A stretch of DNA of 64,000 nt from Methylosinus trichosporium OB3b (GTDB lineage: Bacteria; Pseudomonadota; Alphaproteobacteria; Rhizobiales; Beijerinckiaceae): contig NZ_CP023738.1 in the NCBI RefSeq assembly GCF_002752655.1, positions 62,001 through 126,000 of the forward strand, given 5' to 3'. The notes beneath the pieces are model-generated. The model searched no databases. It was not told the origin of the DNA and saw only the letters and a list, made by a program, of their open reading frames with translations. Positions 1-64,000 of this stretch are shown here, piece by piece. Position 1 is the first letter of the stretch. Every line of letters starts with the position of its first letter. The translations under genes were made by a program, and so were the position numbers.

Positions 1-2
1 CG

Positions 3-2960
3 AAGGCGGGGCGCGATCCGGACGGCGGCAAGGTCGCCTTGATGCTGCACAGCTTCGTGCATCCCGACGGCGATCACGCGCGCGCCGTGATCCGCGAGCC
101 CTTCCTCGATTATGTGCGCAATTCGGTGGATGCGCAGCGCCATGGCTCGGAGGAGGGGCGGGCCATGTCCGAGCGCCAGCGCGCGCAGATCGCCGATTAC
201 GCCTTCGAGCGCTATGTCCGCTCGGCGGCGCTGTTCGGCTCGCCGTCCGAGTGCCGCGACATGCTGGAGCGCGCCGCCGCGACCGGCGTCGACGAGATCG
301 CCTGCCTCATCGATTTCGGCGTCGACGAGGATCTCGTGCTGCAATCGCTCGAGCACCTCGACGCGCTGCGGCCGCAACGCGCGCGGCGCCCGGCTCCAGC
401 CGCCGCCGCGGCTGTCGACGAACCCATCGCCATCATCGGCATGAGCGGACGTTTCGCCGGCGCCGGCGATCTGGACCGGTTCTGGCGGGCGATCCGCGAC
501 GGCGAGGAGCTGCTGTCGCCGCCCCCGCCTGAGCGCGGCGGCGCCGGCCTGCCGCCGCGCGGCGGCTATCTCGCCGATGTCGAGGGCTTCGACGCCGCGC
601 TGTTCGGACTGGCGCCCGCCGAGGCGGCGGCGATGGACCCGCATCAGCGTCTCTTTCTCGAGGAGACGTGGAGCGCGCTCGAGAACGCCGGCCTGCGTCC
701 GAGCGCGCTCCGGGGCAGCCGAACGGGCGTGTTCGCCGCCGCCTATTCCACCGGCTATGAGGGCTTGCTGCGGGCGAAGGGCGAAGCGCTCGACGGGCTC
801 GCGGCGGTCGGCGCCGCGCTCTCCATGGTCCCCAACCGCGCCTCCTTTCTGTTCGATTTCACCGGGCCGAGCGAGGCGGTCAACGCCGCCTGCGCCAGCG
901 GCCTTCTCGCCGTGCATCGCGCCGCCGCGGCGCTGCGCGCCGGCGAATGCGACATGGCGCTCGCCGGCGGCGTCAGCCTGCTGCTCGCGCCGGAGGAGAC
1001 GGCGGCGCTGGCGCGGCTCGGCGTGCTCTCGTCCGAGGGCGTCTGCCGCGCTTTCGAGGAGGGGGCGAATGGGCAGGCGCGCGGCGAAGGCGTCGGCGTC
1101 GTGGTGCTGAAGCGCTTGGCGGACGCCGAGCGCGACGGCGATTTCATCCACGCCGTGCTGCGCGGCTCGGCGGTCAATCACGCCGGCGCCCGCTCCGGCT
1201 CCGTCACTCTTCCGAACCCGCGTCTTCAAGCCGCCTGCATGGCCGAGGCGGTGCGCCGCTCCGGGCTCGCCGGCGCCGATATCGATTACATCGAGGCCCA
1301 TGGCGCCGGCTCCAAGGCCGGCGACATGGCCGAGGTCAGCGCCTTCGCGCAGGCCTTCGACGCGCTGGAGCGGACAGGCGCGCCCTGCGTCGTCGGCAGC
1401 GTGAAGCCGCTCATCGGCAGCCTCGACGCGGCGGGCGGCGTCGCGGGGCTGATGAAGGCCATATTGGCGCTGCGCTGCGCCGTCCTGCCCGGCCTGCCGC
1501 GCCGGGTCGCGGGTCGTCCGATCGAGGCGGACCTCCGCCTTCGTTTCGTGGACGAAGCCAGCCCCTGGCCGACCGCGCCCGGCCGGCGCCGCGCGGCGAG
1601 CGTCCACGCCTATGGGCTCGGCGGGACCAACGCCCATCTCGTGCTCGAGGAAGCGCCCGCGCGCGCCGAGCCGGCGGCGCCCGCCCCGCAGCCGATCCGT
1701 ATATCGGCGCGCAGCGAAGAGGGGCTGCGCGCGACGATGGCCCGGCTCCTCGCCTTCATCGACGCCAAATCGCCGTCTCTCGCCGACATCGCCGTCACCC
1801 TCGCGGAGGGGCGCGACTCCTTCCCCTGCCCCTGGTCGATGAACGCGCGCGACCTCGATCATCTCAGCGAGGCGATGCGCGGCTTCCTCTCGGGCGGACC
1901 CGCGCCGGAGCCGGCCGTTGGCGCGCCGACCTCGGGGCGACGCATTCCCATGCCCGGACTGATTTTCGAGCGCGCGGCTTCGAGCAGCGAGCCTGAAGGC
2001 TCGCGGCCCAGGAACGCCCTCGGACCGCGAGCCTTCAGGCTCGCCCCGGAAACTTTTCTTTCATCGACTCCCGCCGGCAGCGTCGTCGGGACCTTCTACG
2101 ACGCCGTCTCTCGCGTCGAGGAGCGCGAGGGCGACATCTTCCTCACCCTCGCGCCTTTGCCCGAAATCGTCCCCGGCTTCTCCTGGCGGCGCACCTTTCA
2201 AGACCCGGACCGCCATCCGGCCCATTGGGCGATGGTGCAGGATGCGCAGCGGCAGATGCGCGAGGTCCTGTTCGCCGAGGTGGATTTCTCGCGCGTCGCC
2301 CGCGCGCTCGATTTCGGCTGCGGCGTCGGATCGGATCTCGTCGCGCTGGCGCGCCGCCGTCCCGGGCTCGAGGGCGTCGGCTACACCATCTCCGCCCGGC
2401 AGGCGCGCATCGCCGCGCGCCGCGTCGCCGCCGCCGGGCTCGAGGATCGCGTCGCCATCCATCATCGCGACAGCGCGAAGGACCCTTTCCCCGGCCTGTT
2501 CGATCTCGTCTTCGGCTTCGAGGTCGGCCATCACATCGCCGACAAGCCGAGCCTCTTCGGCAATATTTCGGGCCATCTCGCGGAGGAGGGCTGGCTCGTC
2601 CTCGCCGATTGCGCCTCGAGCACTTTGGCGCCGATCGTCCTGCCGGAGGTCGGCTCCTATACGAGCCCCAAGGCGGATTATGCCGAGCTGCTCGCCGCGC
2701 AGAATCTCGAGATCGAGGTCTGTGTCGACGTCTCCGCCGAGATCGCCAATTTTCTGCACGACCCCGGCCTCGAGGAGATGCTGGCGCAGGAGGCGGGCGG
2801 CGATGCGGCGGCGCTCAACGCCGCCGTGCAGCGCTCCTGGGACGGCTTCGGCAAGGCGCTGGCGAGCGGGCTCGTCTCCTATCTCCTCATCACCGCGCGC
2901 AAGCGCAGCGGCGCGTCCGGTCTCGTGACGACCAACCGGCGGCAATTGGGACTCGCATGA
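3..2960 (+). CDS. trans-AT PKS, 5'-partial: luciferase-like monooxygenase - KS0 - methyltransferase
   Basis: The frame is open to the window edge, so the true start lies upstream. The first ~120 residues match the C-terminal part of FMN-dependent luciferase-like monooxygenase domains of natural-product synthases (IDFGVDEDLVLQSLEHLDAL). A KS follows at about nt 423-1660. Its nucleophile Cys is codon 891-893 (AACASG) and the first His (EAHGAG) is present, but the usual K-x-x-I-G-H reads KPLIGS, with Ser at 1419-1421. By family rule this is a non-elongating KS0. A class I SAM methyltransferase (DFGCGVGSD near nt 2310) fills about nt 2070-2910. There is no AT and no ACP; the next gene starts with an ACP and overlaps this one by ATGA. 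In trans-AT systems KS0-MT-ACP units often O-methylate the chain; that function is inferred here. An in-frame palindromic element lies in the KS-MT linker (1987-2044). Confidence 0.9.
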   Translation, partial: KAGRDPDGGKVALMLHSFVHPDGDHARAVIREPFLDYVRNSVDAQRHGSEEGRAMSERQRAQIADYAFERYVRSAALFGSPSECRDMLERAAATGVDEIACLIDFGVDEDLVLQSLEHLDALRPQRARRPAPAAAAAVDEPIAIIGMSGRFAGAGDLDRFWRAIRDGEELLSPPPPERGGAGLPPRGGYLADVEGFDAALFGLAPAEAAAMDPHQRLFLEETWSALENAGLRPSALRGSRTGVFAAAYSTGYEGLLRAKGEALDGLAAVGAALSMVPNRASFLFDFTGPSEAVNAACASGLLAVHRAAAALRAGECDMALAGGVSLLLAPEETAALARLGVLSSEGVCRAFEEGANGQARGEGVGVVVLKRLADAERDGDFIHAVLRGSAVNHAGARSGSVTLPNPRLQAACMAEAVRRSGLAGADIDYIEAHGAGSKAGDMAEVSAFAQAFDALERTGAPCVVGSVKPLIGSLDAAGGVAGLMKAILALRCAVLPGLPRRVAGRPIEADLRLRFVDEASPWPTAPGRRRAASVHAYGLGGTNAHLVLEEAPARAEPAAPAPQPIRISARSEEGLRATMARLLAFIDAKSPSLADIAVTLAEGRDSFPCPWSMNARDLDHLSEAMRGFLSGGPAPEPAVGAPTSGRRIPMPGLIFERAASSSEPEGSRPRNALGPRAFRLAPETFLSSTPAGSVVGTFYDAVSRVEEREGDIFLTLAPLPEIVPGFSWRRTFQDPDRHPAHWAMVQDAQRQMREVLFAEVDFSRVARALDFGCGVGSDLVALARRRPGLEGVGYTISARQARIAARRVAAAGLEDRVAIHHRDSAKDPFPGLFDLVFGFEVGHHIADKPSLFGNISGHLAEEGWLVLADCASSTLAPIVLPEVGSYTSPKADYAELLAAQNLEIEVCVDVSAEIANFLHDPGLEEMLAQEAGGDAAALNAAVQRSWDGFGKALASGLVSYLLITARKRSGASGLVTTNRRQLGLA
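1987..2044. repeat. In-frame palindromic element, family A (KS-MT linker)
   Basis: A 58-bp inverted repeat begins GCGAGCCTGAAGGCTCGCGG and ends with its near reverse complement. Related copies lie at 23315-23361, 39686-39739 and 45517-45586. Here it is translated in frame as part of the linker between the KS and the MT, giving a Pro/Arg-rich stretch. Confidence 0.8.
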
Positions 2961-5900
2961 TCTCCTATCAGCAGAAATTGCGGAATATGGCTGCGCGAAG
3001 CGAGGCGCCGGGCCGCGAGCATTCGCGCGTGCTGCGGCTGCTCGCAGAAACGCTGGGCGTCGCCCCGCAAAGCGTCTCGCCCGATGCTCCCTTCGCCGAG
3101 CTCGGCCTCAACTCGCTGCTCGGCGTTCGTTTTCTCGACGCGGTCAATCGCGCTTTCGATCTGCGGCTCGGCGTCGAGGCTTTGTTCGCGCATCGAACCG
3201 CCGCGGCGCTCGCCCGTCATATTGAGACGCTGGCGCCGCGCCCGGCGATCGTCGCAGCGCCGGAGCCGGCGCCGCTGCGGGACGACGATATCGCCGTCAT
3301 CGGCATGGCCGGCCGCTTTCCCGGCGCGCCCGACGTCGCGGCCTTCTGGTCGCTGCTCGCGGAGGGACGCAGCGCGGTTGGCGCGGCCCCGGCCGATCGC
3401 CGTCCGGCGTTCGGCGACGAGATTCGCGCCGGCTTTCTCGAAGGCGTCGCGCAGTTCGACGCCGCCTTCTTCGGGATTTCGCCGCGCGAGGCGGCGGCGA
3501 TGGACCCTTGCCATCGGCTGTTCCTCGAGGAGGCTTGGCGCGCCTTCGAGAACGCCGGCCTCTCCGCCGAGCGCCTCGCCGGCGGCGCCGTGGGCGTCTT
3601 CGTCGGCGCCTCCGGCTCGGGCTATGAGGCGCTGCTCGATGCGGACAGCAAATCGGCGCAGAGCTACGGCCTCACCGGCAATCTCGCCTCGATGATCGCC
3701 GCGCGCGTCGCTTACGCGCTCGATCTCAAAGGCCCGTCGCTCGTCGTCGACACCGCTTGCTCGTCCTCTCTCGTCGCGGTCGCTCTCGCCTGCGACGCAC
3801 TGCGGCGCGGCGAGATCGATCTCGCGCTCGCGGGCGGCGTCGCTCTGTTCCTCGATCCGCTCGCCTTCGACGCGATGCGCCGCGCCGGAATGCTGTCGCC
3901 GAGCGGCGCCTGCCGCGCTTTCGACGCCGCGTCCGACGGCATCGCCGTCGGCGAGGCGGCGGCGGCCGTGGTGTTGAAGCCGCTGCGCCGGGCGCTGGCC
4001 GATGGCGACCGTATCGACGCGGTGATCAAGGCGACCGGGACCAATCAGGACGGCCGCAGCAATGGCGTCACCGCGCCCAATCCGCAGGCGCAGACCGATC
4101 TCATGCGCGCCGTGCATCGCCGCGCCGGCGTCGCGCCGGAGACGATCACTTTTGTCGAGGCGCATGGGACGGGCACGCCGCTCGGCGATCCGATCGAGGT
4201 CGCGGCGCTGCGCGAGGCGCTCGGCCCACGCGATCCCGAGGCTGCGCCCTGCTGGCTCGGCTCGGCCAAGGCCAGCGTCGGCCATACGGCGGAGGCGGCG
4301 GGAATCGTCGGGCTGATCAAGACGATCCTCTGTCTGCGCCACGGCGAATTGCCGGCTTCGGCGCATTTTTCGGCGCTCAATCCCAAGATCGACGTCGGGC
4401 GCTCTGGCCTTTCGGTGCTGACGGCTCGCCGGCCCTGGCTCGCCGCGTCCGGGGCGCCGCGGCGCGGCGCGGTCAGCGCCTTCGGGCTCAGCGGAACCAA
4501 CGCCCATGCGGTGCTCGAGGAGGCGCCGGCTCTCGACCGCGCGCGTCCGACGCCGGCGCCGACGCTGCTGCTGCTCTCGGCCCGCGACGCCGAGGCGCTG
4601 GCGCGCAAGGTCGCCGATCTCGCCGCCTGGCTGCGCGGTCCGGGCGCCGACGCCGCGCTCGTCGATGTCGGCGCGACGCTGGCGCGCGGGCGGACGCATT
4701 TCGCGCATCGCCTCGCGCTCATCGCCGCGACCCCGGCCGAGGCGGCCGAGCGGCTCGCCGCGGGCGACTACCGCATCGCCATCGCCGATGGGGCGGGCGC
4801 CGCGCCGGCTTCGAATCGCGGCGATCTCGACGCCTTCGCCGCGCAATATTTGTCTGGCGCGGCGCCGGAGTGGCCTACGCTGTGGCCGGAGGGGCGCCGC
4901 GCGCTCGATCTGCCGGGCTATCCTTTCGCGCCGACCGAGCATTGGGCGGTGCGGCCGCCGTCCACGACCGAAAGCGGGCTGCGCGTCCGGCTCCGCCCGG
5001 ACGATCCGCTGGTTCGCGATCATATCGTCGACGGCGCCGCCATCCTCCACGCCGCCGTCTTCCTCGATCTCGCCTGCCGCGCCGGTGAAGCGATCTTCGG
5101 CGCGGCGCCGCGCGGCCTGCGCGACATCGCCTGGGAGCGGACCATCGCCGTCCCCGAGAGCGGGATCGAGCTGCGGATCGACACCGCGCCCGCCGGCGTC
5201 GATGTGGCGGCGAATCTCCGCCCGCAGGGCGGAGAGGTCGCGGCCCGCTGCCGGCTCACGCGAGCGGCGGCGCCCGCGCCGTCGCGCCTGGACATAGCGG
5301 CGTCGAAAGCGCGCGCCGATCTGCATATGGATCGCGGTGCGCTCGTCGGCCTCGATCGCGGCGCGGCGCGTCTCGGACCGAGCTTTGCCGGGCTCGACGC
5401 GCTGTGGCTCGGCGAAGATGTGGCGCTCGGCCGGATCGACAATCTCGAAATCGAGCCTGGGCGTCTGCTGCCCTTGCGCCTTTCGGACGCCATCATCCAG
5501 ACCGCCGCCGCTCTGCTGGCGCGCGCCGACGGGCCGGCGCCGGCGCTGCGCTATCCGGTCGCTGTCGCGGCGATCGACCTGCACGCGCCACTGCCGCGGC
5601 AGGCGTCGATTCTGGCGCGCCGCGCGGGACCGGATCAAATCGATGTGACTGTGGCCGACGACCAGGGCGCGCCCTGTCTGCATTGGTCCGGCCTGACGCT
5701 GCGGCGCGCCGGAGCGCCGGCCCCCGTCGCGCGCGCCTTCCGGCCGTTCTTCGCCGAGGCGCCCGCCGCGCTCTTGCCCCGGCGCCGGCTCGACGCCGCG
5801 ATCGGCGGCCCGGCCTTTGCCGCGGCTTTCGCCGATCTTTCGCCGCTGGCGGCAGATCCGGCGGAGCCGCGCGAGATCGCCGAACTGGTCCGCCGCCTGC

Positions 5901-8900
5901 CATCCGGCGCGCTGATCCTCTATGGCGCCGCGGAGCGGCCGGCGCCCGAGCATCTGCTCGCCTTGCTGAAGGCTCTCGCCGCCGATGGGCCGGCGCAGAT
6001 CGAGCTGCGCATCGCCGTCGCCCCGATGCGGCGCGTCGACGGCCGAGAGCGCGCGGTCGATCCGGCCGGCGCCGTGCTCGAAGGCCTCGCCAAGGCGGCC
6101 GGGCGCGAGCATCCCGGCTGGACAATGATCATCCTCGATGTCGACGCGCTGGAGCCGAGCCGCGAGCTATTGCTCGCGACGCCGGCCGAGGCGAGCGGCG
6201 AGCCCGTGGCGCTGCGCGGCGGGCGCCGATACGCCCGGCGCCTCTCTCCTGTGGAGTCCCTGGGAGCGCAGGCCTCCGGCCTGCGAGAAGGCGGCGCCTA
6301 TCTCATCACCGGCGGAATGGGCCGCATCGGTCGTGAAATCGCGCGCCATCTCGCCGAACATTGGCGGGGAAAGCTCGTCCTCGTCGGTCGCCGGCCCCTC
6401 GACGCCGAGCGCGGCGCCTTTCTGGAGAGCCTGCGCCGCCTCGGCGCCGAAGCCGATTATCACGCGCTCGACATCGCCGAGCCTTCAGCGCTCGACCCCG
6501 TCATCGCCGCGATGAAGGCGCGTTTCGGCGCCGTGCATGGCGTCATCCAGGCGGCTGTCGATCCGTTGTTCGCGCGCATTGCGGAGACCGGCGCGGCGGA
6601 CTTCGCCGCGGCTCTGCGCCCGAAGGTCGCGGGGCTGCGCGAGATCGCGCGCGCGACGCGGAACGAGACGCTGGATTTTCTCGCCGTCTTCTCGTCGATC
6701 GGCGCCTATGCGGCCTTTCCGGGCAATGTCGGACAGGCGAGCTATTGCGCCGCCTGCTGTTTCGAGGAGGCCTTCGCGGCGGAGCTGAGCGCGGCCGGGC
6801 GGCCCGTCCGGCTCATCCAATGGGGCCTCTGGCGCCATGACGCCTTCGCCGGCGACGGCGTGGCGCGGCTCGCCCGCCAGGGCGTCGAGGCGATGGCTCC
6901 GGCCGAGGCGGTGCGCGCCTTCGAGCGCATCGTCGGCGGAGCGGAGAACCGCATCGTCCATGCGGCGCTCGGCGACGCGGTCTGGCAGGCCATGGGTGCG
7001 CCTGCCGCGCCGGGTGCGGCCTTCGCCGCGGCCGCGGAGGCCGCGCGCGCGGCGTCTTCGGGGGCGGTCGGGAGCATCGCTTCGATCGAGGCCGTCGACG
7101 CCTATGGCCGTCATGCGGCGCGCCGCCGACTGCAGGAGCGCGGCGTTCTCGCCGCGGGCGAGCCGGCGCCCGCGGCCGAAGATCTCGGCCGCCGTCTCGG
7201 CGCGCTGCCGCGGCATGCGCGGCTCGTCGCCGCCCTCGCCGAACTGCTCGCGCGCTGCGGGGAGACGGCGCCCGACCGCGCGGCGCTGCTCGCGCTCGAG
7301 CCGCGCCTGCGCGACTCGCTCGATCTGCTCGACCATTGCGTCGCCGCTCTGCCGGATGTGGTCGCCGGCGAGCGCCAAGGTCCGGACGTCCTCTTTCCCG
7401 AGGGCTCGATGCGGCTCGTCGAGGCGATCCATCGCGACCAGCCCGTGCTCGCCGCCTGCAATGTCGTGATGGCGCGCGCGGCGCAAGCGAGCGGGAGCCT
7501 GCGCATTGTCGAGATCGGCGCCGGCGCCGGCGCCACCACCCGAGCCGTGCTCGATGCGCTCGGCGACGCGCCTTTCGACTATTCGTTCACCGATGTCTCG
7601 GCGGCTTTCGTGAAGCGCGCGCGCGGCCTCTTCGCCGATCCGCGCCTGCGCTTCGGCGTGCTCGACATCGAGCGCGATCCCGGCTCCCAGGGTTTTGCGG
7701 CGGGCGGCTTCGATCTCGTCCTCGCCACCAATGTGCTCCATGCGACGCGCGACATCGCCGAGAGCCTTCGCCACGCGTCCTCGCTGCTGAAGCCGCAAGG
7801 GCTGCTGCTGCTCGATGAGATGACGCGCGCCGAGGATTTCGCGACGCTCACCTTCGGCCTGCTAGACGGCTGGTGGCGCGCCGAGGATGCGGCGATCCGG
7901 CTGCCGCACAGTCCGCTGCTCGATGTCGCCGGCTGGCGGCGCGCCCTCGAGGCGGCCGGCCTCGCGCATGTCGTCGCCGCGCCGGCGCCGGGATTCAATG
8001 CGAGCGCCAGCCCGCAGACCGTGCTGCTCGCCGAAAAGCCGGCGGCCCCGTCGCCGGCGCGCGCCGCTCCGGCTCGTGCGAGCGAGGGAAGCGCCGAGGA
8101 TTTTATCCGCGCAATGGTCGCCGCCGGGCTCGACATGGCGGCGGAGGCGATCGATCCGGAGCGACCCTTCGGCGAGATCGGCGTCGATTCGATCGTCGCA
8201 CCGCAGATCACGGAAGATATCAACCGCGCAGCGGGGATCGAGCTCAGGGCGACCGATCTCTACAATTTCCCCAATGTCCGCCGGCTCGCGGCGCATATCG
8301 CCGAGCGCTTCCCGCAAGTGAGCTTTTGTCACCCCGGCGAGGAAGTGAACCAGCTACGATCGAGCGCGACTCCTTCTCCCATAGGGAGAAGGTGGCCCGG
8401 CGAAGCCGGGTCGGATGAGGGGAACGCCGGCGCGAACATCGGCGAGAAAGAACCCCCTCACCCGGCCGCTCCGCGGCCACCCTCTCCCTTTGGGCTACGG
8501 GATTCACGGAAACGCTTTGGCTGTTGCGATGGCGTATCCGGCGAGCATGGAGGCGAGGCGGTTCCATCCGTCTCGCATCGTCTTGGGGCCGGGCGGCTTG
8601 TAGTAGCAGTTCCAGCCTCCCAAACGGGCTGTGATCCAAGCGAGCCATGCGAGCGAGCCCTTCTCATGCGGGTTCTTCTGCCGTTCCGTCTTGCCCTCCA
8701 AGGTCTTGCCGATCGCCTCGAGCGGCTCGACCAGGGCCTCGTCGACGACGTCGCCACAGGAGCGCGGGCCGCCGTCGCGCGCGTCGACCAGTTGAATGAT
8801 GCGAGCCGCCGCTCCGAGGGCCACCGCCGAGAGCCGCATCAACCGCTCGGCGTCGACGATCTGGCTGTCCTCGAGCGCGAGCCCGTCGCTTTTGAGGGTG

Positions 8901-10285
8901 CGGAACAATTGCTCGATCCGCCAGCGCAAGCGATAGCAACGCACGATCTCGCGCGCCTGTTCGGCGGTTTCGGCCGCATGGGTGGTCAGGAGCCGCCACA
9001 GCAGCGAAGCGACGCCTTCCGGCGGCTCGATCTCGCGCGCCTCCACCAGCGTCAGCTCGACAGCCGGCGCGCCCGTCTTTTCCTTCGCGGAGAGGGAGGC
9101 CGGGGCGAGGAGGCGGACGCGGACCGCGCGCAGCTCGACCCTGGCGAGGCGCCCTTTGTCGCCCGGCCCGCGCGGCGCGACCTTGGTCATTGTCGTCGTC
9201 AGCGGCGCGGCCGCGGCGGCCGCCTCGAAGAGAGAGCCGCCTTCGATACGGCGATCCTGGGCGGCGCGCACGACGAGATGGACGCCCTCGGGACGCCGCG
9301 CGAAAAGCTGGAAGATGTCGCTCTCGCGGTCGCCGACGACGGTGACTTCGGCGGCCGCGCCGAGCTGCTCTGCGGCGCTCGCGCAGCCTTCGAGCCAGCG
9401 CGCCGATTCCTTGTCCTCGAAAGCGCGGCCGCGCCGCGCCGGCGCCTTCGTCTGCGGACGCGTCCAGATCCGCGCGTCGACGAGGCCGACTACGGCCTCG
9501 TCATCGGCGTCTATGGCCAGCACCGGATGGATGAAGAAGCCAGGATCGCATCCATTGCCGGCGGGCCCCAGGCCGCGACGCTTGGCCGAGCGGCCGGCGA
9601 AATTGATCTCGCTCGTATCCTGTGCGGCCACCACCCGGCGACCGGCGCAGCGCTCCGCGGTGCGCGCGCCCAGCGTCTCCATGATCGCCTCGACCGAGGC
9701 GAAGCCGGACGACAGGAAGCGATGGGCGCGCATCTCGCCGCTGCGCGAGGCCCCGACCTTACGCAAGGTCAGCGACCCCGTCGCCGCGATCTGCTCCATC
9801 AGCCAGTCGCCGCTGCGCTCGACACGAATGTCGCCGACCCCAAACCCCATGACCCGCCTCCGATCCGATTCGCTCGGACCTGTGAAGCGCAAATGCAACG
9901 CTTTGGGAATCGCTTCCGTGAACTCCGTAGCCCTTTGGGAGAGGGGCGCGCCAGTGCTTGCAAGAGATTGGCGACGGCGCCATCGCCATCATCGGCATGG
10001 CCGGGCGTTTCCCCGACGCGCGCGATCTCGACGCCTTCTGGGACAATATCGCCGCTGCGCGCTGCTCCGTGCGCGAGATCGACCGTTTCGACATCGCGCC
10101 CTTTTTCGACGCGACGCGTGGCCGGCCCGGAAAGACCTACGCCAAATGGGCGGCGACGCTGCCGGATCATGACCGTTTCGATCCGCTGTTCTTCGCCATC
10201 TCGCCCGCCGAGGCGGAAGCGATGGACCCGCAGCAGCGCGTGCTGCTCGAGGAGGCCTGGCACGCGCTCGAGGACGCCGGCCTGA
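2957..10285 (+). CDS. trans-AT PKS, 5' half of a megasynthase split by IS4: ACP-KS-DH-KR-MT-ACP
   Basis: ATG 2957 overlaps the previous stop (ATGA). Domains: ACP (Ser codon 3113, GLNSL); KS with a full Cys-His-His set (Cys 3758, EAHGTGT, VGH); a DH-like fold at about nt 4975-5720 whose motif reads H-x3-G but has His where Pro is expected, with a D-x3-Q second motif; KR (TGGMGRIG near 6305) with Tyr kept but Cys in place of the usual Asn (YCAAC); C-methyltransferase (EIGAGAG near 7511); ACP (Ser 8189, GVDS). PKS sequence ends at nt 8494, where an IS4-family element is inserted. Translation then continues through the element without a stop to 10285, adding about 600 meaningless residues. Before insertion the gene ran on to 18813. 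The present product is probably a truncated synthase with a junk tail. Two REP-like elements lie in its linkers. Confidence 0.85.
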   Translation: MISYQQKLRNMAARSEAPGREHSRVLRLLAETLGVAPQSVSPDAPFAELGLNSLLGVRFLDAVNRAFDLRLGVEALFAHRTAAALARHIETLAPRPAIVAAPEPAPLRDDDIAVIGMAGRFPGAPDVAAFWSLLAEGRSAVGAAPADRRPAFGDEIRAGFLEGVAQFDAAFFGISPREAAAMDPCHRLFLEEAWRAFENAGLSAERLAGGAVGVFVGASGSGYEALLDADSKSAQSYGLTGNLASMIAARVAYALDLKGPSLVVDTACSSSLVAVALACDALRRGEIDLALAGGVALFLDPLAFDAMRRAGMLSPSGACRAFDAASDGIAVGEAAAAVVLKPLRRALADGDRIDAVIKATGTNQDGRSNGVTAPNPQAQTDLMRAVHRRAGVAPETITFVEAHGTGTPLGDPIEVAALREALGPRDPEAAPCWLGSAKASVGHTAEAAGIVGLIKTILCLRHGELPASAHFSALNPKIDVGRSGLSVLTARRPWLAASGAPRRGAVSAFGLSGTNAHAVLEEAPALDRARPTPAPTLLLLSARDAEALARKVADLAAWLRGPGADAALVDVGATLARGRTHFAHRLALIAATPAEAAERLAAGDYRIAIADGAGAAPASNRGDLDAFAAQYLSGAAPEWPTLWPEGRRALDLPGYPFAPTEHWAVRPPSTTESGLRVRLRPDDPLVRDHIVDGAAILHAAVFLDLACRAGEAIFGAAPRGLRDIAWERTIAVPESGIELRIDTAPAGVDVAANLRPQGGEVAARCRLTRAAAPAPSRLDIAASKARADLHMDRGALVGLDRGAARLGPSFAGLDALWLGEDVALGRIDNLEIEPGRLLPLRLSDAIIQTAAALLARADGPAPALRYPVAVAAIDLHAPLPRQASILARRAGPDQIDVTVADDQGAPCLHWSGLTLRRAGAPAPVARAFRPFFAEAPAALLPRRRLDAAIGGPAFAAAFADLSPLAADPAEPREIAELVRRLPSGALILYGAAERPAPEHLLALLKALAADGPAQIELRIAVAPMRRVDGRERAVDPAGAVLEGLAKAAGREHPGWTMIILDVDALEPSRELLLATPAEASGEPVALRGGRRYARRLSPVESLGAQASGLREGGAYLITGGMGRIGREIARHLAEHWRGKLVLVGRRPLDAERGAFLESLRRLGAEADYHALDIAEPSALDPVIAAMKARFGAVHGVIQAAVDPLFARIAETGAADFAAALRPKVAGLREIARATRNETLDFLAVFSSIGAYAAFPGNVGQASYCAACCFEEAFAAELSAAGRPVRLIQWGLWRHDAFAGDGVARLARQGVEAMAPAEAVRAFERIVGGAENRIVHAALGDAVWQAMGAPAAPGAAFAAAAEAARAASSGAVGSIASIEAVDAYGRHAARRRLQERGVLAAGEPAPAAEDLGRRLGALPRHARLVAALAELLARCGETAPDRAALLALEPRLRDSLDLLDHCVAALPDVVAGERQGPDVLFPEGSMRLVEAIHRDQPVLAACNVVMARAAQASGSLRIVEIGAGAGATTRAVLDALGDAPFDYSFTDVSAAFVKRARGLFADPRLRFGVLDIERDPGSQGFAAGGFDLVLATNVLHATRDIAESLRHASSLLKPQGLLLLDEMTRAEDFATLTFGLLDGWWRAEDAAIRLPHSPLLDVAGWRRALEAAGLAHVVAAPAPGFNASASPQTVLLAEKPAAPSPARAAPARASEGSAEDFIRAMVAAGLDMAAEAIDPERPFGEIGVDSIVAPQITEDINRAAGIELRATDLYNFPNVRRLAAHIAERFPQVSFCHPGEEVNQLRSSATPSPIGRRWPGEAGSDEGNAGANIGEKEPPHPAAPRPPSPFGLRDSRKRFGCCDGVSGEHGGEAVPSVSHRLGAGRLVVAVPASQTGCDPSEPCERALLMRVLLPFRLALQGLADRLERLDQGLVDDVATGARAAVARVDQLNDASRRSEGHRREPHQPLGVDDLAVLEREPVAFEGAEQLLDPPAQAIATHDLARLFGGFGRMGGQEPPQQRSDAFRRLDLARLHQRQLDSRRARLFLRGEGGRGEEADADRAQLDPGEAPFVARPARRDLGHCRRQRRGRGGRLEERAAFDTAILGGAHDEMDALGTPREKLEDVALAVADDGDFGGRAELLCGARAAFEPARRFLVLESAAAPRRRLRLRTRPDPRVDEADYGLVIGVYGQHRMDEEARIASIAGGPQAATLGRAAGEIDLARILCGHHPATGAALRGARAQRLHDRLDRGEAGRQEAMGAHLAAARGPDLTQGQRPRRRDLLHQPVAAALDTNVADPKPHDPPPIRFARTCEAQMQRFGNRFRELRSPLGEGRASACKRLATAPSPSSAWPGVSPTRAISTPSGTISPLRAAPCARSTVSTSRPFSTRRVAGPERPTPNGRRRCRIMTVSIRCSSPSRPPRRKRWTRSSACCSRRPGTRSRTPA
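6261..6287. repeat. In-frame palindromic element, family B (before KR)
   Basis: A short hairpin GCAGGCCTCCGGCCTGC (6268-6284) lies in the linker just before the KR Rossmann motif. It is translated in frame as GAQASGLREG. It resembles a small dispersed palindrome but no second copy was found in this window, so its repeat status is inferred. Confidence 0.45.
8372..8494. repeat. In-frame REP-like element, family C, interrupted by the IS
   Basis: The sequence from CCTTCTCCC to CCCTTTGGG is a compound of three hairpins. It matches in reverse complement the element at 22028-22157. It sits directly after the ACP at 8100-8310 and continues as GAGAGGGG at 9940 beyond the IS4 element. It was in frame with the PKS before the insertion. 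Confidence 0.8.
8486..8494. repeat. Left 9-bp target duplication of IS4 element
   Basis: CCCTTTGGG immediately left of the IS; the identical sequence follows the right end at 9931-9939. The target is itself the tip of a palindrome. Confidence 0.9.
8495..9930. mobile_element. IS4-family insertion sequence, 1436 bp
   Basis: The ends are imperfect inverted repeats: left CTACGGGATTCACGGAA, right (reverse complement) CTACGGAGTTCACGGAA. It is flanked by identical 9-base duplications CCCTTTGGG. One transposase gene on the - strand fills the element. Removing the IS plus one duplication (1445 bp) joins frame 2 of the upstream PKS to frame 1 of the downstream PKS with no stop, so insertion split a previously continuous gene. 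Clean ends and a perfect duplication indicate a fairly recent event. Confidence 0.92.
8504..9850 (-). CDS. IS4-family transposase
   Basis: About 448 residues if started at ATG 9850, which has GGAGG 7 bases upstream; an earlier in-frame ATG is at 9898. DDE elements are visible: AAQDTSEINF (first Asp), VVGDRESDIF (second Asp) and the YRLRWRIEQLFRTLKSDG block with the catalytic Glu (Y-[2]-R-[3]-E-[6]-K signature of IS4 enzymes). Length is usual for the family. The reading frame is intact, so the element may be active. Confidence 0.92.
   Translation of the reverse strand: MGFGVGDIRVERSGDWLMEQIAATGSLTLRKVGASRSGEMRAHRFLSSGFASVEAIMETLGARTAERCAGRRVVAAQDTSEINFAGRSAKRRGLGPAGNGCDPGFFIHPVLAIDADDEAVVGLVDARIWTRPQTKAPARRGRAFEDKESARWLEGCASAAEQLGAAAEVTVVGDRESDIFQLFARRPEGVHLVVRAAQDRRIEGGSLFEAAAAAAPLTTTMTKVAPRGPGDKGRLARVELRAVRVRLLAPASLSAKEKTGAPAVELTLVEAREIEPPEGVASLLWRLLTTHAAETAEQAREIVRCYRLRWRIEQLFRTLKSDGLALEDSQIVDAERLMRLSAVALGAAARIIQLVDARDGGPRSCGDVVDEALVEPLEAIGKTLEGKTERQKNPHEKGSLAWLAWITARLGGWNCYYKPPGPKTMRDGWNRLASMLAGYAIATAKAFP
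9931..9939. repeat. Right 9-bp target duplication of IS4 element
   Basis: CCCTTTGGG directly after the right end of the IS; identical to 8486-8494. Confidence 0.9.
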
Positions 10286-13200
10286 CGCCGGAAAGCCTCC
10301 AGGGAGCGCGTTGTGGCGTCTTTGTCGGCGCCTCGGCGAACTCCTATCGCGCCGACGCCCCGCCGAGCCTGCAATCGCTCGGCGGGTCGATGGCGATCCT
10401 CTCGGCGCGGCTCTCGTATCTGCTCGATCTGAAAGGCCCGACCTTTCCGGTCGACACCGGCTGCTCGTCCTCGCTGACAGCGCTGCATCTCGCCCGCCAG
10501 AGCCTCGCCGCGGGCGAGAGCGATCTGGCGCTGGCGGCGGGCGTCTCCTGCAATCTGCTGTCGCCGGAGATTTTTCTCTATCTCGCCGACGCCGGCATGG
10601 CCTCGCCCGAGGGGCGCTGCAAGAGCTTCGACGACGGCGCCGACGGCTTCGCGCCGGGCGAGGGCGTCGGCGTCCTGGTGCTGAAGCGGCTCGACGACGC
10701 GCTGCGCGACGGAGACCGCATCCATGCGTTGATCCGCGGCACGGGGATCAATCAGGACGGCAAGACCAGCGGCCTCACGGCGCCGAGCGCCACGGCGCAG
10801 ACCGACCTCGAATGCGAGGTCTATCGCGCGGCGAAGGTCGATCCGGCGACGATCGGCCTCGTCGAGGCCCATGGCACCGGGACGAAGCTCGGCGATCCGA
10901 TCGAGATCGCGGCGCTGACCGACGCCTTCGCCGCCTTCACGGGCGAGAAAGGCTTCTGCGCCATCGGCTCGGTGAAGACCAATATCGGCCATGCGATGGC
11001 CGCGGCGGGAATCGCCGGAGCGCTGAAAGCCGTGCTGGCGCTGCGCGAGAAAGTGCTGCCGCCGAGCCTGCATTTTTCGAAGCCGAACCGGCATATCGAT
11101 TTCGCGAGCAGCCCGTTCTTCGTCAATGTCGCGGCGCGGGTCTGGGCGAGCGCCGGCCCGCGGCGGGCGGCGGTCAGCTCCTTCAGCTTCAGCGGCGCCA
11201 ATGCGCATATCGTGCTCGAGGAGGCGCCGGCGGCGGACGTCGCACGGGATGTCGGCCCGTGGCTGTTCGCGCTCTCCGCCAAGAGCGAGGCCGCGCTGGC
11301 GCGACGGCTCGCCGATCTCGCGCGCTGGCTCGAGCGCCATTCCGACGCGCATCCGGCCGATGTCGCCTTCACGCTCGGCCGCCGCGCGCATTTCCGCTTT
11401 CGGCGGGCTTTTGTCGCCGGCTCGCTCGCCGAGCTTGCCGCCGCGCTCGGCGGCGCGCCGGCGCCCGCATCTGCGCCGGGCGATCTCGCGCGGCGCTATG
11501 AGGCGGGCGAAACCCTCGATTTTGCGTCGCGCGGCCGGCTGCTGAGCCTGCCCGGCTATCCTTTCGAGCGCGAGCTCTATTGGCGCCCGCAGGCGACCGC
11601 CGCGGCGCCGGCGCTCACCGCGCTCGCCGCGCATTGGCTGACGCGCGATCACGTCATTCGCGGCCGCAAGCTGCTCCCTGGCGCCGCCTTCCTCGAACTC
11701 GCCCGCGCCGCGGCGGGCCTGGAGACCGGCGTTCTGCGCGATGTCGCGTGGCGCGCCGTCGTGGATGTGACGGAGCGCGACCTGCCGTTGCGGCTCGACG
11801 TCGATGGGACGCGCTGCACGCTGCGGGCGGAGGGGACGATTTTCGCGACCGCCGTCGCCGAGGCCGCGTCGCCGGCGCCGCGGAGCCTCGACCTCGCGGC
11901 CATTGGCGCGCGCTGCGCAGTGCGGCGCGACGGCGCCGAAATTTATGCGGCGGCGGCGCGCGGCGGCTATGACTATGGCCCGGCCTATCGCGTGATCGCC
12001 GATGTGGCGCTCGGCGAGGGCGAGGCGCTGGCGCGGCTCGCGGCGCCGGCCGATGGCGGCTGGCGGCTGCATCCGGCGCTGCTCGATGGCGCTTTCCAGA
12101 CCGCCGCCTGCATCGGCCTCGCCGACGAAACCGATGGGCGCGCCTATGTGCCCTTCGCGCTCGAGAGCTTCGAAATTCATGCCGCGCGCGCGCCCCGCTT
12201 CGTTCATGCGCGGCGCGTCGGCGCCGGCGAGGGGCTGCATCGCTTCGATGTCGCGCTCTGCGATGACGCGGGCGTGACTCTCGCTTTCTGCCGCGGGCTC
12301 GAGGCGCGCGCGCTGAAACCCGCCGCAGCCCAAGAGACGCTGCTGCTCGCGCCGGTTTCTCGTCCGCTCGCGCCGCCCGCCGCCGTGAGGCCCGCGGACA
12401 CGATCCTGGCCTTCGCTTCCGAAGAGATCTGCGCGCGGCTTCGCGCGAGCGGCGCGCGCGTCATCGGCGTGCGGCCCGGCGACGGCTTCTCGAGGCTCGC
12501 GCCCGATCGCTTCGCGATCGATCCCGGCGCGGCGGAGGATTACGAGAGGCTGCTCGCGGAGACGGCGCCGCTCGCCGCCCTTGTCGCTCATCTCTGGACG
12601 ATCGACGCCACGACGGCGCCGGCTTGCGCGCCGAGTCTTTCGGCCGCGCTCGACGCGCTCGGTCCCGAGATCGGCGCGCGATCCCTGTGGCTGACCGCGC
12701 GCGCGGCGGTGCGCTCCGATGCTGTCGCGCGTCTCGTGTTCGCGACGCGGCCGGGGCCGATCGCGAGCGCCGCGGCGGGTCTCGCGCGAAGCGTGCTGCG
12801 CGAGAGCTCCCGTGTCGCCTGCACGGCGATCGAGAGCGAGGACGGCGATCTCGACGCGCTCGCGCGCGAGCTGACGCTCGATCCGGCGCCGCCCGTCGTC
12901 TCGCTGCGCGAGGGACAGCGCTTCGAGATCCGTCTCGAAGAATGGGCGCCGCCGGCGTCTCATGTCGCGCGCGAGGATGGCGCGATTGTCATCACCGGCG
13001 GCGCCGGCGCGATCGGCCTGCGCGTGGCAAAGCATCTCGCGAGAAGCGGCTATTCCAAGCTCGCGCTGATCGGCAGACGCGCGCCCGACGCCGCTCTGCA
13101 GGAGACGATCGGCGCGATCGAATCCGCCGGCGCCGATGTGCTGCATCTCGTCGCGGATGTCTCCTCCGGCGCCGCTCTGCGCGCCGCGCTCGACAAGGCG

Positions 13201-16200
13201 CGCCGCCGCTTCGGCTCCATTATCGGAGTCATTCATGCGGCCGGCGTGCTGCACGACGGGCGCATGGCGGAACAGGAAGCGGAGAACTTCGACGCTGTGT
13301 GGTCGCCGAAAGCGCGCGGCGCCGTCGCGCTCGATCATCTCACCGCTTCCGATCCGCTCGATTTCTTCCTGCTCTTCTCCTCGACCGCGGCGCGTTTCGG
13401 CTCGGCCGGGCAGGGGGCCTATGCGGCGGCCAATGGCTTTTTCGCCGGCTTCGCCGCATGGCGGCGGAGCAGCGGCCGTCCTGGCCGCACGGTCGCGATC
13501 GACTGGCCCTTGTGGGAGAATGGCGCGATGGCGCCGGCGCCGGAGGTCGCGGCGGAGCTGGAGCGCGTGATGGGCCTTTCGCCCATGCCGGACGTCGCCG
13601 CCTGCGCCGCGCTCGACGCCGCGCTTCACGCCGATGTCACCGAGCTCGTCGTGCTGCATGGGCGCGGCGAGGCGTTGCGCGCCTTCGCCGCCGCGCCGTT
13701 TCGCGCGCAGGATGCGCGCGCCCCTTCGGCGCCGGGCGCCCGCGCGCCTGTGGAGGATTATCTCAAGAGCGTCGTCGCCGAGGCCACCAGGCTCGCGCCC
13801 GCGCGCATCGACGCAGCCGAACGCTTCGAGGCCTATGGCGTCGATTCGATGATGATCCTGCGCATGAACGCGCGACTCGAGCAGGATCTCGGGGCGCTGC
13901 CGAAGACTTTGTTCTTCGAGCATCAGACCATCGCCGATCTTGCCGCGCGCCTCCTCGCAGATCATGGGGCGGCGCTCGTCGCCCGCTTCGGCGAGCCGCT
14001 GGTGAATCCGCCGGAGCCCATGCTCGCCGCGGCGCCGATCGCCGCATCCGCCGACGCGCCGATCGCGATCATCGGAATCGCCGGGCTCTATCCGCAGGCG
14101 CGAACGCTGGGCGCCTTCTGGCGTAATCTCGCCGAGGGGCGCGACTGCATCGTCGAGATACCGGAAGACCGCTGGCCGCTCGGCGGCTTCTATGATCCCG
14201 ATCGCCAGCGGCCCGAGACCAGCTACAGCAAATGGGGCGGCTTCATCGACGGGGTCGACGAGTTCGACGCGCCCTTCTTCAACATCTCGCCGCGCGAGGC
14301 CGACGCGCTCGACCCGCAAGCGCGCAAATTTCTGGAGATCGCCTGGGCGGCGATGGAGGATTCCGGCCTCACGCGCGAAACCTTGTTCCGCAATGATCCC
14401 CAGCGGCGCGGCGGCGTCTTCGTCGGCGTCATGTATGGCGATTATCAGCTGTTCGGCCCACAGGAGGCGGCGCGCGGAAAACTCATCGCGCCCAACGCCG
14501 CTTATTGGAACATCGCCAATCGCGTGTCCTTCTGGCTCGACATGCATGGGCCGAGCATGGCGGTGGACACCGCCTGCTCCTCCTCGCTCTCGGCCATTCA
14601 TCTCGCCTGCGCGGCGCTGCGCAATGGCGAGTGCTCGGTGGCTTTCGCCGGCGGCGTCAATCTGACCATTCATCCGAGCAAACATTGGATCTTGAGCAAA
14701 TCCGGCTTCGCTTCCAGCGACGGGCGCTGCCGCAGCTTCGGCGCCGGGGGCGACGGCTATGTGCCGGGCGAGGGCGTCGGCGCCGTGCTGCTGAAGCCGC
14801 TCGATCGCGCCCTCGCCGATGGCGACCGCGTGCATGCGGTGCTGCGTTCGAGCGCCGTCAATCACGGCGGGCGGACCAATGGCTACACCGTGCCGAATCC
14901 GGCGGCGCATGCCGATCTGATCGCCGAGGCGCTGCGTCGCGGCGGCGTGGCGCCGGACAGCGTCTCCTATATCGAGGCGCATGGCACGGGCACGGCGCTC
15001 GGCGATCCGGTGGAGGTCGCCGGCCTCGCGCGCGTGTTTGCGGGCGCGCCGAAATCGCTGCCGATCGGCTCGGTGAAATCCAACATCGGCCATCTCGAAT
15101 CCGCGGCTGGAATCGCGGCGCTCACCAAGGTGGCGCTGCAATTGCGCCATGCGCAGCTCGCGCCGAGCCTGCATGCGCAGACGCTCAATCCCGCGATCGA
15201 TTTCGCGCGCACGCCTTTCGTCGTGCAGCAGAGCCTCGCGCCCTGGCGGGCCCGCGACGCGGCGCCGCGGCGAGCGGGGATCAGCTCCTTCGGCGCGGGC
15301 GGCGCCAATGCGCATCTCGTGGTGGAGGAGGCGCCGGCGGTCGCCGTATCGGCGCCCTGGCGCGGCGGCGCGCTGCTGGCGCCGCTCTCGGCCGCGACGC
15401 CGGCGGCGCTGCGCGAGCAGGCGCAGCGTCTCGCCGATTGGCTCGACGGCGAGGGACGCGAGGCCGATCTCGCCGCCGTCGTCCGCACGCTGCAGACCGG
15501 CCGCGAGGCGATGCGCCATCGCGCCCTGTTCTCCACCGCCACCATAGCGGAATTGGCGACGGCGCTGCGGCGCTTTGCGGCTGATGGGGCGCCGCCGGTT
15601 GCGCCGGAGGCCGGCCGCGCATGGGTCGAAGGCGGGCGCATGGATTGGGAGGCGCTGCCGCCCGGCCCACGCCGGCCGGTTTCCTTGCCGACCTATGCGT
15701 TCGAGAAGCGGCGCTGCTGGGTGGAGCTGTCGCCGCGCGCCGGCGCGTCGGCGCAGACTCTGGCGCTGATCGCCGCGCCCGATGATCCACTGGTCGCCGA
15801 TCATCGGCTCGGCGAGGCCGTGGTTCTGGCCGGCGCCTTCCTGCTCGAGGCGGCGCGGCGCGCGGGGGAGAGGACTCGCCCCATCGTTGCGGCCGAAGAT
15901 GTCGAATTCCTGCGTCCGGTGCGGCCGCAGATGAATGCGACGATCGCGGTCGAGCCGGACGGACGCTTCGTGATCGCGGTCGGCGACACGCCCCATGCGC
16001 GCGGGCGACTCTTCTGCGATTCGCCGGCCGCGGCGCCGGAGCCGGCGCCGCTCGCGGCGGTCGCGCAGCGCTGCGCGGAGACGATCGAGCATGAGTCGAT
16101 CTATGCCGCGCTCGCCGCCGGCGGCGCGCATTACGGTCCACGCTATCGGCGCCTCGCCCGGCTGCGGCGCGGGGCGGGCGAAATCCTCGCCGATCTCTCC

Positions 16201-18813
16201 GGCGCGTGGGCGGATGCGGGCTGGCCCGCCGACCTCGTCGACGCGGCCCTGCAGACGAGCTTCGCTCTGGTGAGCGAGCCGGGCGGCTTCGCGCCCTTCT
16301 CGATCGAGCGGCTGACGCGCTGGGCCGATGTTTCAGCGGCCGCGCATGTGCATGGCCGGCGCCGCGAGGCCGGGCCCGGCTTCGTGACGCTCGATCTCGA
16401 CATCACCGACCGCGACGGGCGCGTGCTGCTCGCGATCGCGGGGATGACCGCGCGGCGCGTGAGCGAGACGCTTCCGCTCCGCCGCCTGCGGCCCTTGTGG
16501 ACGCCCGTGGTGGCCGAGGCCGCATCGACCGCGAGCGGGACGCTCGCGGTCCGGGGCGGCGGCGTTCTCGCCGCCGCTGTGCGCGCGGCCTGGTCGGGCG
16601 AGACGCGCGATTTCGTCGAGGATATGAATTGCGAATCGGCATGGTGGTTCGTCGAGACCGATGGCGTCGCCGAGGACGAGGCGGTGATCCGCTTTTCCGC
16701 CGCCGTGCGCGCGCTCGCGGCGCGGCCACGCCCGCCGGCGCTCACGGTGGTGACGCGCGGCGCATGGGCCGTGCTGCCGGACGAGCAGCCGGACCCGGCC
16801 GGCGCGGCGGTGGCCGCCTTCGCGCAATCGGTGCGCCGCGAGCATCCGGAATTCCGGCTGCGGGTCGTCGACGTCGACGCCGATTGCACGGCCGACGCGC
16901 TTCTCCGCCTGCCCGTCGGCGAAGGCGATTTCGCGCTGCGGCGCGGGGCGCTGTGGCGCAAGAGCCTCGTCGAGACGTCGCTTCCCGAGCCGCGAGATCC
17001 GTGGCGGCGGGGCGGGCGCTATCTGATCGTCGGCGGCGCCGGCGGCATCGGGCTCGCGCTCGCCGAACATCTCGTCCGCCGCGCCGGCGCGCGAGTCGCG
17101 CTGCTCGGCCGCCGTCCGCTGCAGCCGGCGATCGCCGAGCGGCTGGCGGCGATCGGCGGCGAAATCGTCTACGTAGAGGCAGATGTCGCCGATGCGGCGG
17201 CGCTGGAGGCCGCGGTCGAGACCATAATAGCGCGCTTCGGCGGGCTCGACGGCGCCTTTCATCTCGCCCTCGCCATGCATGACGCACGCGCCGTCACGCT
17301 CACCGGAGAGCAGATCCGCGCGGTGATGGCGCCCAAGGCGCGAGGGACGCGCAATCTCTTCGCGGCGCTGCGCGGCCATGCGCTCGATTTCGTGATGCTG
17401 TTCTCCTCGAGCAACGCGCACACGACCAATCCGGGACAGAGCGCCTATGCGGCGGCGAGCGCGGCGCAGGACGCCATCGGCCTTCGCGCGGCGCCCTGGC
17501 CAGTGAAGGTGATCGACTGGGGCTTTTGGGGCGAGGTCGGCCGCGTCGCCGCGCCTGAGCATCATGCGGCGCTGGCGCGCGTCGGCGTCTATCCGATCGC
17601 GACGAGCGAGGGGTTCGAGACGGTCGAGCGCCTTCTCGCCTCGCCTCTGCCGCAGATCGCGCCGCTGCGCGTCGGCGCCGCGACCGCCGCTGCGCTCGGC
17701 CTCCGCGACGCCGGCGGTTTCGAGGCGGCGGTCGACGCCGCGCTGGAGCCGGCGCGGCAGGGGGCGGCGAGCCTTGCCGCGGCGACGCGCGATTTCGCAG
17801 GCATCGGCGATTATGCTGCGCAGCATTGCCTACGCGCGCTGCGCGCGCTCGGCGTCGCACGCCGGCCCGGCGAGAGTCTCGACGCGGCGGCGCTCGGCGT
17901 CGCGCCACGCCATGCGGGGCTGTTCGCCGCGCTCGTCGACATGCTCGCGCGTGCTGGATTTGCTGCGCAGCAAAATGGCGCCTGGGTCACGACGGAGGCG
18001 GTCGCCGCCGCGAAAGAGGACGAGCTGGCGCAAAAGCGCGCGGGCTGGATCGCCGAGCGGCCGGAGGTCGCGCCCTATCTCGATCTGCTCGACGCCTGCG
18101 TGATGCGTCTTCCCGACGTGCTGCGCGGAGCAATCGACGCCAATGACGTGCTCTTCCCCGGCGGAAGCGCGCATCTGGTCGAGCCGATCTATCGCGGCAA
18201 CGCCATCGTCGATCATTTCCAATCGATCGTGGCGACAAGCGTCGCGGCGGCAGTCGAGCGGCGCCTCACGCGGCTCGCCCCGGGCGAGACGCTGCGGATC
18301 ATCGAGATCGGCGGCGGCACCGGCGGCACCACCGCCTTTCTGCTGCCGGCGCTGACGCGCTTCGCTTCCCGCATCGAATTCACCTTCACCGATGTCGGCC
18401 GCATGTTCCTCGACGCCGCGAGGCGGCGCTTCGCCGATTATTCCTTCCTGACCGTGGAGGCGCTCGACATAGAGCGTTCGCCGCAATCGCAGGGCTTTGC
18501 GGCGCAGAGCTTCGATATCGTCGTCGCCGCCAATGTGCTGCATGCGACGCGGGAGATTGCCGCGACGCTCGCCCATGTCGGCGCGCTGCTGCGCGAAGGC
18601 GGGCTGCTGCTGCTCAATGAGGCGACGAGCCGGCAAGACTTCAACACGCTGACCTTCGGCCTCACCTCCGGCTGGTGGAAATTCGCCGATGGCGAGCGGC
18701 GCATAGCGCACAGCCCGCTGCTCGACGCCGCGTCCTGGCGCATTGCGCTCGCCGAGCAGGGGTTCGGGCGCAGCGAGACTCTGGCGGGGGAGAGGGGGCG
18801 CTGCAATCGGTGA
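9958..18813 (+). CDS. trans-AT PKS, 3' half of the split megasynthase: KS-DH-KR-ACP-KS-DH-KR-MT
   Basis: Downstream half of the gene cut by the IS. The frame is open from the IS edge. TTG 9958, behind GGGAGAGGGG, is the only plausible new start ahead of the KS; otherwise this half is untranslated. Domains: KS (Cys 10462; both His present); DH with canonical H-x3-G-x4-P (DHVIRGRKLLPG) and D-x3-Q; KR (TGGAGAIG, YAAAN); ACP (Ser 13846); KS (Cys 14575; both His present); DH-like with a degraded motif (HRLGEAVVLAG: Glu for Gly, Ala for Pro); KR (VGGAGGIG, YAAAS); C-methyltransferase (EIGGGTGGTT near 18307). The frame ends at TGA 18811 within the last MT strand, while the expected ACP continues in another frame from about 18790. 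No AT domain. Confidence 0.88.
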   Translation: MQEIGDGAIAIIGMAGRFPDARDLDAFWDNIAAARCSVREIDRFDIAPFFDATRGRPGKTYAKWAATLPDHDRFDPLFFAISPAEAEAMDPQQRVLLEEAWHALEDAGLTPESLQGARCGVFVGASANSYRADAPPSLQSLGGSMAILSARLSYLLDLKGPTFPVDTGCSSSLTALHLARQSLAAGESDLALAAGVSCNLLSPEIFLYLADAGMASPEGRCKSFDDGADGFAPGEGVGVLVLKRLDDALRDGDRIHALIRGTGINQDGKTSGLTAPSATAQTDLECEVYRAAKVDPATIGLVEAHGTGTKLGDPIEIAALTDAFAAFTGEKGFCAIGSVKTNIGHAMAAAGIAGALKAVLALREKVLPPSLHFSKPNRHIDFASSPFFVNVAARVWASAGPRRAAVSSFSFSGANAHIVLEEAPAADVARDVGPWLFALSAKSEAALARRLADLARWLERHSDAHPADVAFTLGRRAHFRFRRAFVAGSLAELAAALGGAPAPASAPGDLARRYEAGETLDFASRGRLLSLPGYPFERELYWRPQATAAAPALTALAAHWLTRDHVIRGRKLLPGAAFLELARAAAGLETGVLRDVAWRAVVDVTERDLPLRLDVDGTRCTLRAEGTIFATAVAEAASPAPRSLDLAAIGARCAVRRDGAEIYAAAARGGYDYGPAYRVIADVALGEGEALARLAAPADGGWRLHPALLDGAFQTAACIGLADETDGRAYVPFALESFEIHAARAPRFVHARRVGAGEGLHRFDVALCDDAGVTLAFCRGLEARALKPAAAQETLLLAPVSRPLAPPAAVRPADTILAFASEEICARLRASGARVIGVRPGDGFSRLAPDRFAIDPGAAEDYERLLAETAPLAALVAHLWTIDATTAPACAPSLSAALDALGPEIGARSLWLTARAAVRSDAVARLVFATRPGPIASAAAGLARSVLRESSRVACTAIESEDGDLDALARELTLDPAPPVVSLREGQRFEIRLEEWAPPASHVAREDGAIVITGGAGAIGLRVAKHLARSGYSKLALIGRRAPDAALQETIGAIESAGADVLHLVADVSSGAALRAALDKARRRFGSIIGVIHAAGVLHDGRMAEQEAENFDAVWSPKARGAVALDHLTASDPLDFFLLFSSTAARFGSAGQGAYAAANGFFAGFAAWRRSSGRPGRTVAIDWPLWENGAMAPAPEVAAELERVMGLSPMPDVAACAALDAALHADVTELVVLHGRGEALRAFAAAPFRAQDARAPSAPGARAPVEDYLKSVVAEATRLAPARIDAAERFEAYGVDSMMILRMNARLEQDLGALPKTLFFEHQTIADLAARLLADHGAALVARFGEPLVNPPEPMLAAAPIAASADAPIAIIGIAGLYPQARTLGAFWRNLAEGRDCIVEIPEDRWPLGGFYDPDRQRPETSYSKWGGFIDGVDEFDAPFFNISPREADALDPQARKFLEIAWAAMEDSGLTRETLFRNDPQRRGGVFVGVMYGDYQLFGPQEAARGKLIAPNAAYWNIANRVSFWLDMHGPSMAVDTACSSSLSAIHLACAALRNGECSVAFAGGVNLTIHPSKHWILSKSGFASSDGRCRSFGAGGDGYVPGEGVGAVLLKPLDRALADGDRVHAVLRSSAVNHGGRTNGYTVPNPAAHADLIAEALRRGGVAPDSVSYIEAHGTGTALGDPVEVAGLARVFAGAPKSLPIGSVKSNIGHLESAAGIAALTKVALQLRHAQLAPSLHAQTLNPAIDFARTPFVVQQSLAPWRARDAAPRRAGISSFGAGGANAHLVVEEAPAVAVSAPWRGGALLAPLSAATPAALREQAQRLADWLDGEGREADLAAVVRTLQTGREAMRHRALFSTATIAELATALRRFAADGAPPVAPEAGRAWVEGGRMDWEALPPGPRRPVSLPTYAFEKRRCWVELSPRAGASAQTLALIAAPDDPLVADHRLGEAVVLAGAFLLEAARRAGERTRPIVAAEDVEFLRPVRPQMNATIAVEPDGRFVIAVGDTPHARGRLFCDSPAAAPEPAPLAAVAQRCAETIEHESIYAALAAGGAHYGPRYRRLARLRRGAGEILADLSGAWADAGWPADLVDAALQTSFALVSEPGGFAPFSIERLTRWADVSAAAHVHGRRREAGPGFVTLDLDITDRDGRVLLAIAGMTARRVSETLPLRRLRPLWTPVVAEAASTASGTLAVRGGGVLAAAVRAAWSGETRDFVEDMNCESAWWFVETDGVAEDEAVIRFSAAVRALAARPRPPALTVVTRGAWAVLPDEQPDPAGAAVAAFAQSVRREHPEFRLRVVDVDADCTADALLRLPVGEGDFALRRGALWRKSLVETSLPEPRDPWRRGGRYLIVGGAGGIGLALAEHLVRRAGARVALLGRRPLQPAIAERLAAIGGEIVYVEADVADAAALEAAVETIIARFGGLDGAFHLALAMHDARAVTLTGEQIRAVMAPKARGTRNLFAALRGHALDFVMLFSSSNAHTTNPGQSAYAAASAAQDAIGLRAAPWPVKVIDWGFWGEVGRVAAPEHHAALARVGVYPIATSEGFETVERLLASPLPQIAPLRVGAATAAALGLRDAGGFEAAVDAALEPARQGAASLAAATRDFAGIGDYAAQHCLRALRALGVARRPGESLDAAALGVAPRHAGLFAALVDMLARAGFAAQQNGAWVTTEAVAAAKEDELAQKRAGWIAERPEVAPYLDLLDACVMRLPDVLRGAIDANDVLFPGGSAHLVEPIYRGNAIVDHFQSIVATSVAAAVERRLTRLAPGETLRIIEIGGGTGGTTAFLLPALTRFASRIEFTFTDVGRMFLDAARRRFADYSFLTVEALDIERSPQSQGFAAQSFDIVVAANVLHATREIAATLAHVGALLREGGLLLLNEATSRQDFNTLTFGLTSGWWKFADGERRIAHSPLLDAASWRIALAEQGFGRSETLAGERGRCNR

Positions 18814-19331
18814 TCGTCGCCGAGCTGGAAAGGGCGCCGGTCGCGGCCGCGACGGCCGCGACTCCGATCGCCGCCGCGCCGGCCGAGCTGGAAGCGCTGC
18901 TGCGAGCGACCATCGCGCGCTCGCTGCGGCTCGCGCCGGAGGAGCTGGAGCTCGATCGCAGCTTCGCCGATTATGGCGCGGATTCGATCATCAGCGTCGA
19001 GCTGGTGCGCGATCTCAACGCCGCGCTCGGCGTCGAATTGAAGACGACGACGCTGTTCAACTATTCGACCGTGCGCAAGCTCGCGGCCTATATCGGCGCG
19101 GAATTTCCCGAGCGCTTCGGCGCGGCGGCGGCGCCCGCAGAGAGCCGGGCGCGACAGCGCAGCGGGCGGCTCAAGGACATCATCCGCCGCAGCCGCGGCG
19201 CCGGGCCGGCGCTCGCCGATCCACCGCCCGCGCCACCGGGGGAAAGCGCGGACGAGGCCTTGCTCGCCGTGCTGAAACGCCTGCAAAAGGGCGAGATCGA
19301 CATCGCCGAAGCGCTGGCGGAGACAAAATGA
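18810..19331 (+). CDS. ACP (discrete protein or frameshifted C-terminus of the preceding PKS)
   Basis: GTG 18810 overlaps the preceding stop (GTGA) and yields 173 residues with one ACP at about residues 25-100 (YGADS, Ser codon 18984) and a charged C-terminal tail. Two readings are possible. (1) A translationally coupled separate ACP, with GAGAGGGGG upstream. (2) A one-base loss in the runs CGGGGG/AGAGGGGGC (18785-18799) that broke a continuous MT-ACP. The second is favoured because LQSVIVAEL, read in the ACP frame, looks like the last strand of the two other MTs (SQSVIAARL, PQTVLLAEK). The stop overlaps the next ATG. Confidence 0.7.
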   Translation: MIVAELERAPVAAATAATPIAAAPAELEALLRATIARSLRLAPEELELDRSFADYGADSIISVELVRDLNAALGVELKTTTLFNYSTVRKLAAYIGAEFPERFGAAAAPAESRARQRSGRLKDIIRRSRGAGPALADPPPAPPGESADEALLAVLKRLQKGEIDIAEALAETK

Positions 19332-20137
19332 TGATCGGCAAGTGTTTCGCCAAGGATCTCTTTCGCGGCAAGACCGTCTTCGTCACCGGCGGCGGCGGCA
19401 CCATCAACGCCGGCATCGCGCGCGGCTTCGCGGAATTGGGCGCCAATCTCGCGCTCTGCGGCCGCACGCTCGCCAGCCTCGAGGCCGCCGCCGCTTCCAT
19501 TCGCGCGCTCTCGGCGCAGGCGCTCGTCGTCGAGGCCGATGTGCAGCGGATCGAGACTCTGGAGGCGGCGCTCGCGGCGACCGAGCGCCGTTTCGGCAAG
19601 GTGGATGTGCTCATCTGCGGCGCGGCGGCGAATTTCCCGGCGCCGGCCGAGCAGATGACGGCCGACGGCTTCGCCAAGGTGATCGCGGTCGATCTGATGG
19701 GCTCGTTCAACGCCGCCCGCGCCGCCTTTCCGCATCTGAAAGCGACGAAGGGCAACATCATCTTCGTCTCGGCGACCAATGCGCTGATGCCCTTCGCCTT
19801 CCAGGCACATGTCGGCGCCGCCAAGGCGGGGATCGACAGTCTCATGCGCGGCCTTGCGCTGGAGTGGGGGAAATATGGGATTCGCTGCAACAGCATCTTG
19901 CCCGGGCCGATCGAGCAGACGGAAGGCTTGCGGCGCCTGTTGACCGCCGAGGATATCGCCGAGCTCAGCGCCTATGTGCCGATCGGCCGCTTCGGCACGA
20001 TCGAGGATTGCGCAGCGGTCTGCTGCTTCCTCGCCTCGCCCGCCGCCTCGCTGCTCACCGGCGTCGCGCTCGTCGCCGATGGCGGCCAATCCTTCTCCGG
20101 CTCGGCGATGCTCGCCGAGCTGATGATGAATCCTTGA
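19328..20137 (+). CDS. SDR, 2,4-dienoyl-CoA-reductase-like
   Basis: A 269-residue short-chain dehydrogenase; ATG overlaps the preceding stop. The N-terminal TGGGGTINAGIA is the dinucleotide loop. The usual catalytic Tyr of Y-x3-K is His (AHVGAAKAGIDSL), with Lys kept. The run CNSILPGPIEQTEGLRRL is typical of peroxisomal/bacterial dienoyl-CoA reductases (DECR type), which also lack that Tyr. Reaction in the family: NADPH reduction of a 2,4-dienoyl thioester. Lying between two PKS genes, it could reduce a diene on an ACP-bound intermediate in trans; this is inference. Confidence 0.8.
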   Translation: MMIGKCFAKDLFRGKTVFVTGGGGTINAGIARGFAELGANLALCGRTLASLEAAAASIRALSAQALVVEADVQRIETLEAALAATERRFGKVDVLICGAAANFPAPAEQMTADGFAKVIAVDLMGSFNAARAAFPHLKATKGNIIFVSATNALMPFAFQAHVGAAKAGIDSLMRGLALEWGKYGIRCNSILPGPIEQTEGLRRLLTAEDIAELSAYVPIGRFGTIEDCAAVCCFLASPAASLLTGVALVADGGQSFSGSAMLAELMMNP

Positions 20138-20148
20138 AGAGAGTCGCG

Positions 20149-23100
20149 ATGAGCGAGAGAGAACAAATGCGACGGCTCGTCCTGACCCTCGTCGCGGAAG
20201 GCGCTCTGCCGCCCGAGGCGGCGATGACTCTCATTCGCCGCATGGGCGAGGCGCCGGCGCCCGCCTCCCGCGCTGTCGCGGTCGTCGGCATGGCGGGGCG
20301 CTTCGCCGGCGCCGCCGATCTCGAGGCCTATTGGCGCCTCATCGAGGCGGGCGAGAACAGCCTCGTCGACATGCCGGCGCGGCGCTGGCCGAATGTGAAA
20401 GGCGCGCGCCGCAAGGGCGGCTTCCTGCCCGACGAGGATCGTTTCGACCCGCTGTTCTTCCGCATCTCGCCGACCGAGGCGGCGATGATGGATCCGCAGC
20501 AGCGCATTTTCCTCGAGACGGCGTTTCACGCGATCGAGGACGCGGGTCTCGCGCCCGCGAGCCTCTCCGGCGCGCGCTGCGGCGTCTTCGTCGGCGCCGG
20601 CGCCGGGGATTACGCGCAACGCTTCCGGGACGCCGGGCTGCAATCCAATCCGCTCGGGCTGATGGGCAATGTGGCCTCCATTCTCGCGGCGCGGATCAGC
20701 TATTTCCTCGATCTCAAAGGGCCGAGCATCGCGCTCGACACCGCCTGCTCCTCCTCGCTCGTCGCCGTGCATCTCGCTTGCGAGAGCCTCTTCAGCGGCG
20801 GCTGCGACATGGCGCTCGCCGGCGGCGTCGCTGTGATCAGCACCGAGCAGTTCATCGACGCCATGCTGGAAGGCGGCATGCTGTCGCCGAGCGATCGTTG
20901 CGCCAGCTTCGACGCGCGCGCCGACGGCTTCGTCTGTGGCGAGGGCGTCGGCGCCGTGCTGCTGAAGCGGCTCGACGACGCTTTGCGCGACGGCGATTTC
21001 ATCCATGGAATCATTCGCGCGACCGGCGTCAATCAGGACGGGCGCACCAATGGCGTCACCGCGCCGAGCGCGCCGGCGCAAGCCATGCTCGAAACGGAGG
21101 TCTACGCCCGCGCCGGCGTCGATCCGCGCAGCGTCTCTTATGTCGAGACCCATGGCACCGGCACGCCGCTCGGCGATCCGATCGAGATCGAGGCGCTGAC
21201 CGCGGCCTTTCGCAAATCCACCGACGCCGCTGGCTTCTGCGCGCTCGGCGCGGTGAAGGCCAATATCGGCCATACGCTGACCGCGGCGGGGATCGCGGGA
21301 CTCTTGAAGCTGCTGCTGATGCTGCGTCATCGCCGCATTCCGCCGCTCGCGGGATTCGGCGAGGTCAATCCGCGCATCGATCTTCCCGCCAGCCCCTTCT
21401 ATGCGCCGATCGCGGCGACGGACTGGGTCGCGGACGGCCCGCTTCGCGCCGCCGTCAGCTCCTTCGGCTTCAGCGGCACCAACGCCCATGCGGTGGTGGA
21501 GGAAGCGCCGGGGCGCGAGCGCGGCGAGGCGCCGGAGGGGCCATTCTGCTTTCCGCTCTCGGCGCCTTCGCCGGAGGCTCTGCGCCAACGGCTCGCGGAT
21601 CTTCTCGCGGCGCTGCCGACCGTGGGCGCCCTAGGCGACATCGCCTTTACGCTGTCGGTCGGGCGCGACCATCATCGGCATCGCGTCGCGCTTCTCGCGG
21701 GGGACGAGCCGGCGCTGCGCGGGGCGTTGCGGGCGGCGCTCGCGGAGGAGCGGCGCCCCGACGTCTTCCGCGGCGAGGCGCGCGCGGAGGGCGGGGGCGC
21801 GCTCGGCGCTCTCGCAGCGCGCATGCTGCGCAGCAATCCCGAGGAAGCGGACGCCGCGACGCTCGCCGAGCTCTATTGCTGCGGCGTCGATCTCGCATGG
21901 CGCGATCTGCCCGGCCTCACCGGCTGCCGCCGCATTCCTTTGCCGACCACTCCGTTCGAGCGCGAGGCCTATGGCGTCGCGCTCGGCTCCGCCGACGCCG
22001 CTGCGCCAAAGTCGCCAGAGGGGGCGGAACCCTCTCCCTTGGGGAGAGCGCAGCAGCGGAGCGGCCGGGTGAGGGGTTTCCCGCTCGCCGATTTTCACGC
22101 GGGGCTCCCCTCATCCGACCCCGCTGCGCGGGGCCACCTTCTCCCTAAGGGAGAAGGAATCGCGCTCGATCGTGTCGGGTCGTCTTCTGATGACGAGGAT
22201 GGTTTCGCCGATCTTCGCGCGGCGCTCCCGCGCCAGAATGCGCCGGCGCAGCGCGAGGCGGCCGATGCCTTTCGCTCGGTCGAGGCTTTCGGCCGGCGCG
22301 CGCTCGCCGCCGCCTATGACGCCATGGGCCTCTTCGCCAAGCCGGCGCATACGCCGGCCGGGCTGCGCAAGGCCCTTGGAGTGGTCGCCGCCAAGCAGCG
22401 TCTGCACGAGGCTCTGCTCGATATTCTCCTGCGCGACGGCGCGCTGCGACGCGATGGCGATTTGCTGCGTCCCGACCCCGCCCACAGAACGCCGGACGAC
22501 CTCGAAGCCGAGAAAGAGCGGATCATCCGCGCGGCGCCGGAGCTGGCGCCGTTTCTGACGCTGCTCGAGACTTGCGTCGCCGCTCTGCCGAAGCTGCTCT
22601 CGGGCGCCGTCACCGCGACCGAGGTGCTGTTTCCGGCCGGACGCATGGACCTCGTCGAGCCGATCTATCGCGGCCATCCGCTCGCCGAACATTTCAACCG
22701 TCTGCTCGCCGAGGCGGCGGCGACGCTGGTTCGTCCACGGACGGCGCCGCTGCGGCTGCTCGAGATCGGCGCCGGCACCGGCGGCGCCACGGCGGGCGTT
22801 GTCGAAGCGCTCCACACGCTCGGCGTGGTCGCGGAATATTCTTACACGGACGTGTCGCTCGGCTTCGTCGAGCACGGGCGCCGGCGCTTTGCCGCGCCAA
22901 GCATGCGCTTTTCTGTTTTCGACATCGAGAAAGCGCCGGCCGCGCAGGGTTTTCCACCCGGCTGCTTCGACATCGTCATCGCCTCCAATGTGCTGCATGC
23001 GACGCGCGACATCGGCGCGACGCTGGCCCATGTCGCCGAGCTGCTCGCGCCGGGCGGCGTGCTGCTGCTGAACGAGGTGACGGCGCTGCAGGACTTCGCG

Positions 23101-26100
23101 ACGATGACCTTCGGCCTCACGGACGGCTGGTGGGCTTTCGAGGATGCGGAAAAGCGCATCGCCAATGCGCCGCTGCTCGATGTCGCCGGCTGGCGCGCGG
23201 CGCTCGCGGCGGCGGGCTTTGCGCACGTCGACGCCTTCGGCCTGCCCGGGGAGGCGCAGGATCGGTTCAGCCAGAGCGTCATCGCCGCGCGTTTATCGTC
23301 CAGCGTTCGCGAGGGCGAGCCTAAAGGCTCGCGGTCCGAGCCCGCCCCTGGACCGCTCGCGTCCGACGCCGGCGATCATGTGGAAGAGATCGTGACGCGC
23401 GAGGTCGCCGCCGCGTTGAGCCTGTCGCCGGCGCGGATCGACCCACGCGGCCGCTTCATGGACTACGGCGTCGATTCGATTCTCGGCGTGCGCGTCGTGG
23501 CCCGGCTGAACGAAGCGTTCGGCCTCGACATGCGGCCGACCGTGCTGTTCGACCATCCGAGCATCCAGGATCTCTCGGCTTATCTGCGCGCGGTTTCGCC
23601 CCCTCCCTCACCCTCCGCCGCTTCGCGGGAGAGTGAGGCGGCCGAGATTGCGCGAACTCTCGACGACGGGCCGAATCCGCTCCCTCTCCCGCGGAACGGG
23701 GGAGAGTCGGGGAGGGGGCTCGAGCATCATCCTTCACGCGATGAGCGCATCGCCGTCATCGGCCTCTCGGCCCGCTTCGCCGATTGTCCCTCGCTCGAAG
23801 CCTTTCACGCGATGCTGCGCGCGGGGCGCAGCGCCATCGCCGATGTGCCGTCCGACCGCTGGCCGGCCGAAGCGGAAAACCTGCCCGAGGCGCTGCGCGA
23901 GCAGGCGGCCTTTCTGCTGAAGGGCGGCTTCCTCACCGACGCCGCCGATTTCGATCCGCTGTTTTTCCGCATGTCCGGCAAGGAGGCCGAGCTCACCGAC
24001 CCGCAGCATCGCGTCTTCCTCATCGAGGCCTGGCGGGCGCTGGAGCACGCGGGCTATGGCGAGCGCGAATTGGACGGGCGCCGCTGCGGCGTCTTCGTCG
24101 GCGCCCATGGCGGCGACTACACCCATCGCATGACCGAGGTCGGCGTTCTCCCCGAGGCCTTCGCCTTCATGGGCAACGCCGCCTCGATCCTCGCGGCGCG
24201 CATCGCCTATGTGCTCAACCTCAAAGGTCCGTGCCTTGCGGTCGACACCGCCTGCTCCTCGTCGCTGACCGCGATTCATCTCGCCTGCCGCAGCCTCGTC
24301 GAAGGCGAGTGCGACATGGCGCTAGCCGGCGGCGTGTTCCTCACCACGACGATGGGCTTCAATGTCGCGGCCGCCAAGGCCGGCATGTTGTCGCCAGTCG
24401 GCGCCTGCAAGACTTTCGACGCGGAGGCGGATGGCTTCGTCCCCGGCGAGGGCGCCGGCGTCGTCGTGCTGAAGCCCTACGCGCGCGCGCTCGCCGATGG
24501 CGATCATATCGAGGCGGTGATTCTGGCGAGCGCCATCAATCAGGATGGCCGCACCAATGGCATCACCGCGCCGAGCCCGGCGTCGCAAGCGGCGCTGGAG
24601 CGCGAGGTCTACGCCAAGGCCGGCGTCTCGCCGCGCGCCATCGGCTATGTGGAGGCGCATGGCACCGGCACGCCGCTCGGCGATCCGATCGAGATCGAGG
24701 GGCTGACCAGCGCCTTCCGCGGCTGGACCGCGGACAAGGGTTTTTGCGCCATCGGCTCGGTGAAAACCAATATCGGCCATGCGGCGCATGCCGCCGGCGT
24801 CGCCGGCTTTCTGAAGCTGGTTCTGTCGCTGCGCCATCGCGAGCTCTATCCCTCGCTGAATTTCGCGCGCGAAAATCCGCAGCTGCGGCTCGCCGAGACA
24901 CCCTTCGTGGTGAATACCGCGCTGCGGCCGTGGGAGAGCGAGGGCCCGCGCCTCGGCGCCGTCAGCGCCTTCGGCTTCAGCGGCACGAATGTGCATCTTC
25001 TGCTCGCCGAGGCCGAACCGCCTGCGCCCCGGCGCCACGAGGCCGAGCGGCGCCTCGTCGTTCTCTCGGCGCGCACGCCCGCGGCGCTGGCGCGGCGCCG
25101 GCGCGATCTGTCCGAATGGCTCGCGTCCGAAGCGCCGGCGCTCGCGGATGTGAGCCGCACGCTCATCGCCGGCCGGGCGCATTTCGAGCATCGCTGGGCG
25201 GCGGTGGTCTCGACCATCGGCGAGCTGCGCGCGGCGCTGGAGAATAGTCGTTTCGTCGATGCGACGAGCGGACGCTCCGCCCTGCTCGTCGCGGCGGCGT
25301 GGGATTATCTGGGCGGCGGAGAGATTGCGGCGGAGGCGGTTCCGACCGCGGCGCGGCGCATCGCTCTGCCGAGCTATCCTTTCGAGATGCAGCGCTATTG
25401 GCTCGACGCACCGGCGCCGGCGGCAACGCAGGCGCAGCCGGTCGGCTATTGGGCGCCGCTGTGGGAGGAGCGCGCCGCGGGCGCCGGCGCGCCGCCGCGC
25501 TCGCTCTGGCTGATCGCCGAGCCGACGCGAGCCGCCGACGCGCTGGCGCGCTCGCTCGAGCGCTGTGGACTCGCGGCGCGCCGGCTCGCCCCGGCGGAGG
25601 TCGATCGCATCGATGCGAGCGCGCCGCCGCAGGCGATCGTCCTCCTGCTCGACGCCGCTCCGAGCGACACATCGGCGCCGCCCGCCGAGCCCGGCCCGGT
25701 GGTCGCGCTGCTCCGGAGCTTCTTCTCCAGCCCGATCCCGCTGCTCGTCGTCCATCGCGGCGGCGCGGGCGAAGAATGCCTCGCCGCGCTGCGCCGCTCG
25801 GCGCGTTTCGACGGCGCTGAGGTCGATCTGCGGCTCTTGCGCATCGAGCCGGATGTGTCCGCCGCTTCGCTGGCGAAAGCCATCCTCGCCGAATGCGCGC
25901 GCCCCGCCGATGGCGAGACCGAGGCGGCGCTCGAAGCCGGCCGCCGGCTGGCGCGGCGCATGGCGCCGGTCGCGCCACCGGCCACGCCCTACGCGCCGCG
26001 GCGCGGCGCGCATATTCTGGTGACCGGCGGCGGCGGCGCGCTCGCGGCCCTGTTCGCGCGCCGGCTCGCAACCGATTGGGGCGTCCGGCTCACATTGCTG

Positions 26101-29100
26101 GGACGCTCCGCGCCGAGCGACGCTGTGCTTGCTCTGCCCGGCGCGCACTATCGCCGCGCCGATGTGACCGACGAGCGCGGCCTTTCAAACGCCCTCGCGG
26201 AGGCGCGCGCCGAATATGGGCCGATCGCGGGCGTGCTGCATCTCGCCGGCGCGCCGGGCGGAGCGCCGCTGCGCAACGCCTCGCACGCGGATTTCTCCGC
26301 CTGCCTCGCGCCGAAAACCGTCGGAACCCTGCTGCTCGACCGGCTGCTTGCCGAGGATCCGCTCGATTTCTTCGTGATCTTCTCCTCGCTCGCCGGCGAG
26401 CTGGGCGATTTCGGCCAGGGCTCCTACGCCCTCGCCAATTCCTTCTGCGACCGCTTCGCCGCCTGGCGCGACGACGAGCGCCGCAGCGGCGCGCGCCGCG
26501 GCGTGACCCGCGCCCTCGGTTGGCCCTTGTGGCGGGAGGGCCGCGGCGTGCTCTCGGCCGAGGGCGAGCGCATCTATCTGGCGAGCGCCGGAATGCCCTA
26601 TCTCGAGAGCGAGCAGGGCTGGCGCGCGTTTCTCGATGCGCTGGCGCTGCCGCACCCGCAGCTCGCCGTCCTGCCGCTCTCCGCGCAAGCGGCGCAGGCG
26701 CTGTTCGCGCCGACCCACCGCGCGCCGCCGCCGGCGCGCGTCCCGGCGCTGCCGCTCTCCCCGGCCGGCGATGCGCGCGAGGCAATTCGGCGACAGCTCA
26801 CCGCGACGGTCGCCGAGCTGATGAAGATCGACGCGAGCCGCATCGGCGGCGGCGTCGGCCTCGCCGATTACGGCTTCGATTCGATCGCGCTGAAGAACTT
26901 CGCGGCGCGCATCGGCGCCGACTATGGCGTCACGCTCAGCCCGGCGGTGTTCTTCTCACGCGGCACGATCGACGCGCTCGCCGATCATCTCGTCGAGACC
27001 GAGCCGAAGGCGGTCGCCGCTCGCCATGGCGGCGCGGCGCCCGAGCCCGAGCCCGAGCGCGTTGCGGCCGCGCCCATCGCACCCTCGCGCGCGCCGATCG
27101 CGGTGATCGGCATGAGCGGGCGCTTCCCCGGCTCGCCGGATCTCGGCGCCTTCTGGCGCAATCTCGAACAGGGCGTCGATCTCGTCGGCCCGCTTCCCGA
27201 GGGCCGGCGGCTCGCGGGCGGCGACGCCGCTCGCATCGTCGGCGGCTTTCTCGAGGAGGTCGATCGCTTCGACGCCGCCTTCTTCAAAATCTCGCCGCGC
27301 GAAGCCTCTTTCCTCGATCCGCAGCATCGGCTCGCGATCGAGGAGGTCTGGCGCTGCGCCGAGGATGCGGGCGTTCGGATGAGCGCGCTCGAAGGGCGCT
27401 CGGTGGGCGTCTTCTTCGGCCAGCAGGTCAATGAATATGGCGCGCTGGCGCAAAATCGCGATGCGGCGCGGGCGCAGCTGGCGCTCGGCAATATCGCCAC
27501 CATGCTGCCCAACCGCATCTCTTTTCTCTTCGATCTGCGGGGACCGAGCGAGGCCATCGACACCGCCTGCTCCAGCTCGCTGGTCGCGGTCCACCGGGCC
27601 GTGCGCGCGCTGCAGGATGGCGAATGCGAGATGGCTTTCGCCGGCGGCGTCAGCCTCATCCTCTCGGCCGAGGGAATCGTCAGCACCGCAGAGTTGGGCG
27701 TCCTCTCGGCGCAGGGCCGTTGCCGCAGCTTCGACGCCGGCGCCGACGGCTATGTGAAGGGCGAGGGCGTCGGCGTCGTCCTGCTGAAGCCGCTCGAGCG
27801 GGCGCTGGCCGATAATGATTGCGTTCATGGCGTCATTCTCGGCTCGGCCGAAAATCACGGCGGCCGCGGCCATTCGCTGACCGCGCCCAATGGTACGGCG
27901 CAGACCGCGCTCGTCGTCGGCGCGCTGCGGCGGGCGGGCGTCTCCTCCGATACGATCGGCTATGTCGAGGCGCATTGCACCGCGACGGAGCTGGGCGATC
28001 CTGTAGAAGTGCTGGCGCTGAAGGACGCCTTTGCGGCGACAGCGGGCGCGGCCTCGCCGCGCTGCGGCCTCGGGACGGTGAAGACCAATATCGGCCATCT
28101 GGAGCCGGCCTCCGGCATCGCCGGCCTCATCAAGACATTGCTCGCTCTCGAGCATGGCGTGCTGCCGGCGACGCTGCATTTCGAGCGGCTCAATCCGCTG
28201 ATCGAGCTGTCGCAGTCTCCCTTCTTCATCGTCGATCGCGCGCAACCCTGGCCGGCGCTGCCCGATGCGCAGGGCGCGGCGCTACCGCGTCGCGCCGGCG
28301 TCAGCTCCTTCGGGCTCGGCGGCAGCAATGCGCATGTCGTCCTCGAGGAGGCCGCGCGCGCCGCGCCCACCCCGCAGACCCGCGCCGAGCTGCTGGTCGT
28401 CTCGGCGCGCGAGCGCGACGCGCTGGTCGCTTCGCTGCGCCGGCTCGCCGCCGTCGCGGCGCATTGCAGCGTCGCCGATATGGCGCACACGCTCGCCACG
28501 GGCCGCGAGGCGATGGATGTGCGCGCCGCGCTGCTGCTGACGCCGGGCGAGGCGCCGGCCGCGGCTCTGGCGGCGGCGGCCGAGGCGGTCGCCGAAGGGC
28601 GCGCGCGTGCAAATCTCTGGGTCGGAACCGTGTCGCGCTCGCGCCCCGAGGCGTCGGCGCAGACGGATCGCTTCCTGGCCGATCTCGTCGCCGCCGGGCA
28701 GATCGAGCGCATCGCGGCTCTTTGGGTCGGCGGCGCGGCCCTGCCGGCGGGACTGACGCGCGGGCTTCGCATCTTCCTGCCCGGCTATCCTTTCGCCGGC
28801 GCGCGCTTCTGGTGCGACCGTTCCCCGGAACGTGCGGCGAAAGCGCCGCCCGGGCCGGCGCCGGCGCCACAGAGCGCGCCGCGCGTGTCGCTGGAGACTG
28901 TGCGCGAGATCGTGCTGCGGCAGCTCGCCGCCGCGCTCTATCTCGACGTCGCGCAGATCGACGAGCGCGCGCCGCTCGCCGATCTCGGCCTCGACTCCAT
29001 CCTCGCCGTCGAGCTGGCCGCCTCGCTCAACAAGCAGCTGGGGACGGATCTCCAGGCGATGCGCCTCTATGATCACGCCGACGTCGCCGGCCTCGCCACG

Positions 29101-31074
29101 CATCTCCACGCGCTGCTCGCGGAGCCGGGCGCCGATGTCGGCGAGGTTTCGCCCGAATGCGCTTTTCTCATCGAGCGCCTGGAAGCGCTCGGCAAGGGCC
29201 GGCCAGCGCCGCGCACGCGGCTCGACGCGCTGTCCGTGACGCCGGCGGAGGCCGAGGCGGTGCTGGATGCAATCGCGACGCGTTTCGGCGCGGCGCTGAC
29301 GCAGGCCGAGATCGGCCGCTGCATCGATCTTCAGGCGGTCGGCGAGCTGATCGCCGAACGCGGCGCGCCGACTCCCCTTCTCGCCCAGGTTCCGCAGGGA
29401 AGGGAGGCGGCCGGCGTGTCGCGATCTTTCGATGAAGCGCGGGGCCACCCCCCTCTCCCGCAAAGTGGGGGAGGGTCGGGGAGGGGGCGCGAGCCGCGCG
29501 ACGTCCTCGCCATCGTGCGCAATCATCTCGCGCAGGCGCTCTATCTCGAGGAGAATGAGATCGACATTTCCGCGCCCTTCTCCGAGCTGGGACTCGATTC
29601 GATCCTCGCGGTGGAGCTGGCCAAGAGCCTCAATGACGCGCTCGGAACGCGGCTTCAGGCGACACGGCTCTACGACCATGCCGATGCGGCGGGCCTCGCG
29701 TCCTATCTCGAGGCGGAGCTCGCGCGCGGCGGCGAGGAGGATGCGGCCGAGCCGATCGGCGAGACGCTCGCTTTTCTGATGGAGCGCCTCGCCGAGAGCG
29801 GCGCGGGCGCGCTCACGCCGCGCAGCCGCATCGACGAGATCGCGCTCGACGCCGCGCGCGCGCGCGCCGCTCTTAACGCCGTGAACGCGCGGTTCCGATG
29901 CGATCTCTCAGAGAGCGATATCGGCCGCTGCGTCGATCTTCGCGATCTCGCGCGCCGCATCGAAGAGCGCGCCGGCGCCGCGCCCGATCCGCTGGTTCTC
30001 GTCAGGACCGGCTCGGGGCGGCCGAGCTTCTGGGCGCATGGGGGAACGGGCGATGTGAATTGGGTCGGCGAGCTCGCCCGCGCCCTCCCCGAGGGGGAGC
30101 CGATCTATGGTCTCGAAGCCGCCGGGCTCGATGGCGAAACCCGGCCGCTCGACAGCGTCGAGGCGATGGCGGACCATTATCTCGCCGCCATTCGCCGCGC
30201 GCAGCCCATGGGGCCCTATCGGCTCGGCGGCTATTCGGCGGGCGGCGCCATCGCTTTCGAGATGGCGCGACGGCTCGTCACGCGCGGCGAGAGCGTCGAG
30301 CGTCTCGTGCTGCTCGACGCCAATGCGCCGGGGCGGCCGGCGATCGAGGAGATGCAGGCGGATTTCGGTCCCGGCTATGTCTATGTCGTCGTCGCCAATT
30401 GGCTGGGGACGCGCTGGGGCATGCGCACGCCGCTGGCGCTGTCCGATCTGGGCGGGCTCGACAAGAGCGCCATGCTCGATCTCGTCGTCGCGCATCTCTA
30501 TTCGGCCGCCGAGCCGCCGATCCCGGTCGCCGAGCTGCGACGGCGGCTGGAGACTTTCGACAGCTGCGGCCGCGCCATCGGCGACGCGCTGCGAGCCTAT
30601 CGGCCGCAGCCGCTGGCGGCGCCGATGGAGGTCGTGCTGTTCGAGTGCCGCGACGGCATGGCCGGCGGCGCCAATCCGCTCGGCCTGCCCGACACCGCCG
30701 TCGCGCGCGATTATCGCGACGGCTGGGACGCGCTCTTCGCCTCGCCGATCCGGCGCGTTCCCTTGCCCTGCGATCATTTCGGCGTGCTGCGCGCGGAGCC
30801 GCTGCGCCGCATCGGCGAGGCGCTCGCGGCGCCCGACCCCGTGGAATCCGTGGTGCTCGCTCTGCTGCGCGAGGTGCTGCCGGACGTTCCGCCCGCAGCG
30901 CTCGCTCTCGATCGCTCGATGAGCGAGCTCGGCGCCAATTCCATGGATCGCGTCGAGGTGGCGACGCGGGCGATGGAGACGCTGCACATCGTCGTTCCCC
31001 ATGCGGAGCTGACGGGGCTCGCGACCATCGGCGCGCTGATCGACGTGCTGCGGCGGCGGCTCGCGCATGGCTAA
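20149..31074 (+). CDS. trans-AT PKS: KS-MT-ACP / KS-KR-ACP / KS-(ACP-ACPlike)x2-TE-ACP
   Basis: 3641 residues. ATG 20149 has GAAGAGAG upstream. Domains: KS1 (Cys200); C-methyltransferase (EIGAGTGGAT near nt 22762); ACP (Ser1110); KS2 (Cys1369); KR (TGGGGALA, last Gly replaced by Ala; YALAN kept); ACP (Ser2245, GFDS); KS3 (Cys2474, EAHCTATELGDP); ACP (Ser2950); ACP-like unit without the Ser; ACP (Ser3151); a second ACP-like unit; thioesterase (GYSAGG, Ser3363; Asp in LLDANAPG; His in CDHFGV); and, after the TE, an ACP with LGANSMDR (Ser3598) resembling donor ACPs of beta-branching cassettes. All three KSs keep Cys-His-His. Tandem ACPs before the TE plus the downstream HMG-type genes predict beta-branching in the last module. 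Three REP-like elements are read in frame. The end overlaps the next ATG by 8 bases. Confidence 0.92.
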   Translation: MSEREQMRRLVLTLVAEGALPPEAAMTLIRRMGEAPAPASRAVAVVGMAGRFAGAADLEAYWRLIEAGENSLVDMPARRWPNVKGARRKGGFLPDEDRFDPLFFRISPTEAAMMDPQQRIFLETAFHAIEDAGLAPASLSGARCGVFVGAGAGDYAQRFRDAGLQSNPLGLMGNVASILAARISYFLDLKGPSIALDTACSSSLVAVHLACESLFSGGCDMALAGGVAVISTEQFIDAMLEGGMLSPSDRCASFDARADGFVCGEGVGAVLLKRLDDALRDGDFIHGIIRATGVNQDGRTNGVTAPSAPAQAMLETEVYARAGVDPRSVSYVETHGTGTPLGDPIEIEALTAAFRKSTDAAGFCALGAVKANIGHTLTAAGIAGLLKLLLMLRHRRIPPLAGFGEVNPRIDLPASPFYAPIAATDWVADGPLRAAVSSFGFSGTNAHAVVEEAPGRERGEAPEGPFCFPLSAPSPEALRQRLADLLAALPTVGALGDIAFTLSVGRDHHRHRVALLAGDEPALRGALRAALAEERRPDVFRGEARAEGGGALGALAARMLRSNPEEADAATLAELYCCGVDLAWRDLPGLTGCRRIPLPTTPFEREAYGVALGSADAAAPKSPEGAEPSPLGRAQQRSGRVRGFPLADFHAGLPSSDPAARGHLLPKGEGIALDRVGSSSDDEDGFADLRAALPRQNAPAQREAADAFRSVEAFGRRALAAAYDAMGLFAKPAHTPAGLRKALGVVAAKQRLHEALLDILLRDGALRRDGDLLRPDPAHRTPDDLEAEKERIIRAAPELAPFLTLLETCVAALPKLLSGAVTATEVLFPAGRMDLVEPIYRGHPLAEHFNRLLAEAAATLVRPRTAPLRLLEIGAGTGGATAGVVEALHTLGVVAEYSYTDVSLGFVEHGRRRFAAPSMRFSVFDIEKAPAAQGFPPGCFDIVIASNVLHATRDIGATLAHVAELLAPGGVLLLNEVTALQDFATMTFGLTDGWWAFEDAEKRIANAPLLDVAGWRAALAAAGFAHVDAFGLPGEAQDRFSQSVIAARLSSSVREGEPKGSRSEPAPGPLASDAGDHVEEIVTREVAAALSLSPARIDPRGRFMDYGVDSILGVRVVARLNEAFGLDMRPTVLFDHPSIQDLSAYLRAVSPPPSPSAASRESEAAEIARTLDDGPNPLPLPRNGGESGRGLEHHPSRDERIAVIGLSARFADCPSLEAFHAMLRAGRSAIADVPSDRWPAEAENLPEALREQAAFLLKGGFLTDAADFDPLFFRMSGKEAELTDPQHRVFLIEAWRALEHAGYGERELDGRRCGVFVGAHGGDYTHRMTEVGVLPEAFAFMGNAASILAARIAYVLNLKGPCLAVDTACSSSLTAIHLACRSLVEGECDMALAGGVFLTTTMGFNVAAAKAGMLSPVGACKTFDAEADGFVPGEGAGVVVLKPYARALADGDHIEAVILASAINQDGRTNGITAPSPASQAALEREVYAKAGVSPRAIGYVEAHGTGTPLGDPIEIEGLTSAFRGWTADKGFCAIGSVKTNIGHAAHAAGVAGFLKLVLSLRHRELYPSLNFARENPQLRLAETPFVVNTALRPWESEGPRLGAVSAFGFSGTNVHLLLAEAEPPAPRRHEAERRLVVLSARTPAALARRRRDLSEWLASEAPALADVSRTLIAGRAHFEHRWAAVVSTIGELRAALENSRFVDATSGRSALLVAAAWDYLGGGEIAAEAVPTAARRIALPSYPFEMQRYWLDAPAPAATQAQPVGYWAPLWEERAAGAGAPPRSLWLIAEPTRAADALARSLERCGLAARRLAPAEVDRIDASAPPQAIVLLLDAAPSDTSAPPAEPGPVVALLRSFFSSPIPLLVVHRGGAGEECLAALRRSARFDGAEVDLRLLRIEPDVSAASLAKAILAECARPADGETEAALEAGRRLARRMAPVAPPATPYAPRRGAHILVTGGGGALAALFARRLATDWGVRLTLLGRSAPSDAVLALPGAHYRRADVTDERGLSNALAEARAEYGPIAGVLHLAGAPGGAPLRNASHADFSACLAPKTVGTLLLDRLLAEDPLDFFVIFSSLAGELGDFGQGSYALANSFCDRFAAWRDDERRSGARRGVTRALGWPLWREGRGVLSAEGERIYLASAGMPYLESEQGWRAFLDALALPHPQLAVLPLSAQAAQALFAPTHRAPPPARVPALPLSPAGDAREAIRRQLTATVAELMKIDASRIGGGVGLADYGFDSIALKNFAARIGADYGVTLSPAVFFSRGTIDALADHLVETEPKAVAARHGGAAPEPEPERVAAAPIAPSRAPIAVIGMSGRFPGSPDLGAFWRNLEQGVDLVGPLPEGRRLAGGDAARIVGGFLEEVDRFDAAFFKISPREASFLDPQHRLAIEEVWRCAEDAGVRMSALEGRSVGVFFGQQVNEYGALAQNRDAARAQLALGNIATMLPNRISFLFDLRGPSEAIDTACSSSLVAVHRAVRALQDGECEMAFAGGVSLILSAEGIVSTAELGVLSAQGRCRSFDAGADGYVKGEGVGVVLLKPLERALADNDCVHGVILGSAENHGGRGHSLTAPNGTAQTALVVGALRRAGVSSDTIGYVEAHCTATELGDPVEVLALKDAFAATAGAASPRCGLGTVKTNIGHLEPASGIAGLIKTLLALEHGVLPATLHFERLNPLIELSQSPFFIVDRAQPWPALPDAQGAALPRRAGVSSFGLGGSNAHVVLEEAARAAPTPQTRAELLVVSARERDALVASLRRLAAVAAHCSVADMAHTLATGREAMDVRAALLLTPGEAPAAALAAAAEAVAEGRARANLWVGTVSRSRPEASAQTDRFLADLVAAGQIERIAALWVGGAALPAGLTRGLRIFLPGYPFAGARFWCDRSPERAAKAPPGPAPAPQSAPRVSLETVREIVLRQLAAALYLDVAQIDERAPLADLGLDSILAVELAASLNKQLGTDLQAMRLYDHADVAGLATHLHALLAEPGADVGEVSPECAFLIERLEALGKGRPAPRTRLDALSVTPAEAEAVLDAIATRFGAALTQAEIGRCIDLQAVGELIAERGAPTPLLAQVPQGREAAGVSRSFDEARGHPPLPQSGGGSGRGREPRDVLAIVRNHLAQALYLEENEIDISAPFSELGLDSILAVELAKSLNDALGTRLQATRLYDHADAAGLASYLEAELARGGEEDAAEPIGETLAFLMERLAESGAGALTPRSRIDEIALDAARARAALNAVNARFRCDLSESDIGRCVDLRDLARRIEERAGAAPDPLVLVRTGSGRPSFWAHGGTGDVNWVGELARALPEGEPIYGLEAAGLDGETRPLDSVEAMADHYLAAIRRAQPMGPYRLGGYSAGGAIAFEMARRLVTRGESVERLVLLDANAPGRPAIEEMQADFGPGYVYVVVANWLGTRWGMRTPLALSDLGGLDKSAMLDLVVAHLYSAAEPPIPVAELRRRLETFDSCGRAIGDALRAYRPQPLAAPMEVVLFECRDGMAGGANPLGLPDTAVARDYRDGWDALFASPIRRVPLPCDHFGVLRAEPLRRIGEALAAPDPVESVVLALLREVLPDVPPAALALDRSMSELGANSMDRVEVATRAMETLHIVVPHAELTGLATIGALIDVLRRRLAHG
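22028..22157. repeat. In-frame REP-like element, family C (KS-MT linker)
   Basis: Runs from ACCCTCTCCC to GAGAAGG. The reverse complement aligns along its length with 8372-8494. Three hairpins are present. It is translated in frame between KS1 and the MT. Confidence 0.8.
23315..23361. repeat. In-frame palindromic element, family A (MT-ACP linker)
   Basis: GCGAGCCTAAAGGCTCGCGG with a decayed opposite arm CTGGACCGCTCGCG. It is related to 1987-2044 and read in frame between MT and ACP. Confidence 0.7.
23598..23719. repeat. In-frame REP-like element, family D (ACP-KS linker)
   Basis: Termini GCCCCCTCCC and GGGAGGGGGC are inverted; inner hairpins CTCCGCCGCTTCGCGGGAG and CCCTCTCCCGCG...GGGGGAGAG. 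The right part matches 29371-29488. Read in frame. Confidence 0.75.
29371..29488. repeat. In-frame REP-like element, family D (between tandem ACP units)
   Basis: Contains CCCTCTCCCGCAAAGTGGGGG and GTCGGGGAGGGGGCGCGAG, matching the right part of 23598-23719. It separates the first ACP/ACP-like unit from the second and is read in frame. Confidence 0.75.
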
Positions 31075-32272
31075 GCATGTCGTCGTCACCGGCATGGCCG
31101 TGATGGCCGGCGGCGCCGAGGATGTCGCCGGCTTCGAGGCGATTCTCCGCGCGTCGCGGCGGCTCGAGGCCGCGCCGCCCTTCGACTGGGAGCGGGGGCT
31201 GGCGCGCCTCGCCTCGCGCTGGCCGGAGCGGGAGGCGCGCGCGCGCCGCGCCGGGCGCACCGGCGGCGCGGCTCTGCGCGCCGCGCTCATCGTCGCCGCG
31301 GAGGCGATGGCGCGGGCGGACCCGGACGAGCGGCTCGCCGCGGAGGACCTCGGCGTCCTGATCGCCGGCAGCAATCTGCAACAAGGCGAGGCCTTCGCCG
31401 CCTATGAGACTTTTCGCACGCAGCCCGCTTATCTTTCGCCGCGTCATGGCTATCAGTTCCTCGACAGCCATGTGATGACAGCCGTCGCCGAGACGGTCGG
31501 CGCGCAGGGACCGGGAGCGACGATCGGCGGCGGCATGGCCAGCGGCAATGTCGCCGTGACCATGGCGCTCGATCTCGTCCGCAGCGGGCGGGTCGCCGCC
31601 TGTCTCGTCGTCGGGCCGCCGGCCGATCTCTCGCCCGCCGAATGGCGCGCCTTCGCGACGATGGGCGCGCTGGCGCCGACGCCGGCGGAGAGCCGTCCCT
31701 TCGACCGCTCGTCGAGAGGCTTCACGCCGGGATGGGGCTGCGCCGCGCTGCTGATCGAGGCGCGCAAGAGCGCCCGCGGCCGCGAGGCGAACATGCTCGC
31801 CGAGATCGCCGGCGCCTGCGCGCTCACCGGCGCCGATCAATCTCCCGCCCCGGATTCCGCGACGGCGCTGCGGGCGATGGCGGGCGCATTGCGCGACGCG
31901 AAGCTGGCGCCCGCCGACATTGATTGCATCGGCGCTCATGCGACCGGCGCGCCCGCCGGCGACCTCGCCGAAGCCGAGGCGATCCGCCGCCTGCTCGGCG
32001 GGAGGGCCGCGCACGCGCCAGTCAATGCGCTGAAGGCGCTCATCGGGCATTCGCTGCAGTCGTCCGGCCTTCTCGGCCTCGCGGCGCTCATCCTGCAGCT
32101 GCGCGGCGGCTTCTTGCATGGAACCGCGGGCCTCGTCGACGTGATCGCCGACGATCTTCTGCTGCCGCGCGAGACTCTGTCCGCCCGGCCGCGCATCGTA
32201 TTGAGCAACGCCTATGGTTTCGGTACGATCGCGGCCAGCGTGCTGCTGCGCCGAGTGGAGGAGCAATCGTGA
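31067..32272 (+). CDS. Discrete decarboxylating ketosynthase of a beta-branching cassette
   Basis: 401 residues, thiolase-fold KS. It overlaps the PKS stop by 8 bases. The place of the nucleophilic Cys reads GGGMASGN (nt 31531-31560), so Cys is absent, apparently replaced by Met; characterised cassette KSs usually carry Ser there. Both His remain (GAHATGA, ALIGHS). In HMG cassettes such a KS decarboxylates malonyl on the donor ACP to acetyl, which the HMG-synthase-like enzyme adds to a beta-keto chain. The donor ACP here is probably the domain fused at the end of the preceding PKS. The position directly before the HMG synthase gene supports the role. Confidence 0.85.
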   Translation: MAKHVVVTGMAVMAGGAEDVAGFEAILRASRRLEAAPPFDWERGLARLASRWPEREARARRAGRTGGAALRAALIVAAEAMARADPDERLAAEDLGVLIAGSNLQQGEAFAAYETFRTQPAYLSPRHGYQFLDSHVMTAVAETVGAQGPGATIGGGMASGNVAVTMALDLVRSGRVAACLVVGPPADLSPAEWRAFATMGALAPTPAESRPFDRSSRGFTPGWGCAALLIEARKSARGREANMLAEIAGACALTGADQSPAPDSATALRAMAGALRDAKLAPADIDCIGAHATGAPAGDLAEAEAIRRLLGGRAAHAPVNALKALIGHSLQSSGLLGLAALILQLRGGFLHGTAGLVDVIADDLLLPRETLSARPRIVLSNAYGFGTIAASVLLRRVEEQS

Positions 32273-33486
32273 CGGTCGGCGTCGAGCGCTTCGGTTTCTA
32301 TGGCGGCGTGGCCTGCGTCGACGTCGGGCGGCTGGCGCAGGCGCGCGGGCTCGATCCGCAGCGCTTCAACAATCTGCTGATGCGGCGCAAGAGCCTGCAT
32401 CTCCCCTTCGAGGACCCGGTCTCCTTCGCCGTCAATGCGGCCAAGCCGCTCGTCGATGCGCTGACCGCGGCCGAGCGGGAGTCGATCGGCCTCCTCATCG
32501 TCGCCAGCGAATCGGGAATCGATTGGGGCAAATCGATCACGAGCTATGTTCATCCTCACCTCGGGCTTAGCCGGCGCTGCCGCATGTTCGAGGTCAAGCA
32601 GGCCTGTTTCGGCGGCGCAGCCGCCTTCATGAGCGCGGTCGGCGCCGTGTCGTCGGGGCAGGTTCGCCGCGCGCTCGTCATCGCCACCGATCTCGCGCGC
32701 TGCGTGCCGCATTCCTACGCCGAGCCGGCGCAGGGCAGCGCCGCCGTCGCTCTGCTCATCGGGCCGGAGGCCGAGATTCTCGCGCTGGAGCCCGGCGCCA
32801 GCGGCTCCTATGGCTATGAGGTGATGGACAGCTGTCGGCCGACCGCCGATATCGAGACTGGCGACGTCGATCTCTCGCTGCTCTCCTATCTCGATTGTCT
32901 CGAGCACAGCTTTCTCGCCTATCGCGACAAAGTGGGGCCAATCGATTTCCAGGAGCATTTCGCTTATCTCGCCTGGCACACGCCCTTCGGCGGCATGGTG
33001 AAGGGCGGCCACCGCACTTTGATGCGCAAGCTGAAGCCGGGTCCGCCGGCGGCGATCGAAGCGGATTTCGAGAAGCGCCTGCGTCCGTCGCTGACCTTCT
33101 GCCAGGAGGTCGGCAATATCTATTCGGGGACCATGTTCCTCGCGCTCGCCGGCGTCCTGGCGCGCGGCGATTTTGCGCAGCCGCGCCGCATCGGCCTCTT
33201 CGCTTATGGCTCGGGCTGCTGCTCGGAATTCTTCAGCGGCATGGCGACGAAGGTCGGCGCAGCGCGGATCGAAGCGCTGGATATAGACGGCGCGCTCGCC
33301 GGGCGCCTCGAGATGAGCATCGCCGATTACGACCTGCTGCTCACCCGCTCGGTCAATTCCTATGTCGGTCAGCGCGACATGACGATCGATCCCGGTCCGT
33401 TCGAGCCGCTGCTGCGCAGCCGTCTCGCCGGCCGCCTCGTGCTCGACTCCATCGCCGGCTATCAGCGCCGGTATCGCTGGGCATGA
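32269..33486 (+). CDS. HMG-CoA synthase-like enzyme (beta-branching)
   Basis: 405 residues starting at GTG 32269, which overlaps the preceding stop (GTGA). Family residues are visible: Glu in ASESGIDWGKS, nucleophile Cys113 in EVKQACFGGAA, and His in HTPFGGMVKGG. The enzyme condenses acetyl-ACP with an ACP-bound beta-ketoacyl chain to give an HMG-like branch. It sits in the order KS - HCS - ECH1 - ECH2, the standard cassette order, with 4-base overlaps on both sides that imply coupled translation. Confidence 0.94.
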   Translation: MTVGVERFGFYGGVACVDVGRLAQARGLDPQRFNNLLMRRKSLHLPFEDPVSFAVNAAKPLVDALTAAERESIGLLIVASESGIDWGKSITSYVHPHLGLSRRCRMFEVKQACFGGAAAFMSAVGAVSSGQVRRALVIATDLARCVPHSYAEPAQGSAAVALLIGPEAEILALEPGASGSYGYEVMDSCRPTADIETGDVDLSLLSYLDCLEHSFLAYRDKVGPIDFQEHFAYLAWHTPFGGMVKGGHRTLMRKLKPGPPAAIEADFEKRLRPSLTFCQEVGNIYSGTMFLALAGVLARGDFAQPRRIGLFAYGSGCCSEFFSGMATKVGAARIEALDIDGALAGRLEMSIADYDLLLTRSVNSYVGQRDMTIDPGPFEPLLRSRLAGRLVLDSIAGYQRRYRWA

Positions 33487-34256
33487 GCGGCTTCGAGACG
33501 TTGCGCGTCACGCGCAGGGAGCCGGCGCTCGAAGTGGCGCTGAACCGTCCGGCGCGCGCCAATGCGCTCACCAGAGAGATGATCGCCGAGCTGCACCGCG
33601 CGCTCGATGCGGCCGAGGCCGATCCGGCGATCCGCGTCGTCTTTCTCTCGGGCGAGGGAGCCGCCTTCTGCGCGGGAATGGATTTCGTCGAGGCGGCGTC
33701 CTGCGGCGGCGACGAAGCGAGCCTGAAGCAGACGGTCGACTCCTTTTATTCCTTGCTCGAGCGCTTCACCGCCTGCTCCGTGCTGATCTGCGCCTCCATC
33801 ACGGGCCGCGTCACCGCCGGCGGCGTCGGGCTGATCGCGGCGGCCGATCATGCGGTCGCGGCGCCCGGCGCGACGTTCCAATTGTCCGAAGTGGCGTTCG
33901 GCCTGCTGCCGGCGACGATCGCCCCTTTCATCATCCGCCGCTGCGGCCTGCATCCGACCTATCGCCTGGCCCTCGGGGCCGAGCGCATCGACGCCGCTCG
34001 GGCGCTGTCGCTCGGCCTCGTCGACGAGATCGCCGAAGCGCCGACGGAGGCGTTGCGCCGCTTTCTGATCCGCGCCGCGCGCGTCGATCCCGATTGCGTG
34101 TCGGCGCTGAAGGGCCTGTTTCGCGAATTGTGGATCGTGAATGAGGAGACGCGCCGCGTCACCGCGGAGGCGATCAGCCGGCAAATCCTGCGGCCGCAGA
34201 CGCAAGAGGCGATCCGCGGCTTTCTCGGCCAATCGAGTCCGCCATGGAAGAAATAG
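33483..34256 (+). CDS. Enoyl-CoA hydratase family, ECH1 (dehydratase of beta-branching)
   Basis: 257-residue crotonase; ATG overlaps the previous stop. Oxyanion segments GEGAAFCAGMDF and SITGRVTAGGVGL are visible. In these cassettes ECH1 dehydrates the HMG-like intermediate to a glutaconyl thioester. First-of-two position and the neighbours support ECH1. A dehydratase role rather than isomerase is inferred from context. Confidence 0.9.
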   Translation: MSGFETLRVTRREPALEVALNRPARANALTREMIAELHRALDAAEADPAIRVVFLSGEGAAFCAGMDFVEAASCGGDEASLKQTVDSFYSLLERFTACSVLICASITGRVTAGGVGLIAAADHAVAAPGATFQLSEVAFGLLPATIAPFIIRRCGLHPTYRLALGAERIDAARALSLGLVDEIAEAPTEALRRFLIRAARVDPDCVSALKGLFRELWIVNEETRRVTAEAISRQILRPQTQEAIRGFLGQSSPPWKK

Positions 34257-34990
34257 TGCGCCTGCGCAAGCATGGCGCGTCGATCGCCGTGATCGAGATG
34301 GCGGATCGCGCCGGACGCAACACTTTCACGCCCGCGCTCGTCGGCGGGCTCGGCGTGGCGCTGCAGCGCATCGACGCCGACGCCGATGTGAAGGTGGTGG
34401 TGATCCACGGCTTCGACGCGATCTTCTGCGCCGGGGGAACGCTCGAGGAGCTGCTCACCCTCGCCGAGCACAAGACGACATTCGACGCGCATGAATTCTA
34501 TCGCGCGCTGCTCGACTGCAAATGGCCGGTGGTGGCGGCGATGCAGGGACATGCGCTCGGCGGCGGCCTCGTCTTCGGCCTCTACGCCGATCTCGTGGTG
34601 CTGTCGCAGGAATCGATCTATGCGGCCAATTTCATGAAATACGGCTTCACGCCGGGCATGGGGGCGACGCTCGTACTGCCCATGAAGCTCGGCGCCGGCC
34701 TCGCGGCCGAGATGATGTTCTCGGCAAAGGGTTTTCATGGCGGCGCGCTGCGCGAGCGCGGCGTCGGCTTTCCGATCACGCCGCGGGCCGAGACCATTCC
34801 CGCCGCCTTGAAGCTCGCGGAGGAGCTGGCCGAGAAGCCGGCGGGCGCGCTGCGCATGTTGAAGCAGGCGCTCAATCGCCCGCTCATCGCCGCTCTGCCC
34901 GAGGCCGTCGCACAGGAGAAGGCGATGCATGAGGCGAGCTTCGCCGAGCCCGATATTGCGGCGCGCATCGCCAGCCGGTTCGGGCGGTAG
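34244..34990 (+). CDS. Enoyl-CoA hydratase family, ECH2 (decarboxylase of beta-branching)
   Basis: 248-residue crotonase overlapping ECH1 by 13 bases. Motifs HGFDAIFCAGGTLEE and MQGHALGGGLVFGLYADL form the oxyanion hole and active-site floor. ECH2 enzymes decarboxylate the glutaconyl thioester to leave a methyl (or exomethylene) branch. It is the last gene of the long PKS transcription unit; no clear intrinsic terminator follows. Confidence 0.9.
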   Translation: MEEIVRLRKHGASIAVIEMADRAGRNTFTPALVGGLGVALQRIDADADVKVVVIHGFDAIFCAGGTLEELLTLAEHKTTFDAHEFYRALLDCKWPVVAAMQGHALGGGLVFGLYADLVVLSQESIYAANFMKYGFTPGMGATLVLPMKLGAGLAAEMMFSAKGFHGGALRERGVGFPITPRAETIPAALKLAEELAEKPAGALRMLKQALNRPLIAALPEAVAQEKAMHEASFAEPDIAARIASRFGR

Positions 34991-35109
34991 GGGAATGACA
35001 GCTCCCTTATCCGCCGAGCCGGCCTTCGCCGCCCAGGTTTGGCTATGAGACCGTGCACGCCGAACTGGGGCGCTCGTTTTGCGGGTTGAAATGTCTTCGA
35101 CACTGCATC

Positions 35110-35131
35110 AAACTAGTCCGCTGACCAGTTT
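35110..35131. promoter_or_regulatory. Palindromic operator candidate upstream of a toxin-antitoxin pair
   Basis: AAACTAGT-CCGCTG-ACCAGTTT, an imperfect palindrome 12 bases before the antitoxin ATG. The position fits autoregulation by an antitoxin, as is usual for type II pairs. Confidence 0.55.
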
Positions 35132-35143
35132 GGGAGCGCCGCC

Positions 35144-35398
35144 ATGAAATCCTGGCCCGTGCAGGAAGCCAAAGCCCGCTTTTCCGAGCTCTTGAACGCC
35201 TGCGAGCGGGAGGGGCCGCAAATCGTCACACGGCGCGGCGCGGAAACCGCCGTGCTCCTTCCGGTCGACGAATGGCGCCGGTTGACCGCCTCCCGGCCCA
35301 GTCTCAAAGCTCTCCTGCTCGCGCCGCAAGCGCGTAGCGACGACCTGCCGCTCCCGAAACGGGGGAAAGGAAAACATCGGACGTCGCCGGATTTCTGA
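35144..35398 (+). CDS. Phd/YefM-family antitoxin
   Basis: 84 residues. The N-terminal fold (WPVQEAKARFSELLN... IVTRRGAETAVLLPVDEW) is the DNA-binding half of Phd/YefM antitoxins; the basic C-terminal tail would bind the toxin. GGGAGCGCC precedes ATG. Three bases separate it from the PIN toxin gene. Confidence 0.9.
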   Translation: MKSWPVQEAKARFSELLNACEREGPQIVTRRGAETAVLLPVDEWRRLTASRPSLKALLLAPQARSDDLPLPKRGKGKHRTSPDF

Positions 35399-35401
35399 TC
35401 G

Positions 35402-35818
35402 ATGTATCTTCTCGACACCAATGTCGTCTCGGAGCTGCGGCGGGCCAAGCCCCACGGCGCGGTCCTCTCTTGGCTCCAATCCGTCCCCGATTCCAGCTTG
35501 CGCCTCTCCGCTCTCACGCTCGGCGAAATCCAGGCGGGCGTCGAGAAGCTGCGCTCACGCAATCGCGAAAAAGCCGAGGAGATCGAAAATTGGGCGGATC
35601 AGATCGAGCAGACATTCGCGGTCGTCCCCGTCGACGCCAGGATTTTCCGCCTTCACGCCCGCTGGATGCACGCCCGGCCGGATCACTGCTATGAAGACGC
35701 GTTGATCGCCGCCACGGCGAAAATCCACGACCTCGTCGTCGTCACCCGAAACGCCAAGGATTTCGCCTGCTACGACATTGCCTTGCTCGATCCCTTCACC
35801 TTCTCGGGCGGAAAATGA
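35402..35818 (+). CDS. PIN-domain toxin (VapC/FitB type)
   Basis: 138 residues. Acidic PIN residues are seen in LLDTNVVSE (Asp5), LTLGEIQAG (Glu), YEDALIAA and TRNAKDF. The predicted activity is Mg-dependent RNA cleavage blocked by the upstream antitoxin. The pair sits between two parts of the PKS cluster and could stabilise it; that role is inferred. Confidence 0.92.
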   Translation: MYLLDTNVVSELRRAKPHGAVLSWLQSVPDSSLRLSALTLGEIQAGVEKLRSRNREKAEEIENWADQIEQTFAVVPVDARIFRLHARWMHARPDHCYEDALIAATAKIHDLVVVTRNAKDFACYDIALLDPFTFSGGK

Positions 35819-35858
35819 ATCCCTCGTCCGACCTGGTCGAGCGCGATTCCTCTCACTG

Positions 35859-37193
35859 TCAGCGCGGCCCGTCATAGCGCAGGCGCACGCCGGTCGCGGG
35901 AGTCATCATGCCGCCCATGCGGCGCGGCTTCATCTCGCCGTCGTCGAGCAGAGTGAAGCGCGCGCGCGTCAACAGAGCCGCCAGCACGATCTTCAACTCG
36001 AACACCGCGTAATGCGAGCCCGGGCACATGCGCTCGCCGCCGCCGAATGGCATATATTCATGGGTCGCGAAGCGCCGCTCGAGGAAGCGCTCCGGCCGGA
36101 AGCTCTCGGCGTCGGGATAGAGATCGGGCTCATAATGCAGCACCGCCGATGTGGCGGCGATATTGGTTCCGGCCGGCAGCTCATAGCCGCCGAGCTCCAT
36201 CGGCTGCGCCAGCACGCGGTTGATGTCGGTGACGACCGGCCACAGCCGCAACGTCTCCTTCACCACCGCGTCGAGAAAAGGCAGGCGCGTGTAGTCGAGC
36301 GGATCGGCGTCGGGGCCGAGCGGCGCCAGCTCGTCGATGAGCAGCTCGAGGCGGCGCGGCTCGCGATGCAGCCAATAGAGGCCCCAGCACAGCGAGACGA
36401 CAGACGTCTCGTGTCCGGCGATCAGCGCGGTGATCATATTGTCGCGAATGGCGACGTCGCTCATCGGGGCGCCGTCATCATAGCGCGCTGCGATGACGCG
36501 ATCGAGAATGGCGCAATCGCGCGGCGCATCGGCGTTGCGCGCCCGCTCCATCGCCTCTTGCAGCAGCTGCTCGAGACGGCGGCGAGCGATGGCGAAGCGG
36601 CGGAACGGCGGCCAGCGGTCGTCGTCGCAGCCGAGCGCGGCGAGCAGCAGAAAGCTCGGCGCGCCGAACCCCTCGCTGAAGGCCCGCACCGCCTCGCGGA
36701 AATCTTGCAGGCGCTGCGGCGTGTCGGCGCCGAACATGGTGCGCAGGATCACGTCGAGCGCGATGGTGAGAGCGATGTCGCGGACGACGAAGCTCTCTCC
36801 CGGCGCGAGCGGCCGGAAGGCGTCGAGCGCGCAGTCGCGGATCATGCCGCCGAGCGGGCTCAGCGCGTCGCCCTGAAAATGCGGAACGAGCAGGCGGCGG
36901 TCGCGGCGCAATTCGCGTCCCGCGAGCCGCGTCGTGCCGGATGTGCCGAGCACGCGCGCCGGGCCGGGCTCGAAATTGACGCCATATTGATCGACGGGGG
37001 CGTTGATGATCTGCCGCACCAGCTCCGGCCGCCCGGTGACGACGCAGAGGCGCGCCGTGCGCACGGTGAAGAGGCTCCCATAGCGCCGCGCGACGCTGCG
37101 CAGCATCCGATACGGGTCGCGCAGATAGGAGACGGTTTGCAGCAGGCGCAGCGGCGGTCCGGGCGGCAGCCCTCTGATCGGCGTATCCGGCAT
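35859..37193 (-). CDS. Cytochrome P450
   Basis: 444 residues starting at ATG 37193 (MPDTPIRGLPPGPP). Signatures: I-helix AGHETS, ExxR in KETLRLWP, and heme Cys in FGGGERMCPGS. There is no membrane anchor, so a soluble bacterial enzyme needing a separate redox partner is expected; none is encoded nearby. It is divergent from the methyltransferase at 37284. It is a likely oxidative tailoring enzyme for the polyketide, by location only; substrate unknown. Confidence 0.95.
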   Translation of the reverse strand: MPDTPIRGLPPGPPLRLLQTVSYLRDPYRMLRSVARRYGSLFTVRTARLCVVTGRPELVRQIINAPVDQYGVNFEPGPARVLGTSGTTRLAGRELRRDRRLLVPHFQGDALSPLGGMIRDCALDAFRPLAPGESFVVRDIALTIALDVILRTMFGADTPQRLQDFREAVRAFSEGFGAPSFLLLAALGCDDDRWPPFRRFAIARRRLEQLLQEAMERARNADAPRDCAILDRVIAARYDDGAPMSDVAIRDNMITALIAGHETSVVSLCWGLYWLHREPRRLELLIDELAPLGPDADPLDYTRLPFLDAVVKETLRLWPVVTDINRVLAQPMELGGYELPAGTNIAATSAVLHYEPDLYPDAESFRPERFLERRFATHEYMPFGGGERMCPGSHYAVFELKIVLAALLTRARFTLLDDGEMKPRRMGGMMTPATGVRLRYDGPR

Positions 37194-37283
37194 GAGGTGA
37201 TCTTTTCGGTGGAATGGCGTGAGCGTGTCATTATAGGGAAGAGCCGGCGCGAAGAGAATCGCCGCGCGTCGAAGGAGGCAGGC
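37194..37283. promoter_or_regulatory. Divergent intergenic region, P450 / methyltransferase
   Basis: 90 bases between two divergent starts, so it must hold both leaders and probably both promoters. GAAGGAGG ends 5 bases before ATG 37284. No confident -35/-10 pair was picked out. Confidence 0.4.
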
Positions 37284-38162
37284 ATGACGATGATGCGTGA
37301 CGAGCCGGCGCGGCCCATGAGCGCCTTCGGTCTGCTGGCGCGGCTCATCGCGGCGAAGCGCCGAGACCGCGCCGATCTCTGCTACGAGTTCATGGGCACG
37401 CGCAATTGCCCGGCCGAGGATTGCACCTATTTGAACCTCGGCTTCTGGCGCGACACCGACGATTATCGCACCGCCGCGGAGGCATTGGTCGACGTCCTCG
37501 GCGACGCCGCCGGCATTGCGGCGGGCCATGTGGTCGTGGACGCCGGCTGCGGTTTCGGCGATCAGGACCTTCGCCTCGCGACGACGCGCGATCCGGCGCG
37601 CATCCATGCGATGAATGTCACGCAGGTTCAGCTCGATCACGCGCGCGCGCGCAACGCCGATCCGCGCATCGATTATGTGAAGGGCTCGGCGACGGCGATG
37701 CCCTTCGGCGATGGCGCGATCGACAAGGTCGTGTCGCTCGAGGCGGCCTTTCATTTCGACACACGCGCCGATTTCCTGCGCGAATCTTTTCGCGTGCTGC
37801 GGCCGGGCGGACGGCTCGCGGTCATCGATCTCGTGCCGCTCGAGCGAAACGGCAGAGTCGAGACGGGCGGGCTGCGCGGCCGGATGGAGCGCTGGGCCTC
37901 GCAGACGCCGGAGGCCAATGTCTATGGCATGACCGGCTATCGGGCGCTGCTCGAGCGAATCGGCTTCGTCGATTGCGAGCTGCGGTCGATCGCCGAGCAT
38001 GTCGTGCCCGGCTATCTCGCCTTCATGCGCAAGCTGCTCGCAGATCCGATCGCGTCGGCGCGGCTGCATCCGCTGATCCGGCAGGGGATGCAGCGCGCGG
38101 GAAACCCGTTCGAGAAGTCGGACTATATATTGGTCGCCGCGACGAAGCCGTCGCTGGGGTGA
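37284..38162 (+). CDS. SAM-dependent methyltransferase (class I)
   Basis: 292 residues with a strong GAAGGAGG site. Motif I VVDAGCGFGDQDL, then SATAMPFGDGAID (motif II region) and LRPGGRLAVIDL (motif III), as in UbiE/O-methyltransferase relatives. The N-terminal CYEFMGTRNCP...YLNLGFW is typical of small-molecule methyltransferases of biosynthetic clusters. It could O-methylate the polyketide, alone or after P450 hydroxylation; this is inference from the divergent pairing. Confidence 0.88.
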   Translation: MTMMRDEPARPMSAFGLLARLIAAKRRDRADLCYEFMGTRNCPAEDCTYLNLGFWRDTDDYRTAAEALVDVLGDAAGIAAGHVVVDAGCGFGDQDLRLATTRDPARIHAMNVTQVQLDHARARNADPRIDYVKGSATAMPFGDGAIDKVVSLEAAFHFDTRADFLRESFRVLRPGGRLAVIDLVPLERNGRVETGGLRGRMERWASQTPEANVYGMTGYRALLERIGFVDCELRSIAEHVVPGYLAFMRKLLADPIASARLHPLIRQGMQRAGNPFEKSDYILVAATKPSLG

Positions 38163-38183
38163 CGGAGCCTCTCCGCTCGCGTC

Positions 38184-38263
38184 GTCATTGCGAGGAGCGA
38201 AGCGACGAAGCAATCCAGGGGCCGCCCCACGGCTCTGGATTGCTTCGCGTTGCTCGCAATGAC
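38184..38263. repeat. REP-like palindrome between convergent genes (family E)
   Basis: 80 bp with arms GTCATTGCGAGGAGCGAAGC.../...GCTTCGCGTTGCTCGCAATGAC. It lies between the 3' ends of the methyltransferase and pfaD-like genes and could act as a two-way transcription stop. A related outer arm is at 45454. Confidence 0.8.
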
Positions 38264-38282
38264 GGCCCCGGCGTTCGTCGGT

Positions 38283-39659
38283 TCACATCGTCATCGCGAC
38301 GAGACGCGTGCGAAAGATGTCGCCCGCCTCGCGCATGAGGCGTTCGGCCAAAATATCGACATGGCGGGCGCGCCAGTCCTCGTGATCGGTTCCGCGCAGC
38401 CAACGATTGGCGGCGCCCATGGCGGGGCCGCAGTGGATTTGAAAATTGGCGCGTTCTTCCACGCGCCCCTCGATCGCCGAGCGATTCGAGTGAATGAAAT
38501 ACCAGCGGAACACCATCGCCATTTTCTTGCGCGGATCGGCCTCGGCCTCGGCGAGCTCGCGCGGGGCGACGCGCGCATAATGGCGCGCGGTCTCGTCCCA
38601 CACCGCCGCGACGCTGCGGCCGAAATTGCGCCGCTCGATCTCGGCGAGGGTTTCGGGCGCCAGCGCATCGAGGCTGCGGTGCGTGCGGTAGAGCTCATAC
38701 AGCCGATTGGCGCGGCCGGGAAACAGCGTCCCGCGCTTCAGCACTTGCACCTTGGCGCCGATCTCGAACATGTCGCCGGCCGGGGCGATGTCGAAATCGG
38801 CGAGGTCGGCCGCGGCGAGCATGTCCTTGGCGGCGTCCGAGGTTCCGGCCTCGGGCGTGCATTGATTGATCGAGCCGGTCATGACGAAATCGGCGCCGAG
38901 CATGAAGCTCGCGGCGATCGCGTCCGGCGCGCCTATGCCGCCGGCCGCGCCGATGCGAATGCGCTGGCGCAGATTATTGCGCGCGGCTTCCTCGTCGCGC
39001 AGCGCGCGGAAATGGGGAACGAGGGTGAGCGCCACGCGGCGATCGGTGTGGCCGCCGGAATCGGCTTCGGCGCAAATGTCGTCCGCGAGCGGGACGAGGG
39101 GCGCGAGCCGCGCCTGTGCTTCTGTGACGGCGCCGGAGGCGCGCAGCGCGGCGACCATTTGCATGTCGGGCGGAGCGAGGAACTGACGCGCGACCTCCGG
39201 GCGCGACAGCTTGGCGAGGATTCGGTTGCGGATACGCGGAGACCCGTCGAGGCCGCTTTCGAGGCCGGCGAGCCGATAGCGCACGAGCGCCGGCGTCACG
39301 CGGATGAAGGCCGACGCCTCGATGGTTCGGACCTCTTCGGCGATCAGTAGGTCGGCCAGCGCCTCTTCTTGTCCTGGGATAATCTGATTGTGCAGGAAAT
39401 TGACGCCGAATGGCGCGTCCGGCCCGACGGCGGAGCGTATGGCGGAGATCGCTGCCGCGATGCGCTCCAAGGTCAGGCCGCCAGCGCCGAAGAAGCTCAG
39501 AATGCGCGCGCGCGCGAGCGTCGTCACGAAACGCTCGGAGGCGATTCCCTTGCCCATCGCCCCGGCGACATAGGCCAATCGAACGCGGTGATCGGCGCGA
39601 AACGCGGCGTCGCCGAGCCCAATTTCAGGCGACTCGCCCAGCGGAGCGGAATGGATCAC
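38283..39659 (-). CDS. PfaD-family trans-acting enoylreductase
   Basis: 458 residues from GTG 39659, an FMN-dependent TIM-barrel protein of the nitronate monooxygenase/PfaD group. Seen: LAYVAGAMGKGIAS, FGVNFLHN, ADDICAEADSGGHTD, and GAAGGIGAPDAIAASFMLGA (phosphate/FMN loop), with the C-terminal PfaD extension. In trans-AT systems this protein supplies enoyl reduction in trans. No module in the window carries its own ER domain, so any saturated C-C unit would depend on it or on the SDR at 19328. Confidence 0.92.
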   Translation of the reverse strand: MIHSAPLGESPEIGLGDAAFRADHRVRLAYVAGAMGKGIASERFVTTLARARILSFFGAGGLTLERIAAAISAIRSAVGPDAPFGVNFLHNQIIPGQEEALADLLIAEEVRTIEASAFIRVTPALVRYRLAGLESGLDGSPRIRNRILAKLSRPEVARQFLAPPDMQMVAALRASGAVTEAQARLAPLVPLADDICAEADSGGHTDRRVALTLVPHFRALRDEEAARNNLRQRIRIGAAGGIGAPDAIAASFMLGADFVMTGSINQCTPEAGTSDAAKDMLAAADLADFDIAPAGDMFEIGAKVQVLKRGTLFPGRANRLYELYRTHRSLDALAPETLAEIERRNFGRSVAAVWDETARHYARVAPRELAEAEADPRKKMAMVFRWYFIHSNRSAIEGRVEERANFQIHCGPAMGAANRWLRGTDHEDWRARHVDILAERLMREAGDIFRTRLVAMTM

Positions 39660-39685
39660 TGGAGCCGGCTTGCTTCGAGACGCCG

Positions 39686-39739
39686 GCCTGAACGCTCGCG
39701 GTCCAGGAACCCGCTCGGACCGTGAGCCTTCAGACTCGC
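39686..39739. repeat. Palindromic element, family A, upstream of pfaD-like gene
   Basis: GCCTGAACGCTCGCGGTCC ... GGACCGTGAGCCTTCAGAC. The arms have diverged slightly but match the in-frame copies at 1987 and 23315. The rest of 39740-39868 shows no gene. Confidence 0.7.
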
Positions 39740-39868
39740 TCTTCGCAGGCTTTGAATCGGATGACGCGCGCCGCTTCGATCAGGCGTCGCGCCGCCACGT
39801 CGAGCCGTGTGGACGACCGAAGGCGTTCGGCGATACGGCGCGCTCACGCGACCGGCGCCGGGCCGCTC

Positions 39869-40186
39869 TCAATCCTCGTCGTCGTCTTCATCATCGTCGT
39901 CTTCATCGTCATAGTCGAGCAGATCGCGCAGGCTCGGCTCTTCACGGACGACGACCACGACGGTCTGCGTCGCGCCGGAGCCGATCACTCCCTCTTCGCG
40001 CAGGCCGAGGATCGCATCCTCCACCTTATCCATCAGCTTTCCTTCGCCCTTGCGCAGGCGCTTGACGGCGCGCCGTCCATGCTCGCCGATGTCGATGATG
40101 CACATTTCGGACACCGGGCTCGCCTCCGCCGTCTTGGCGCTCGACCCGTTATCGACCTTCCGCTCCATTGTCGCTGCCGCGGCCAT
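39869..40186 (-). CDS. Small acidic-tailed protein of unknown function
   Basis: 105 residues. GAGGAG lies ~10 bases before ATG 40186. The central part (GRRAVKRLRKGEGKLMDKVEDAI) is basic and helical. A hydrophobic strand TQTVVVVVRE follows, and the protein ends in an almost pure Asp/Glu tail. It resembles a small alphaproteobacterial DUF family (possibly DUF6200); that name is uncertain. The nearby 40331 gene and UbiB kinase run in the same direction. Confidence 0.7.
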   Translation of the reverse strand: MAAAATMERKVDNGSSAKTAEASPVSEMCIIDIGEHGRRAVKRLRKGEGKLMDKVEDAILGLREEGVIGSGATQTVVVVVREEPSLRDLLDYDDEDDDDEDDDED

Positions 40187-40330
40187 TCTCGGCTCTCCTC
40201 GGTGACGCGAGCGGTGGAGTGTCGCAACGGACCTCGGCCGCTTCTACGTAAAGCACTGCCCATTCGCATCGCAGCTTCGCTGCGCAGATCTGCACTTCGA
40301 CCCGCCGGTCCGAACTCTTTCGGCCGGCGC

Positions 40331-40750
40331 TCAATCGTCGAGACGATAGAGCTTCAGGAGCCGCTTCGGCTTCGAGTCCTTGACCGCGCGAAAAACGTTG
40401 CGCGGCATGTCCCGCAGCCAGCCGTCGCGGCGCTTCTCGTTCGATCGCTGATGACGATCGAGATAATTCTCGGCGACGCGCGCCTGCAGCTCGACGAGCG
40501 CGCGAATGCCCCGCTCGGACGGTCGCAGATGGCGGGACTGTTTCTTGGTCTTGCGCTCTTCGCCATAGGCTTCGCGCGAGACCACGCGCCCGGCGCCGTC
40601 GCGCCGAATGACGGTCACGCGCTTGATCGGGAGCTCCTCGTCTTCCGACCGCGAGCTGTAGATCACCTGCTCGCGACTGCCCCGCCCGGCCCCGGCGCCG
40701 GACTTCACGACGGTGATGCGCTTGATGTCGCGGTCCAACTTCAAAGTCAT
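40331..40750 (-). CDS. Uncharacterised basic protein
   Basis: 139 residues with AAGGAGG 9 bases before ATG 40750. Two similar strands (IKRITVVKSG and IKRVTVIRRD) suggest an internal duplication, followed by a Lys/Arg-rich helical half. It may belong to DUF6312; not certain. It is co-oriented with the acidic protein at 39869, 145 bases away. The opposite charges of the two proteins could favour binding to each other, which is speculation. Confidence 0.7.
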   Translation of the reverse strand: MTLKLDRDIKRITVVKSGAGAGRGSREQVIYSSRSEDEELPIKRVTVIRRDGAGRVVSREAYGEERKTKKQSRHLRPSERGIRALVELQARVAENYLDRHQRSNEKRRDGWLRDMPRNVFRAVKDSKPKRLLKLYRLDD

Positions 40751-40864
40751 GGAAACGAGCCTCCTTCGAGCGAAGCAATAGGAACTATAGCCGCCGTAAG
40801 CTCGGCTTTCAACGACAGCGGAGCCGTCTCGCCGATTTTTTTACGAGGCGCTCGCGCGGCGCGC

Positions 40865-42739
40865 TCATTTCCTGCCGTCGGGCTGCTGAATCTCCCGCAT
40901 CACGATGCGGGTGACGAAGAGACCGAGCCCGGCGAGCGCGGTGACGAAGATCGACATCTCGAACGAGAGACGCGGAAGCAGGCTGCTCAATTCATGCAGC
41001 ACCCACACGCGCACGACCTGCGATTCGTCGACCAGATGGTCGACGAAATGCTTGTAGAGCAGCACGATCACAGCCAGGAAGAACAGCGCCGAGAAGATGT
41101 TGGTCACCGTGCCGAGAATGCGGGACGCCTTCGACAGGCTGGCGTTGATGGTGAAGGCGTTCTCGCGCAGCGTCGGGGCCATGAACAGATAATATTCCTC
41201 GGCGCTCGCCGCCATGCCGCCGATGAAGCGGGCGAGGTTCGCCGGCTTCACGCCTTTGCTCAACATTTTCTTGGACGCGGACGCGAAGTGCTTTTGCAGC
41301 ACTGCGATGTAATTCATCTCGACATGCAGATATTCGAGCGAGGCGTCGAGCGTCGACAGCGTTCGCGCGATCTTCAGGAACTCCCATGTCTGCTGCGCGC
41401 CGCGGCGCGACAGGATGCGGCCGATGTCGGCGGCGCCGGTGTTGATGCTGCGCTCCTGAAAGGACAGGCTCTTGATCTTCGACTTGTTGCTCCACAGGCG
41501 CAGGCAGCGGGCGATCTCGCTGCGCAGCTCGTGAATGCCGCGCGACGGCAGCTCCACGCAGAGGCGCAGTTGCAGATCGGCCGCCTTGCCGAAATCCTGC
41601 TCGGCGAGGGCACGCTGCAACCCGCGATAGAGGGTGAGGAACTCCCGGTCCAGCGAGCCGATGCTGCCGAGGTCGATGAGCGCGACGCGGCTGTCGCGCA
41701 GCAGGATGATGTTGCCGGGATGGAGGTCGGCGTGAAAGAAATTGTCCTGAAACAGCTGGCGCATGAAGGAGATGAGCAAGCGCGTGCCGACGCGCTTGCG
41801 ATCGACTCCATTCTCCTCGAGCCAGGCGCGAACCCGCTCGGGATCTTTCTCGCGAACGCGAATGAGATCGCTCATCAGGACGCCGTGGATGCGCTCCAGC
41901 ACGATGACATTGGCGGTCGTGTAGCGGCCATAGACCTTCGGAATCTTGATCTTGCGGCTGTTGATGTTCTTTCTCAGCTGCTTGGCGTTGGCCGCCTCGT
42001 AGCGATAATCGGTCTCCTCGAGGAAGATTTGCTCGAGCTCGGCGACGGCGTCGCGCAGCCGCAGGATGCGCAGGCGCGGCAGCCGGTCGAGACAATTGGC
42101 GAGATAGCGCAGGACGGCGAGGTCGCGCTCGAATTTCTTGCGGATGCCGGGACGCAGCACCTTCACGACCACCTCGCGGCCGTTGCTCAGGCGCGCGGCG
42201 TGGACCTGCGAGAGCGACGCCGCCGCGAAAGGCAGGGGGTCGAACTCGCTGAAGATGTCGTCGACGCTGGCGCCGAGCTCGGTCTCGATGACGCGTCGCG
42301 CCACCTCCGGCGGAAAGCCGATGGCGCGATGCTGCAGATGCGCGAGCTCGTCGCAGAGCGCCGGGGGCAGCACGTCGCGGCGCAGCGACATCAACTGCCC
42401 GACCTTCATCCACAGGCCGCCGAGATGCTCGAACGCTCCTCGGATCTCCTCGCCGCTGCGGCGAGGATCATCCCGGCCTCTCAGCTTCATCCACTTCAAA
42501 CGGAAAAACAGGGAGACGAAAGTCGTCACGACCCGCAGCAGCTCGAAGCGCGGCTCGTCGGCGTCGGCGCGGATCTCGATCGGACGGCGCGGGGCGTCGG
42601 GCTCGAGCGGGGTGGGCGCGTCGTCGCCGCTGCGCCGTGCGCCCGCACCGCCGAGCCGGATGACGCGGCGGATCATCGGCGGCCGCGACGCATCGGCGCC
42701 ATCGGAAGAAGATCGATGCTCAATGGTGACGATATTCAC
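40865..42739 (-). CDS. UbiB/ABC1 (ADCK-like) kinase-family protein
   Basis: 624 residues from GTG 42739, overlapping the PPTase stop (GTGA). Family signatures: KxGQ motif (WMKVGQLMSLRRDVLP), Ala-rich loop (AAASLSQVHAA), VVKVLRPGI (Lys), EETDYRYEAAN, HADLHPGNI and DLGSIG. Two C-terminal membrane segments (FSALFFLAVIVLLYKHF and FVTALAGLGLFVT) anchor it. UbiB proteins support quinone biosynthesis and lipid handling. Coupling to a PPTase gene within a PKS cluster is unusual, and a role in the cluster is unproven. Confidence 0.9.
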   Translation of the reverse strand: MNIVTIEHRSSSDGADASRPPMIRRVIRLGGAGARRSGDDAPTPLEPDAPRRPIEIRADADEPRFELLRVVTTFVSLFFRLKWMKLRGRDDPRRSGEEIRGAFEHLGGLWMKVGQLMSLRRDVLPPALCDELAHLQHRAIGFPPEVARRVIETELGASVDDIFSEFDPLPFAAASLSQVHAARLSNGREVVVKVLRPGIRKKFERDLAVLRYLANCLDRLPRLRILRLRDAVAELEQIFLEETDYRYEAANAKQLRKNINSRKIKIPKVYGRYTTANVIVLERIHGVLMSDLIRVREKDPERVRAWLEENGVDRKRVGTRLLISFMRQLFQDNFFHADLHPGNIILLRDSRVALIDLGSIGSLDREFLTLYRGLQRALAEQDFGKAADLQLRLCVELPSRGIHELRSEIARCLRLWSNKSKIKSLSFQERSINTGAADIGRILSRRGAQQTWEFLKIARTLSTLDASLEYLHVEMNYIAVLQKHFASASKKMLSKGVKPANLARFIGGMAASAEEYYLFMAPTLRENAFTINASLSKASRILGTVTNIFSALFFLAVIVLLYKHFVDHLVDESQVVRVWVLHELSSLLPRLSFEMSIFVTALAGLGLFVTRIVMREIQQPDGRK

Positions 42740-43590
42740 GCGGGCGGCTCCCCGGGGCTGCGTTCGGGATGCGGCGGAGAAGCGGCCGCTGCGTCGACAA
42801 AGCTCGGCGATATTTGCCGAATGTGGAACCGAAGGGGTCGCTCCGATCGCGCCGCGACCGACAGGCGACGCTCCCCGGAGAGCAAAACGGAGCGAAATCG
42901 CCAGAGGGCGGGCTCCGCCGGAGAGGCGTCGGGAAGGTCGACGCCGATCGGGTCGAGCGAAAAGGCGAATCGGTCGAAAGCCAGAGCGAGGCCGTCGCCT
43001 CGAGCCTTCACATAGGCCTCTTTCAAAGTCCAGAGCTGGAAGAAGGCGGCGGCGCGCTCCTCTTCGACGAGCGCTTCGAGCAGCGCCGTTTCCGCCGGCG
43101 CGAAATAGGCGCGCGCGAGAGCCAGCAGGTCGATGTCGCGGCTCGCATTCTCTATGTCGACGCCGACCGGGCGACCATGCGTCACCGCGCAGGCGACGGC
43201 GCCATGGGTGTGGGAGAGATTGAATTCGAGCGAGGGAAAAGCGAAGGCGGGATCGAGCGCCGGCTTGCCATGCGCCTGGTCGACGAAGCGCCAGAGATGC
43301 GGCGGGCCGCCGAGGTCGCGCGACAGCAGCGCGCGCAACAGGGCGTGCGCCGCCGTGAAGGCGAAGCGGTCTCTCGCATGATAAAAGCGGGCGGCGCGCG
43401 CGCGCTCCGCCGCGTCGAGGAAATCGAGCCAGCGCCGCTCGTCGGCCGGGACGGCGTCGGCGAGGTCGAGCCAATGGACCTGCACGACGTCGGCGCCGTC
43501 ACCATCTTCCGGCGAGTCTTCGATTGCCAAGCTGCGCCGTCCCTCGCTAGTGTGCCGTGGAAAGTTTCGCTCCTCCGGCCGGATGTCCAT
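42736..43590 (-). CDS. Sfp-type 4'-phosphopantetheinyl transferase
   Basis: Transfers phosphopantetheine from CoA to ACP serines. Signatures: LEFNLSHTHG, VGVDIEN (Mg-binding Asp/Glu) and FFQLWTLKEAYVKARGDGL. The family size is about 240-260 residues. The start is uncertain: ATG 43608, ATG 43590 or GTG 43485 (VQVHWLDL). The last would match the usual N-terminus and leave room for a promoter, because the divergent acyl hydrolase starts at 43583. The end is coupled to the UbiB gene. It would activate the many ACPs of this cluster. Confidence 0.93.
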   Translation of the reverse strand: MDIRPEERNFPRHTSEGRRSLAIEDSPEDGDGADVVQVHWLDLADAVPADERRWLDFLDAAERARAARFYHARDRFAFTAAHALLRALLSRDLGGPPHLWRFVDQAHGKPALDPAFAFPSLEFNLSHTHGAVACAVTHGRPVGVDIENASRDIDLLALARAYFAPAETALLEALVEEERAAAFFQLWTLKEAYVKARGDGLALAFDRFAFSLDPIGVDLPDASPAEPALWRFRSVLLSGERRLSVAARSERPLRFHIRQISPSFVDAAAASPPHPERSPGEPPA

Positions 43591-44533
43591 GACGCGCACT
43601 CTCATCATGTTCTGCGGTCAAGGCGCGCAATATTACCAGATGGGCCGGGAACTCCACCACGCCGATCCGATCTTTCGCGACGCCATGGATCGCTGCGAGA
43701 CGATCGCCGCGGATCTCGGCGGGCCGCGAATCGCCGATGTGATCTTCGGCCGACCCATGGCCGAGAGCCAGGGCTTCGATCGGCTCGCCGAGAGCAATGC
43801 GGCGCTGCTGGCGATCGGCTTTGCGCTGGCGACGCGGCTCGAGGCGGCCGGGATCGCGCCCGACGCCCTTCTCGGCTACAGCCTCGGCGAGACGATCGCG
43901 GCGGTTTTCGCCGGCGCGCTGTCGCTCGAGGACGGCTTCCGGCTCGTGCTCGGACAGGCCGATATTTTTGCGCGCGCGGCGCCTGCGGGGGCGATGATCG
44001 CGGTCCTCGTCGAGCCCGAGCGCCTCGCGGCGCTGCCCGAGGCGACGCGGCTCTGTGAGATCGCCGCGATCAACGCGCCGCGCCATTGCGTGCTGTCGCT
44101 GCGCGCCGACGACGCGGCCGTGGTCGAAGCGGCGCTCGAGCGCGCCGGCCTCACCTATGCGCGCCTGCCGATCCGCTTCCCGTTCCACGCCTCGGCGATC
44201 GCGCCGGTCGAGCCGGACATGATCCGGCTCGCCTCGGGCTGTCGTTTCGCGCCGCCGCGCTGGCCGATCGTCTCGGCGACGACGGGCGGCGTCGCCGAGC
44301 CTTTCGACGGCGCGCATTTATGGCGCGTGATGCGCCAGCCGCTGCGCTTTCGCGAGACCATCGAGGCCCTGGCGCGCGAGGGCGACTGGCTGCTGCTCGA
44401 GGCCGGCCCTTCCGGCACGCTCGCCTCCTTCGTCCGGCAGATCGGCGCGCCCGGCGTCGCCGCCTTTCCGGCGATCGACCAGTTCGGCAACAACAGCGCC
44501 ACTCTGGCGCGGCTGCTGGCGGCGGCGCGATGA
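43583..44533 (+). CDS. Discrete acyl hydrolase (AT-like proofreading enzyme)
   Basis: 316 residues, FabD fold. N-terminal GQGAQYYQMG; nucleophile motif GYSLGE (Ser100) instead of the GHSxGE of true ATs; FPFHAS carries the His. GYSLGE enzymes paired with a GHSLGE AT in trans-AT clusters act as acyl hydrolases that clear stalled chains from ACPs. ATG 43583, or 43589 two codons later, is possible. It overlaps the AT gene by ATGA. Confidence 0.87.
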   Translation: MSMTRTLIMFCGQGAQYYQMGRELHHADPIFRDAMDRCETIAADLGGPRIADVIFGRPMAESQGFDRLAESNAALLAIGFALATRLEAAGIAPDALLGYSLGETIAAVFAGALSLEDGFRLVLGQADIFARAAPAGAMIAVLVEPERLAALPEATRLCEIAAINAPRHCVLSLRADDAAVVEAALERAGLTYARLPIRFPFHASAIAPVEPDMIRLASGCRFAPPRWPIVSATTGGVAEPFDGAHLWRVMRQPLRFRETIEALAREGDWLLLEAGPSGTLASFVRQIGAPGVAAFPAIDQFGNNSATLARLLAAAR

Positions 44534-45405
44534 CGCTGGCGGCGATCTTCCCAGGGCAGGGCTCGCAAACCATCGGCATGGGCGCGGATCTCTTCGACCG
44601 CTTCCCGGACTGGGTCGAGGCGGCCGATCGCATCCTCGGCTATTCGCTACGCCGCCTCTGCCTCGAGGATCCGCACCGCGAATTGTCCAGCACGGCCTTC
44701 ACCCAGCCGGCGCTGTACACCGTCAACGCCATGGCCTATCGAAAGCATATCGAAGACGGCGGAGCCGAGCCGGATTTCCTCGCCGGCCACAGCCTCGGCG
44801 AGTTCAACGCCCTGCTCGCCGCCGACGCCTTCGACTTCGAGGAGGGTCTGCGCCTCGTGCAGAAGCGCGGCGAGCTGATGGGCGCGGTCGCGGGCGGCGG
44901 CATGGCCGCCGTGATCGGTCCGCCCTCTTCGCGCATCCGCGCTCTGCTCGAGGAGGCGGCGCTCGGCTCGACCGACGTCGCCAATTTCAACTCGATCAGC
45001 CAGACGGTCCTCTCCGGCCCGGTCGCCGATCTCGAGCGCGCGCGCGCGCGCATCGAAGCCGCAGGCGGACGCTTCGTCCCGCTCAATGTGCGGACCGCCT
45101 TCCATTCCCGCTATATGCGAGAGGCAGCGCGGCGGTTCGAGGCGTTTCTGGGGAGCCGGCGCTTCCGGCCGCTGCTCATTCCGGTGATGTCGAACTTCAC
45201 CGCTCTGCCTTACCGGGACGACGAGATCGCGCATAATCTCGTCAAGCAGATCGATCATTCGGTGCGCTGGGTCGAGACGGTGCAATATCTCGTCGACGAA
45301 TTCGACGCGCAATTCGTTGAACTCGGCCCCGGCGCCGTGCTGACGCGGCTGATCGAGGATATTCGTCGCCATCCGGCGCCAGTGAATATCGCGCGCCGCT
45401 ATTAG
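44530..45405 (+). CDS. Discrete malonyl-CoA:ACP acyltransferase (trans-AT)
   Basis: 291 residues. FPGQGSQTIGMG, GHSLGE with Ser88, and AFHSRYM with the His and the Phe-Ser pair of malonyl-specific ATs. It presumably loads malonyl on every extender ACP of the AT-less modules and on the donor ACP. It overlaps the acyl hydrolase by 4 bases. A strong hairpin with T-tract follows after the REP-like block. Confidence 0.94.
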   Translation: MTLAAIFPGQGSQTIGMGADLFDRFPDWVEAADRILGYSLRRLCLEDPHRELSSTAFTQPALYTVNAMAYRKHIEDGGAEPDFLAGHSLGEFNALLAADAFDFEEGLRLVQKRGELMGAVAGGGMAAVIGPPSSRIRALLEEAALGSTDVANFNSISQTVLSGPVADLERARARIEAAGGRFVPLNVRTAFHSRYMREAARRFEAFLGSRRFRPLLIPVMSNFTALPYRDDEIAHNLVKQIDHSVRWVETVQYLVDEFDAQFVELGPGAVLTRLIEDIRRHPAPVNIARRY

Positions 45406-45453
45406 GTCTACGGCGTCTCACTATGAGAAAACAATGCAAACGCAGCCGGGGCC

Positions 45454-45690
45454 GTCATTGCGAGCGGAGCGAAGCAATCTAGTGGCGTGCTGCATCGAAA
45501 TTGATGGGGCTCTAGAGCGAGCCTGGAGGCTCGCGGTCCAGGATCCGCGCTTGGACCGCGCTTGGACCGCGAGCCTCCAGGCTCGCTTTTTCAGCCCTTC
45601 AAATCGGCTGAATCACGCCACTAGAGCCGCGGGGCGGCCCCGTTGTCGCCTCGTCGCTTCGCTCCTCGCAAGACGCCGGCCCGATCGTTG
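45454..45690. repeat. Nested palindromic elements
   Basis: The outer arm starts GTCATTGCGAGCGGAGCGAAG (family E, cf. 38184) and runs to TCTAGTGGCGT; the matching ACGCCACTAGA lies near 45615, followed by CGTCGCTTCGCTCCTCGCAAG. A complete family A palindrome (45517-45586) lies inside. The layout is an element inserted into another element. Confidence 0.65.
45569..45591 (+). terminator. Hairpin with T-tract after the AH-AT operon
   Basis: GCGAGCCTCCAGGCTCGC followed by TTTTT. It is formed by one half of a family A palindrome and fits an intrinsic terminator for the AH-AT unit. Confidence 0.55.
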
Positions 45691-45729
45691 CGGTTTCAAG
45701 TGATGCAGTCGAATAAGGAGGCCTCGCTC

Positions 45730-46722
45730 TTGGAATCGGTTCCGCATGGGTCCATGCGCGCCATCGTCTGCCGGCGATGGGGAGATCCGGACGATCTTCG
45801 CCTCGAGTCCGTCCCCGAGCCTGCGCTGCGCCCCGGCGGCGTCCGCGTCGCCGTCCGCGCCGCCGGGGTGAATTACGCCGATCTGCTGACCATCGCCGGC
45901 CGTTATCAAGAGAATCCTCCGCTGCCCTTCGTCCCCGGATTCGAGGTGGCGGGCGAGATCGTCGAAATGGCGGCAGATGTGCGCGGCGCGCGAATCGGCG
46001 ACCGGGTGATGGGCATGCTGCCCCATGGCGGCTATGCGCAGACGGCCGTGCTGCCCGCCGCCGGCGCCTTGCCGATTCCGCCGTCGCTCGACTTCGCTCG
46101 GGCCGCGGGCTTTCCCGTCGCCTATGGGACCGCCTATGGCGCGCTGGTGTGGCGGGCGCGGCTGCGTCCGCGCGAGCGGCTGCTCGTGCTCGGCGCCGCC
46201 GGCGGCGTCGGCCTCGCGGCGGTCGAGATCGGCCGGGCGCTCGGCGCGACGGTGATCGCCGTCGCCGCCGGCGACGAACGTCTGGCCTTGGCGCGCGCCC
46301 ATGGCGCCGATCACCTCATCGACCGGCTGCGCGAGGATGTGGCGGAACGGGTCGGCGAGATCGCCTCCGGCGCCGGCGCCGATGTCGTGTTCGATCCCGT
46401 CGGCGGCGAGGCCTTCGAGGCGGGCCTGCGCTGCATTGCTTCGGAAGGGCGGCTCGTCGTCGTCGGTTTCGCCAGCGGGCGCGTCGGCCAGCTTTCCGCC
46501 GGCGTCGCGCTCGGCAAGAACATCGATCTCATCGGCTGCTATTGGGGCGCCTATCGTAACGATGACCGCGTGCGAAAGGCCTATGAGGAGCTGTCGCGCT
46601 GGCTCGAGGCGGGGCGGCTCGCCCCGCATGTCGGGGCCTCCTTTCCGCTCGCGGAGGCGGCGCGCGCCTTGCGCGCGCTGCGAGACCGCGAGGTCGGCGG
46701 CAAGATCGTGCTGACGCCATGA
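45730..46722 (+). CDS. MDR-family NAD(P)H:quinone oxidoreductase-like
   Basis: Zinc-free medium-chain reductase: GVNYADLLTIAGRY, PGFEVAGE, and the dinucleotide loop VLGAAGGVGLAA. AAGGAGG at 45714-45720 favours TTG 45730 (spacing 9); ATGs at 45703 and 45754 are alternatives. About 330 residues. It overlaps the next MDR gene by ATGA. It may reduce an enone or quinone; a link to the polyketide pathway is only positional. Confidence 0.85.
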   Translation: MESVPHGSMRAIVCRRWGDPDDLRLESVPEPALRPGGVRVAVRAAGVNYADLLTIAGRYQENPPLPFVPGFEVAGEIVEMAADVRGARIGDRVMGMLPHGGYAQTAVLPAAGALPIPPSLDFARAAGFPVAYGTAYGALVWRARLRPRERLLVLGAAGGVGLAAVEIGRALGATVIAVAAGDERLALARAHGADHLIDRLREDVAERVGEIASGAGADVVFDPVGGEAFEAGLRCIASEGRLVVVGFASGRVGQLSAGVALGKNIDLIGCYWGAYRNDDRVRKAYEELSRWLEAGRLAPHVGASFPLAEAARALRALRDREVGGKIVLTP

Positions 46723-47777
46723 CGAAGACGATGACGGCGATCTATTTCGAGGCTCATGGCGGGCCCGAGCAATTGCGGCTGGCGCAGCGGCCGATCCCGG
46801 AGGCGCGCGGCGACCTCGCGCTGGTGCGGGTCGGCGCCTTCTCGCTCAACGGCTTCGATCCGATGGTGCTGCGCGGCATTCCCGAATTGCCGATCCCGCT
46901 GCCGATGATCCCCTGCGCCGATTGCGCCGGCGAGATCGTCGCGCTCGGCGAGACCGAGCGCGACGCGTGGAAGATCGGCGATCGTGTCAGCGTCGTGCCG
47001 TTGCAGCCGGGGCGCGGGATGATGGGAGAGACTTTGCCCGGCGTCGCCGCGCAATATTGCCTCGCGCCGCTGTCGGCGCTGCTGCCGTTGCCGGCGAACC
47101 TCTCCTTCGTCGACGCCGCGGCGCTGCCCACCGCCTATGGCACGGCGATGCGGATGATGACGCATCGGGCCGAGGTCATGCGTGGCGAGCGGGTTCTGGT
47201 GCTCGGGGCCGGCGGCGGCGTCGGGGTCGCCTGCGTGCAGATCGCCAAGCTGCGGGGCGCCGAGGTCATCGCCTGCGCGGAGGACGAGGCGGCGCTGACG
47301 AAGCTGCGCGCGCTCGGAGCCGACCATGTGATCGACGCCCGGACCGATGTGCTCGGCGAGATCATTCGGCTGTTCGGCAAGCCGTCGATCTGGGGCGGCG
47401 GCGGCGTCGATGTGGTCGTTGATTTTCTCGGCGGCGCCGATTGGCGGCGCTCGATCGCCTGTCTGACGCGCGGCGGGCGGCTGGTGACCTGCGGCGCCAG
47501 CGCCGGCGCGCAAGTGGCGACGGATCTGCGTTATGTCTGGTCCTTCGAGCTCGACATCCGCGGCTCGAACGGCTGGACGATCGAGGATCAGCGAGACGTC
47601 ATCGCTCTCGCCGCCGAGCGGCGCCTCGAGCCGGTGATCCACGCCGTGCGGCCGATGTCGTCCTACGGCGAGGCGCTGAGCGAATTGATGGCGCGCCGCG
47701 TGGTGGGGAAGTCGGTGATCGTGGTGGACGAGGCCGGCGCCGCCTCCCGGTCCGATTGCCCGCCGACGCGGCTCTGA
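46719..47777 (+). CDS. MDR-family oxidoreductase
   Basis: 352 residues. CADCAGEIVALG and the nucleotide loop VLGAGGGVGVACVQ; no structural zinc Cys cluster is evident. The insert FGKPSIWGGGGVDVVVDFLGG fits the alcohol-dehydrogenase/crotonyl-reductase-like branch. It is coupled to the preceding MDR by a 4-base overlap, suggesting a two-gene operon. Specific substrate unknown. No gene was recognised between here and 48047. Confidence 0.85.
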   Translation: MTKTMTAIYFEAHGGPEQLRLAQRPIPEARGDLALVRVGAFSLNGFDPMVLRGIPELPIPLPMIPCADCAGEIVALGETERDAWKIGDRVSVVPLQPGRGMMGETLPGVAAQYCLAPLSALLPLPANLSFVDAAALPTAYGTAMRMMTHRAEVMRGERVLVLGAGGGVGVACVQIAKLRGAEVIACAEDEAALTKLRALGADHVIDARTDVLGEIIRLFGKPSIWGGGGVDVVVDFLGGADWRRSIACLTRGGRLVTCGASAGAQVATDLRYVWSFELDIRGSNGWTIEDQRDVIALAAERRLEPVIHAVRPMSSYGEALSELMARRVVGKSVIVVDEAGAASRSDCPPTRL

Positions 47778-48046
47778 ATTTCCATCTCTTCGCCTTTTGG
47801 CGCGTCGCCCTTAATAGCGCCAATGCAATGAATGTTCGGCGGGGTCGCGATCATCATTTGCACGTGGCCGGGCGTCAAATGCCCCTCCTCGATCCGGCTC
47901 TCCTTACTGGGCGGCCGGTTTCTTGAACATTGGACTATTCCGCCTGCCCCACGCCCGGCGATCATAGCTCCAACCGACCAGCGGGAAAAAATTGCGACGA
48001 GCCAGAACATTCATGAACGCGATGGTGAAATAGCGGACGGCCGCCC

Positions 48047-48625
48047 TCAGAACTCACCATTCGCGCCACGCTGGAGGATTGCTTGCATGATGTGCTTCAC
48101 TTTCAGGGCCTCATCCGCGAGCGCCGGCGGCAACGGCTTGCCTCCATAAATCATCATGTCCATGTTCAGCGTGTAGATCCAGAGCTTTCCGGTCTTATCC
48201 TCGACCAGCGCGACGCGGCAGGGCAGGAAGGCGGAGAAAGCCTCCGCGTAATCGATCATATGCGCCGCGGTCAGTGGATTGCAGTACAGATAGATTTTCA
48301 GCTTGCGCCAGGGCTTCCCCTCCATCGTGCTGATTTGATCGCCGAGCGGAAGCTCGCCGACGCTTTTGATGTTCATGGTCGTGGCGATGGATTTGATCGC
48401 CTCGTCCACGTCGTCGAAGCCGAGCCCCTCCTTGACCTCGGCCTTCCAAACCATCGCCTCGATCGGATCGCCTGCTTCGAGAAGAAGCTTCGCGATATGG
48501 GCATAGGTCGCGCACGCCCATGGATCGAAACCGGCCATCGAGCGTCCTGCCTCCATGAGGACGGCGACGCTCACGATGATCGTGATCGAGCCGATCAGGG
48601 CGAGAATATTTTTTACGAACCGCAT
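48047..48625 (-). CDS. DUF302-family membrane-anchored protein
   Basis: About 192 residues if started at MRFVKNILALIGS (48625); a further in-frame ATG is at 48658. One N-terminal hydrophobic segment (ILALIGSITIIVSVAVLM) suggests periplasmic exposure. The body (NPLTAAHMIDYAEAFSAFLP, ALVEDKTGKLWIYTLNMDMM) fits DUF302, often found beside sulfur-oxidation and DsrE genes. It is the last gene of the - strand sox segment. Biochemical role unknown. Confidence 0.75.
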   Translation of the reverse strand: MRFVKNILALIGSITIIVSVAVLMEAGRSMAGFDPWACATYAHIAKLLLEAGDPIEAMVWKAEVKEGLGFDDVDEAIKSIATTMNIKSVGELPLGDQISTMEGKPWRKLKIYLYCNPLTAAHMIDYAEAFSAFLPCRVALVEDKTGKLWIYTLNMDMMIYGGKPLPPALADEALKVKHIMQAILQRGANGEF

Positions 48626-48654
48626 TCGGCAGCCTCCAGTCGAACCATTCGGCT

Positions 48655-49089
48655 TCATGGCCGCAGATAGACGTAGCCTTGCTGCTGCAACTCGCCGAGC
48701 CGGACGACCGCGCCTTTCTCAGCGACGGCGAAGCCCGGAAGCAGGTCGCTGAGCGCCACTTTCTGCGCCTTCATCGTGATCGCGCAGGCGATGGGATCGA
48801 CGCCGTCGCCTTTCAGCCTCGCGAGGCTCTTCTCGACATCCGCGTCCGCATCGATTGCGTGGAAAGCTCGCAGCGCCGGGCCATGCACGACGAGCGCAAC
48901 CGTTATGCCGCCAGGACCTCCGCAACCGGCGATATGGTTTGAAATATTGCCGAGAACGAAGCGCGCCTTGTCCAGATCGGACAGATGATAGGCGACTTTA
49001 GATGCAGAGGCGCCTTTCGCCGCTGCGCCGAGCGCCAGGAGGCCGGCCCCGCTCGCGAACAATGAACCGAAGAATTTCCGCCATTTCAT
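48655..49089 (-). CDS. DsrE-family protein, exported
   Basis: 144 residues. The N-terminus MKWRKFFGSLFASGAG is a signal peptide with an RK pair, possibly Tat. The DsrE-like fold follows: KARFVLGNISNHI, ITVALVVHGPALRAF and the C-terminal GVVRL-type strand (KGAVVRLGELQQQGYVYLRP). GGAGAAAGGTGAT precedes ATG. A paralogue lies at 49123. Likely part of thiosulfate/sulfane handling with SoxB and SoxYZ, by neighbourhood. Confidence 0.78.
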   Translation of the reverse strand: MKWRKFFGSLFASGAGLLALGAAAKGASASKVAYHLSDLDKARFVLGNISNHIAGCGGPGGITVALVVHGPALRAFHAIDADADVEKSLARLKGDGVDPIACAITMKAQKVALSDLLPGFAVAEKGAVVRLGELQQQGYVYLRP

Positions 49090-49122
49090 GCCATCACCTT
49101 TCTCCTATTCGCCCGAATAGCC

Positions 49123-49587
49123 TCACGGCTGGACGACCGTGTATCCCTTTTCCGACAGCGTCAGCAGTTCGGCGACGCCGGACTCGACCGTCGATACGTC
49201 CTCGAGCACGGCCGGACGCTTGTGCTCCCGCTTCTCGATCGCCTCGATGGAGTTCGCGCAGGCCTCGAACCGCACGTTGGGCATGGATTTCTCGAAGCCC
49301 TTCACTCGCTCCGCCACCGGCGAGCGATCGGCCAGAAGCATAGAAACGCCCGGGCCGAATCCGACGATCACAATGTCCACCTCCTCGCCGGCGCCGGTGA
49401 AATGGCGGGAGACATTGGCGGCATTGTCGAGAATGGAGCTCATCTTCGCGGGATCGCTCACGGTGACGTAGAGCGCGAGCTTATGCGCGTCTGCGGCCTC
49501 GCTCGCCGACACGGACAGCGCGCAAGCGAGGGCCATCGCGCTTTTCGCTGAAAAGCGGCATTTGAAATTCGGCGCTGTTTCTCTCAT
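49123..49587 (-). CDS. DsrE-family protein, exported (paralogue)
   Basis: 154 residues from ATG 49587. Signal peptide region SAMALACALSVSASEA, then HKLALYVTVSDPAKMSSIL, VDIVIVGFGPGV and a C-terminal LLTLSEKGYTVVQP that parallels the neighbouring DsrE protein. The conserved Cys is in EACANSIEAI. Located between soxB and the other DsrE gene, same strand. Confidence 0.75.
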   Translation of the reverse strand: MRETAPNFKCRFSAKSAMALACALSVSASEAADAHKLALYVTVSDPAKMSSILDNAANVSRHFTGAGEEVDIVIVGFGPGVSMLLADRSPVAERVKGFEKSMPNVRFEACANSIEAIEKREHKRPAVLEDVSTVESGVAELLTLSEKGYTVVQP

Positions 49588-49613
49588 GGAGCTCCCCAAG
49601 CGGCAGTGAGCGG

Positions 49614-51299
49614 TCAGGCGCCAATCACCTCGACGGCGCGATTTTGTTCCAGCTTCACGGTTCCAGTCGTGGCGAGATATTCCGACACTACATCCCAGAT
49701 CGGCGGTCCCTCGACATTCTGATTGACGCTCGCCCACCCTGCGACCTGATAATCGCGGCTCGGCTCTATCGCGGCGCCTGTTCGGGTCAGCGCCATGTTC
49801 GAGATGCGCCGGCTGCGCTCTTTGGTCACATCGATGGTATAGGAGAGGCCGCCGACACGAACCATGTCGCCGCCTTGCTGATAATAGGGATCGGCATTGA
49901 ACAGATTGTCAGCCACATCTTCGAGCACGGCTTTCAACTGAGCGCCGGTCATAGCGCTTCGATAGACATTCGGATAGGTGATCGCGGTGACGTTGGTCAC
50001 GTCCTCGAATGTGATGTTCTGGCCGGGTAGAAGGCTCGCGCCCCATCGGAAACCGGGCGACAGCGCAATTTCGGCGTCTCGCTCCTGCAGAATTGCATTG
50101 CAGAGGAGATCGTCGAAGGTGCCGTTGAAATTGCCGCGCCGGTAGAGCGTCGATTCCGTCACGCCGAGCACGCGCGCCAGATCGGCGGCGTAAGGCTTGC
50201 GCACATGCTCGATCTCGGCCGCCATCGCCCCGTCGGGCGCGATGACGTCGGAAAGCACAGGGATCAGTTTGTGGCGATAGGCTTTCACCTCACCGCCGCG
50301 TACGTCGAGATCGAGACGCGAGACGAATTTGCCCGACGATCCTGAGGCGACGATCAGAGTCTTGCCGACGAGGATCGGTTCGGGCGCCGCGTCATGAGTG
50401 TGGCCCGACAGGATCACATCAACGCCGCGCACGCGATGCGCCATTTTGCGATCGACGTCGAAGCCATTGTGCGACAGCAGGACGACGAGCGCGGCGCCGG
50501 CCGCGCGCGCCCCGTCGACCTCGGCCTGAACCTCCTCCTCCCGAATGCCGAAGGACCAGTCCGGAATCATCCAGCGGGGATTGGCGATCGGCGTGTAGGG
50601 GAAGGCCTGGCCCAGCACCGCGATCTTGACGCCGCCGCGTTCGATCATGACGATAGGATCGAACACACGCTCATTCCATTCGGAGTCGCGCAGGTTGAGC
50701 GCCAGAAATGGAAAGCCGAGCGCGGCGACCGCCTCCTTCACGCGATCGGTGCCATAAGTGAACTCCCAATGCCCGGTCATCGCGTCCGGCTTCAATAGCG
50801 CCATGCAGTCGATGACATCGCGTCCTTTGGTCGCGAGCGCGGTCCATGAGCCCTGCCACGTATCGCCGCCATCCAGCAGCGCGACCTTGTCTCCGCGTTC
50901 GGCGCGGATCGCGGCGACGATGGTGGCGATGCGATCGAGTCCCCCGACGCGCCCATAGGTTTTCGCCAGCGCCTCGAAATTCTCGTCGCTCATCGCATAA
51001 GCGGCCGCCGAACCTCGGGCGATGCCGAAACGTCTGAGGTAATTCGCGCCGGTGAGATGCGGAACATGGCCACGCGCCTCGCCGACGCCGATATTGATGG
51101 AAGGCTCGCGAAAATAGAGCGGCCTCAATTGCGCGTGAAGGTCCGTCAGATGCACGAGCGTGACATTGCCGAGCGGCTCGAAAGCGAGCAGATCGGCCTG
51201 CGTCAGCTTTTGCTGCGCGATCGCGCGCCCGGACGTCGCGCCCGGTCCTATGGCCGCCGTGGCGGCGGCGACCTGAAAGAACTCTCGCCTGGATATCAT
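49614..51299 (-). CDS. soxB: SoxB, sulfur-oxidation thiosulfohydrolase
   Basis: 561 residues from ATG 51299, with AAGGAAG upstream. Twin-arginine signal MISRREFFQVAAATAA targets it to the periplasm. Metallophosphatase motifs: LTDLHAQLRPLYFREPS, LDGGDTWQGS, HWEFTYG, LSHNGFDVD and LSGHTHD. These are the Mn-binding segments of SoxB, which hydrolyses sulfate from a thiosulfate-derived group on the SoxY Cys. The length is as usual. SoxY next door is broken, so this locus alone cannot run the cycle. Confidence 0.95.
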   Translation of the reverse strand: MISRREFFQVAAATAAIGPGATSGRAIAQQKLTQADLLAFEPLGNVTLVHLTDLHAQLRPLYFREPSINIGVGEARGHVPHLTGANYLRRFGIARGSAAAYAMSDENFEALAKTYGRVGGLDRIATIVAAIRAERGDKVALLDGGDTWQGSWTALATKGRDVIDCMALLKPDAMTGHWEFTYGTDRVKEAVAALGFPFLALNLRDSEWNERVFDPIVMIERGGVKIAVLGQAFPYTPIANPRWMIPDWSFGIREEEVQAEVDGARAAGAALVVLLSHNGFDVDRKMAHRVRGVDVILSGHTHDAAPEPILVGKTLIVASGSSGKFVSRLDLDVRGGEVKAYRHKLIPVLSDVIAPDGAMAAEIEHVRKPYAADLARVLGVTESTLYRRGNFNGTFDDLLCNAILQERDAEIALSPGFRWGASLLPGQNITFEDVTNVTAITYPNVYRSAMTGAQLKAVLEDVADNLFNADPYYQQGGDMVRVGGLSYTIDVTKERSRRISNMALTRTGAAIEPSRDYQVAGWASVNQNVEGPPIWDVVSEYLATTGTVKLEQNRAVEVIGA

Positions 51300-51364
51300 T
51301 CCGCTTCCTTCGAATCTCAATGGGCGGCGTGCGCGCAGCGTCATGAGTCGGAACCGCGCCTGCG

Positions 51365-51694
51365 TCAGCCTGCGAGCGCGATGTGTTGCGTCACGGTGGC
51401 GATGACGCCGTCGTCATCCACCCAGGTGAAGACGAAGTCGCCGTCTTCCGTCACCTTCGCCGGGAACTCGAGATACGGATTGGCGGAAATCGCAGTTTCG
51501 AGCTTGGCCTCGAACAAAAGCCTGCCATTGAACTCACAGGTGAAGCGGTTGATGATCCTGCGCGGAATCGGATTGCCGGCGGCGTCCTTGCGCTGCCCCG
51601 ACTCCATCGGGTGCTTGATCAGCGTCTTGATCTCGATGATCTCGCCCTTGGCGGCTGTCTTCGGCAGTTTGACGCGGGGTTGCTCGGTCGCCAT
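51365..51694 (-). CDS. soxZ: SoxZ, sulfur carrier partner
   Basis: 109 residues. EIIEIKTLIKHPMESGQRKD and FTWVDDDG are SoxZ hallmarks. SoxZ forms the carrier complex with SoxY. Upstream soxY (same strand, 49 bases away) lacks its 5' part, so expression of soxZ would depend on a new promoter, perhaps from the adjacent IS6 element. Confidence 0.93.
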   Translation of the reverse strand: MATEQPRVKLPKTAAKGEIIEIKTLIKHPMESGQRKDAAGNPIPRRIINRFTCEFNGRLLFEAKLETAISANPYLEFPAKVTEDGDFVFTWVDDDGVIATVTQHIALAG

Positions 51695-51743
51695 CGTCGC
51701 TTCCTCATGATGTTCGATTGCGGGGCTCGATCTTCTTCGTCGG

Positions 51744-52061
51744 TCAGCCGCCGCAGCCGCCAGCGGTCACCTTGACCGTTTTCTTGTCCATCTCGATTGA
51801 ACCGTCGCTCATCTCGGCGATTGCGGAGACGGTTTGTGTCTGCGCGAGGCGGATGCGGGTCGACACTTCGGCCCTGCCGGAGAGAGGCGTGAGTGAGAAG
51901 GTGGCGGCTGTCGGCGTGGGATTGGCTTCCGCGATGATGACGATCCGCGCGACATAGAGCTGCTCTGTCATCGGGCTCGTCACCTTGACGGTGATGGGCA
52001 CGGAATTCCCGTTTTCGGCGATCTCGGGAAGGTCGAGCGTCACCGCGCTCCGACCCGGCCG
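51744..52061 (-). pseudogene. soxY: soxY, 5'-truncated by IS6 element
   Basis: The C-terminal ~105 residues are present, from LDLPEIAENGNSVPITVKV to the carrier-site end GGCGG. The N-terminal part with signal peptide is missing: homology stops exactly at the IS6 end (52062). The open frame continues into the IS but that extension is IS sequence. The protein, if made, would not be exported. Confidence 0.9.
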
Positions 52062-52865
52062 GGTTCTGTCGCGAATTTTTGTCGCAGGTCGGTTTGGGGC
52101 TATAATTGCCGGTAGTGGAGCTGGCGGACGAGTGCGATGATTGATTTCAAGGGCAGCCATTTTGAACGCGACGTGATTCTGTGGGGCGTCCGCTGGTATG
52201 TGGCGTATCCGATGAGCTATCGTCAACTCGAGGAAATGATGGAAGAGCGAGGTGTCGAAGTCGACCATTCGACGCTCAACCGCTGGGTCGTCAAGTATGC
52301 TCCTTTGCTGGAGAAACAGTTCCACACTCGCAAGCGCTCGATCGGATCCAGCTGGCGTCTCGATGAGACCTACGTGAAAGTCAAAGGCTGCTGGAAATAT
52401 CTGTATCGGGCGGTCGACAAGGCAGGCGGGACGGTGGATTTCCTGCTGACGGCCAAGAGGGACTGCAAAGCCGCGTTGCGCTTCTTGCGCAAGGCGATCG
52501 GCCAGCATGGCGAGCCGGAGAAGATCACGATCGACAAGAGCGGCGCCAACACGGCCGCGATCGAACGCTACAATGCGGAGCATGAAGCGGACATCGAAAT
52601 CCGCCGCATCAAATATCTCAACAATATTGTCGAACAGGACCATCGAGCGGTGAAGCGAGTGACGCGGCCGATGTTGGGTTTCAAATCATTTCGATCGGCT
52701 GCCGCGACACTTTCCGGGATCGAGCTCATGCATATGATCCGCAAGGGGCAGCTGCGAACGACAGGCGAATTGCGTCCAGCGCAGCAGTTCTATGCCCTCG
52801 TGGCGTGAGCCGCGTCACTCTCAGACGCCGGTGTCGCGTCCGTAGACAAAATTTGCGACACAACC
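52062..52865 (+). mobile_element. IS6-family element, copy A (804 bp)
   Basis: Ends GGTTCTGTCGCGAA (left) and TTTGCGACACAACC (right), near-perfect inverted repeats typical of IS6. It has the same length and ends as 61173-61976 in opposite orientation. No 8-bp target duplication: the left flank is soxY, and the right flank is the inside of an older copy, implying rearrangement. Confidence 0.93.
52137..52808 (+). CDS. IS6-family transposase
   Basis: 223 residues. DDE residues in WRLDETYVKVKG, ITIDKSGANT and NNIVEQDHRAVKR. Identical in sequence to the copy on the - strand at 61230. The frame is intact. Confidence 0.95.
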   Translation: MIDFKGSHFERDVILWGVRWYVAYPMSYRQLEEMMEERGVEVDHSTLNRWVVKYAPLLEKQFHTRKRSIGSSWRLDETYVKVKGCWKYLYRAVDKAGGTVDFLLTAKRDCKAALRFLRKAIGQHGEPEKITIDKSGANTAAIERYNAEHEADIEIRRIKYLNNIVEQDHRAVKRVTRPMLGFKSFRSAAATLSGIELMHMIRKGQLRTTGELRPAQQFYALVA

Positions 52866-53522
52866 ATCCGATGAGCTATCGCCAACTCGAAGAAATGATG
52901 GAAGAACGCGGCGTCGATGTCGACCATTCGACGCTCAACCGTTGGGTCGTCAAATATGCCCCTTTGCTGGAGAAGCGGTTTCGTGCTGGCAAGCGCACGG
53001 TCGGTTCGAGCTGGCGGCTCGATGAGACCTACGTGAAAGTCAAAGGTTGCTGGAAATAGCTGTATCGGGCGGTCGACAAGGCAGGCGCGACGGTGGATTT
53101 CCTGCTGACGGCCAAGAGGGACTGCAAAGCTGCGTTGCGCTTTTTGCGCAAGGCGATCGGCCAGCATGGCGAGCCGGAGAAGATCACGATCGACAAGAGC
53201 GGCGCCAACACGGCAGCGATCGAACGCTACAATGCGGAGCATGAAGCGGATATCGAAATCCGCCGCATCAAATATCTCAATAATATCGTTGAGCAGGACC
53301 ATCGAGCGGTGAAGCGAGTGACGCGGCCGATGTTGGGTTTCAAATCATTTCGATCCGCTGCTGCGACGCTTTCCGGCATCGAGCTCATGCATATGATCCG
53401 AAAGGACCAGTTGCGGACCAGGGGCGAATTGCGTCCAGCACAGCAGTTCTATGCCCTCGCGGCGTGAGCTGAAACACTCTCATACGCTCGTCGCGTCCAT
53501 AGTCAAAATTTGCGACGGAACC
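52866..53522 (+). mobile_element. IS6-family remnant, copy B
   Basis: Lacks the left end and the first codons of the transposase. It begins ATCCGATGAGCTATCG directly after copy A and ends with the IS6 repeat TTTGCGACGGAACC. It diverges from copies A and C at many sites, so it is an older insertion. Confidence 0.88.
52871..53467 (+). pseudogene. IS6 transposase remnant, truncated and with a nonsense codon
   Basis: Missing about the first 24 residues of copy A. An in-frame TAG at 53057 (GGAAATAGCTG, where copy A has GGAAATATCTG) splits it. The DDE residues remain readable after the stop. Confidence 0.9.
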
Positions 53523-55000
53523 GCGCGTCGACTCCGCAGCAATGGATCTTCACCGACGAATATGCGGGCGGCAAGACGATCACACCCGTGACGCCGAGCG
53601 ACCGCTTCAACGCCGCGGCGGCGACCGGCAATAATGTCGTCGATTTGCGCGCGGGCACGACTGATTCGTCGATCAATGGCAAGACCGTGACGGTTAGCGG
53701 CGACCTCGCCAAAGGTTTCGGCGGCGACGGCAATGACACGCTGATCGGAAATGGCGCCGGAAATCTTCTGAAGGGCGGGCGGGGCAACGACCTTCTGATC
53801 GGAGGCGCCGGCGCCGACACGCTCGACGGCGGCGCCGGGGTCGACACGGCCGACTATGGCGACAAGACCAGCGCCGTGGCGGTGACATTGAACGGCGCGA
53901 TCAATGCGACAGTGACGGTCGGCGGCGTCGCCGAGGATACGATCCGCAATATCGAAAATGTCACTGGTGGGGCCGCTTCAGATACTCTGACCGGCGACGA
54001 CGCAGCCAATCTGCTGTCCGGGGGCAATGGAAACGACCTTTTGAAAGGCGCCGGCGGGGCGGATATTCTCGACGGCGGCGCCGGTTCCGACACGGTCGAC
54101 TATCGGGACAAGACAGCCGCCGTGGCGGTGACATTGAACGGCGCGACCAATGCGAGCGTGAAAGTCGGCGGCGTCGCCGAGGACACGATCCGCAACATCG
54201 AGAACATCTACGGCGGCTCTGGAGCCGACACATTGATCGGCGACGGATCGTCGAATCTTCTTCGAGGCGGCGCCGGCGCCGATGTTTTGGACGGGGGCGC
54301 CGGCGTCGACACGGCCGACTATCGGGACAAGACGGCCTCCGTGGCGGTGACGCTGAACGGCGCGACCAATGCGAGCGTGAAAGTCGGCGGCGTCGCCGAG
54401 GACACGATCCGCAACATCGAGAACATCTACGGCGGCTCTGGAGCCGACACGCTGATCGGCGACGGATCGTCGAATCTTCTTCGAGGCGGCGCCGGCGCCG
54501 ATGTTTTGGATGGCGGCGCCGGCGTCGACACGGCCGACTACAGCGACAAGACGTCGTCGGTGGCGGTGACGCTGAATGGGGCGACGAACGCGACGGTGAT
54601 GGTCGGCGGCGTCGTGGAAGATACGGTCCGAAACATTGAAAATGTCACTGGCGGCGCCGGAGCAGACACGCTTGTCGGCGACAGCTCGGCCAATCTGCTC
54701 TCCGGTGGCGGTGGAGACGATGTATTGACCGGCGCCGGCGGCGCGGATCGCCTCACCGGCGGCTCCGGCTCGGACACCTTCGTGTTTGCGCCCGCGTTCG
54801 GGCAGGACATCATTACCGACTTCTCGTCGACTGACCGCTTACGTATCGATGACACCATATTCGCAAATTGGTCGGCGCTATCGAGCCATGCGCAGCAGGT
54901 GGGGACGGACACGGTCATCACGGCGAGCGTGGGCAATACGATCACTCTCCAGAATGTCACGATCTCGAGCTTGACTGCGAGCCAGATGGAATTCGTTTGA
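53510..55000 (+). CDS. RTX-type calcium-binding repeat protein, 5'-truncated
   Basis: Native sequence begins at 53523, right at the end of IS6 copy B, so the N-terminus is lost or replaced by a start inside the IS (TTG 53510). About 493 residues of nonapeptide RTX repeats (GGAGADTLDGGAGVDTADY) alternate with a 73-residue cassette containing GGVAEDTIRNIEN and KTSAVAVTLNGA. The C-terminus (SDTFVFAPAFGQDIITDF ... MEFV) is like the uncleaved signal of type I secreted proteins. It is probably a secreted or surface repeat protein; no secretion genes are nearby. It is likely not expressed in its original form. Confidence 0.82.
   Translation: MRRNRASTPQQWIFTDEYAGGKTITPVTPSDRFNAAAATGNNVVDLRAGTTDSSINGKTVTVSGDLAKGFGGDGNDTLIGNGAGNLLKGGRGNDLLIGGAGADTLDGGAGVDTADYGDKTSAVAVTLNGAINATVTVGGVAEDTIRNIENVTGGAASDTLTGDDAANLLSGGNGNDLLKGAGGADILDGGAGSDTVDYRDKTAAVAVTLNGATNASVKVGGVAEDTIRNIENIYGGSGADTLIGDGSSNLLRGGAGADVLDGGAGVDTADYRDKTASVAVTLNGATNASVKVGGVAEDTIRNIENIYGGSGADTLIGDGSSNLLRGGAGADVLDGGAGVDTADYSDKTSSVAVTLNGATNATVMVGGVVEDTVRNIENVTGGAGADTLVGDSSANLLSGGGGDDVLTGAGGADRLTGGSGSDTFVFAPAFGQDIITDFSSTDRLRIDDTIFANWSALSSHAQQVGTDTVITASVGNTITLQNVTISSLTASQMEFV
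54167..54604 (+). repeat. 219-bp tandem repeats in the RTX gene
   Basis: Two near-identical units start at 54167 and 54386 (73 codons each); flanking units are more divergent. Each encodes GGVAEDTIRNIENIYGGSG and a DTADY/DKT cassette. Confidence 0.85.
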
Positions 55001-55382
55001 TGTAGCCGACGCGACTTGGCTCCCGCCTCATAGCACGATGCGGTTGGCATCGTGCACGGGGCGGGGTCGAGGATCGCCTCAGACTACGATGGCCGGGTTA
55101 GCCCGCTCGCGCCGGGGATTGAAGCCGGAGGGGCTCGGTTTTCAGTTAACTGTCTTCACCCCAACAATCCACTCTATCTGTTGCAGCCGGGGCGATGACG
55201 ACGCCGAGCGATCTCGCCAATCGCAAAGCCTCAAAAGTGATAACAATCGATAAGTACCCCTTATCGATGGTCAGTGAACCAATTCTTGACCAAATGAAGG
55301 GAATAGCCGAAACTGCCTGAAACCAGCGACGGCGCGTCGCCGCGCCGCAAGCAGCGCCGGCCTTCCCTTTCAAGAGGTCCTC
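55001..55382. other. Intergenic stretch with one hairpin
   Basis: A perfect 9-bp stem GCACGATGC/GCATCGTGC with loop GGTTG at 55033-55055 lies 33 bases after the RTX stop. It has no T-tract, so a terminator role is weak. Nothing else was recognised. AAGAGG precedes the next ATG. Confidence 0.5.
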
Positions 55383-55601
55383 ATGTCACCCGCGTCCGAT
55401 GACGAGAACTCCGCCTCGAGGAAAATCCCCTCGGCCGACCGAACGCCCGCCTGCTCCTCGGCGCGAGACATCTCCGCCGAGGAGCAGGCGCGTCGTCGCG
55501 CGGCCATCGATGCGATATTGGCGCTGCGCGACAGCGGCGAGATCAAACCCGTCACCCGCGAGGAAATCCTCGCTTGGCGCCACGAAGGTCATCGCTGCTG
55601 A
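55383..55601 (+). CDS. Orphan antitoxin-like small protein
   Basis: 72 residues with no recognised DNA-binding half. The C-terminus REEILAWRHEGHRC closely parallels the end of the next antitoxin (AEELLAWRDEGRRF), so this looks like the toxin-binding tail of a related antitoxin. AAGAGG lies upstream. No toxin of its own follows. It may be a decayed or anti-addiction antitoxin; function not shown. Confidence 0.5.
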   Translation: MSPASDDENSASRKIPSADRTPACSSARDISAEEQARRRAAIDAILALRDSGEIKPVTREEILAWRHEGHRC

Positions 55602-55628
55602 CCATGGGAAATCGGTAAGGGGTCGAAC

Positions 55629-55871
55629 ATGTCGCTCACCGTCAAAGTCGGCGAAGCCAAAACTCGGCTCTCCGAACTGCTCGCGAAGGTCGAAGCCGGC
55701 GAAGAGGTGGTCATCGCCCGCGGGCACGAGCCGATCGCGCGCCTCACGCGCGTTCATAAGGCCGGGGATTTTGCCGCGCTCGTCGCCGAGGTGAAAGCCG
55801 CCCGCGCCACACGCGCCAAAACAACGGCAGAGGAATTGCTCGCCTGGCGTGATGAGGGGCGCCGGTTCTGA
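55629..55871 (+). CDS. Phd/YefM-family antitoxin
   Basis: 80 residues: SLTVKVGEAKTRLSELLAKVEAGEEV and ARGHEPIARL make the DNA-binding half; the C-terminal TAEELLAWRDEGRRF would bind the toxin. The stop overlaps the toxin ATG by one base (TGATG). Confidence 0.9.
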   Translation: MSLTVKVGEAKTRLSELLAKVEAGEEVVIARGHEPIARLTRVHKAGDFAALVAEVKAARATRAKTTAEELLAWRDEGRRF

Positions 55872-56287
55872 TGGCGCTCGTCGTCGACGCTTCGCTCGCA
55901 GCGGCGTGGTTCCTGCCGGACGAGCAGAATGACGCAGCCGACCGCGTCATGGCGGAACTCGACAAGAACCCAGGCCGGGCGCCGTCGCTGTTCTGGTTCG
56001 AAACGCGCAATCTGTTCGTCATGGCCGAACGGCGTGGTCGTCTCGCGCCCGGCGAAGCGACGGCGACGATGGCGCAGCTGCGCGGCTTTCCGATCATCGA
56101 CGAGGGGACGTGCAATGATCGGCTCGTCATCACGCTCGCCGGGCGGCATGGGCTGTCCGGTTACGACGCGAGCTATCTCGCGCTCGCCGTCGTCGAGAAG
56201 CTGCCGCTGGCGACTCTCGACAAAAAACTCGCGGCCGCCGCGCGCGCCGAGAGTGTCATCATCCTCGGGCCGCTGGGGGCGTCATGA
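55871..56287 (+). CDS. PIN-domain toxin (VapC type)
   Basis: 138 residues. PIN acids in VVDASLAAAWF (Asp), WFETRNL (Glu), YDASYLALA (Asp) and TLDKKL (Asp). Predicted RNase inhibited by the upstream antitoxin. The stop overlaps the recombinase ATG (ATGA), so the three genes are coupled. Confidence 0.92.
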   Translation: MALVVDASLAAAWFLPDEQNDAADRVMAELDKNPGRAPSLFWFETRNLFVMAERRGRLAPGEATATMAQLRGFPIIDEGTCNDRLVITLAGRHGLSGYDASYLALAVVEKLPLATLDKKLAAAARAESVIILGPLGAS

Positions 56288-57417
56288 CGATCGGCGACGA
56301 TTTCGCGATCGACGCGCTCGCCGGCTTTCTGCCGCTCTCGGCGCGGGATCGTCTGGCCGAGACGCTGACCGCGGCAGAGATCGACACGCTGACGCATCTG
56401 GCCAAAGCCGGGACGGGGCCGCATTCGCTGCGCGCGCTCGCCTCCGATCTCGGCTACCTCGAGGCCTGGGCGCGCGCTTCGACCGGCGCGCCGCTCGCCT
56501 GGCCGATGTCGGAGGCGACAGTGCTGCGCTTCATCGCCCATCATCTCTTTGACGCGGCGGAGCGCGAGAGAAACCCCGAGCACGGGATGCCGGCGGCGGT
56601 CGCCGCGATGCTGCGCGCCGACGGGCGCCTGAGAACCGAGGGGCCGCACGCGCCGGCGACGGTGCGGCGGCGCCTCGCGCTGTGGTCGAGCCTGCATCGC
56701 TGGCGCGGCCTCGAAGGGCCGTTCGCGAGCCCGTCGGTTCGCAACGCGCTGCGTCTCGCCGTCCGCGCCGCCGATCGGCCGCGGGCGCGCAAGAGCCGTT
56801 CGGCGATCACGCGCGATGTTCTCGACCGGCTGCTCGCGACCTGCGGACGCGGCACGGCGCTCGACGTCCGCGACCGCGCGCTGCTGCTGCTCGCCTTCGG
56901 GTCGGGCGGGCGCCGCCGCTCGGAAATAGCAACGCTCGAGGTCGACGATCTCGAGAACCTCGAGCCGGTTCCCGCCGATCCAAATGCGCCGAGCGGCGAC
57001 AAGCTCCCGGTCATGGCGATCCGACTGCGTCGCACGAAAACCGCCTCGGCCGACGCTGGCGAGAGCGCGCTGGTCGTCGGCCGGCCGGTCGAAGCGCTCC
57101 GCGCCTGGCTCGCCTTCGCGAAGATCGCTGCGGGCCCGGTGTTTCGCCCGATCGACAAATGGGGAAACATCGGCGCCGCCGCGCTCGATCCGCAGAGCGT
57201 CAACGCGATGATCAAGAGCCGCTGCGCTGCGGCCGGCCTCGATCCGAGGGAATTCTCGGCGCACGGGCTGAGGTCGGGATATCTCACCGAGGCGGCGCGC
57301 GCCGGCGTGCCGCTGCAGGAGGCCATGCAGCAGTCGCGGCATCGTTCCGTGCAGCAGGCCGCGCGCTACTACAAAGAGGGCGACATCGCGCGAGGCAGAG
57401 CGGCGCGACTCGGGTGA
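56284..57417 (+). CDS. Tyrosine recombinase (integrase family)
   Basis: 377 residues. N-terminal SAM-like DNA-binding domain, then catalytic Arg in GSGGRRRSEIATL, H-x2-R in SAHGLRSGYLT, His in SRHRSVQQA and Tyr in ARYYKEGD. It is coupled to a toxin-antitoxin pair by a 4-base overlap. Plasmid-borne recombinases of this type resolve multimers or move cassettes; no attachment site is evident. It ends 40 bases before a Tn3 end. Confidence 0.9.
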   Translation: MTIGDDFAIDALAGFLPLSARDRLAETLTAAEIDTLTHLAKAGTGPHSLRALASDLGYLEAWARASTGAPLAWPMSEATVLRFIAHHLFDAAERERNPEHGMPAAVAAMLRADGRLRTEGPHAPATVRRRLALWSSLHRWRGLEGPFASPSVRNALRLAVRAADRPRARKSRSAITRDVLDRLLATCGRGTALDVRDRALLLLAFGSGGRRRSEIATLEVDDLENLEPVPADPNAPSGDKLPVMAIRLRRTKTASADAGESALVVGRPVEALRAWLAFAKIAAGPVFRPIDKWGNIGAAALDPQSVNAMIKSRCAAAGLDPREFSAHGLRSGYLTEAARAGVPLQEAMQQSRHRSVQQAARYYKEGDIARGRAARLG

Positions 57418-57456
57418 TATCGGATCGAGCGTAGAAAGTCGGGAGGAAGGCGTCTA

Positions 57457-57494
57457 GGGGTCATCGTGGAATCTTCCATAAAACGCACTCTAAG
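57457..57494. repeat. 38-bp terminal inverted repeat of a Tn3-family transposon
   Basis: Starts GGGGTCATCGTGG and ends CGCACTCTAAG, exactly 38 bases, matching the GGGG...TAAG form of Tn3-family ends. It overlaps the 3' end of tnpA. The matching far end is not in the window; IS6 copy C interrupts that side. Confidence 0.8.
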
Positions 57495-60464
57495 CCGCAT
57501 CGAGAAAGTCTGTGCGGGGGCTTCGTAGGGGTCGGAAGGTGTTTTGAAGGGGCTCGGCCGGCCAGACGTAATCGCCGTTGAAGGCAATGTGCTCCCATCC
57601 GAGCGGAGCGATACGGGCGACGAGCTCATCGGGAATGGTTTCGCCGCGGGAACGCAGCTCGTCGACGGCGCGTCCCAGGTACACGGTGTTCCAAAGAATG
57701 ATGGCGGCGACCGCGAGATTGAGGCCGGAGGCGCGGTAGCTTTGATTCTCGAAAGTCCGATCGCGGATTTCGCCGAGGCGATGAAAGAACACTGCCCGCT
57801 TGAGAGCGTGGTGCGCCTCCCCCTTGTTGAGGCCGGCGTTGGCGCGGCGGCGCAAGGCGGGGTCGCTGATCCAGTCGAGCGTGAACAGCGTGCGCTCCAG
57901 GCGTCCAATTTCCCGCAGCGCCTTTGCGATGGCGTTCTGCCGCGGATAGGCGGCGAGACGGCGCATAAGCGCCGAAGGCGCGACGGTTCCGGCTCTGATC
58001 GACGCGCCCGAGCGCAGGATTTCATCCCAGTTGTCGCCGACGACACGCATGTCGATGGCGCCGCCGATGATCGGCGTGAGCGCCTTGTATTCCGCGCGGG
58101 CGTCCAGGACATAGATCCTTCGATCGGCGAGATCGCGAATGCGTGGCGCGAAGCGGAAGCCCAAAAGGCTGCACAGGCCGAACACGTGGTCGATGGCGCC
58201 GGCGGTGTCGGTGTAGTGCTCGCGAATGTCGAGCGCGCTCTCATGATGCAGCAGACCGTCGAGAACATGCGCCGCCTCGCTGGCGTTGGCGGCGATCACC
58301 TTGGTGTTGTAAGGCGCGTAGCGATCGGAGACGTGGGTGTAGAACTTCACGCCCGGCTCCGAGCCGTATTTGGCGTTGTGGTCGGCGCGCGCTTCGCCGT
58401 GGCCTCCGGCCCTGAAAAACTGGCCGTCCGATGAGGAGGTGTCGCCGTCGCCCCAGAGCTTTGTGAAGGGATGCGCGTGAATCGCATCGACAAGACAGGC
58501 GAGCGCCGCCTGATAGGTTTCGTCCCGCACATGCCATTCGGCGGTCCAGAGCAGCTTGGAATGCGTGGACACGGTGGAGCTGCGCGCCATCCGTGCGAGG
58601 CCGAGATTGGTCGCGTCGGCGAGCAAGGCGGTCATCAGCGCGAGAATGTCCTGCGGCGGCGCGCCGCTGCGCAGATGGAGAAAACGTTCCGAGAAGCCCG
58701 TCCAGCCGTGCACTTCCGCGAGGACCTCGGTGATGCGCAGATGCGGCAGCATGCCGTAGAGCCGGCGTGTCATGGCGTCCGCTTCTGCGTTCTCGTTCTT
58801 GCGGATGGGGCTGATCGACAATCCTTCTGTGGTGAGCGTCGCTTCGGGCAGCTCGCCAGCCGCTGCGAGCGCGTCGATCTCACGAATGCGGGCTTTCAAA
58901 AACTTGGTCTTCTCGTCACGCCAATCCTCGAAACGATCGGCGACGGCAAGGCCCAGCTCGCCGTCGCGACGCCACGTCGCGAACACGTCGGGCGGCAAGA
59001 GAAAGTCGTCGAAAGCACGAAACGCCCGGCTGCCTTCGACCCATACGTCGCCTGCTTGCAGGCGGTCGCGCAACGTCATCATGACCGCGACCTCGTAGGC
59101 CTTGCGATCGACGCCGGAGTCGCCTCTCACGAGCTTGCGCCATGTCGGTGACAAGAACGCCATCGGCGGATGCGCCGGAAATTTCCTCGGGCCCTTCGCA
59201 TGAATCTCGCGTAGCACGTCCAACGCGTCGAGCAGAGCGTCGCCGGATTTCCAGGAGCGGAACGTGAACGCGCCGAGCAGAACAGAGGAAACGTGCCGCA
59301 CCGTGGCATGGCGCTCCACGACCTCCTGCAGATTGTCCGTGCGCGCATTCGCGACCGTCTTGTCGGCTTCCTCGACGATGGCTTCCAGGCGCTTCCAGCC
59401 GAGCGCACGCTCCACTGCCGCAACCTGGTCCTCTCCCTTCTCCTTGGCCGCCAGCATGGCTTTCGCCATGCCGAGCAACGCCCGTGTCGGAGCATCGAGC
59501 GCCTTCGCGCGCGCGACGAGATTTTCCTTGTGCTTGTTTTCGGCGCGGCGGAACACGGAGCCGAGCATCTTGGCAAACATGGCGAGAGCGGCGTCGGTGA
59601 GGATCGCTTCCATCTCGCGCGCGAACACGACGAGCGTCGCCAAGCGGCGATGCGTGTCGAATCGCGAGACGTCGCGCGGAACGAGGATAGCGATTTCTCG
59701 GGCGATCGCCGCGTAACGTGCACGGTGAATGCGCTTCTCGCGATCTGTGCCGACGCCGAGCCGACGCACGGCTTGCAGCCGTTCGATGATCCAGGAGAGG
59801 TTTTTCTGCATCGGCTTCTCCGGCCATTCGCGCAGCCAGACGAGCAGTGTGCGTCCCTGTTCGTCGTCCACGGCGAGCATGGCCTCGAGCTTCGCGATCG
59901 TCTCCGGCGAGAGACCATCGGCAAGACTCTTGTACGCGCGCTTGCGAGCGAGAGCACGCGCCGCCAAGGCGATCTTTTCCAAGGTGACGGCCGCGGGGAG
60001 CAGAATGCGCCCTCGCCGCAGATGTTCGATCATCGCGGAAACGATCACGTCGCCACGATCGGCTCCCGTAGCCTGCTCGATCGCGACATGCGCAACGGCA
60101 CGGTAATCCTCGCGCCGGAACGCTCGAACGTCGAGGTAGGCTTGCAGTTCGCCAAGGTGCGCTCTGCGGGTTTGCTGCCGGTGCGCATATTCCTCGAACG
60201 CCTTGGGTTGTCTCCAATCTGCGCCGAGACGAAAGCGAGCATGTCGGCGGGCGGCGTCTCATCGACGCCGATGACTCGACCAGGGAAACGCAGGTAGGCG
60301 AGATGCAAGGCAAAGCCGAGCCGATTGGCGGGGCGGCGCCGCTCGCGGATCAGCGCCAGGTCTTCCGGAGAGAAGGTGTAGTGGCGGACGATCGCCGCCG
60401 GCTCGGTCGGCGGATCGAACAGCGCCGCGCGTGATTGCGGTGAGAGGATTTCGTGCTTCTTCAT
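57490..60464 (-). pseudogene. tnpA: Tn3-family transposase tnpA, frameshifted
   Basis: The full gene would run from ATG 60464 (MKKHEILSPQSRAALF) to 57490, about 990 residues. The N-terminal ~90 residues lie in one frame, ending near QIGDNP; the rest (VIVSAMIEHLRRGRILLP onward) lies in another. A single missing A in CCCAAGGCG (about 60202-60205, - strand) would explain it: adding one A gives DNPKAFEEYAHRQQTRRAHL, the expected family sequence. Catalytic regions of the large part look normal (ASEAAHVLDGLL, HYTDTAGAIDHVFGL). A sequencing error is the alternative. Confidence 0.88.
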
Positions 60465-60480
60465 GGCCGGCCCTTTCGGT

Positions 60481-60592
60481 TGCGCAAACAGTCGTTTGCG
60501 CAACGACGCGGCGCTCGGCCACGGCACACCTATAAATCAACGGCTTGCGCTTTACTCAATTCTGTTGCCAAATAGACGGCGTTTGGCAACAG
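60481..60592. promoter_or_regulatory. Putative res site / divergent control region of Tn3
   Basis: Between divergent tnpA and tnpR lie two strong palindromes: TGCGCAAACAGTCGTTTGCG (60481 on) and CTGTTGCCAAA-9 bases-TTTGGCAACAG (60562-60592). The position fits resolvase-binding subsites overlapping both promoters. Confidence 0.65.
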
Positions 60593-60606
60593 AAAAAGCG
60601 ACGATC

Positions 60607-61248
60607 ATGCTGCTCGGCTACGCCCGTGTCTCCAAGTCCGAAGACCAGGAAGCCGCGCCGCAAATCCGCGAGCTGAAAAAGGCCGGCTGCAAAAAGGTCT
60701 TCGAGGAAACGGCGTCCGGCGGAAGATGGGATCGGCCGGAGCTGCATCAGCTGCTCGATCAGATGCGCGCCGGCGACACTCTCGTCGTTTGGAAGCTCGA
60801 TCGGCTGTCGCGCTCGCTCAAGGACCTGCTGGTCATTCTCGAACGCATCGACGCCATGGGAGCAAGGTTCCGCTCTCTTACCGAGTCGATCGACACGTCA
60901 GGCCCCGCCGGCCGCATGATGATGCAGATGCTCGGCTCCTTCGCCGAGTTCGAGCGTGAGATGATCCGCGAGCGCACCCGTGCCGGCCTGCGCGAAGCCC
61001 GCGAGAAAGGCCGCGTTCCCGGCCGAAAGCCTCGGATAACTGCGGAGCAGAAGAAAGAAATCGTCGAAGCCGTCGCCTCCGGGCGCAAATCCGGCGCCGA
61101 AATGGCCTGGCTGTTCAATGTCCACAGAGGGACGATCTCACGCTTCGTCTCCCAGGCCCGCGCCACACCAACGGTTGTGTCGCAAATTTTGTCTACGGAC
61201 GCGACACCGGCGTCTGAGAGTGACGCGGCTCACGCCACGAGGGCATAG
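60607..61248 (+). CDS. tnpR: Serine resolvase TnpR, C-terminus altered by IS6
   Basis: ATG 60607. Catalytic Ser in GYARVSKSEDQ, KLDRLSRSLKDLL, and REMIRERTRAGL helix E, then an HTH (AEMAWLFNVHRGTISRFV). Native sequence ends at about residue 188 (SQARATP); the last ~25 residues come from the inverted end of IS6 copy C. The catalytic and HTH parts are complete, so function may persist. Confidence 0.92.
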   Translation: MLLGYARVSKSEDQEAAPQIRELKKAGCKKVFEETASGGRWDRPELHQLLDQMRAGDTLVVWKLDRLSRSLKDLLVILERIDAMGARFRSLTESIDTSGPAGRMMMQMLGSFAEFEREMIRERTRAGLREAREKGRVPGRKPRITAEQKKEIVEAVASGRKSGAEMAWLFNVHRGTISRFVSQARATPTVVSQILSTDATPASESDAAHATRA

Positions 61249-61976
61249 AACTGCTGCGCTGGACGCAATTCGCCTGTCGTTCGCAGCTGCCCCTTGCGGA
61301 TCATATGCATGAGCTCGATCCCGGAAAGTGTCGCGGCAGCCGATCGAAATGATTTGAAACCCAACATCGGCCGCGTCACTCGCTTCACCGCTCGATGGTC
61401 CTGTTCGACAATATTGTTGAGATATTTGATGCGGCGGATTTCGATGTCCGCTTCATGCTCCGCATTGTAGCGTTCGATCGCGGCCGTGTTGGCGCCGCTC
61501 TTGTCGATCGTGATCTTCTCCGGCTCGCCATGCTGGCCGATCGCCTTGCGCAAGAAGCGCAACGCGGCTTTGCAGTCCCTCTTGGCCGTCAGCAGGAAAT
61601 CCACCGTCCCGCCTGCCTTGTCGACCGCCCGATACAGATATTTCCAGCAGCCTTTGACTTTCACGTAGGTCTCATCGAGACGCCAGCTGGATCCGATCGA
61701 GCGCTTGCGAGTGTGGAACTGTTTCTCCAGCAAAGGAGCATACTTGACGACCCAGCGGTTGAGCGTCGAATGGTCGACTTCGACACCTCGCTCTTCCATC
61801 ATTTCCTCGAGTTGACGATAGCTCATCGGATACGCCACATACCAGCGGACGCCCCACAGAATCACGTCGCGTTCAAAATGGCTGCCCTTGAAATCAATCA
61901 TCGCACTCGTCCGCCAGCTCCACTACCGGCAATTATAGCCCCAAACCGACCTGCGACAAAAATTCGCGACAGAACC
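61173..61976 (-). mobile_element. IS6-family element, copy C (804 bp)
   Basis: Same ends and length as copy A at 52062 but inverted (GGTTGTGTCGCAAA left, TTCGCGACAGAACC right). Flanks ACACCAAC and ATCTTCTA do not match, so no target duplication. Together with copy A it bounds a 9.9-kb region. Confidence 0.93.
61230..61901 (-). CDS. IS6-family transposase
   Basis: 223 residues, identical to the product at 52137; DDE residues in WRLDETYVKVKG, ITIDKSGANT and NNIVEQDHRAVKR. The frame is intact. Confidence 0.95.
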   Translation of the reverse strand: MIDFKGSHFERDVILWGVRWYVAYPMSYRQLEEMMEERGVEVDHSTLNRWVVKYAPLLEKQFHTRKRSIGSSWRLDETYVKVKGCWKYLYRAVDKAGGTVDFLLTAKRDCKAALRFLRKAIGQHGEPEKITIDKSGANTAAIERYNAEHEADIEIRRIKYLNNIVEQDHRAVKRVTRPMLGFKSFRSAAATLSGIELMHMIRKGQLRTTGELRPAQQFYALVA

Positions 61977-61981
61977 ATCTT

Positions 61982-62635
61982 CTATCTCCCTATCGTCGGG
62001 CCGCGGCGCGAATTGATCGACGAATTGGATGGGATTCCGGTGGCGGCGAGCAAGCGCGGATAGACATCGCGGCCGTCGACAAAAAATCGTCCGAGCGGCA
62101 GCAAGCGAACGCCGCTGAGCAGCTCGTGACGACGGGCGTAGGTGCTCGGCGAGACGAACGACAGAGCTTCGGCGAGATCGCGTGGCGACGACGCGCCGAG
62201 GCGCTGCTTTGCGGTCACACTGCGCTCGGCGAGAGCGGCATAGGCCGAGCTCGCGGCGAACAGATCTTCGGGACTGTTCGCGGGAGGCGGGTCGGGCGAC
62301 CAGAATGCGGGCTTCCCATGGGCCGCGGCGATCCGATGGATGCGATGCACGAGCGCGTTGAGCGCGCCTTGCGTGAATTCCGGCGCCCAAATCAGAATCG
62401 CCTCGCGATCGATCTCGCAGCGTTCGAGGTTTTGCGCGAGGTGACAAAGAGCGCAACACGGTCGCTGGTCAGACAGCGGGTCCATCGGCGAGGCAGCCGG
62501 CCCTTCTTCCGACCAGCTCACGATTACGCATCCACAATGCGGGCAGCGATCGACGAATTTTCTTGCGCGCGGCCCCATCGCTGCGAACGCGGGCAACGTC
62601 CTATGGCGCATAGCCGATAGCGACAGGATGAGCAT
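61982..62635 (-). CDS. IcmJ/DotN-like protein of a type IVB secretion/conjugation system
   Basis: 217 residues, near the usual IcmJ length. Cys pairs in DRCPHCGC and RPCCALCHLAQNLE suggest zinc binding. AILIWAPEFTQGALNALVH matches the family pattern of a Pro-Glu-x-Ser/Thr-Gln segment after the second Cys pair. In type IVB systems IcmJ/DotN belongs to the coupling complex. The stop lies 6 bases from the IS6 end, so the extreme C-terminus could be altered. Identification is from memory of the family; start uncertain (62635, 62611 or 62578). Confidence 0.6.
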   Translation of the reverse strand: MLILSLSAMRHRTLPAFAAMGPRARKFVDRCPHCGCVIVSWSEEGPAASPMDPLSDQRPCCALCHLAQNLERCEIDREAILIWAPEFTQGALNALVHRIHRIAAAHGKPAFWSPDPPPANSPEDLFAASSAYAALAERSVTAKQRLGASSPRDLAEALSFVSPSTYARRHELLSGVRLLPLGRFFVDGRDVYPRLLAATGIPSNSSINSRRGPTIGR

Positions 62636-62768
62636 TGCGGCGTGCCGATCTTAGAGGCTGATGCGCCCTCGCCGGCCTTCGGTTCTGCGACCGAACAACC
62701 GGCGAGGGCCATCTTTCTCCTGCGCCTCCGTTGCGTTACGCCAACGAAGGACAGGAGAGCGCTGGGCG

Positions 62769-63173
62769 TCACTGGAAGGTGATGACGCCCGCCTGGTCGG
62801 TCACTTTCGCGCCCGCGCCAGTGGTCGTGTAGGAGGCCTTCTGGATCCACGAGCCGCCCGCGACGAACAGGCCGGTCAGCACGAGACCCGTGAGCCCGGC
62901 GGCCACCTTTCCGCTCTCGCGGTTTTCCGGCTGACGCGACTGCCACAGGAACCAGACGCCGGCGACGAACGTCACCAGAGCGGCGACATACATGGCGGTC
63001 GAGCCCGCGAAGCCGCCCGCGGTCGAAAACTCCTTCGCGATGCTCTGCACCTGCGAGCCGAGGGTCTGGCCGGCGGCCTGCGCGTGAGCTTCCGACATTC
63101 CGAGCGCGACCATCGCCGCGATCGTGCAACATGGGAGAGTTATGGATTTGAGTTTGGAAGACGTGAAATGCAA
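62769..63173 (-). CDS. Small exported two-membrane-segment protein, possible IVB conjugation component
   Basis: 134 residues. A signal peptide ends near SEAHAQA, and two hydrophobic segments follow (AMYVAALVTFVAGVWFLW and AAGLTGLVLTGLFVAGG). AGAGGAG lies about 10 bases before ATG. Size and layout recall IcmD/TraR or IcmC/TraQ proteins; the IcmJ-like neighbour on the same strand supports this. A VirB2/TrbC-like pilin is the alternative. Confidence 0.55.
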   Translation of the reverse strand: MHFTSSKLKSITLPCCTIAAMVALGMSEAHAQAAGQTLGSQVQSIAKEFSTAGGFAGSTAMYVAALVTFVAGVWFLWQSRQPENRESGKVAAGLTGLVLTGLFVAGGSWIQKASYTTTGAGAKVTDQAGVITFQ

Positions 63174-63441
63174 CGTTCATCTCCTCTGATTGCGAGAGCC
63201 GTGACGCCCTCGACCAGAGGTTCGGATAAGCGCGCGCGAATGTTGACGGCGCTTTTTTTCGGTGCGCGCTATTTGTTCGCAGCGGATTTGCTTTCTCGCC
63301 CAGCGATATTCGTCGGCGGCGTTTTGCCCGCCTCGGTGTGGCGTTTCGGGTGAATGCTGCGCCGAAGCTTGGAGCGCGCAAAGGTGACAGCACAGATCAC
63401 GATGGCGTTTCCCCCATAGGGGTGTGCGTTCCGATCTCCAC

Positions 63442-63470
63442 TTGATAGTAATAGCACCCAGTGCTACACA
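63442..63470 (+). promoter_or_regulatory. Promoter with embedded operator palindrome
   Basis: TTGATA (63442) and TACACA (63465) with a 17-base spacer. The spacer holds the perfect palindrome TAGCAC-CCA-GTGCTA (63452-63466). ATG 63477 is only 7 bases from the -10, suggesting a very short or leaderless mRNA. It fits repression by the downstream antitoxin. No gene was recognised between 63174 and here. Confidence 0.6.
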
Positions 63471-63476
63471 TTGGCC

Positions 63477-63857
63477 ATGGTCGACGATGAGGAAACTGCG
63501 CGGGCCTTCAAAACCGCCTGGTTCTCCAAGGCGGCACGCAAGGCTCGTATCGAGGATGATGAACTTTGTGAGGCGCTTCGAGAGGTGATGAAGGGCCAGG
63601 CCGATGATTTGGGCGGAGGGGTCTTCAAGAAGCGCCTGAACAAAAACAGGCATAGGAGCATCATTCTTGCGAAGGGCGGTCGATACTGGATTTACGAATA
63701 TCTGTTCGCAAAGAAGGATCGGGCAAACGTCGAGGATGATGAGCTAGAGGATTTCCGCATCCTTGCAAAGAGCTACGCCACGCTGACGGAGAAGCAGGTC
63801 TCGCAGCTCCTGGAAGACAAAGACCTGACGGAGATTTGCCATGGCAAGGAAAAGTAG
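63477..63857 (+). CDS. RelE-like toxin (HigB2/GraT-type, toxin-first pair)
   Basis: 126 residues. AWFSKAARKARIEDDELCEAL, LGGGVFKKRLNKNRHRS and GRYWIYEYLFAKKDRANV match the type II toxin group whose gene precedes its antitoxin. Predicted ribosome-dependent mRNA interferase. ATG 63477 is preferred over TTG 63471. It overlaps the next gene by 17 bases. Confidence 0.85.
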   Translation: MVDDEETARAFKTAWFSKAARKARIEDDELCEALREVMKGQADDLGGGVFKKRLNKNRHRSIILAKGGRYWIYEYLFAKKDRANVEDDELEDFRILAKSYATLTEKQVSQLLEDKDLTEICHGKEK

Positions 63858-64000
63858 ATTTAAGAGCGATGCTTCGGAAGCGCTCCACACGTCTGCAGCC
63901 ATGCTCCATAAGGTCGGTGCGCTCGATAAGGCGACGATGCGCGATTTCGACGCGCGTCACTTGATTGTTCCGACCCAGATCGAGCCTGCGCAGATCAAGC
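63841..64000 (+). CDS. Antitoxin of the RelE-like toxin, 3'-partial
   Basis: ATG 63841 lies inside the toxin's last codons. The 53 visible residues begin MARKSRFKSDASEALHTSA and continue with MLHKVGALDKATMRDFD, as in XRE-type antitoxins where an N-terminal extension precedes the HTH. The HTH itself (from LIVPTQIEPAQIK) is cut by the window edge. Confidence 0.8.
   Translation, partial: MARKSRFKSDASEALHTSAAMLHKVGALDKATMRDFDARHLIVPTQIEPAQIK

Follow-up and report, generated by a model that had tools for sequence, protein, structure and literature searches.

The trans-AT polyketide synthase cluster and its embedded palindromes

The DNA analysed here is a 64,000-nucleotide stretch, hereafter the window, which spans positions 62001-126000 of contig C2 in the 5.18 Mb, four-contig assembly of the methanotroph Methylosinus trichosporium OB3b and whose first 50 kb match plasmid pOB3b_01 of the same strain (NZ_CP119870.1) with 99-100% identity. 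Polyketide synthase (PKS) proteins encoded in its left 31 kb carry KS, ACP, KR, DH, methyltransferase and thioesterase domains. A Pfam search of the window ORFs found no AT domain (PF00698) at E <= 1e-3 or 1e-5, and acyltransferase and FabD-type genes lie near the PKS genes. The host genes are a trans-AT PKS cluster, with separate acyltransferase genes and modules that contain no AT, and the cluster starts approximately 34 kb upstream of the window. A preliminary description of this DNA had reported six or possibly seven palindromes that are translated as interdomain linker. The features at and around these sites are as follows, with sites named by the position first given for them.

1980..2047, unstranded: B element, a REPIN-like inverted REP doublet, in the orf1 linker that joins the KS-associated region to the methyltransferase (Pfam domain limits; site 1987)
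6261..6294, unstranded: short palindrome immediately ahead of the KR domain, for which dispersal is not supported
8350..8494, plus strand: main part of an A element at the orf2 end; motifs, rather than Pfam limits, put it between an ACP and the following KS (site 8372)
8495..9930, minus strand: IS4-family element inserted in the A element, with a DDE transposase gene at 8504-9850 on the minus strand
8486-8494 and 9931-9939: 9-bp target duplication CCCTTTGGG flanking the IS4-family element
9931..9960, plus strand: remaining right end of the A element that begins at 8350
22022..22179, minus strand: A element in the orf4 linker that runs from the first KS to the methyltransferase (site 22028)
23302..23356, unstranded: B element whose right arm is eroded, in the orf4 linker between the methyltransferase and an ACP (site 23315)
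23591..23725, plus strand: C element in the orf4 linker between an ACP and a KS (site 23598)
29364..29495, plus strand: diverged C element in the orf4 linker before an ACP (site 29371)
39675..39745, unstranded: dispersed B copy, intergenic, with predicted genes on both sides
45516-45586, unstranded: B element, intergenic, within a longer inverted repeat at 45478..45625

Pfam limits, or motifs in the case of site 8372, place the embedded elements between domains, in agreement with the earlier reading of them as linker. Five of the six window sites lie in continuous open PKS frames with domains around them, such that their translation is predicted and their lengths would be multiples of three; these five are dispersed REPs in frame inside a real ORF, the definition of an intragenic REP. 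The earlier claim that every element keeps the frame is therefore borne out at five sites and fails at 8372, which is split by the IS4-family element. Six of the proposed palindromes belong to dispersed families by blastn (A, B and C), while the seventh, at 6261-6294, is not supported: no other exact copy of its core was present in the OB3b loci examined, its predicted fold is weak (z -1.8) and three homologues differ by one residue in this region.

The set of elements is larger than the one first listed and extends upstream of the window, where six further elements include a fourth family, D. These occupy ACP-KS linkers (record positions 35930 and 41233 + 41340), a site before an ACP (26970) and, for two B elements (38225 and 46770), the space between the two hot-dog halves of a dehydratase. 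With a library that includes D and the PKS copies themselves, the cluster holds 12 places in total, comprising four B, two A, three C and three D. Local conservation among homologues at seven scored insertion points ranges from the 1st to the 14th percentile, indicating that the elements sit at poorly conserved linker positions.

Dispersal of the repeat families and their enrichment in the cluster

We compared the cluster by blastn with 311 intergenic pieces of the OB3b chromosome and found six window and three upstream places that match 2 to 35 pieces each. In the window, places matching at least two pieces are 1967-2047 (B), 8350-8494 (A), 22022-22179 (A), 23302-23356 (B), 23600-23718 (C) and 29451-29487 (C); those of A and B match 29 to 35 pieces each and those of C match 3 and 2. 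Because only 155 of the pieces came from 13 evenly spaced stretches and the other 156 from loci that A, B and C probes had retrieved, the set is not blind, favours these three families and missed D.

Family A is a composite of about 125-145 bp with two unlike palindromic halves, and its two PKS copies lie in opposite orientation. It has at least 72 genome matches at E <= 1, with 40 of 167 candidates scored, and 26 of 28 chromosomal A loci are intergenic, the remaining two lying near a predicted gene start. Family B, an inverted REP doublet about 60 bp long, has at least 80 genome matches (40 of 196 candidates scored, both strands of each palindrome counted). The B pattern GCGAGCCTNNAGGCTCGCGGNC, with at most one mismatch, occurs 107 times forward and 100 times reverse in the genome while its reversed control is absent from both strands (0 + 0), and many matches form +/- pairs 36-39 nt apart, which indicates inverted doublets with a short spacer. 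Outside the PKS genes, 29 B loci (27 distinct sites) include 25 that are intergenic, three that overlap a gene end by 10-11 nt and one near a predicted start. A and B are thus abundant and mostly intergenic genome-wide, as the preliminary description had anticipated, and these intergenic copies support its interpretation of the palindromes as dispersed elements rather than parts of the PKS.

Families C and D are rarer. C spans approximately 120 bp and yields 19 matches in OB3b at E <= 1 and 10 at E < 0.001, four of which are in the PKS cluster itself; used as a query, the C segment of the PKS protein gives many weak protein-level matches across the genus (E about 1e-10 to 1e-3). D consists of long inverted arms (GTCATGGCCGGGCTTGTCCCGGCCATCCAC) that flank a variable core. 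A peptide search placed D at two chromosomal sites in OB3b (C1:3502148 and C1:1183405) versus three PKS sites, and in six further genomes among 30 from the family.

Repeats are enriched in this cluster over sampled genes. With repeat copies taken from the PKS included in the library, we counted 12 places in approximately 62.7 kb of PKS coding sequence versus two in 224.7 kb of sampled chromosomal coding sequence (conditional binomial, P = 7e-7), and with chromosomal intergenic pieces alone as the library the counts are 9 versus 2 (P = 4e-5), P values that are optimistic because sites within one gene are not wholly independent of each other. The chromosomal sample comprises 13 stretches totalling 260 kb, about 224 kb of it coding, and holds 29 repeat places, two of which lie more than 60 nt inside predicted genes, one for a glycosyltransferase and the other for an ELM1-like protein. 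Gene calls on the chromosome and the length of the PKS coding sequence are approximate, having come from our own gene finder trained on this plasmid. Counting a third chromosomal copy, which is contained entirely in a predicted gene whose start is 37 nt away, changes the comparisons to 12 versus 3 (P = 3e-6) and 9 versus 3 (P = 1e-4).

A scan for strong inverted repeats that makes no use of the families recovered five in 63.3 kb of this cluster and two in 201 kb of chromosomal genes, with none in codon-shuffled controls. The idea that other PKSs of the genus also carry such elements did not hold: the OB3b families are absent from the PKS-bearing stretches of pOB3b_03 (C4) and from four PKS stretches of the congeners G001 and G004, and the family-free scan found nothing in 46.0 kb of the pOB3b_03 stretches or in 39.0 kb of G001 PKS stretches. 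Since other PKS stretches in OB3b are devoid of these repeats, a general tolerance of linkers towards any insertion is not the whole story.

A putative mobiliser for one family, not part of the preliminary description, is a gene for a REP-associated tyrosine transposase, or RAYT, on the chromosome at C1:3004786 (locus L162), which matches PF01797 and scores above the cut-off of NCBIfam NF047646. B REPs lie on both sides of it, at 1372-1395 and 2060-2086 of the locus, and because this is the arrangement described for RAYT-REP units, B is very probably the REP/REPIN family of this resident RAYT, which would in turn be the protein that moves B. Among the four PF01797 matches in the genome, A and C probes detected no flanking pair and one short C match.

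Homologues and reuse of the same linkers

The closest homologue of orf4, P0002 from a JGI metagenome contig, is 69% identical and shares several of its elements. It carries B at 23315 with both arms, one of which is lost in OB3b, and C at both 23598 and 29371; additional C sites in P0002 are leads only, as its C motif (PPPSPSP) is short and proline-rich. At the 22028 linker, which holds A in OB3b, P0002 has a D-type peptide, a comparison made at the peptide level.

More distant homologues have other repeats at the same or nearby linkers. The 23598 linker contains a different inverted repeat in P0010, P0020, L036 (labelled Acetobacteraceae) and L033 (labelled Asaia), and half of an L033-type repeat occurs in a later linker of L034 (labelled Nitrosovibrio), a homologue that is missing the B element of orf1. 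The L033 repeat is itself dispersed, with at least 112, 99 and 23 matches in the genomes of L033, L036 and L034, respectively, counting both strands and the locus itself with 40 candidates scored per genome. A further palindrome lies in the 23315 linker of a Bauldia MAG (L031). Dispersal within the homologue's own genome fails in this last case, in which the element itself was the single copy found; an incomplete assembly, or a repeat brought from elsewhere, would explain this. These comparisons of homologous sequences show that the same linkers have received different repeats on more than one occasion.

Presence and absence in linkers, which the preliminary description had proposed to look for, is seen among the homologues. 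Most of those aligned have no element at the element-bearing linkers of OB3b, and the long D and C+D inserts of the upstream protein are absent from all 19 aligned homologues. Translated-repeat motifs, which are short and were chosen by hand, in part from the sequences of this analysis, occurred in 9 of 118 non-OB3b proteins of a first homologue set (120 of 560 matches) and in none of 107 newly listed proteins of a second (120 of 2355 matches). The opposite pattern, in which elements occur nowhere else in the genome and every orthologous PKS has kept them, was named at the outset as grounds for rejecting a mobile origin and does not apply to A, B or D; C is the weakest case, being low in copy number in OB3b and common to the closest homologue.

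Origin of the embedded repeats

We propose, with a probability of roughly 0.8, that the embedded palindromes are non-autonomous, mobile REP/BIME/REPIN-type repeats, which inserted into the PKS genes and persisted because they landed, in an open frame, within poorly conserved spacers. According to this model, palindromic elements would insert widely across the genome, copies that break the fold or the frame would be lost to purifying selection, and in-frame copies in poorly conserved spacers would survive and then decay like ordinary coding sequence. Transposition would be the source of the copies and the translated spacers would be harmless, with linkers tolerating in-frame insertions almost as intergenic DNA does.

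Chance palindromes in a GC-rich, repetitive gene have next to no probability as a general explanation. Although the palindrome at 6261 fits such an origin, shuffling codons abolishes inverted repeats of this strength and the A and B places each match dozens of intergenic pieces (C places few), so that chance is already refuted for A and B. More serious is the proposal that the cluster is a decaying pseudogene that gathers repeats in the manner of intergenic DNA. The IS4-family element splits orf2, the gene table of NZ_CP119870.1, from which pseudogenes are omitted, lists no CDS across window positions 2961-8503, two single bases of the other OB3b record are missing from the window and break orf3, and the KS motif pattern that we devised is absent from orf1 and from one KS of orf3. 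Weighed against these signs of decay, PKS open frames of 8.9-11.7 kb persist with KS active-site motifs in orf2, orf3 and orf4, and in other lineages, homologues longer than 4,000 residues have repeats of their own. Furthermore, B23315, C23598 and C29371 are common to the 69%-identity homologue, which makes them old insertions whose host frame has remained open since. We therefore regard the pseudogene explanation as unlikely.

Spread of C, and perhaps of D, within the cluster by duplication of an ACP-linker unit instead of separate insertions is a possibility that we hold tentatively and as the less probable course. All three PKS copies of C adjoin an ACP in one orientation and one frame, such that module duplication may be the origin of some C sites, and the D copies are alike also just outside their arms. 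By contrast, the many weak C-like protein matches in genomes of the genus, the chromosomal C sites in OB3b and the opposite orientation of the two A copies argue for independent insertion. It is very unlikely that the elements are kept for a function, whether to slow ribosomes between domains through strong mRNA hairpins or to offer homologous joints at which modules are exchanged. Folding of nine of the 12 embedded elements gave structures more stable than those of 30 mononucleotide shuffles per element (z -3 to -12), the elements lie at domain borders, and different repeats occur at the same linkers in different lineages, all of which a function could account for. Nonetheless, the hairpins are eroding in place (the right arm of B23315 is lost and C29371 has diverged), most aligned homologues have no element at these linkers, none is found in other PKS stretches of the genome and an IS has used one element as its target.

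Insertion of mobile repeats into tolerant spacers has precedents. Rickettsia palindromic elements are palindromes inserted in frame in protein genes, a likeness to the OB3b elements by description; here the host is free-living and high in GC, and the insertions concern one megasynthase cluster. Another precedent is the REP-decorated proteins, in which REPs and REP dimers (GTAG, CGTC) are translated inside ORFs (PMC3733652, 2013); the authors of that report suggest that flexible linkers or loops may be places where such insertions are neutral. Intragenic REPs and linker tolerance are already known from that report, the main text of which does not mention polyketide and the named examples of which stress replication and repair genes with one or few elements per gene, whereas the OB3b case involves 12 elements of four families in one PKS cluster. 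No paper among the matches listed from a search of the open-licence PMC literature describes REPs in PKS or NRPS linkers. As far as literature searches show, what is new is that a single megasynthase cluster holds about a dozen elements from four families and that different repeats have reused the same linkers across lineages.

The OB3b B family resembles REPIN-RAYT systems in its high copy number, its inverted doublets and a RAYT gene flanked by two inverted REPs, the last as described in the text of PMC2817692. REPINs are described as extragenic in PMC3116915, where 14 of 1,067 occurrences of SBW25 16-mers overlap genes, but B also lies inside PKS genes. These findings extend REP-decorated proteins from scattered cases to a cluster struck about a dozen times by four families, and suggest a source for part of the highly variable linker sequence of an assembly-line enzyme as well as naturally tolerated insertion points of the kind sought by PKS engineers. 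A broader generalization, which we consider doubtful, is that trans-AT PKS linkers act as a recurrent sink for whichever palindromic mobile repeats the host lineage has, that much linker sequence is mobile-derived, and that at domain borders the repeats provide IS landing sites and common DNA joints, thereby driving the exchange and loss of modules.

An embedded palindrome also carries a second-order risk, in that it can become an IS site. At 8372, where the other end of the interrupted A element resumes at 9931, the IS4-family element inserted into the repeat in a later step, and this insertion split orf2. ISRm22, also of the IS4 family, is reported in REPs in the text of PMC1525189; the OB3b element likewise sits in palindromes, with the difference that one of its targets is inside a PKS gene. 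Most copies of this IS4-family element sit in palindromic repeats: three of the four full copies in the genome lie within CTCTCC...GGAGAG palindromes and the fourth does not, and two partial matches of 66-67% are also present.

Elements in frame within chromosomal genes

Palindromic families A and B, which are embedded in the PKS cluster, each have an in-frame copy in a predicted gene on an OB3b chromosome stretch (L194 and L189, respectively):

L194 4108-4279: A element, in frame within an ELM1-like gene
L189 2446-2518: B element, in frame, directly ahead of a glycosyltransferase domain

The Pfam match of the ELM1-like gene, with its A element inside and in frame, consists of two stretches.

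Other repeats in the window and a transposase match elsewhere

The window holds further inverted repeats, the first of which is a REP-like palindrome outside families A-D, and repeats at two genes:

38174-38273: CGCTCGCGTCGTCATTGCGAGGAGCG and CGTTGCTCGCAATGACGGCCCCGGCG form the two arms of an inverted repeat
55433-55505: inverted repeat with 31-nt arms, 81% complementary, assigned to no family
52137-53165: pair of 300-nt stretches, 91% alike and 659 nt apart, at a gene for an IS6 transposase
53510-55000: gene for a calcium-binding protein, with direct repeats at 219-246 nt spacing

Another OB3b plasmid carries an IS200-like transposase match:

G000:C3:123037-124330 (loci L160 and L161): match in two pieces

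A second transposase-like gene lies between or beside these pieces.

Reading frame of orf3

Compared with NZ_CP119870.1, the other OB3b record of plasmid pOB3b_01, the window lacks two single bases, at ~18786 and ~18984, and the PKS gene orf3 is broken into three ORFs as a result. The missing bases reflect either an assembly error or a genuine difference between the OB3b records.
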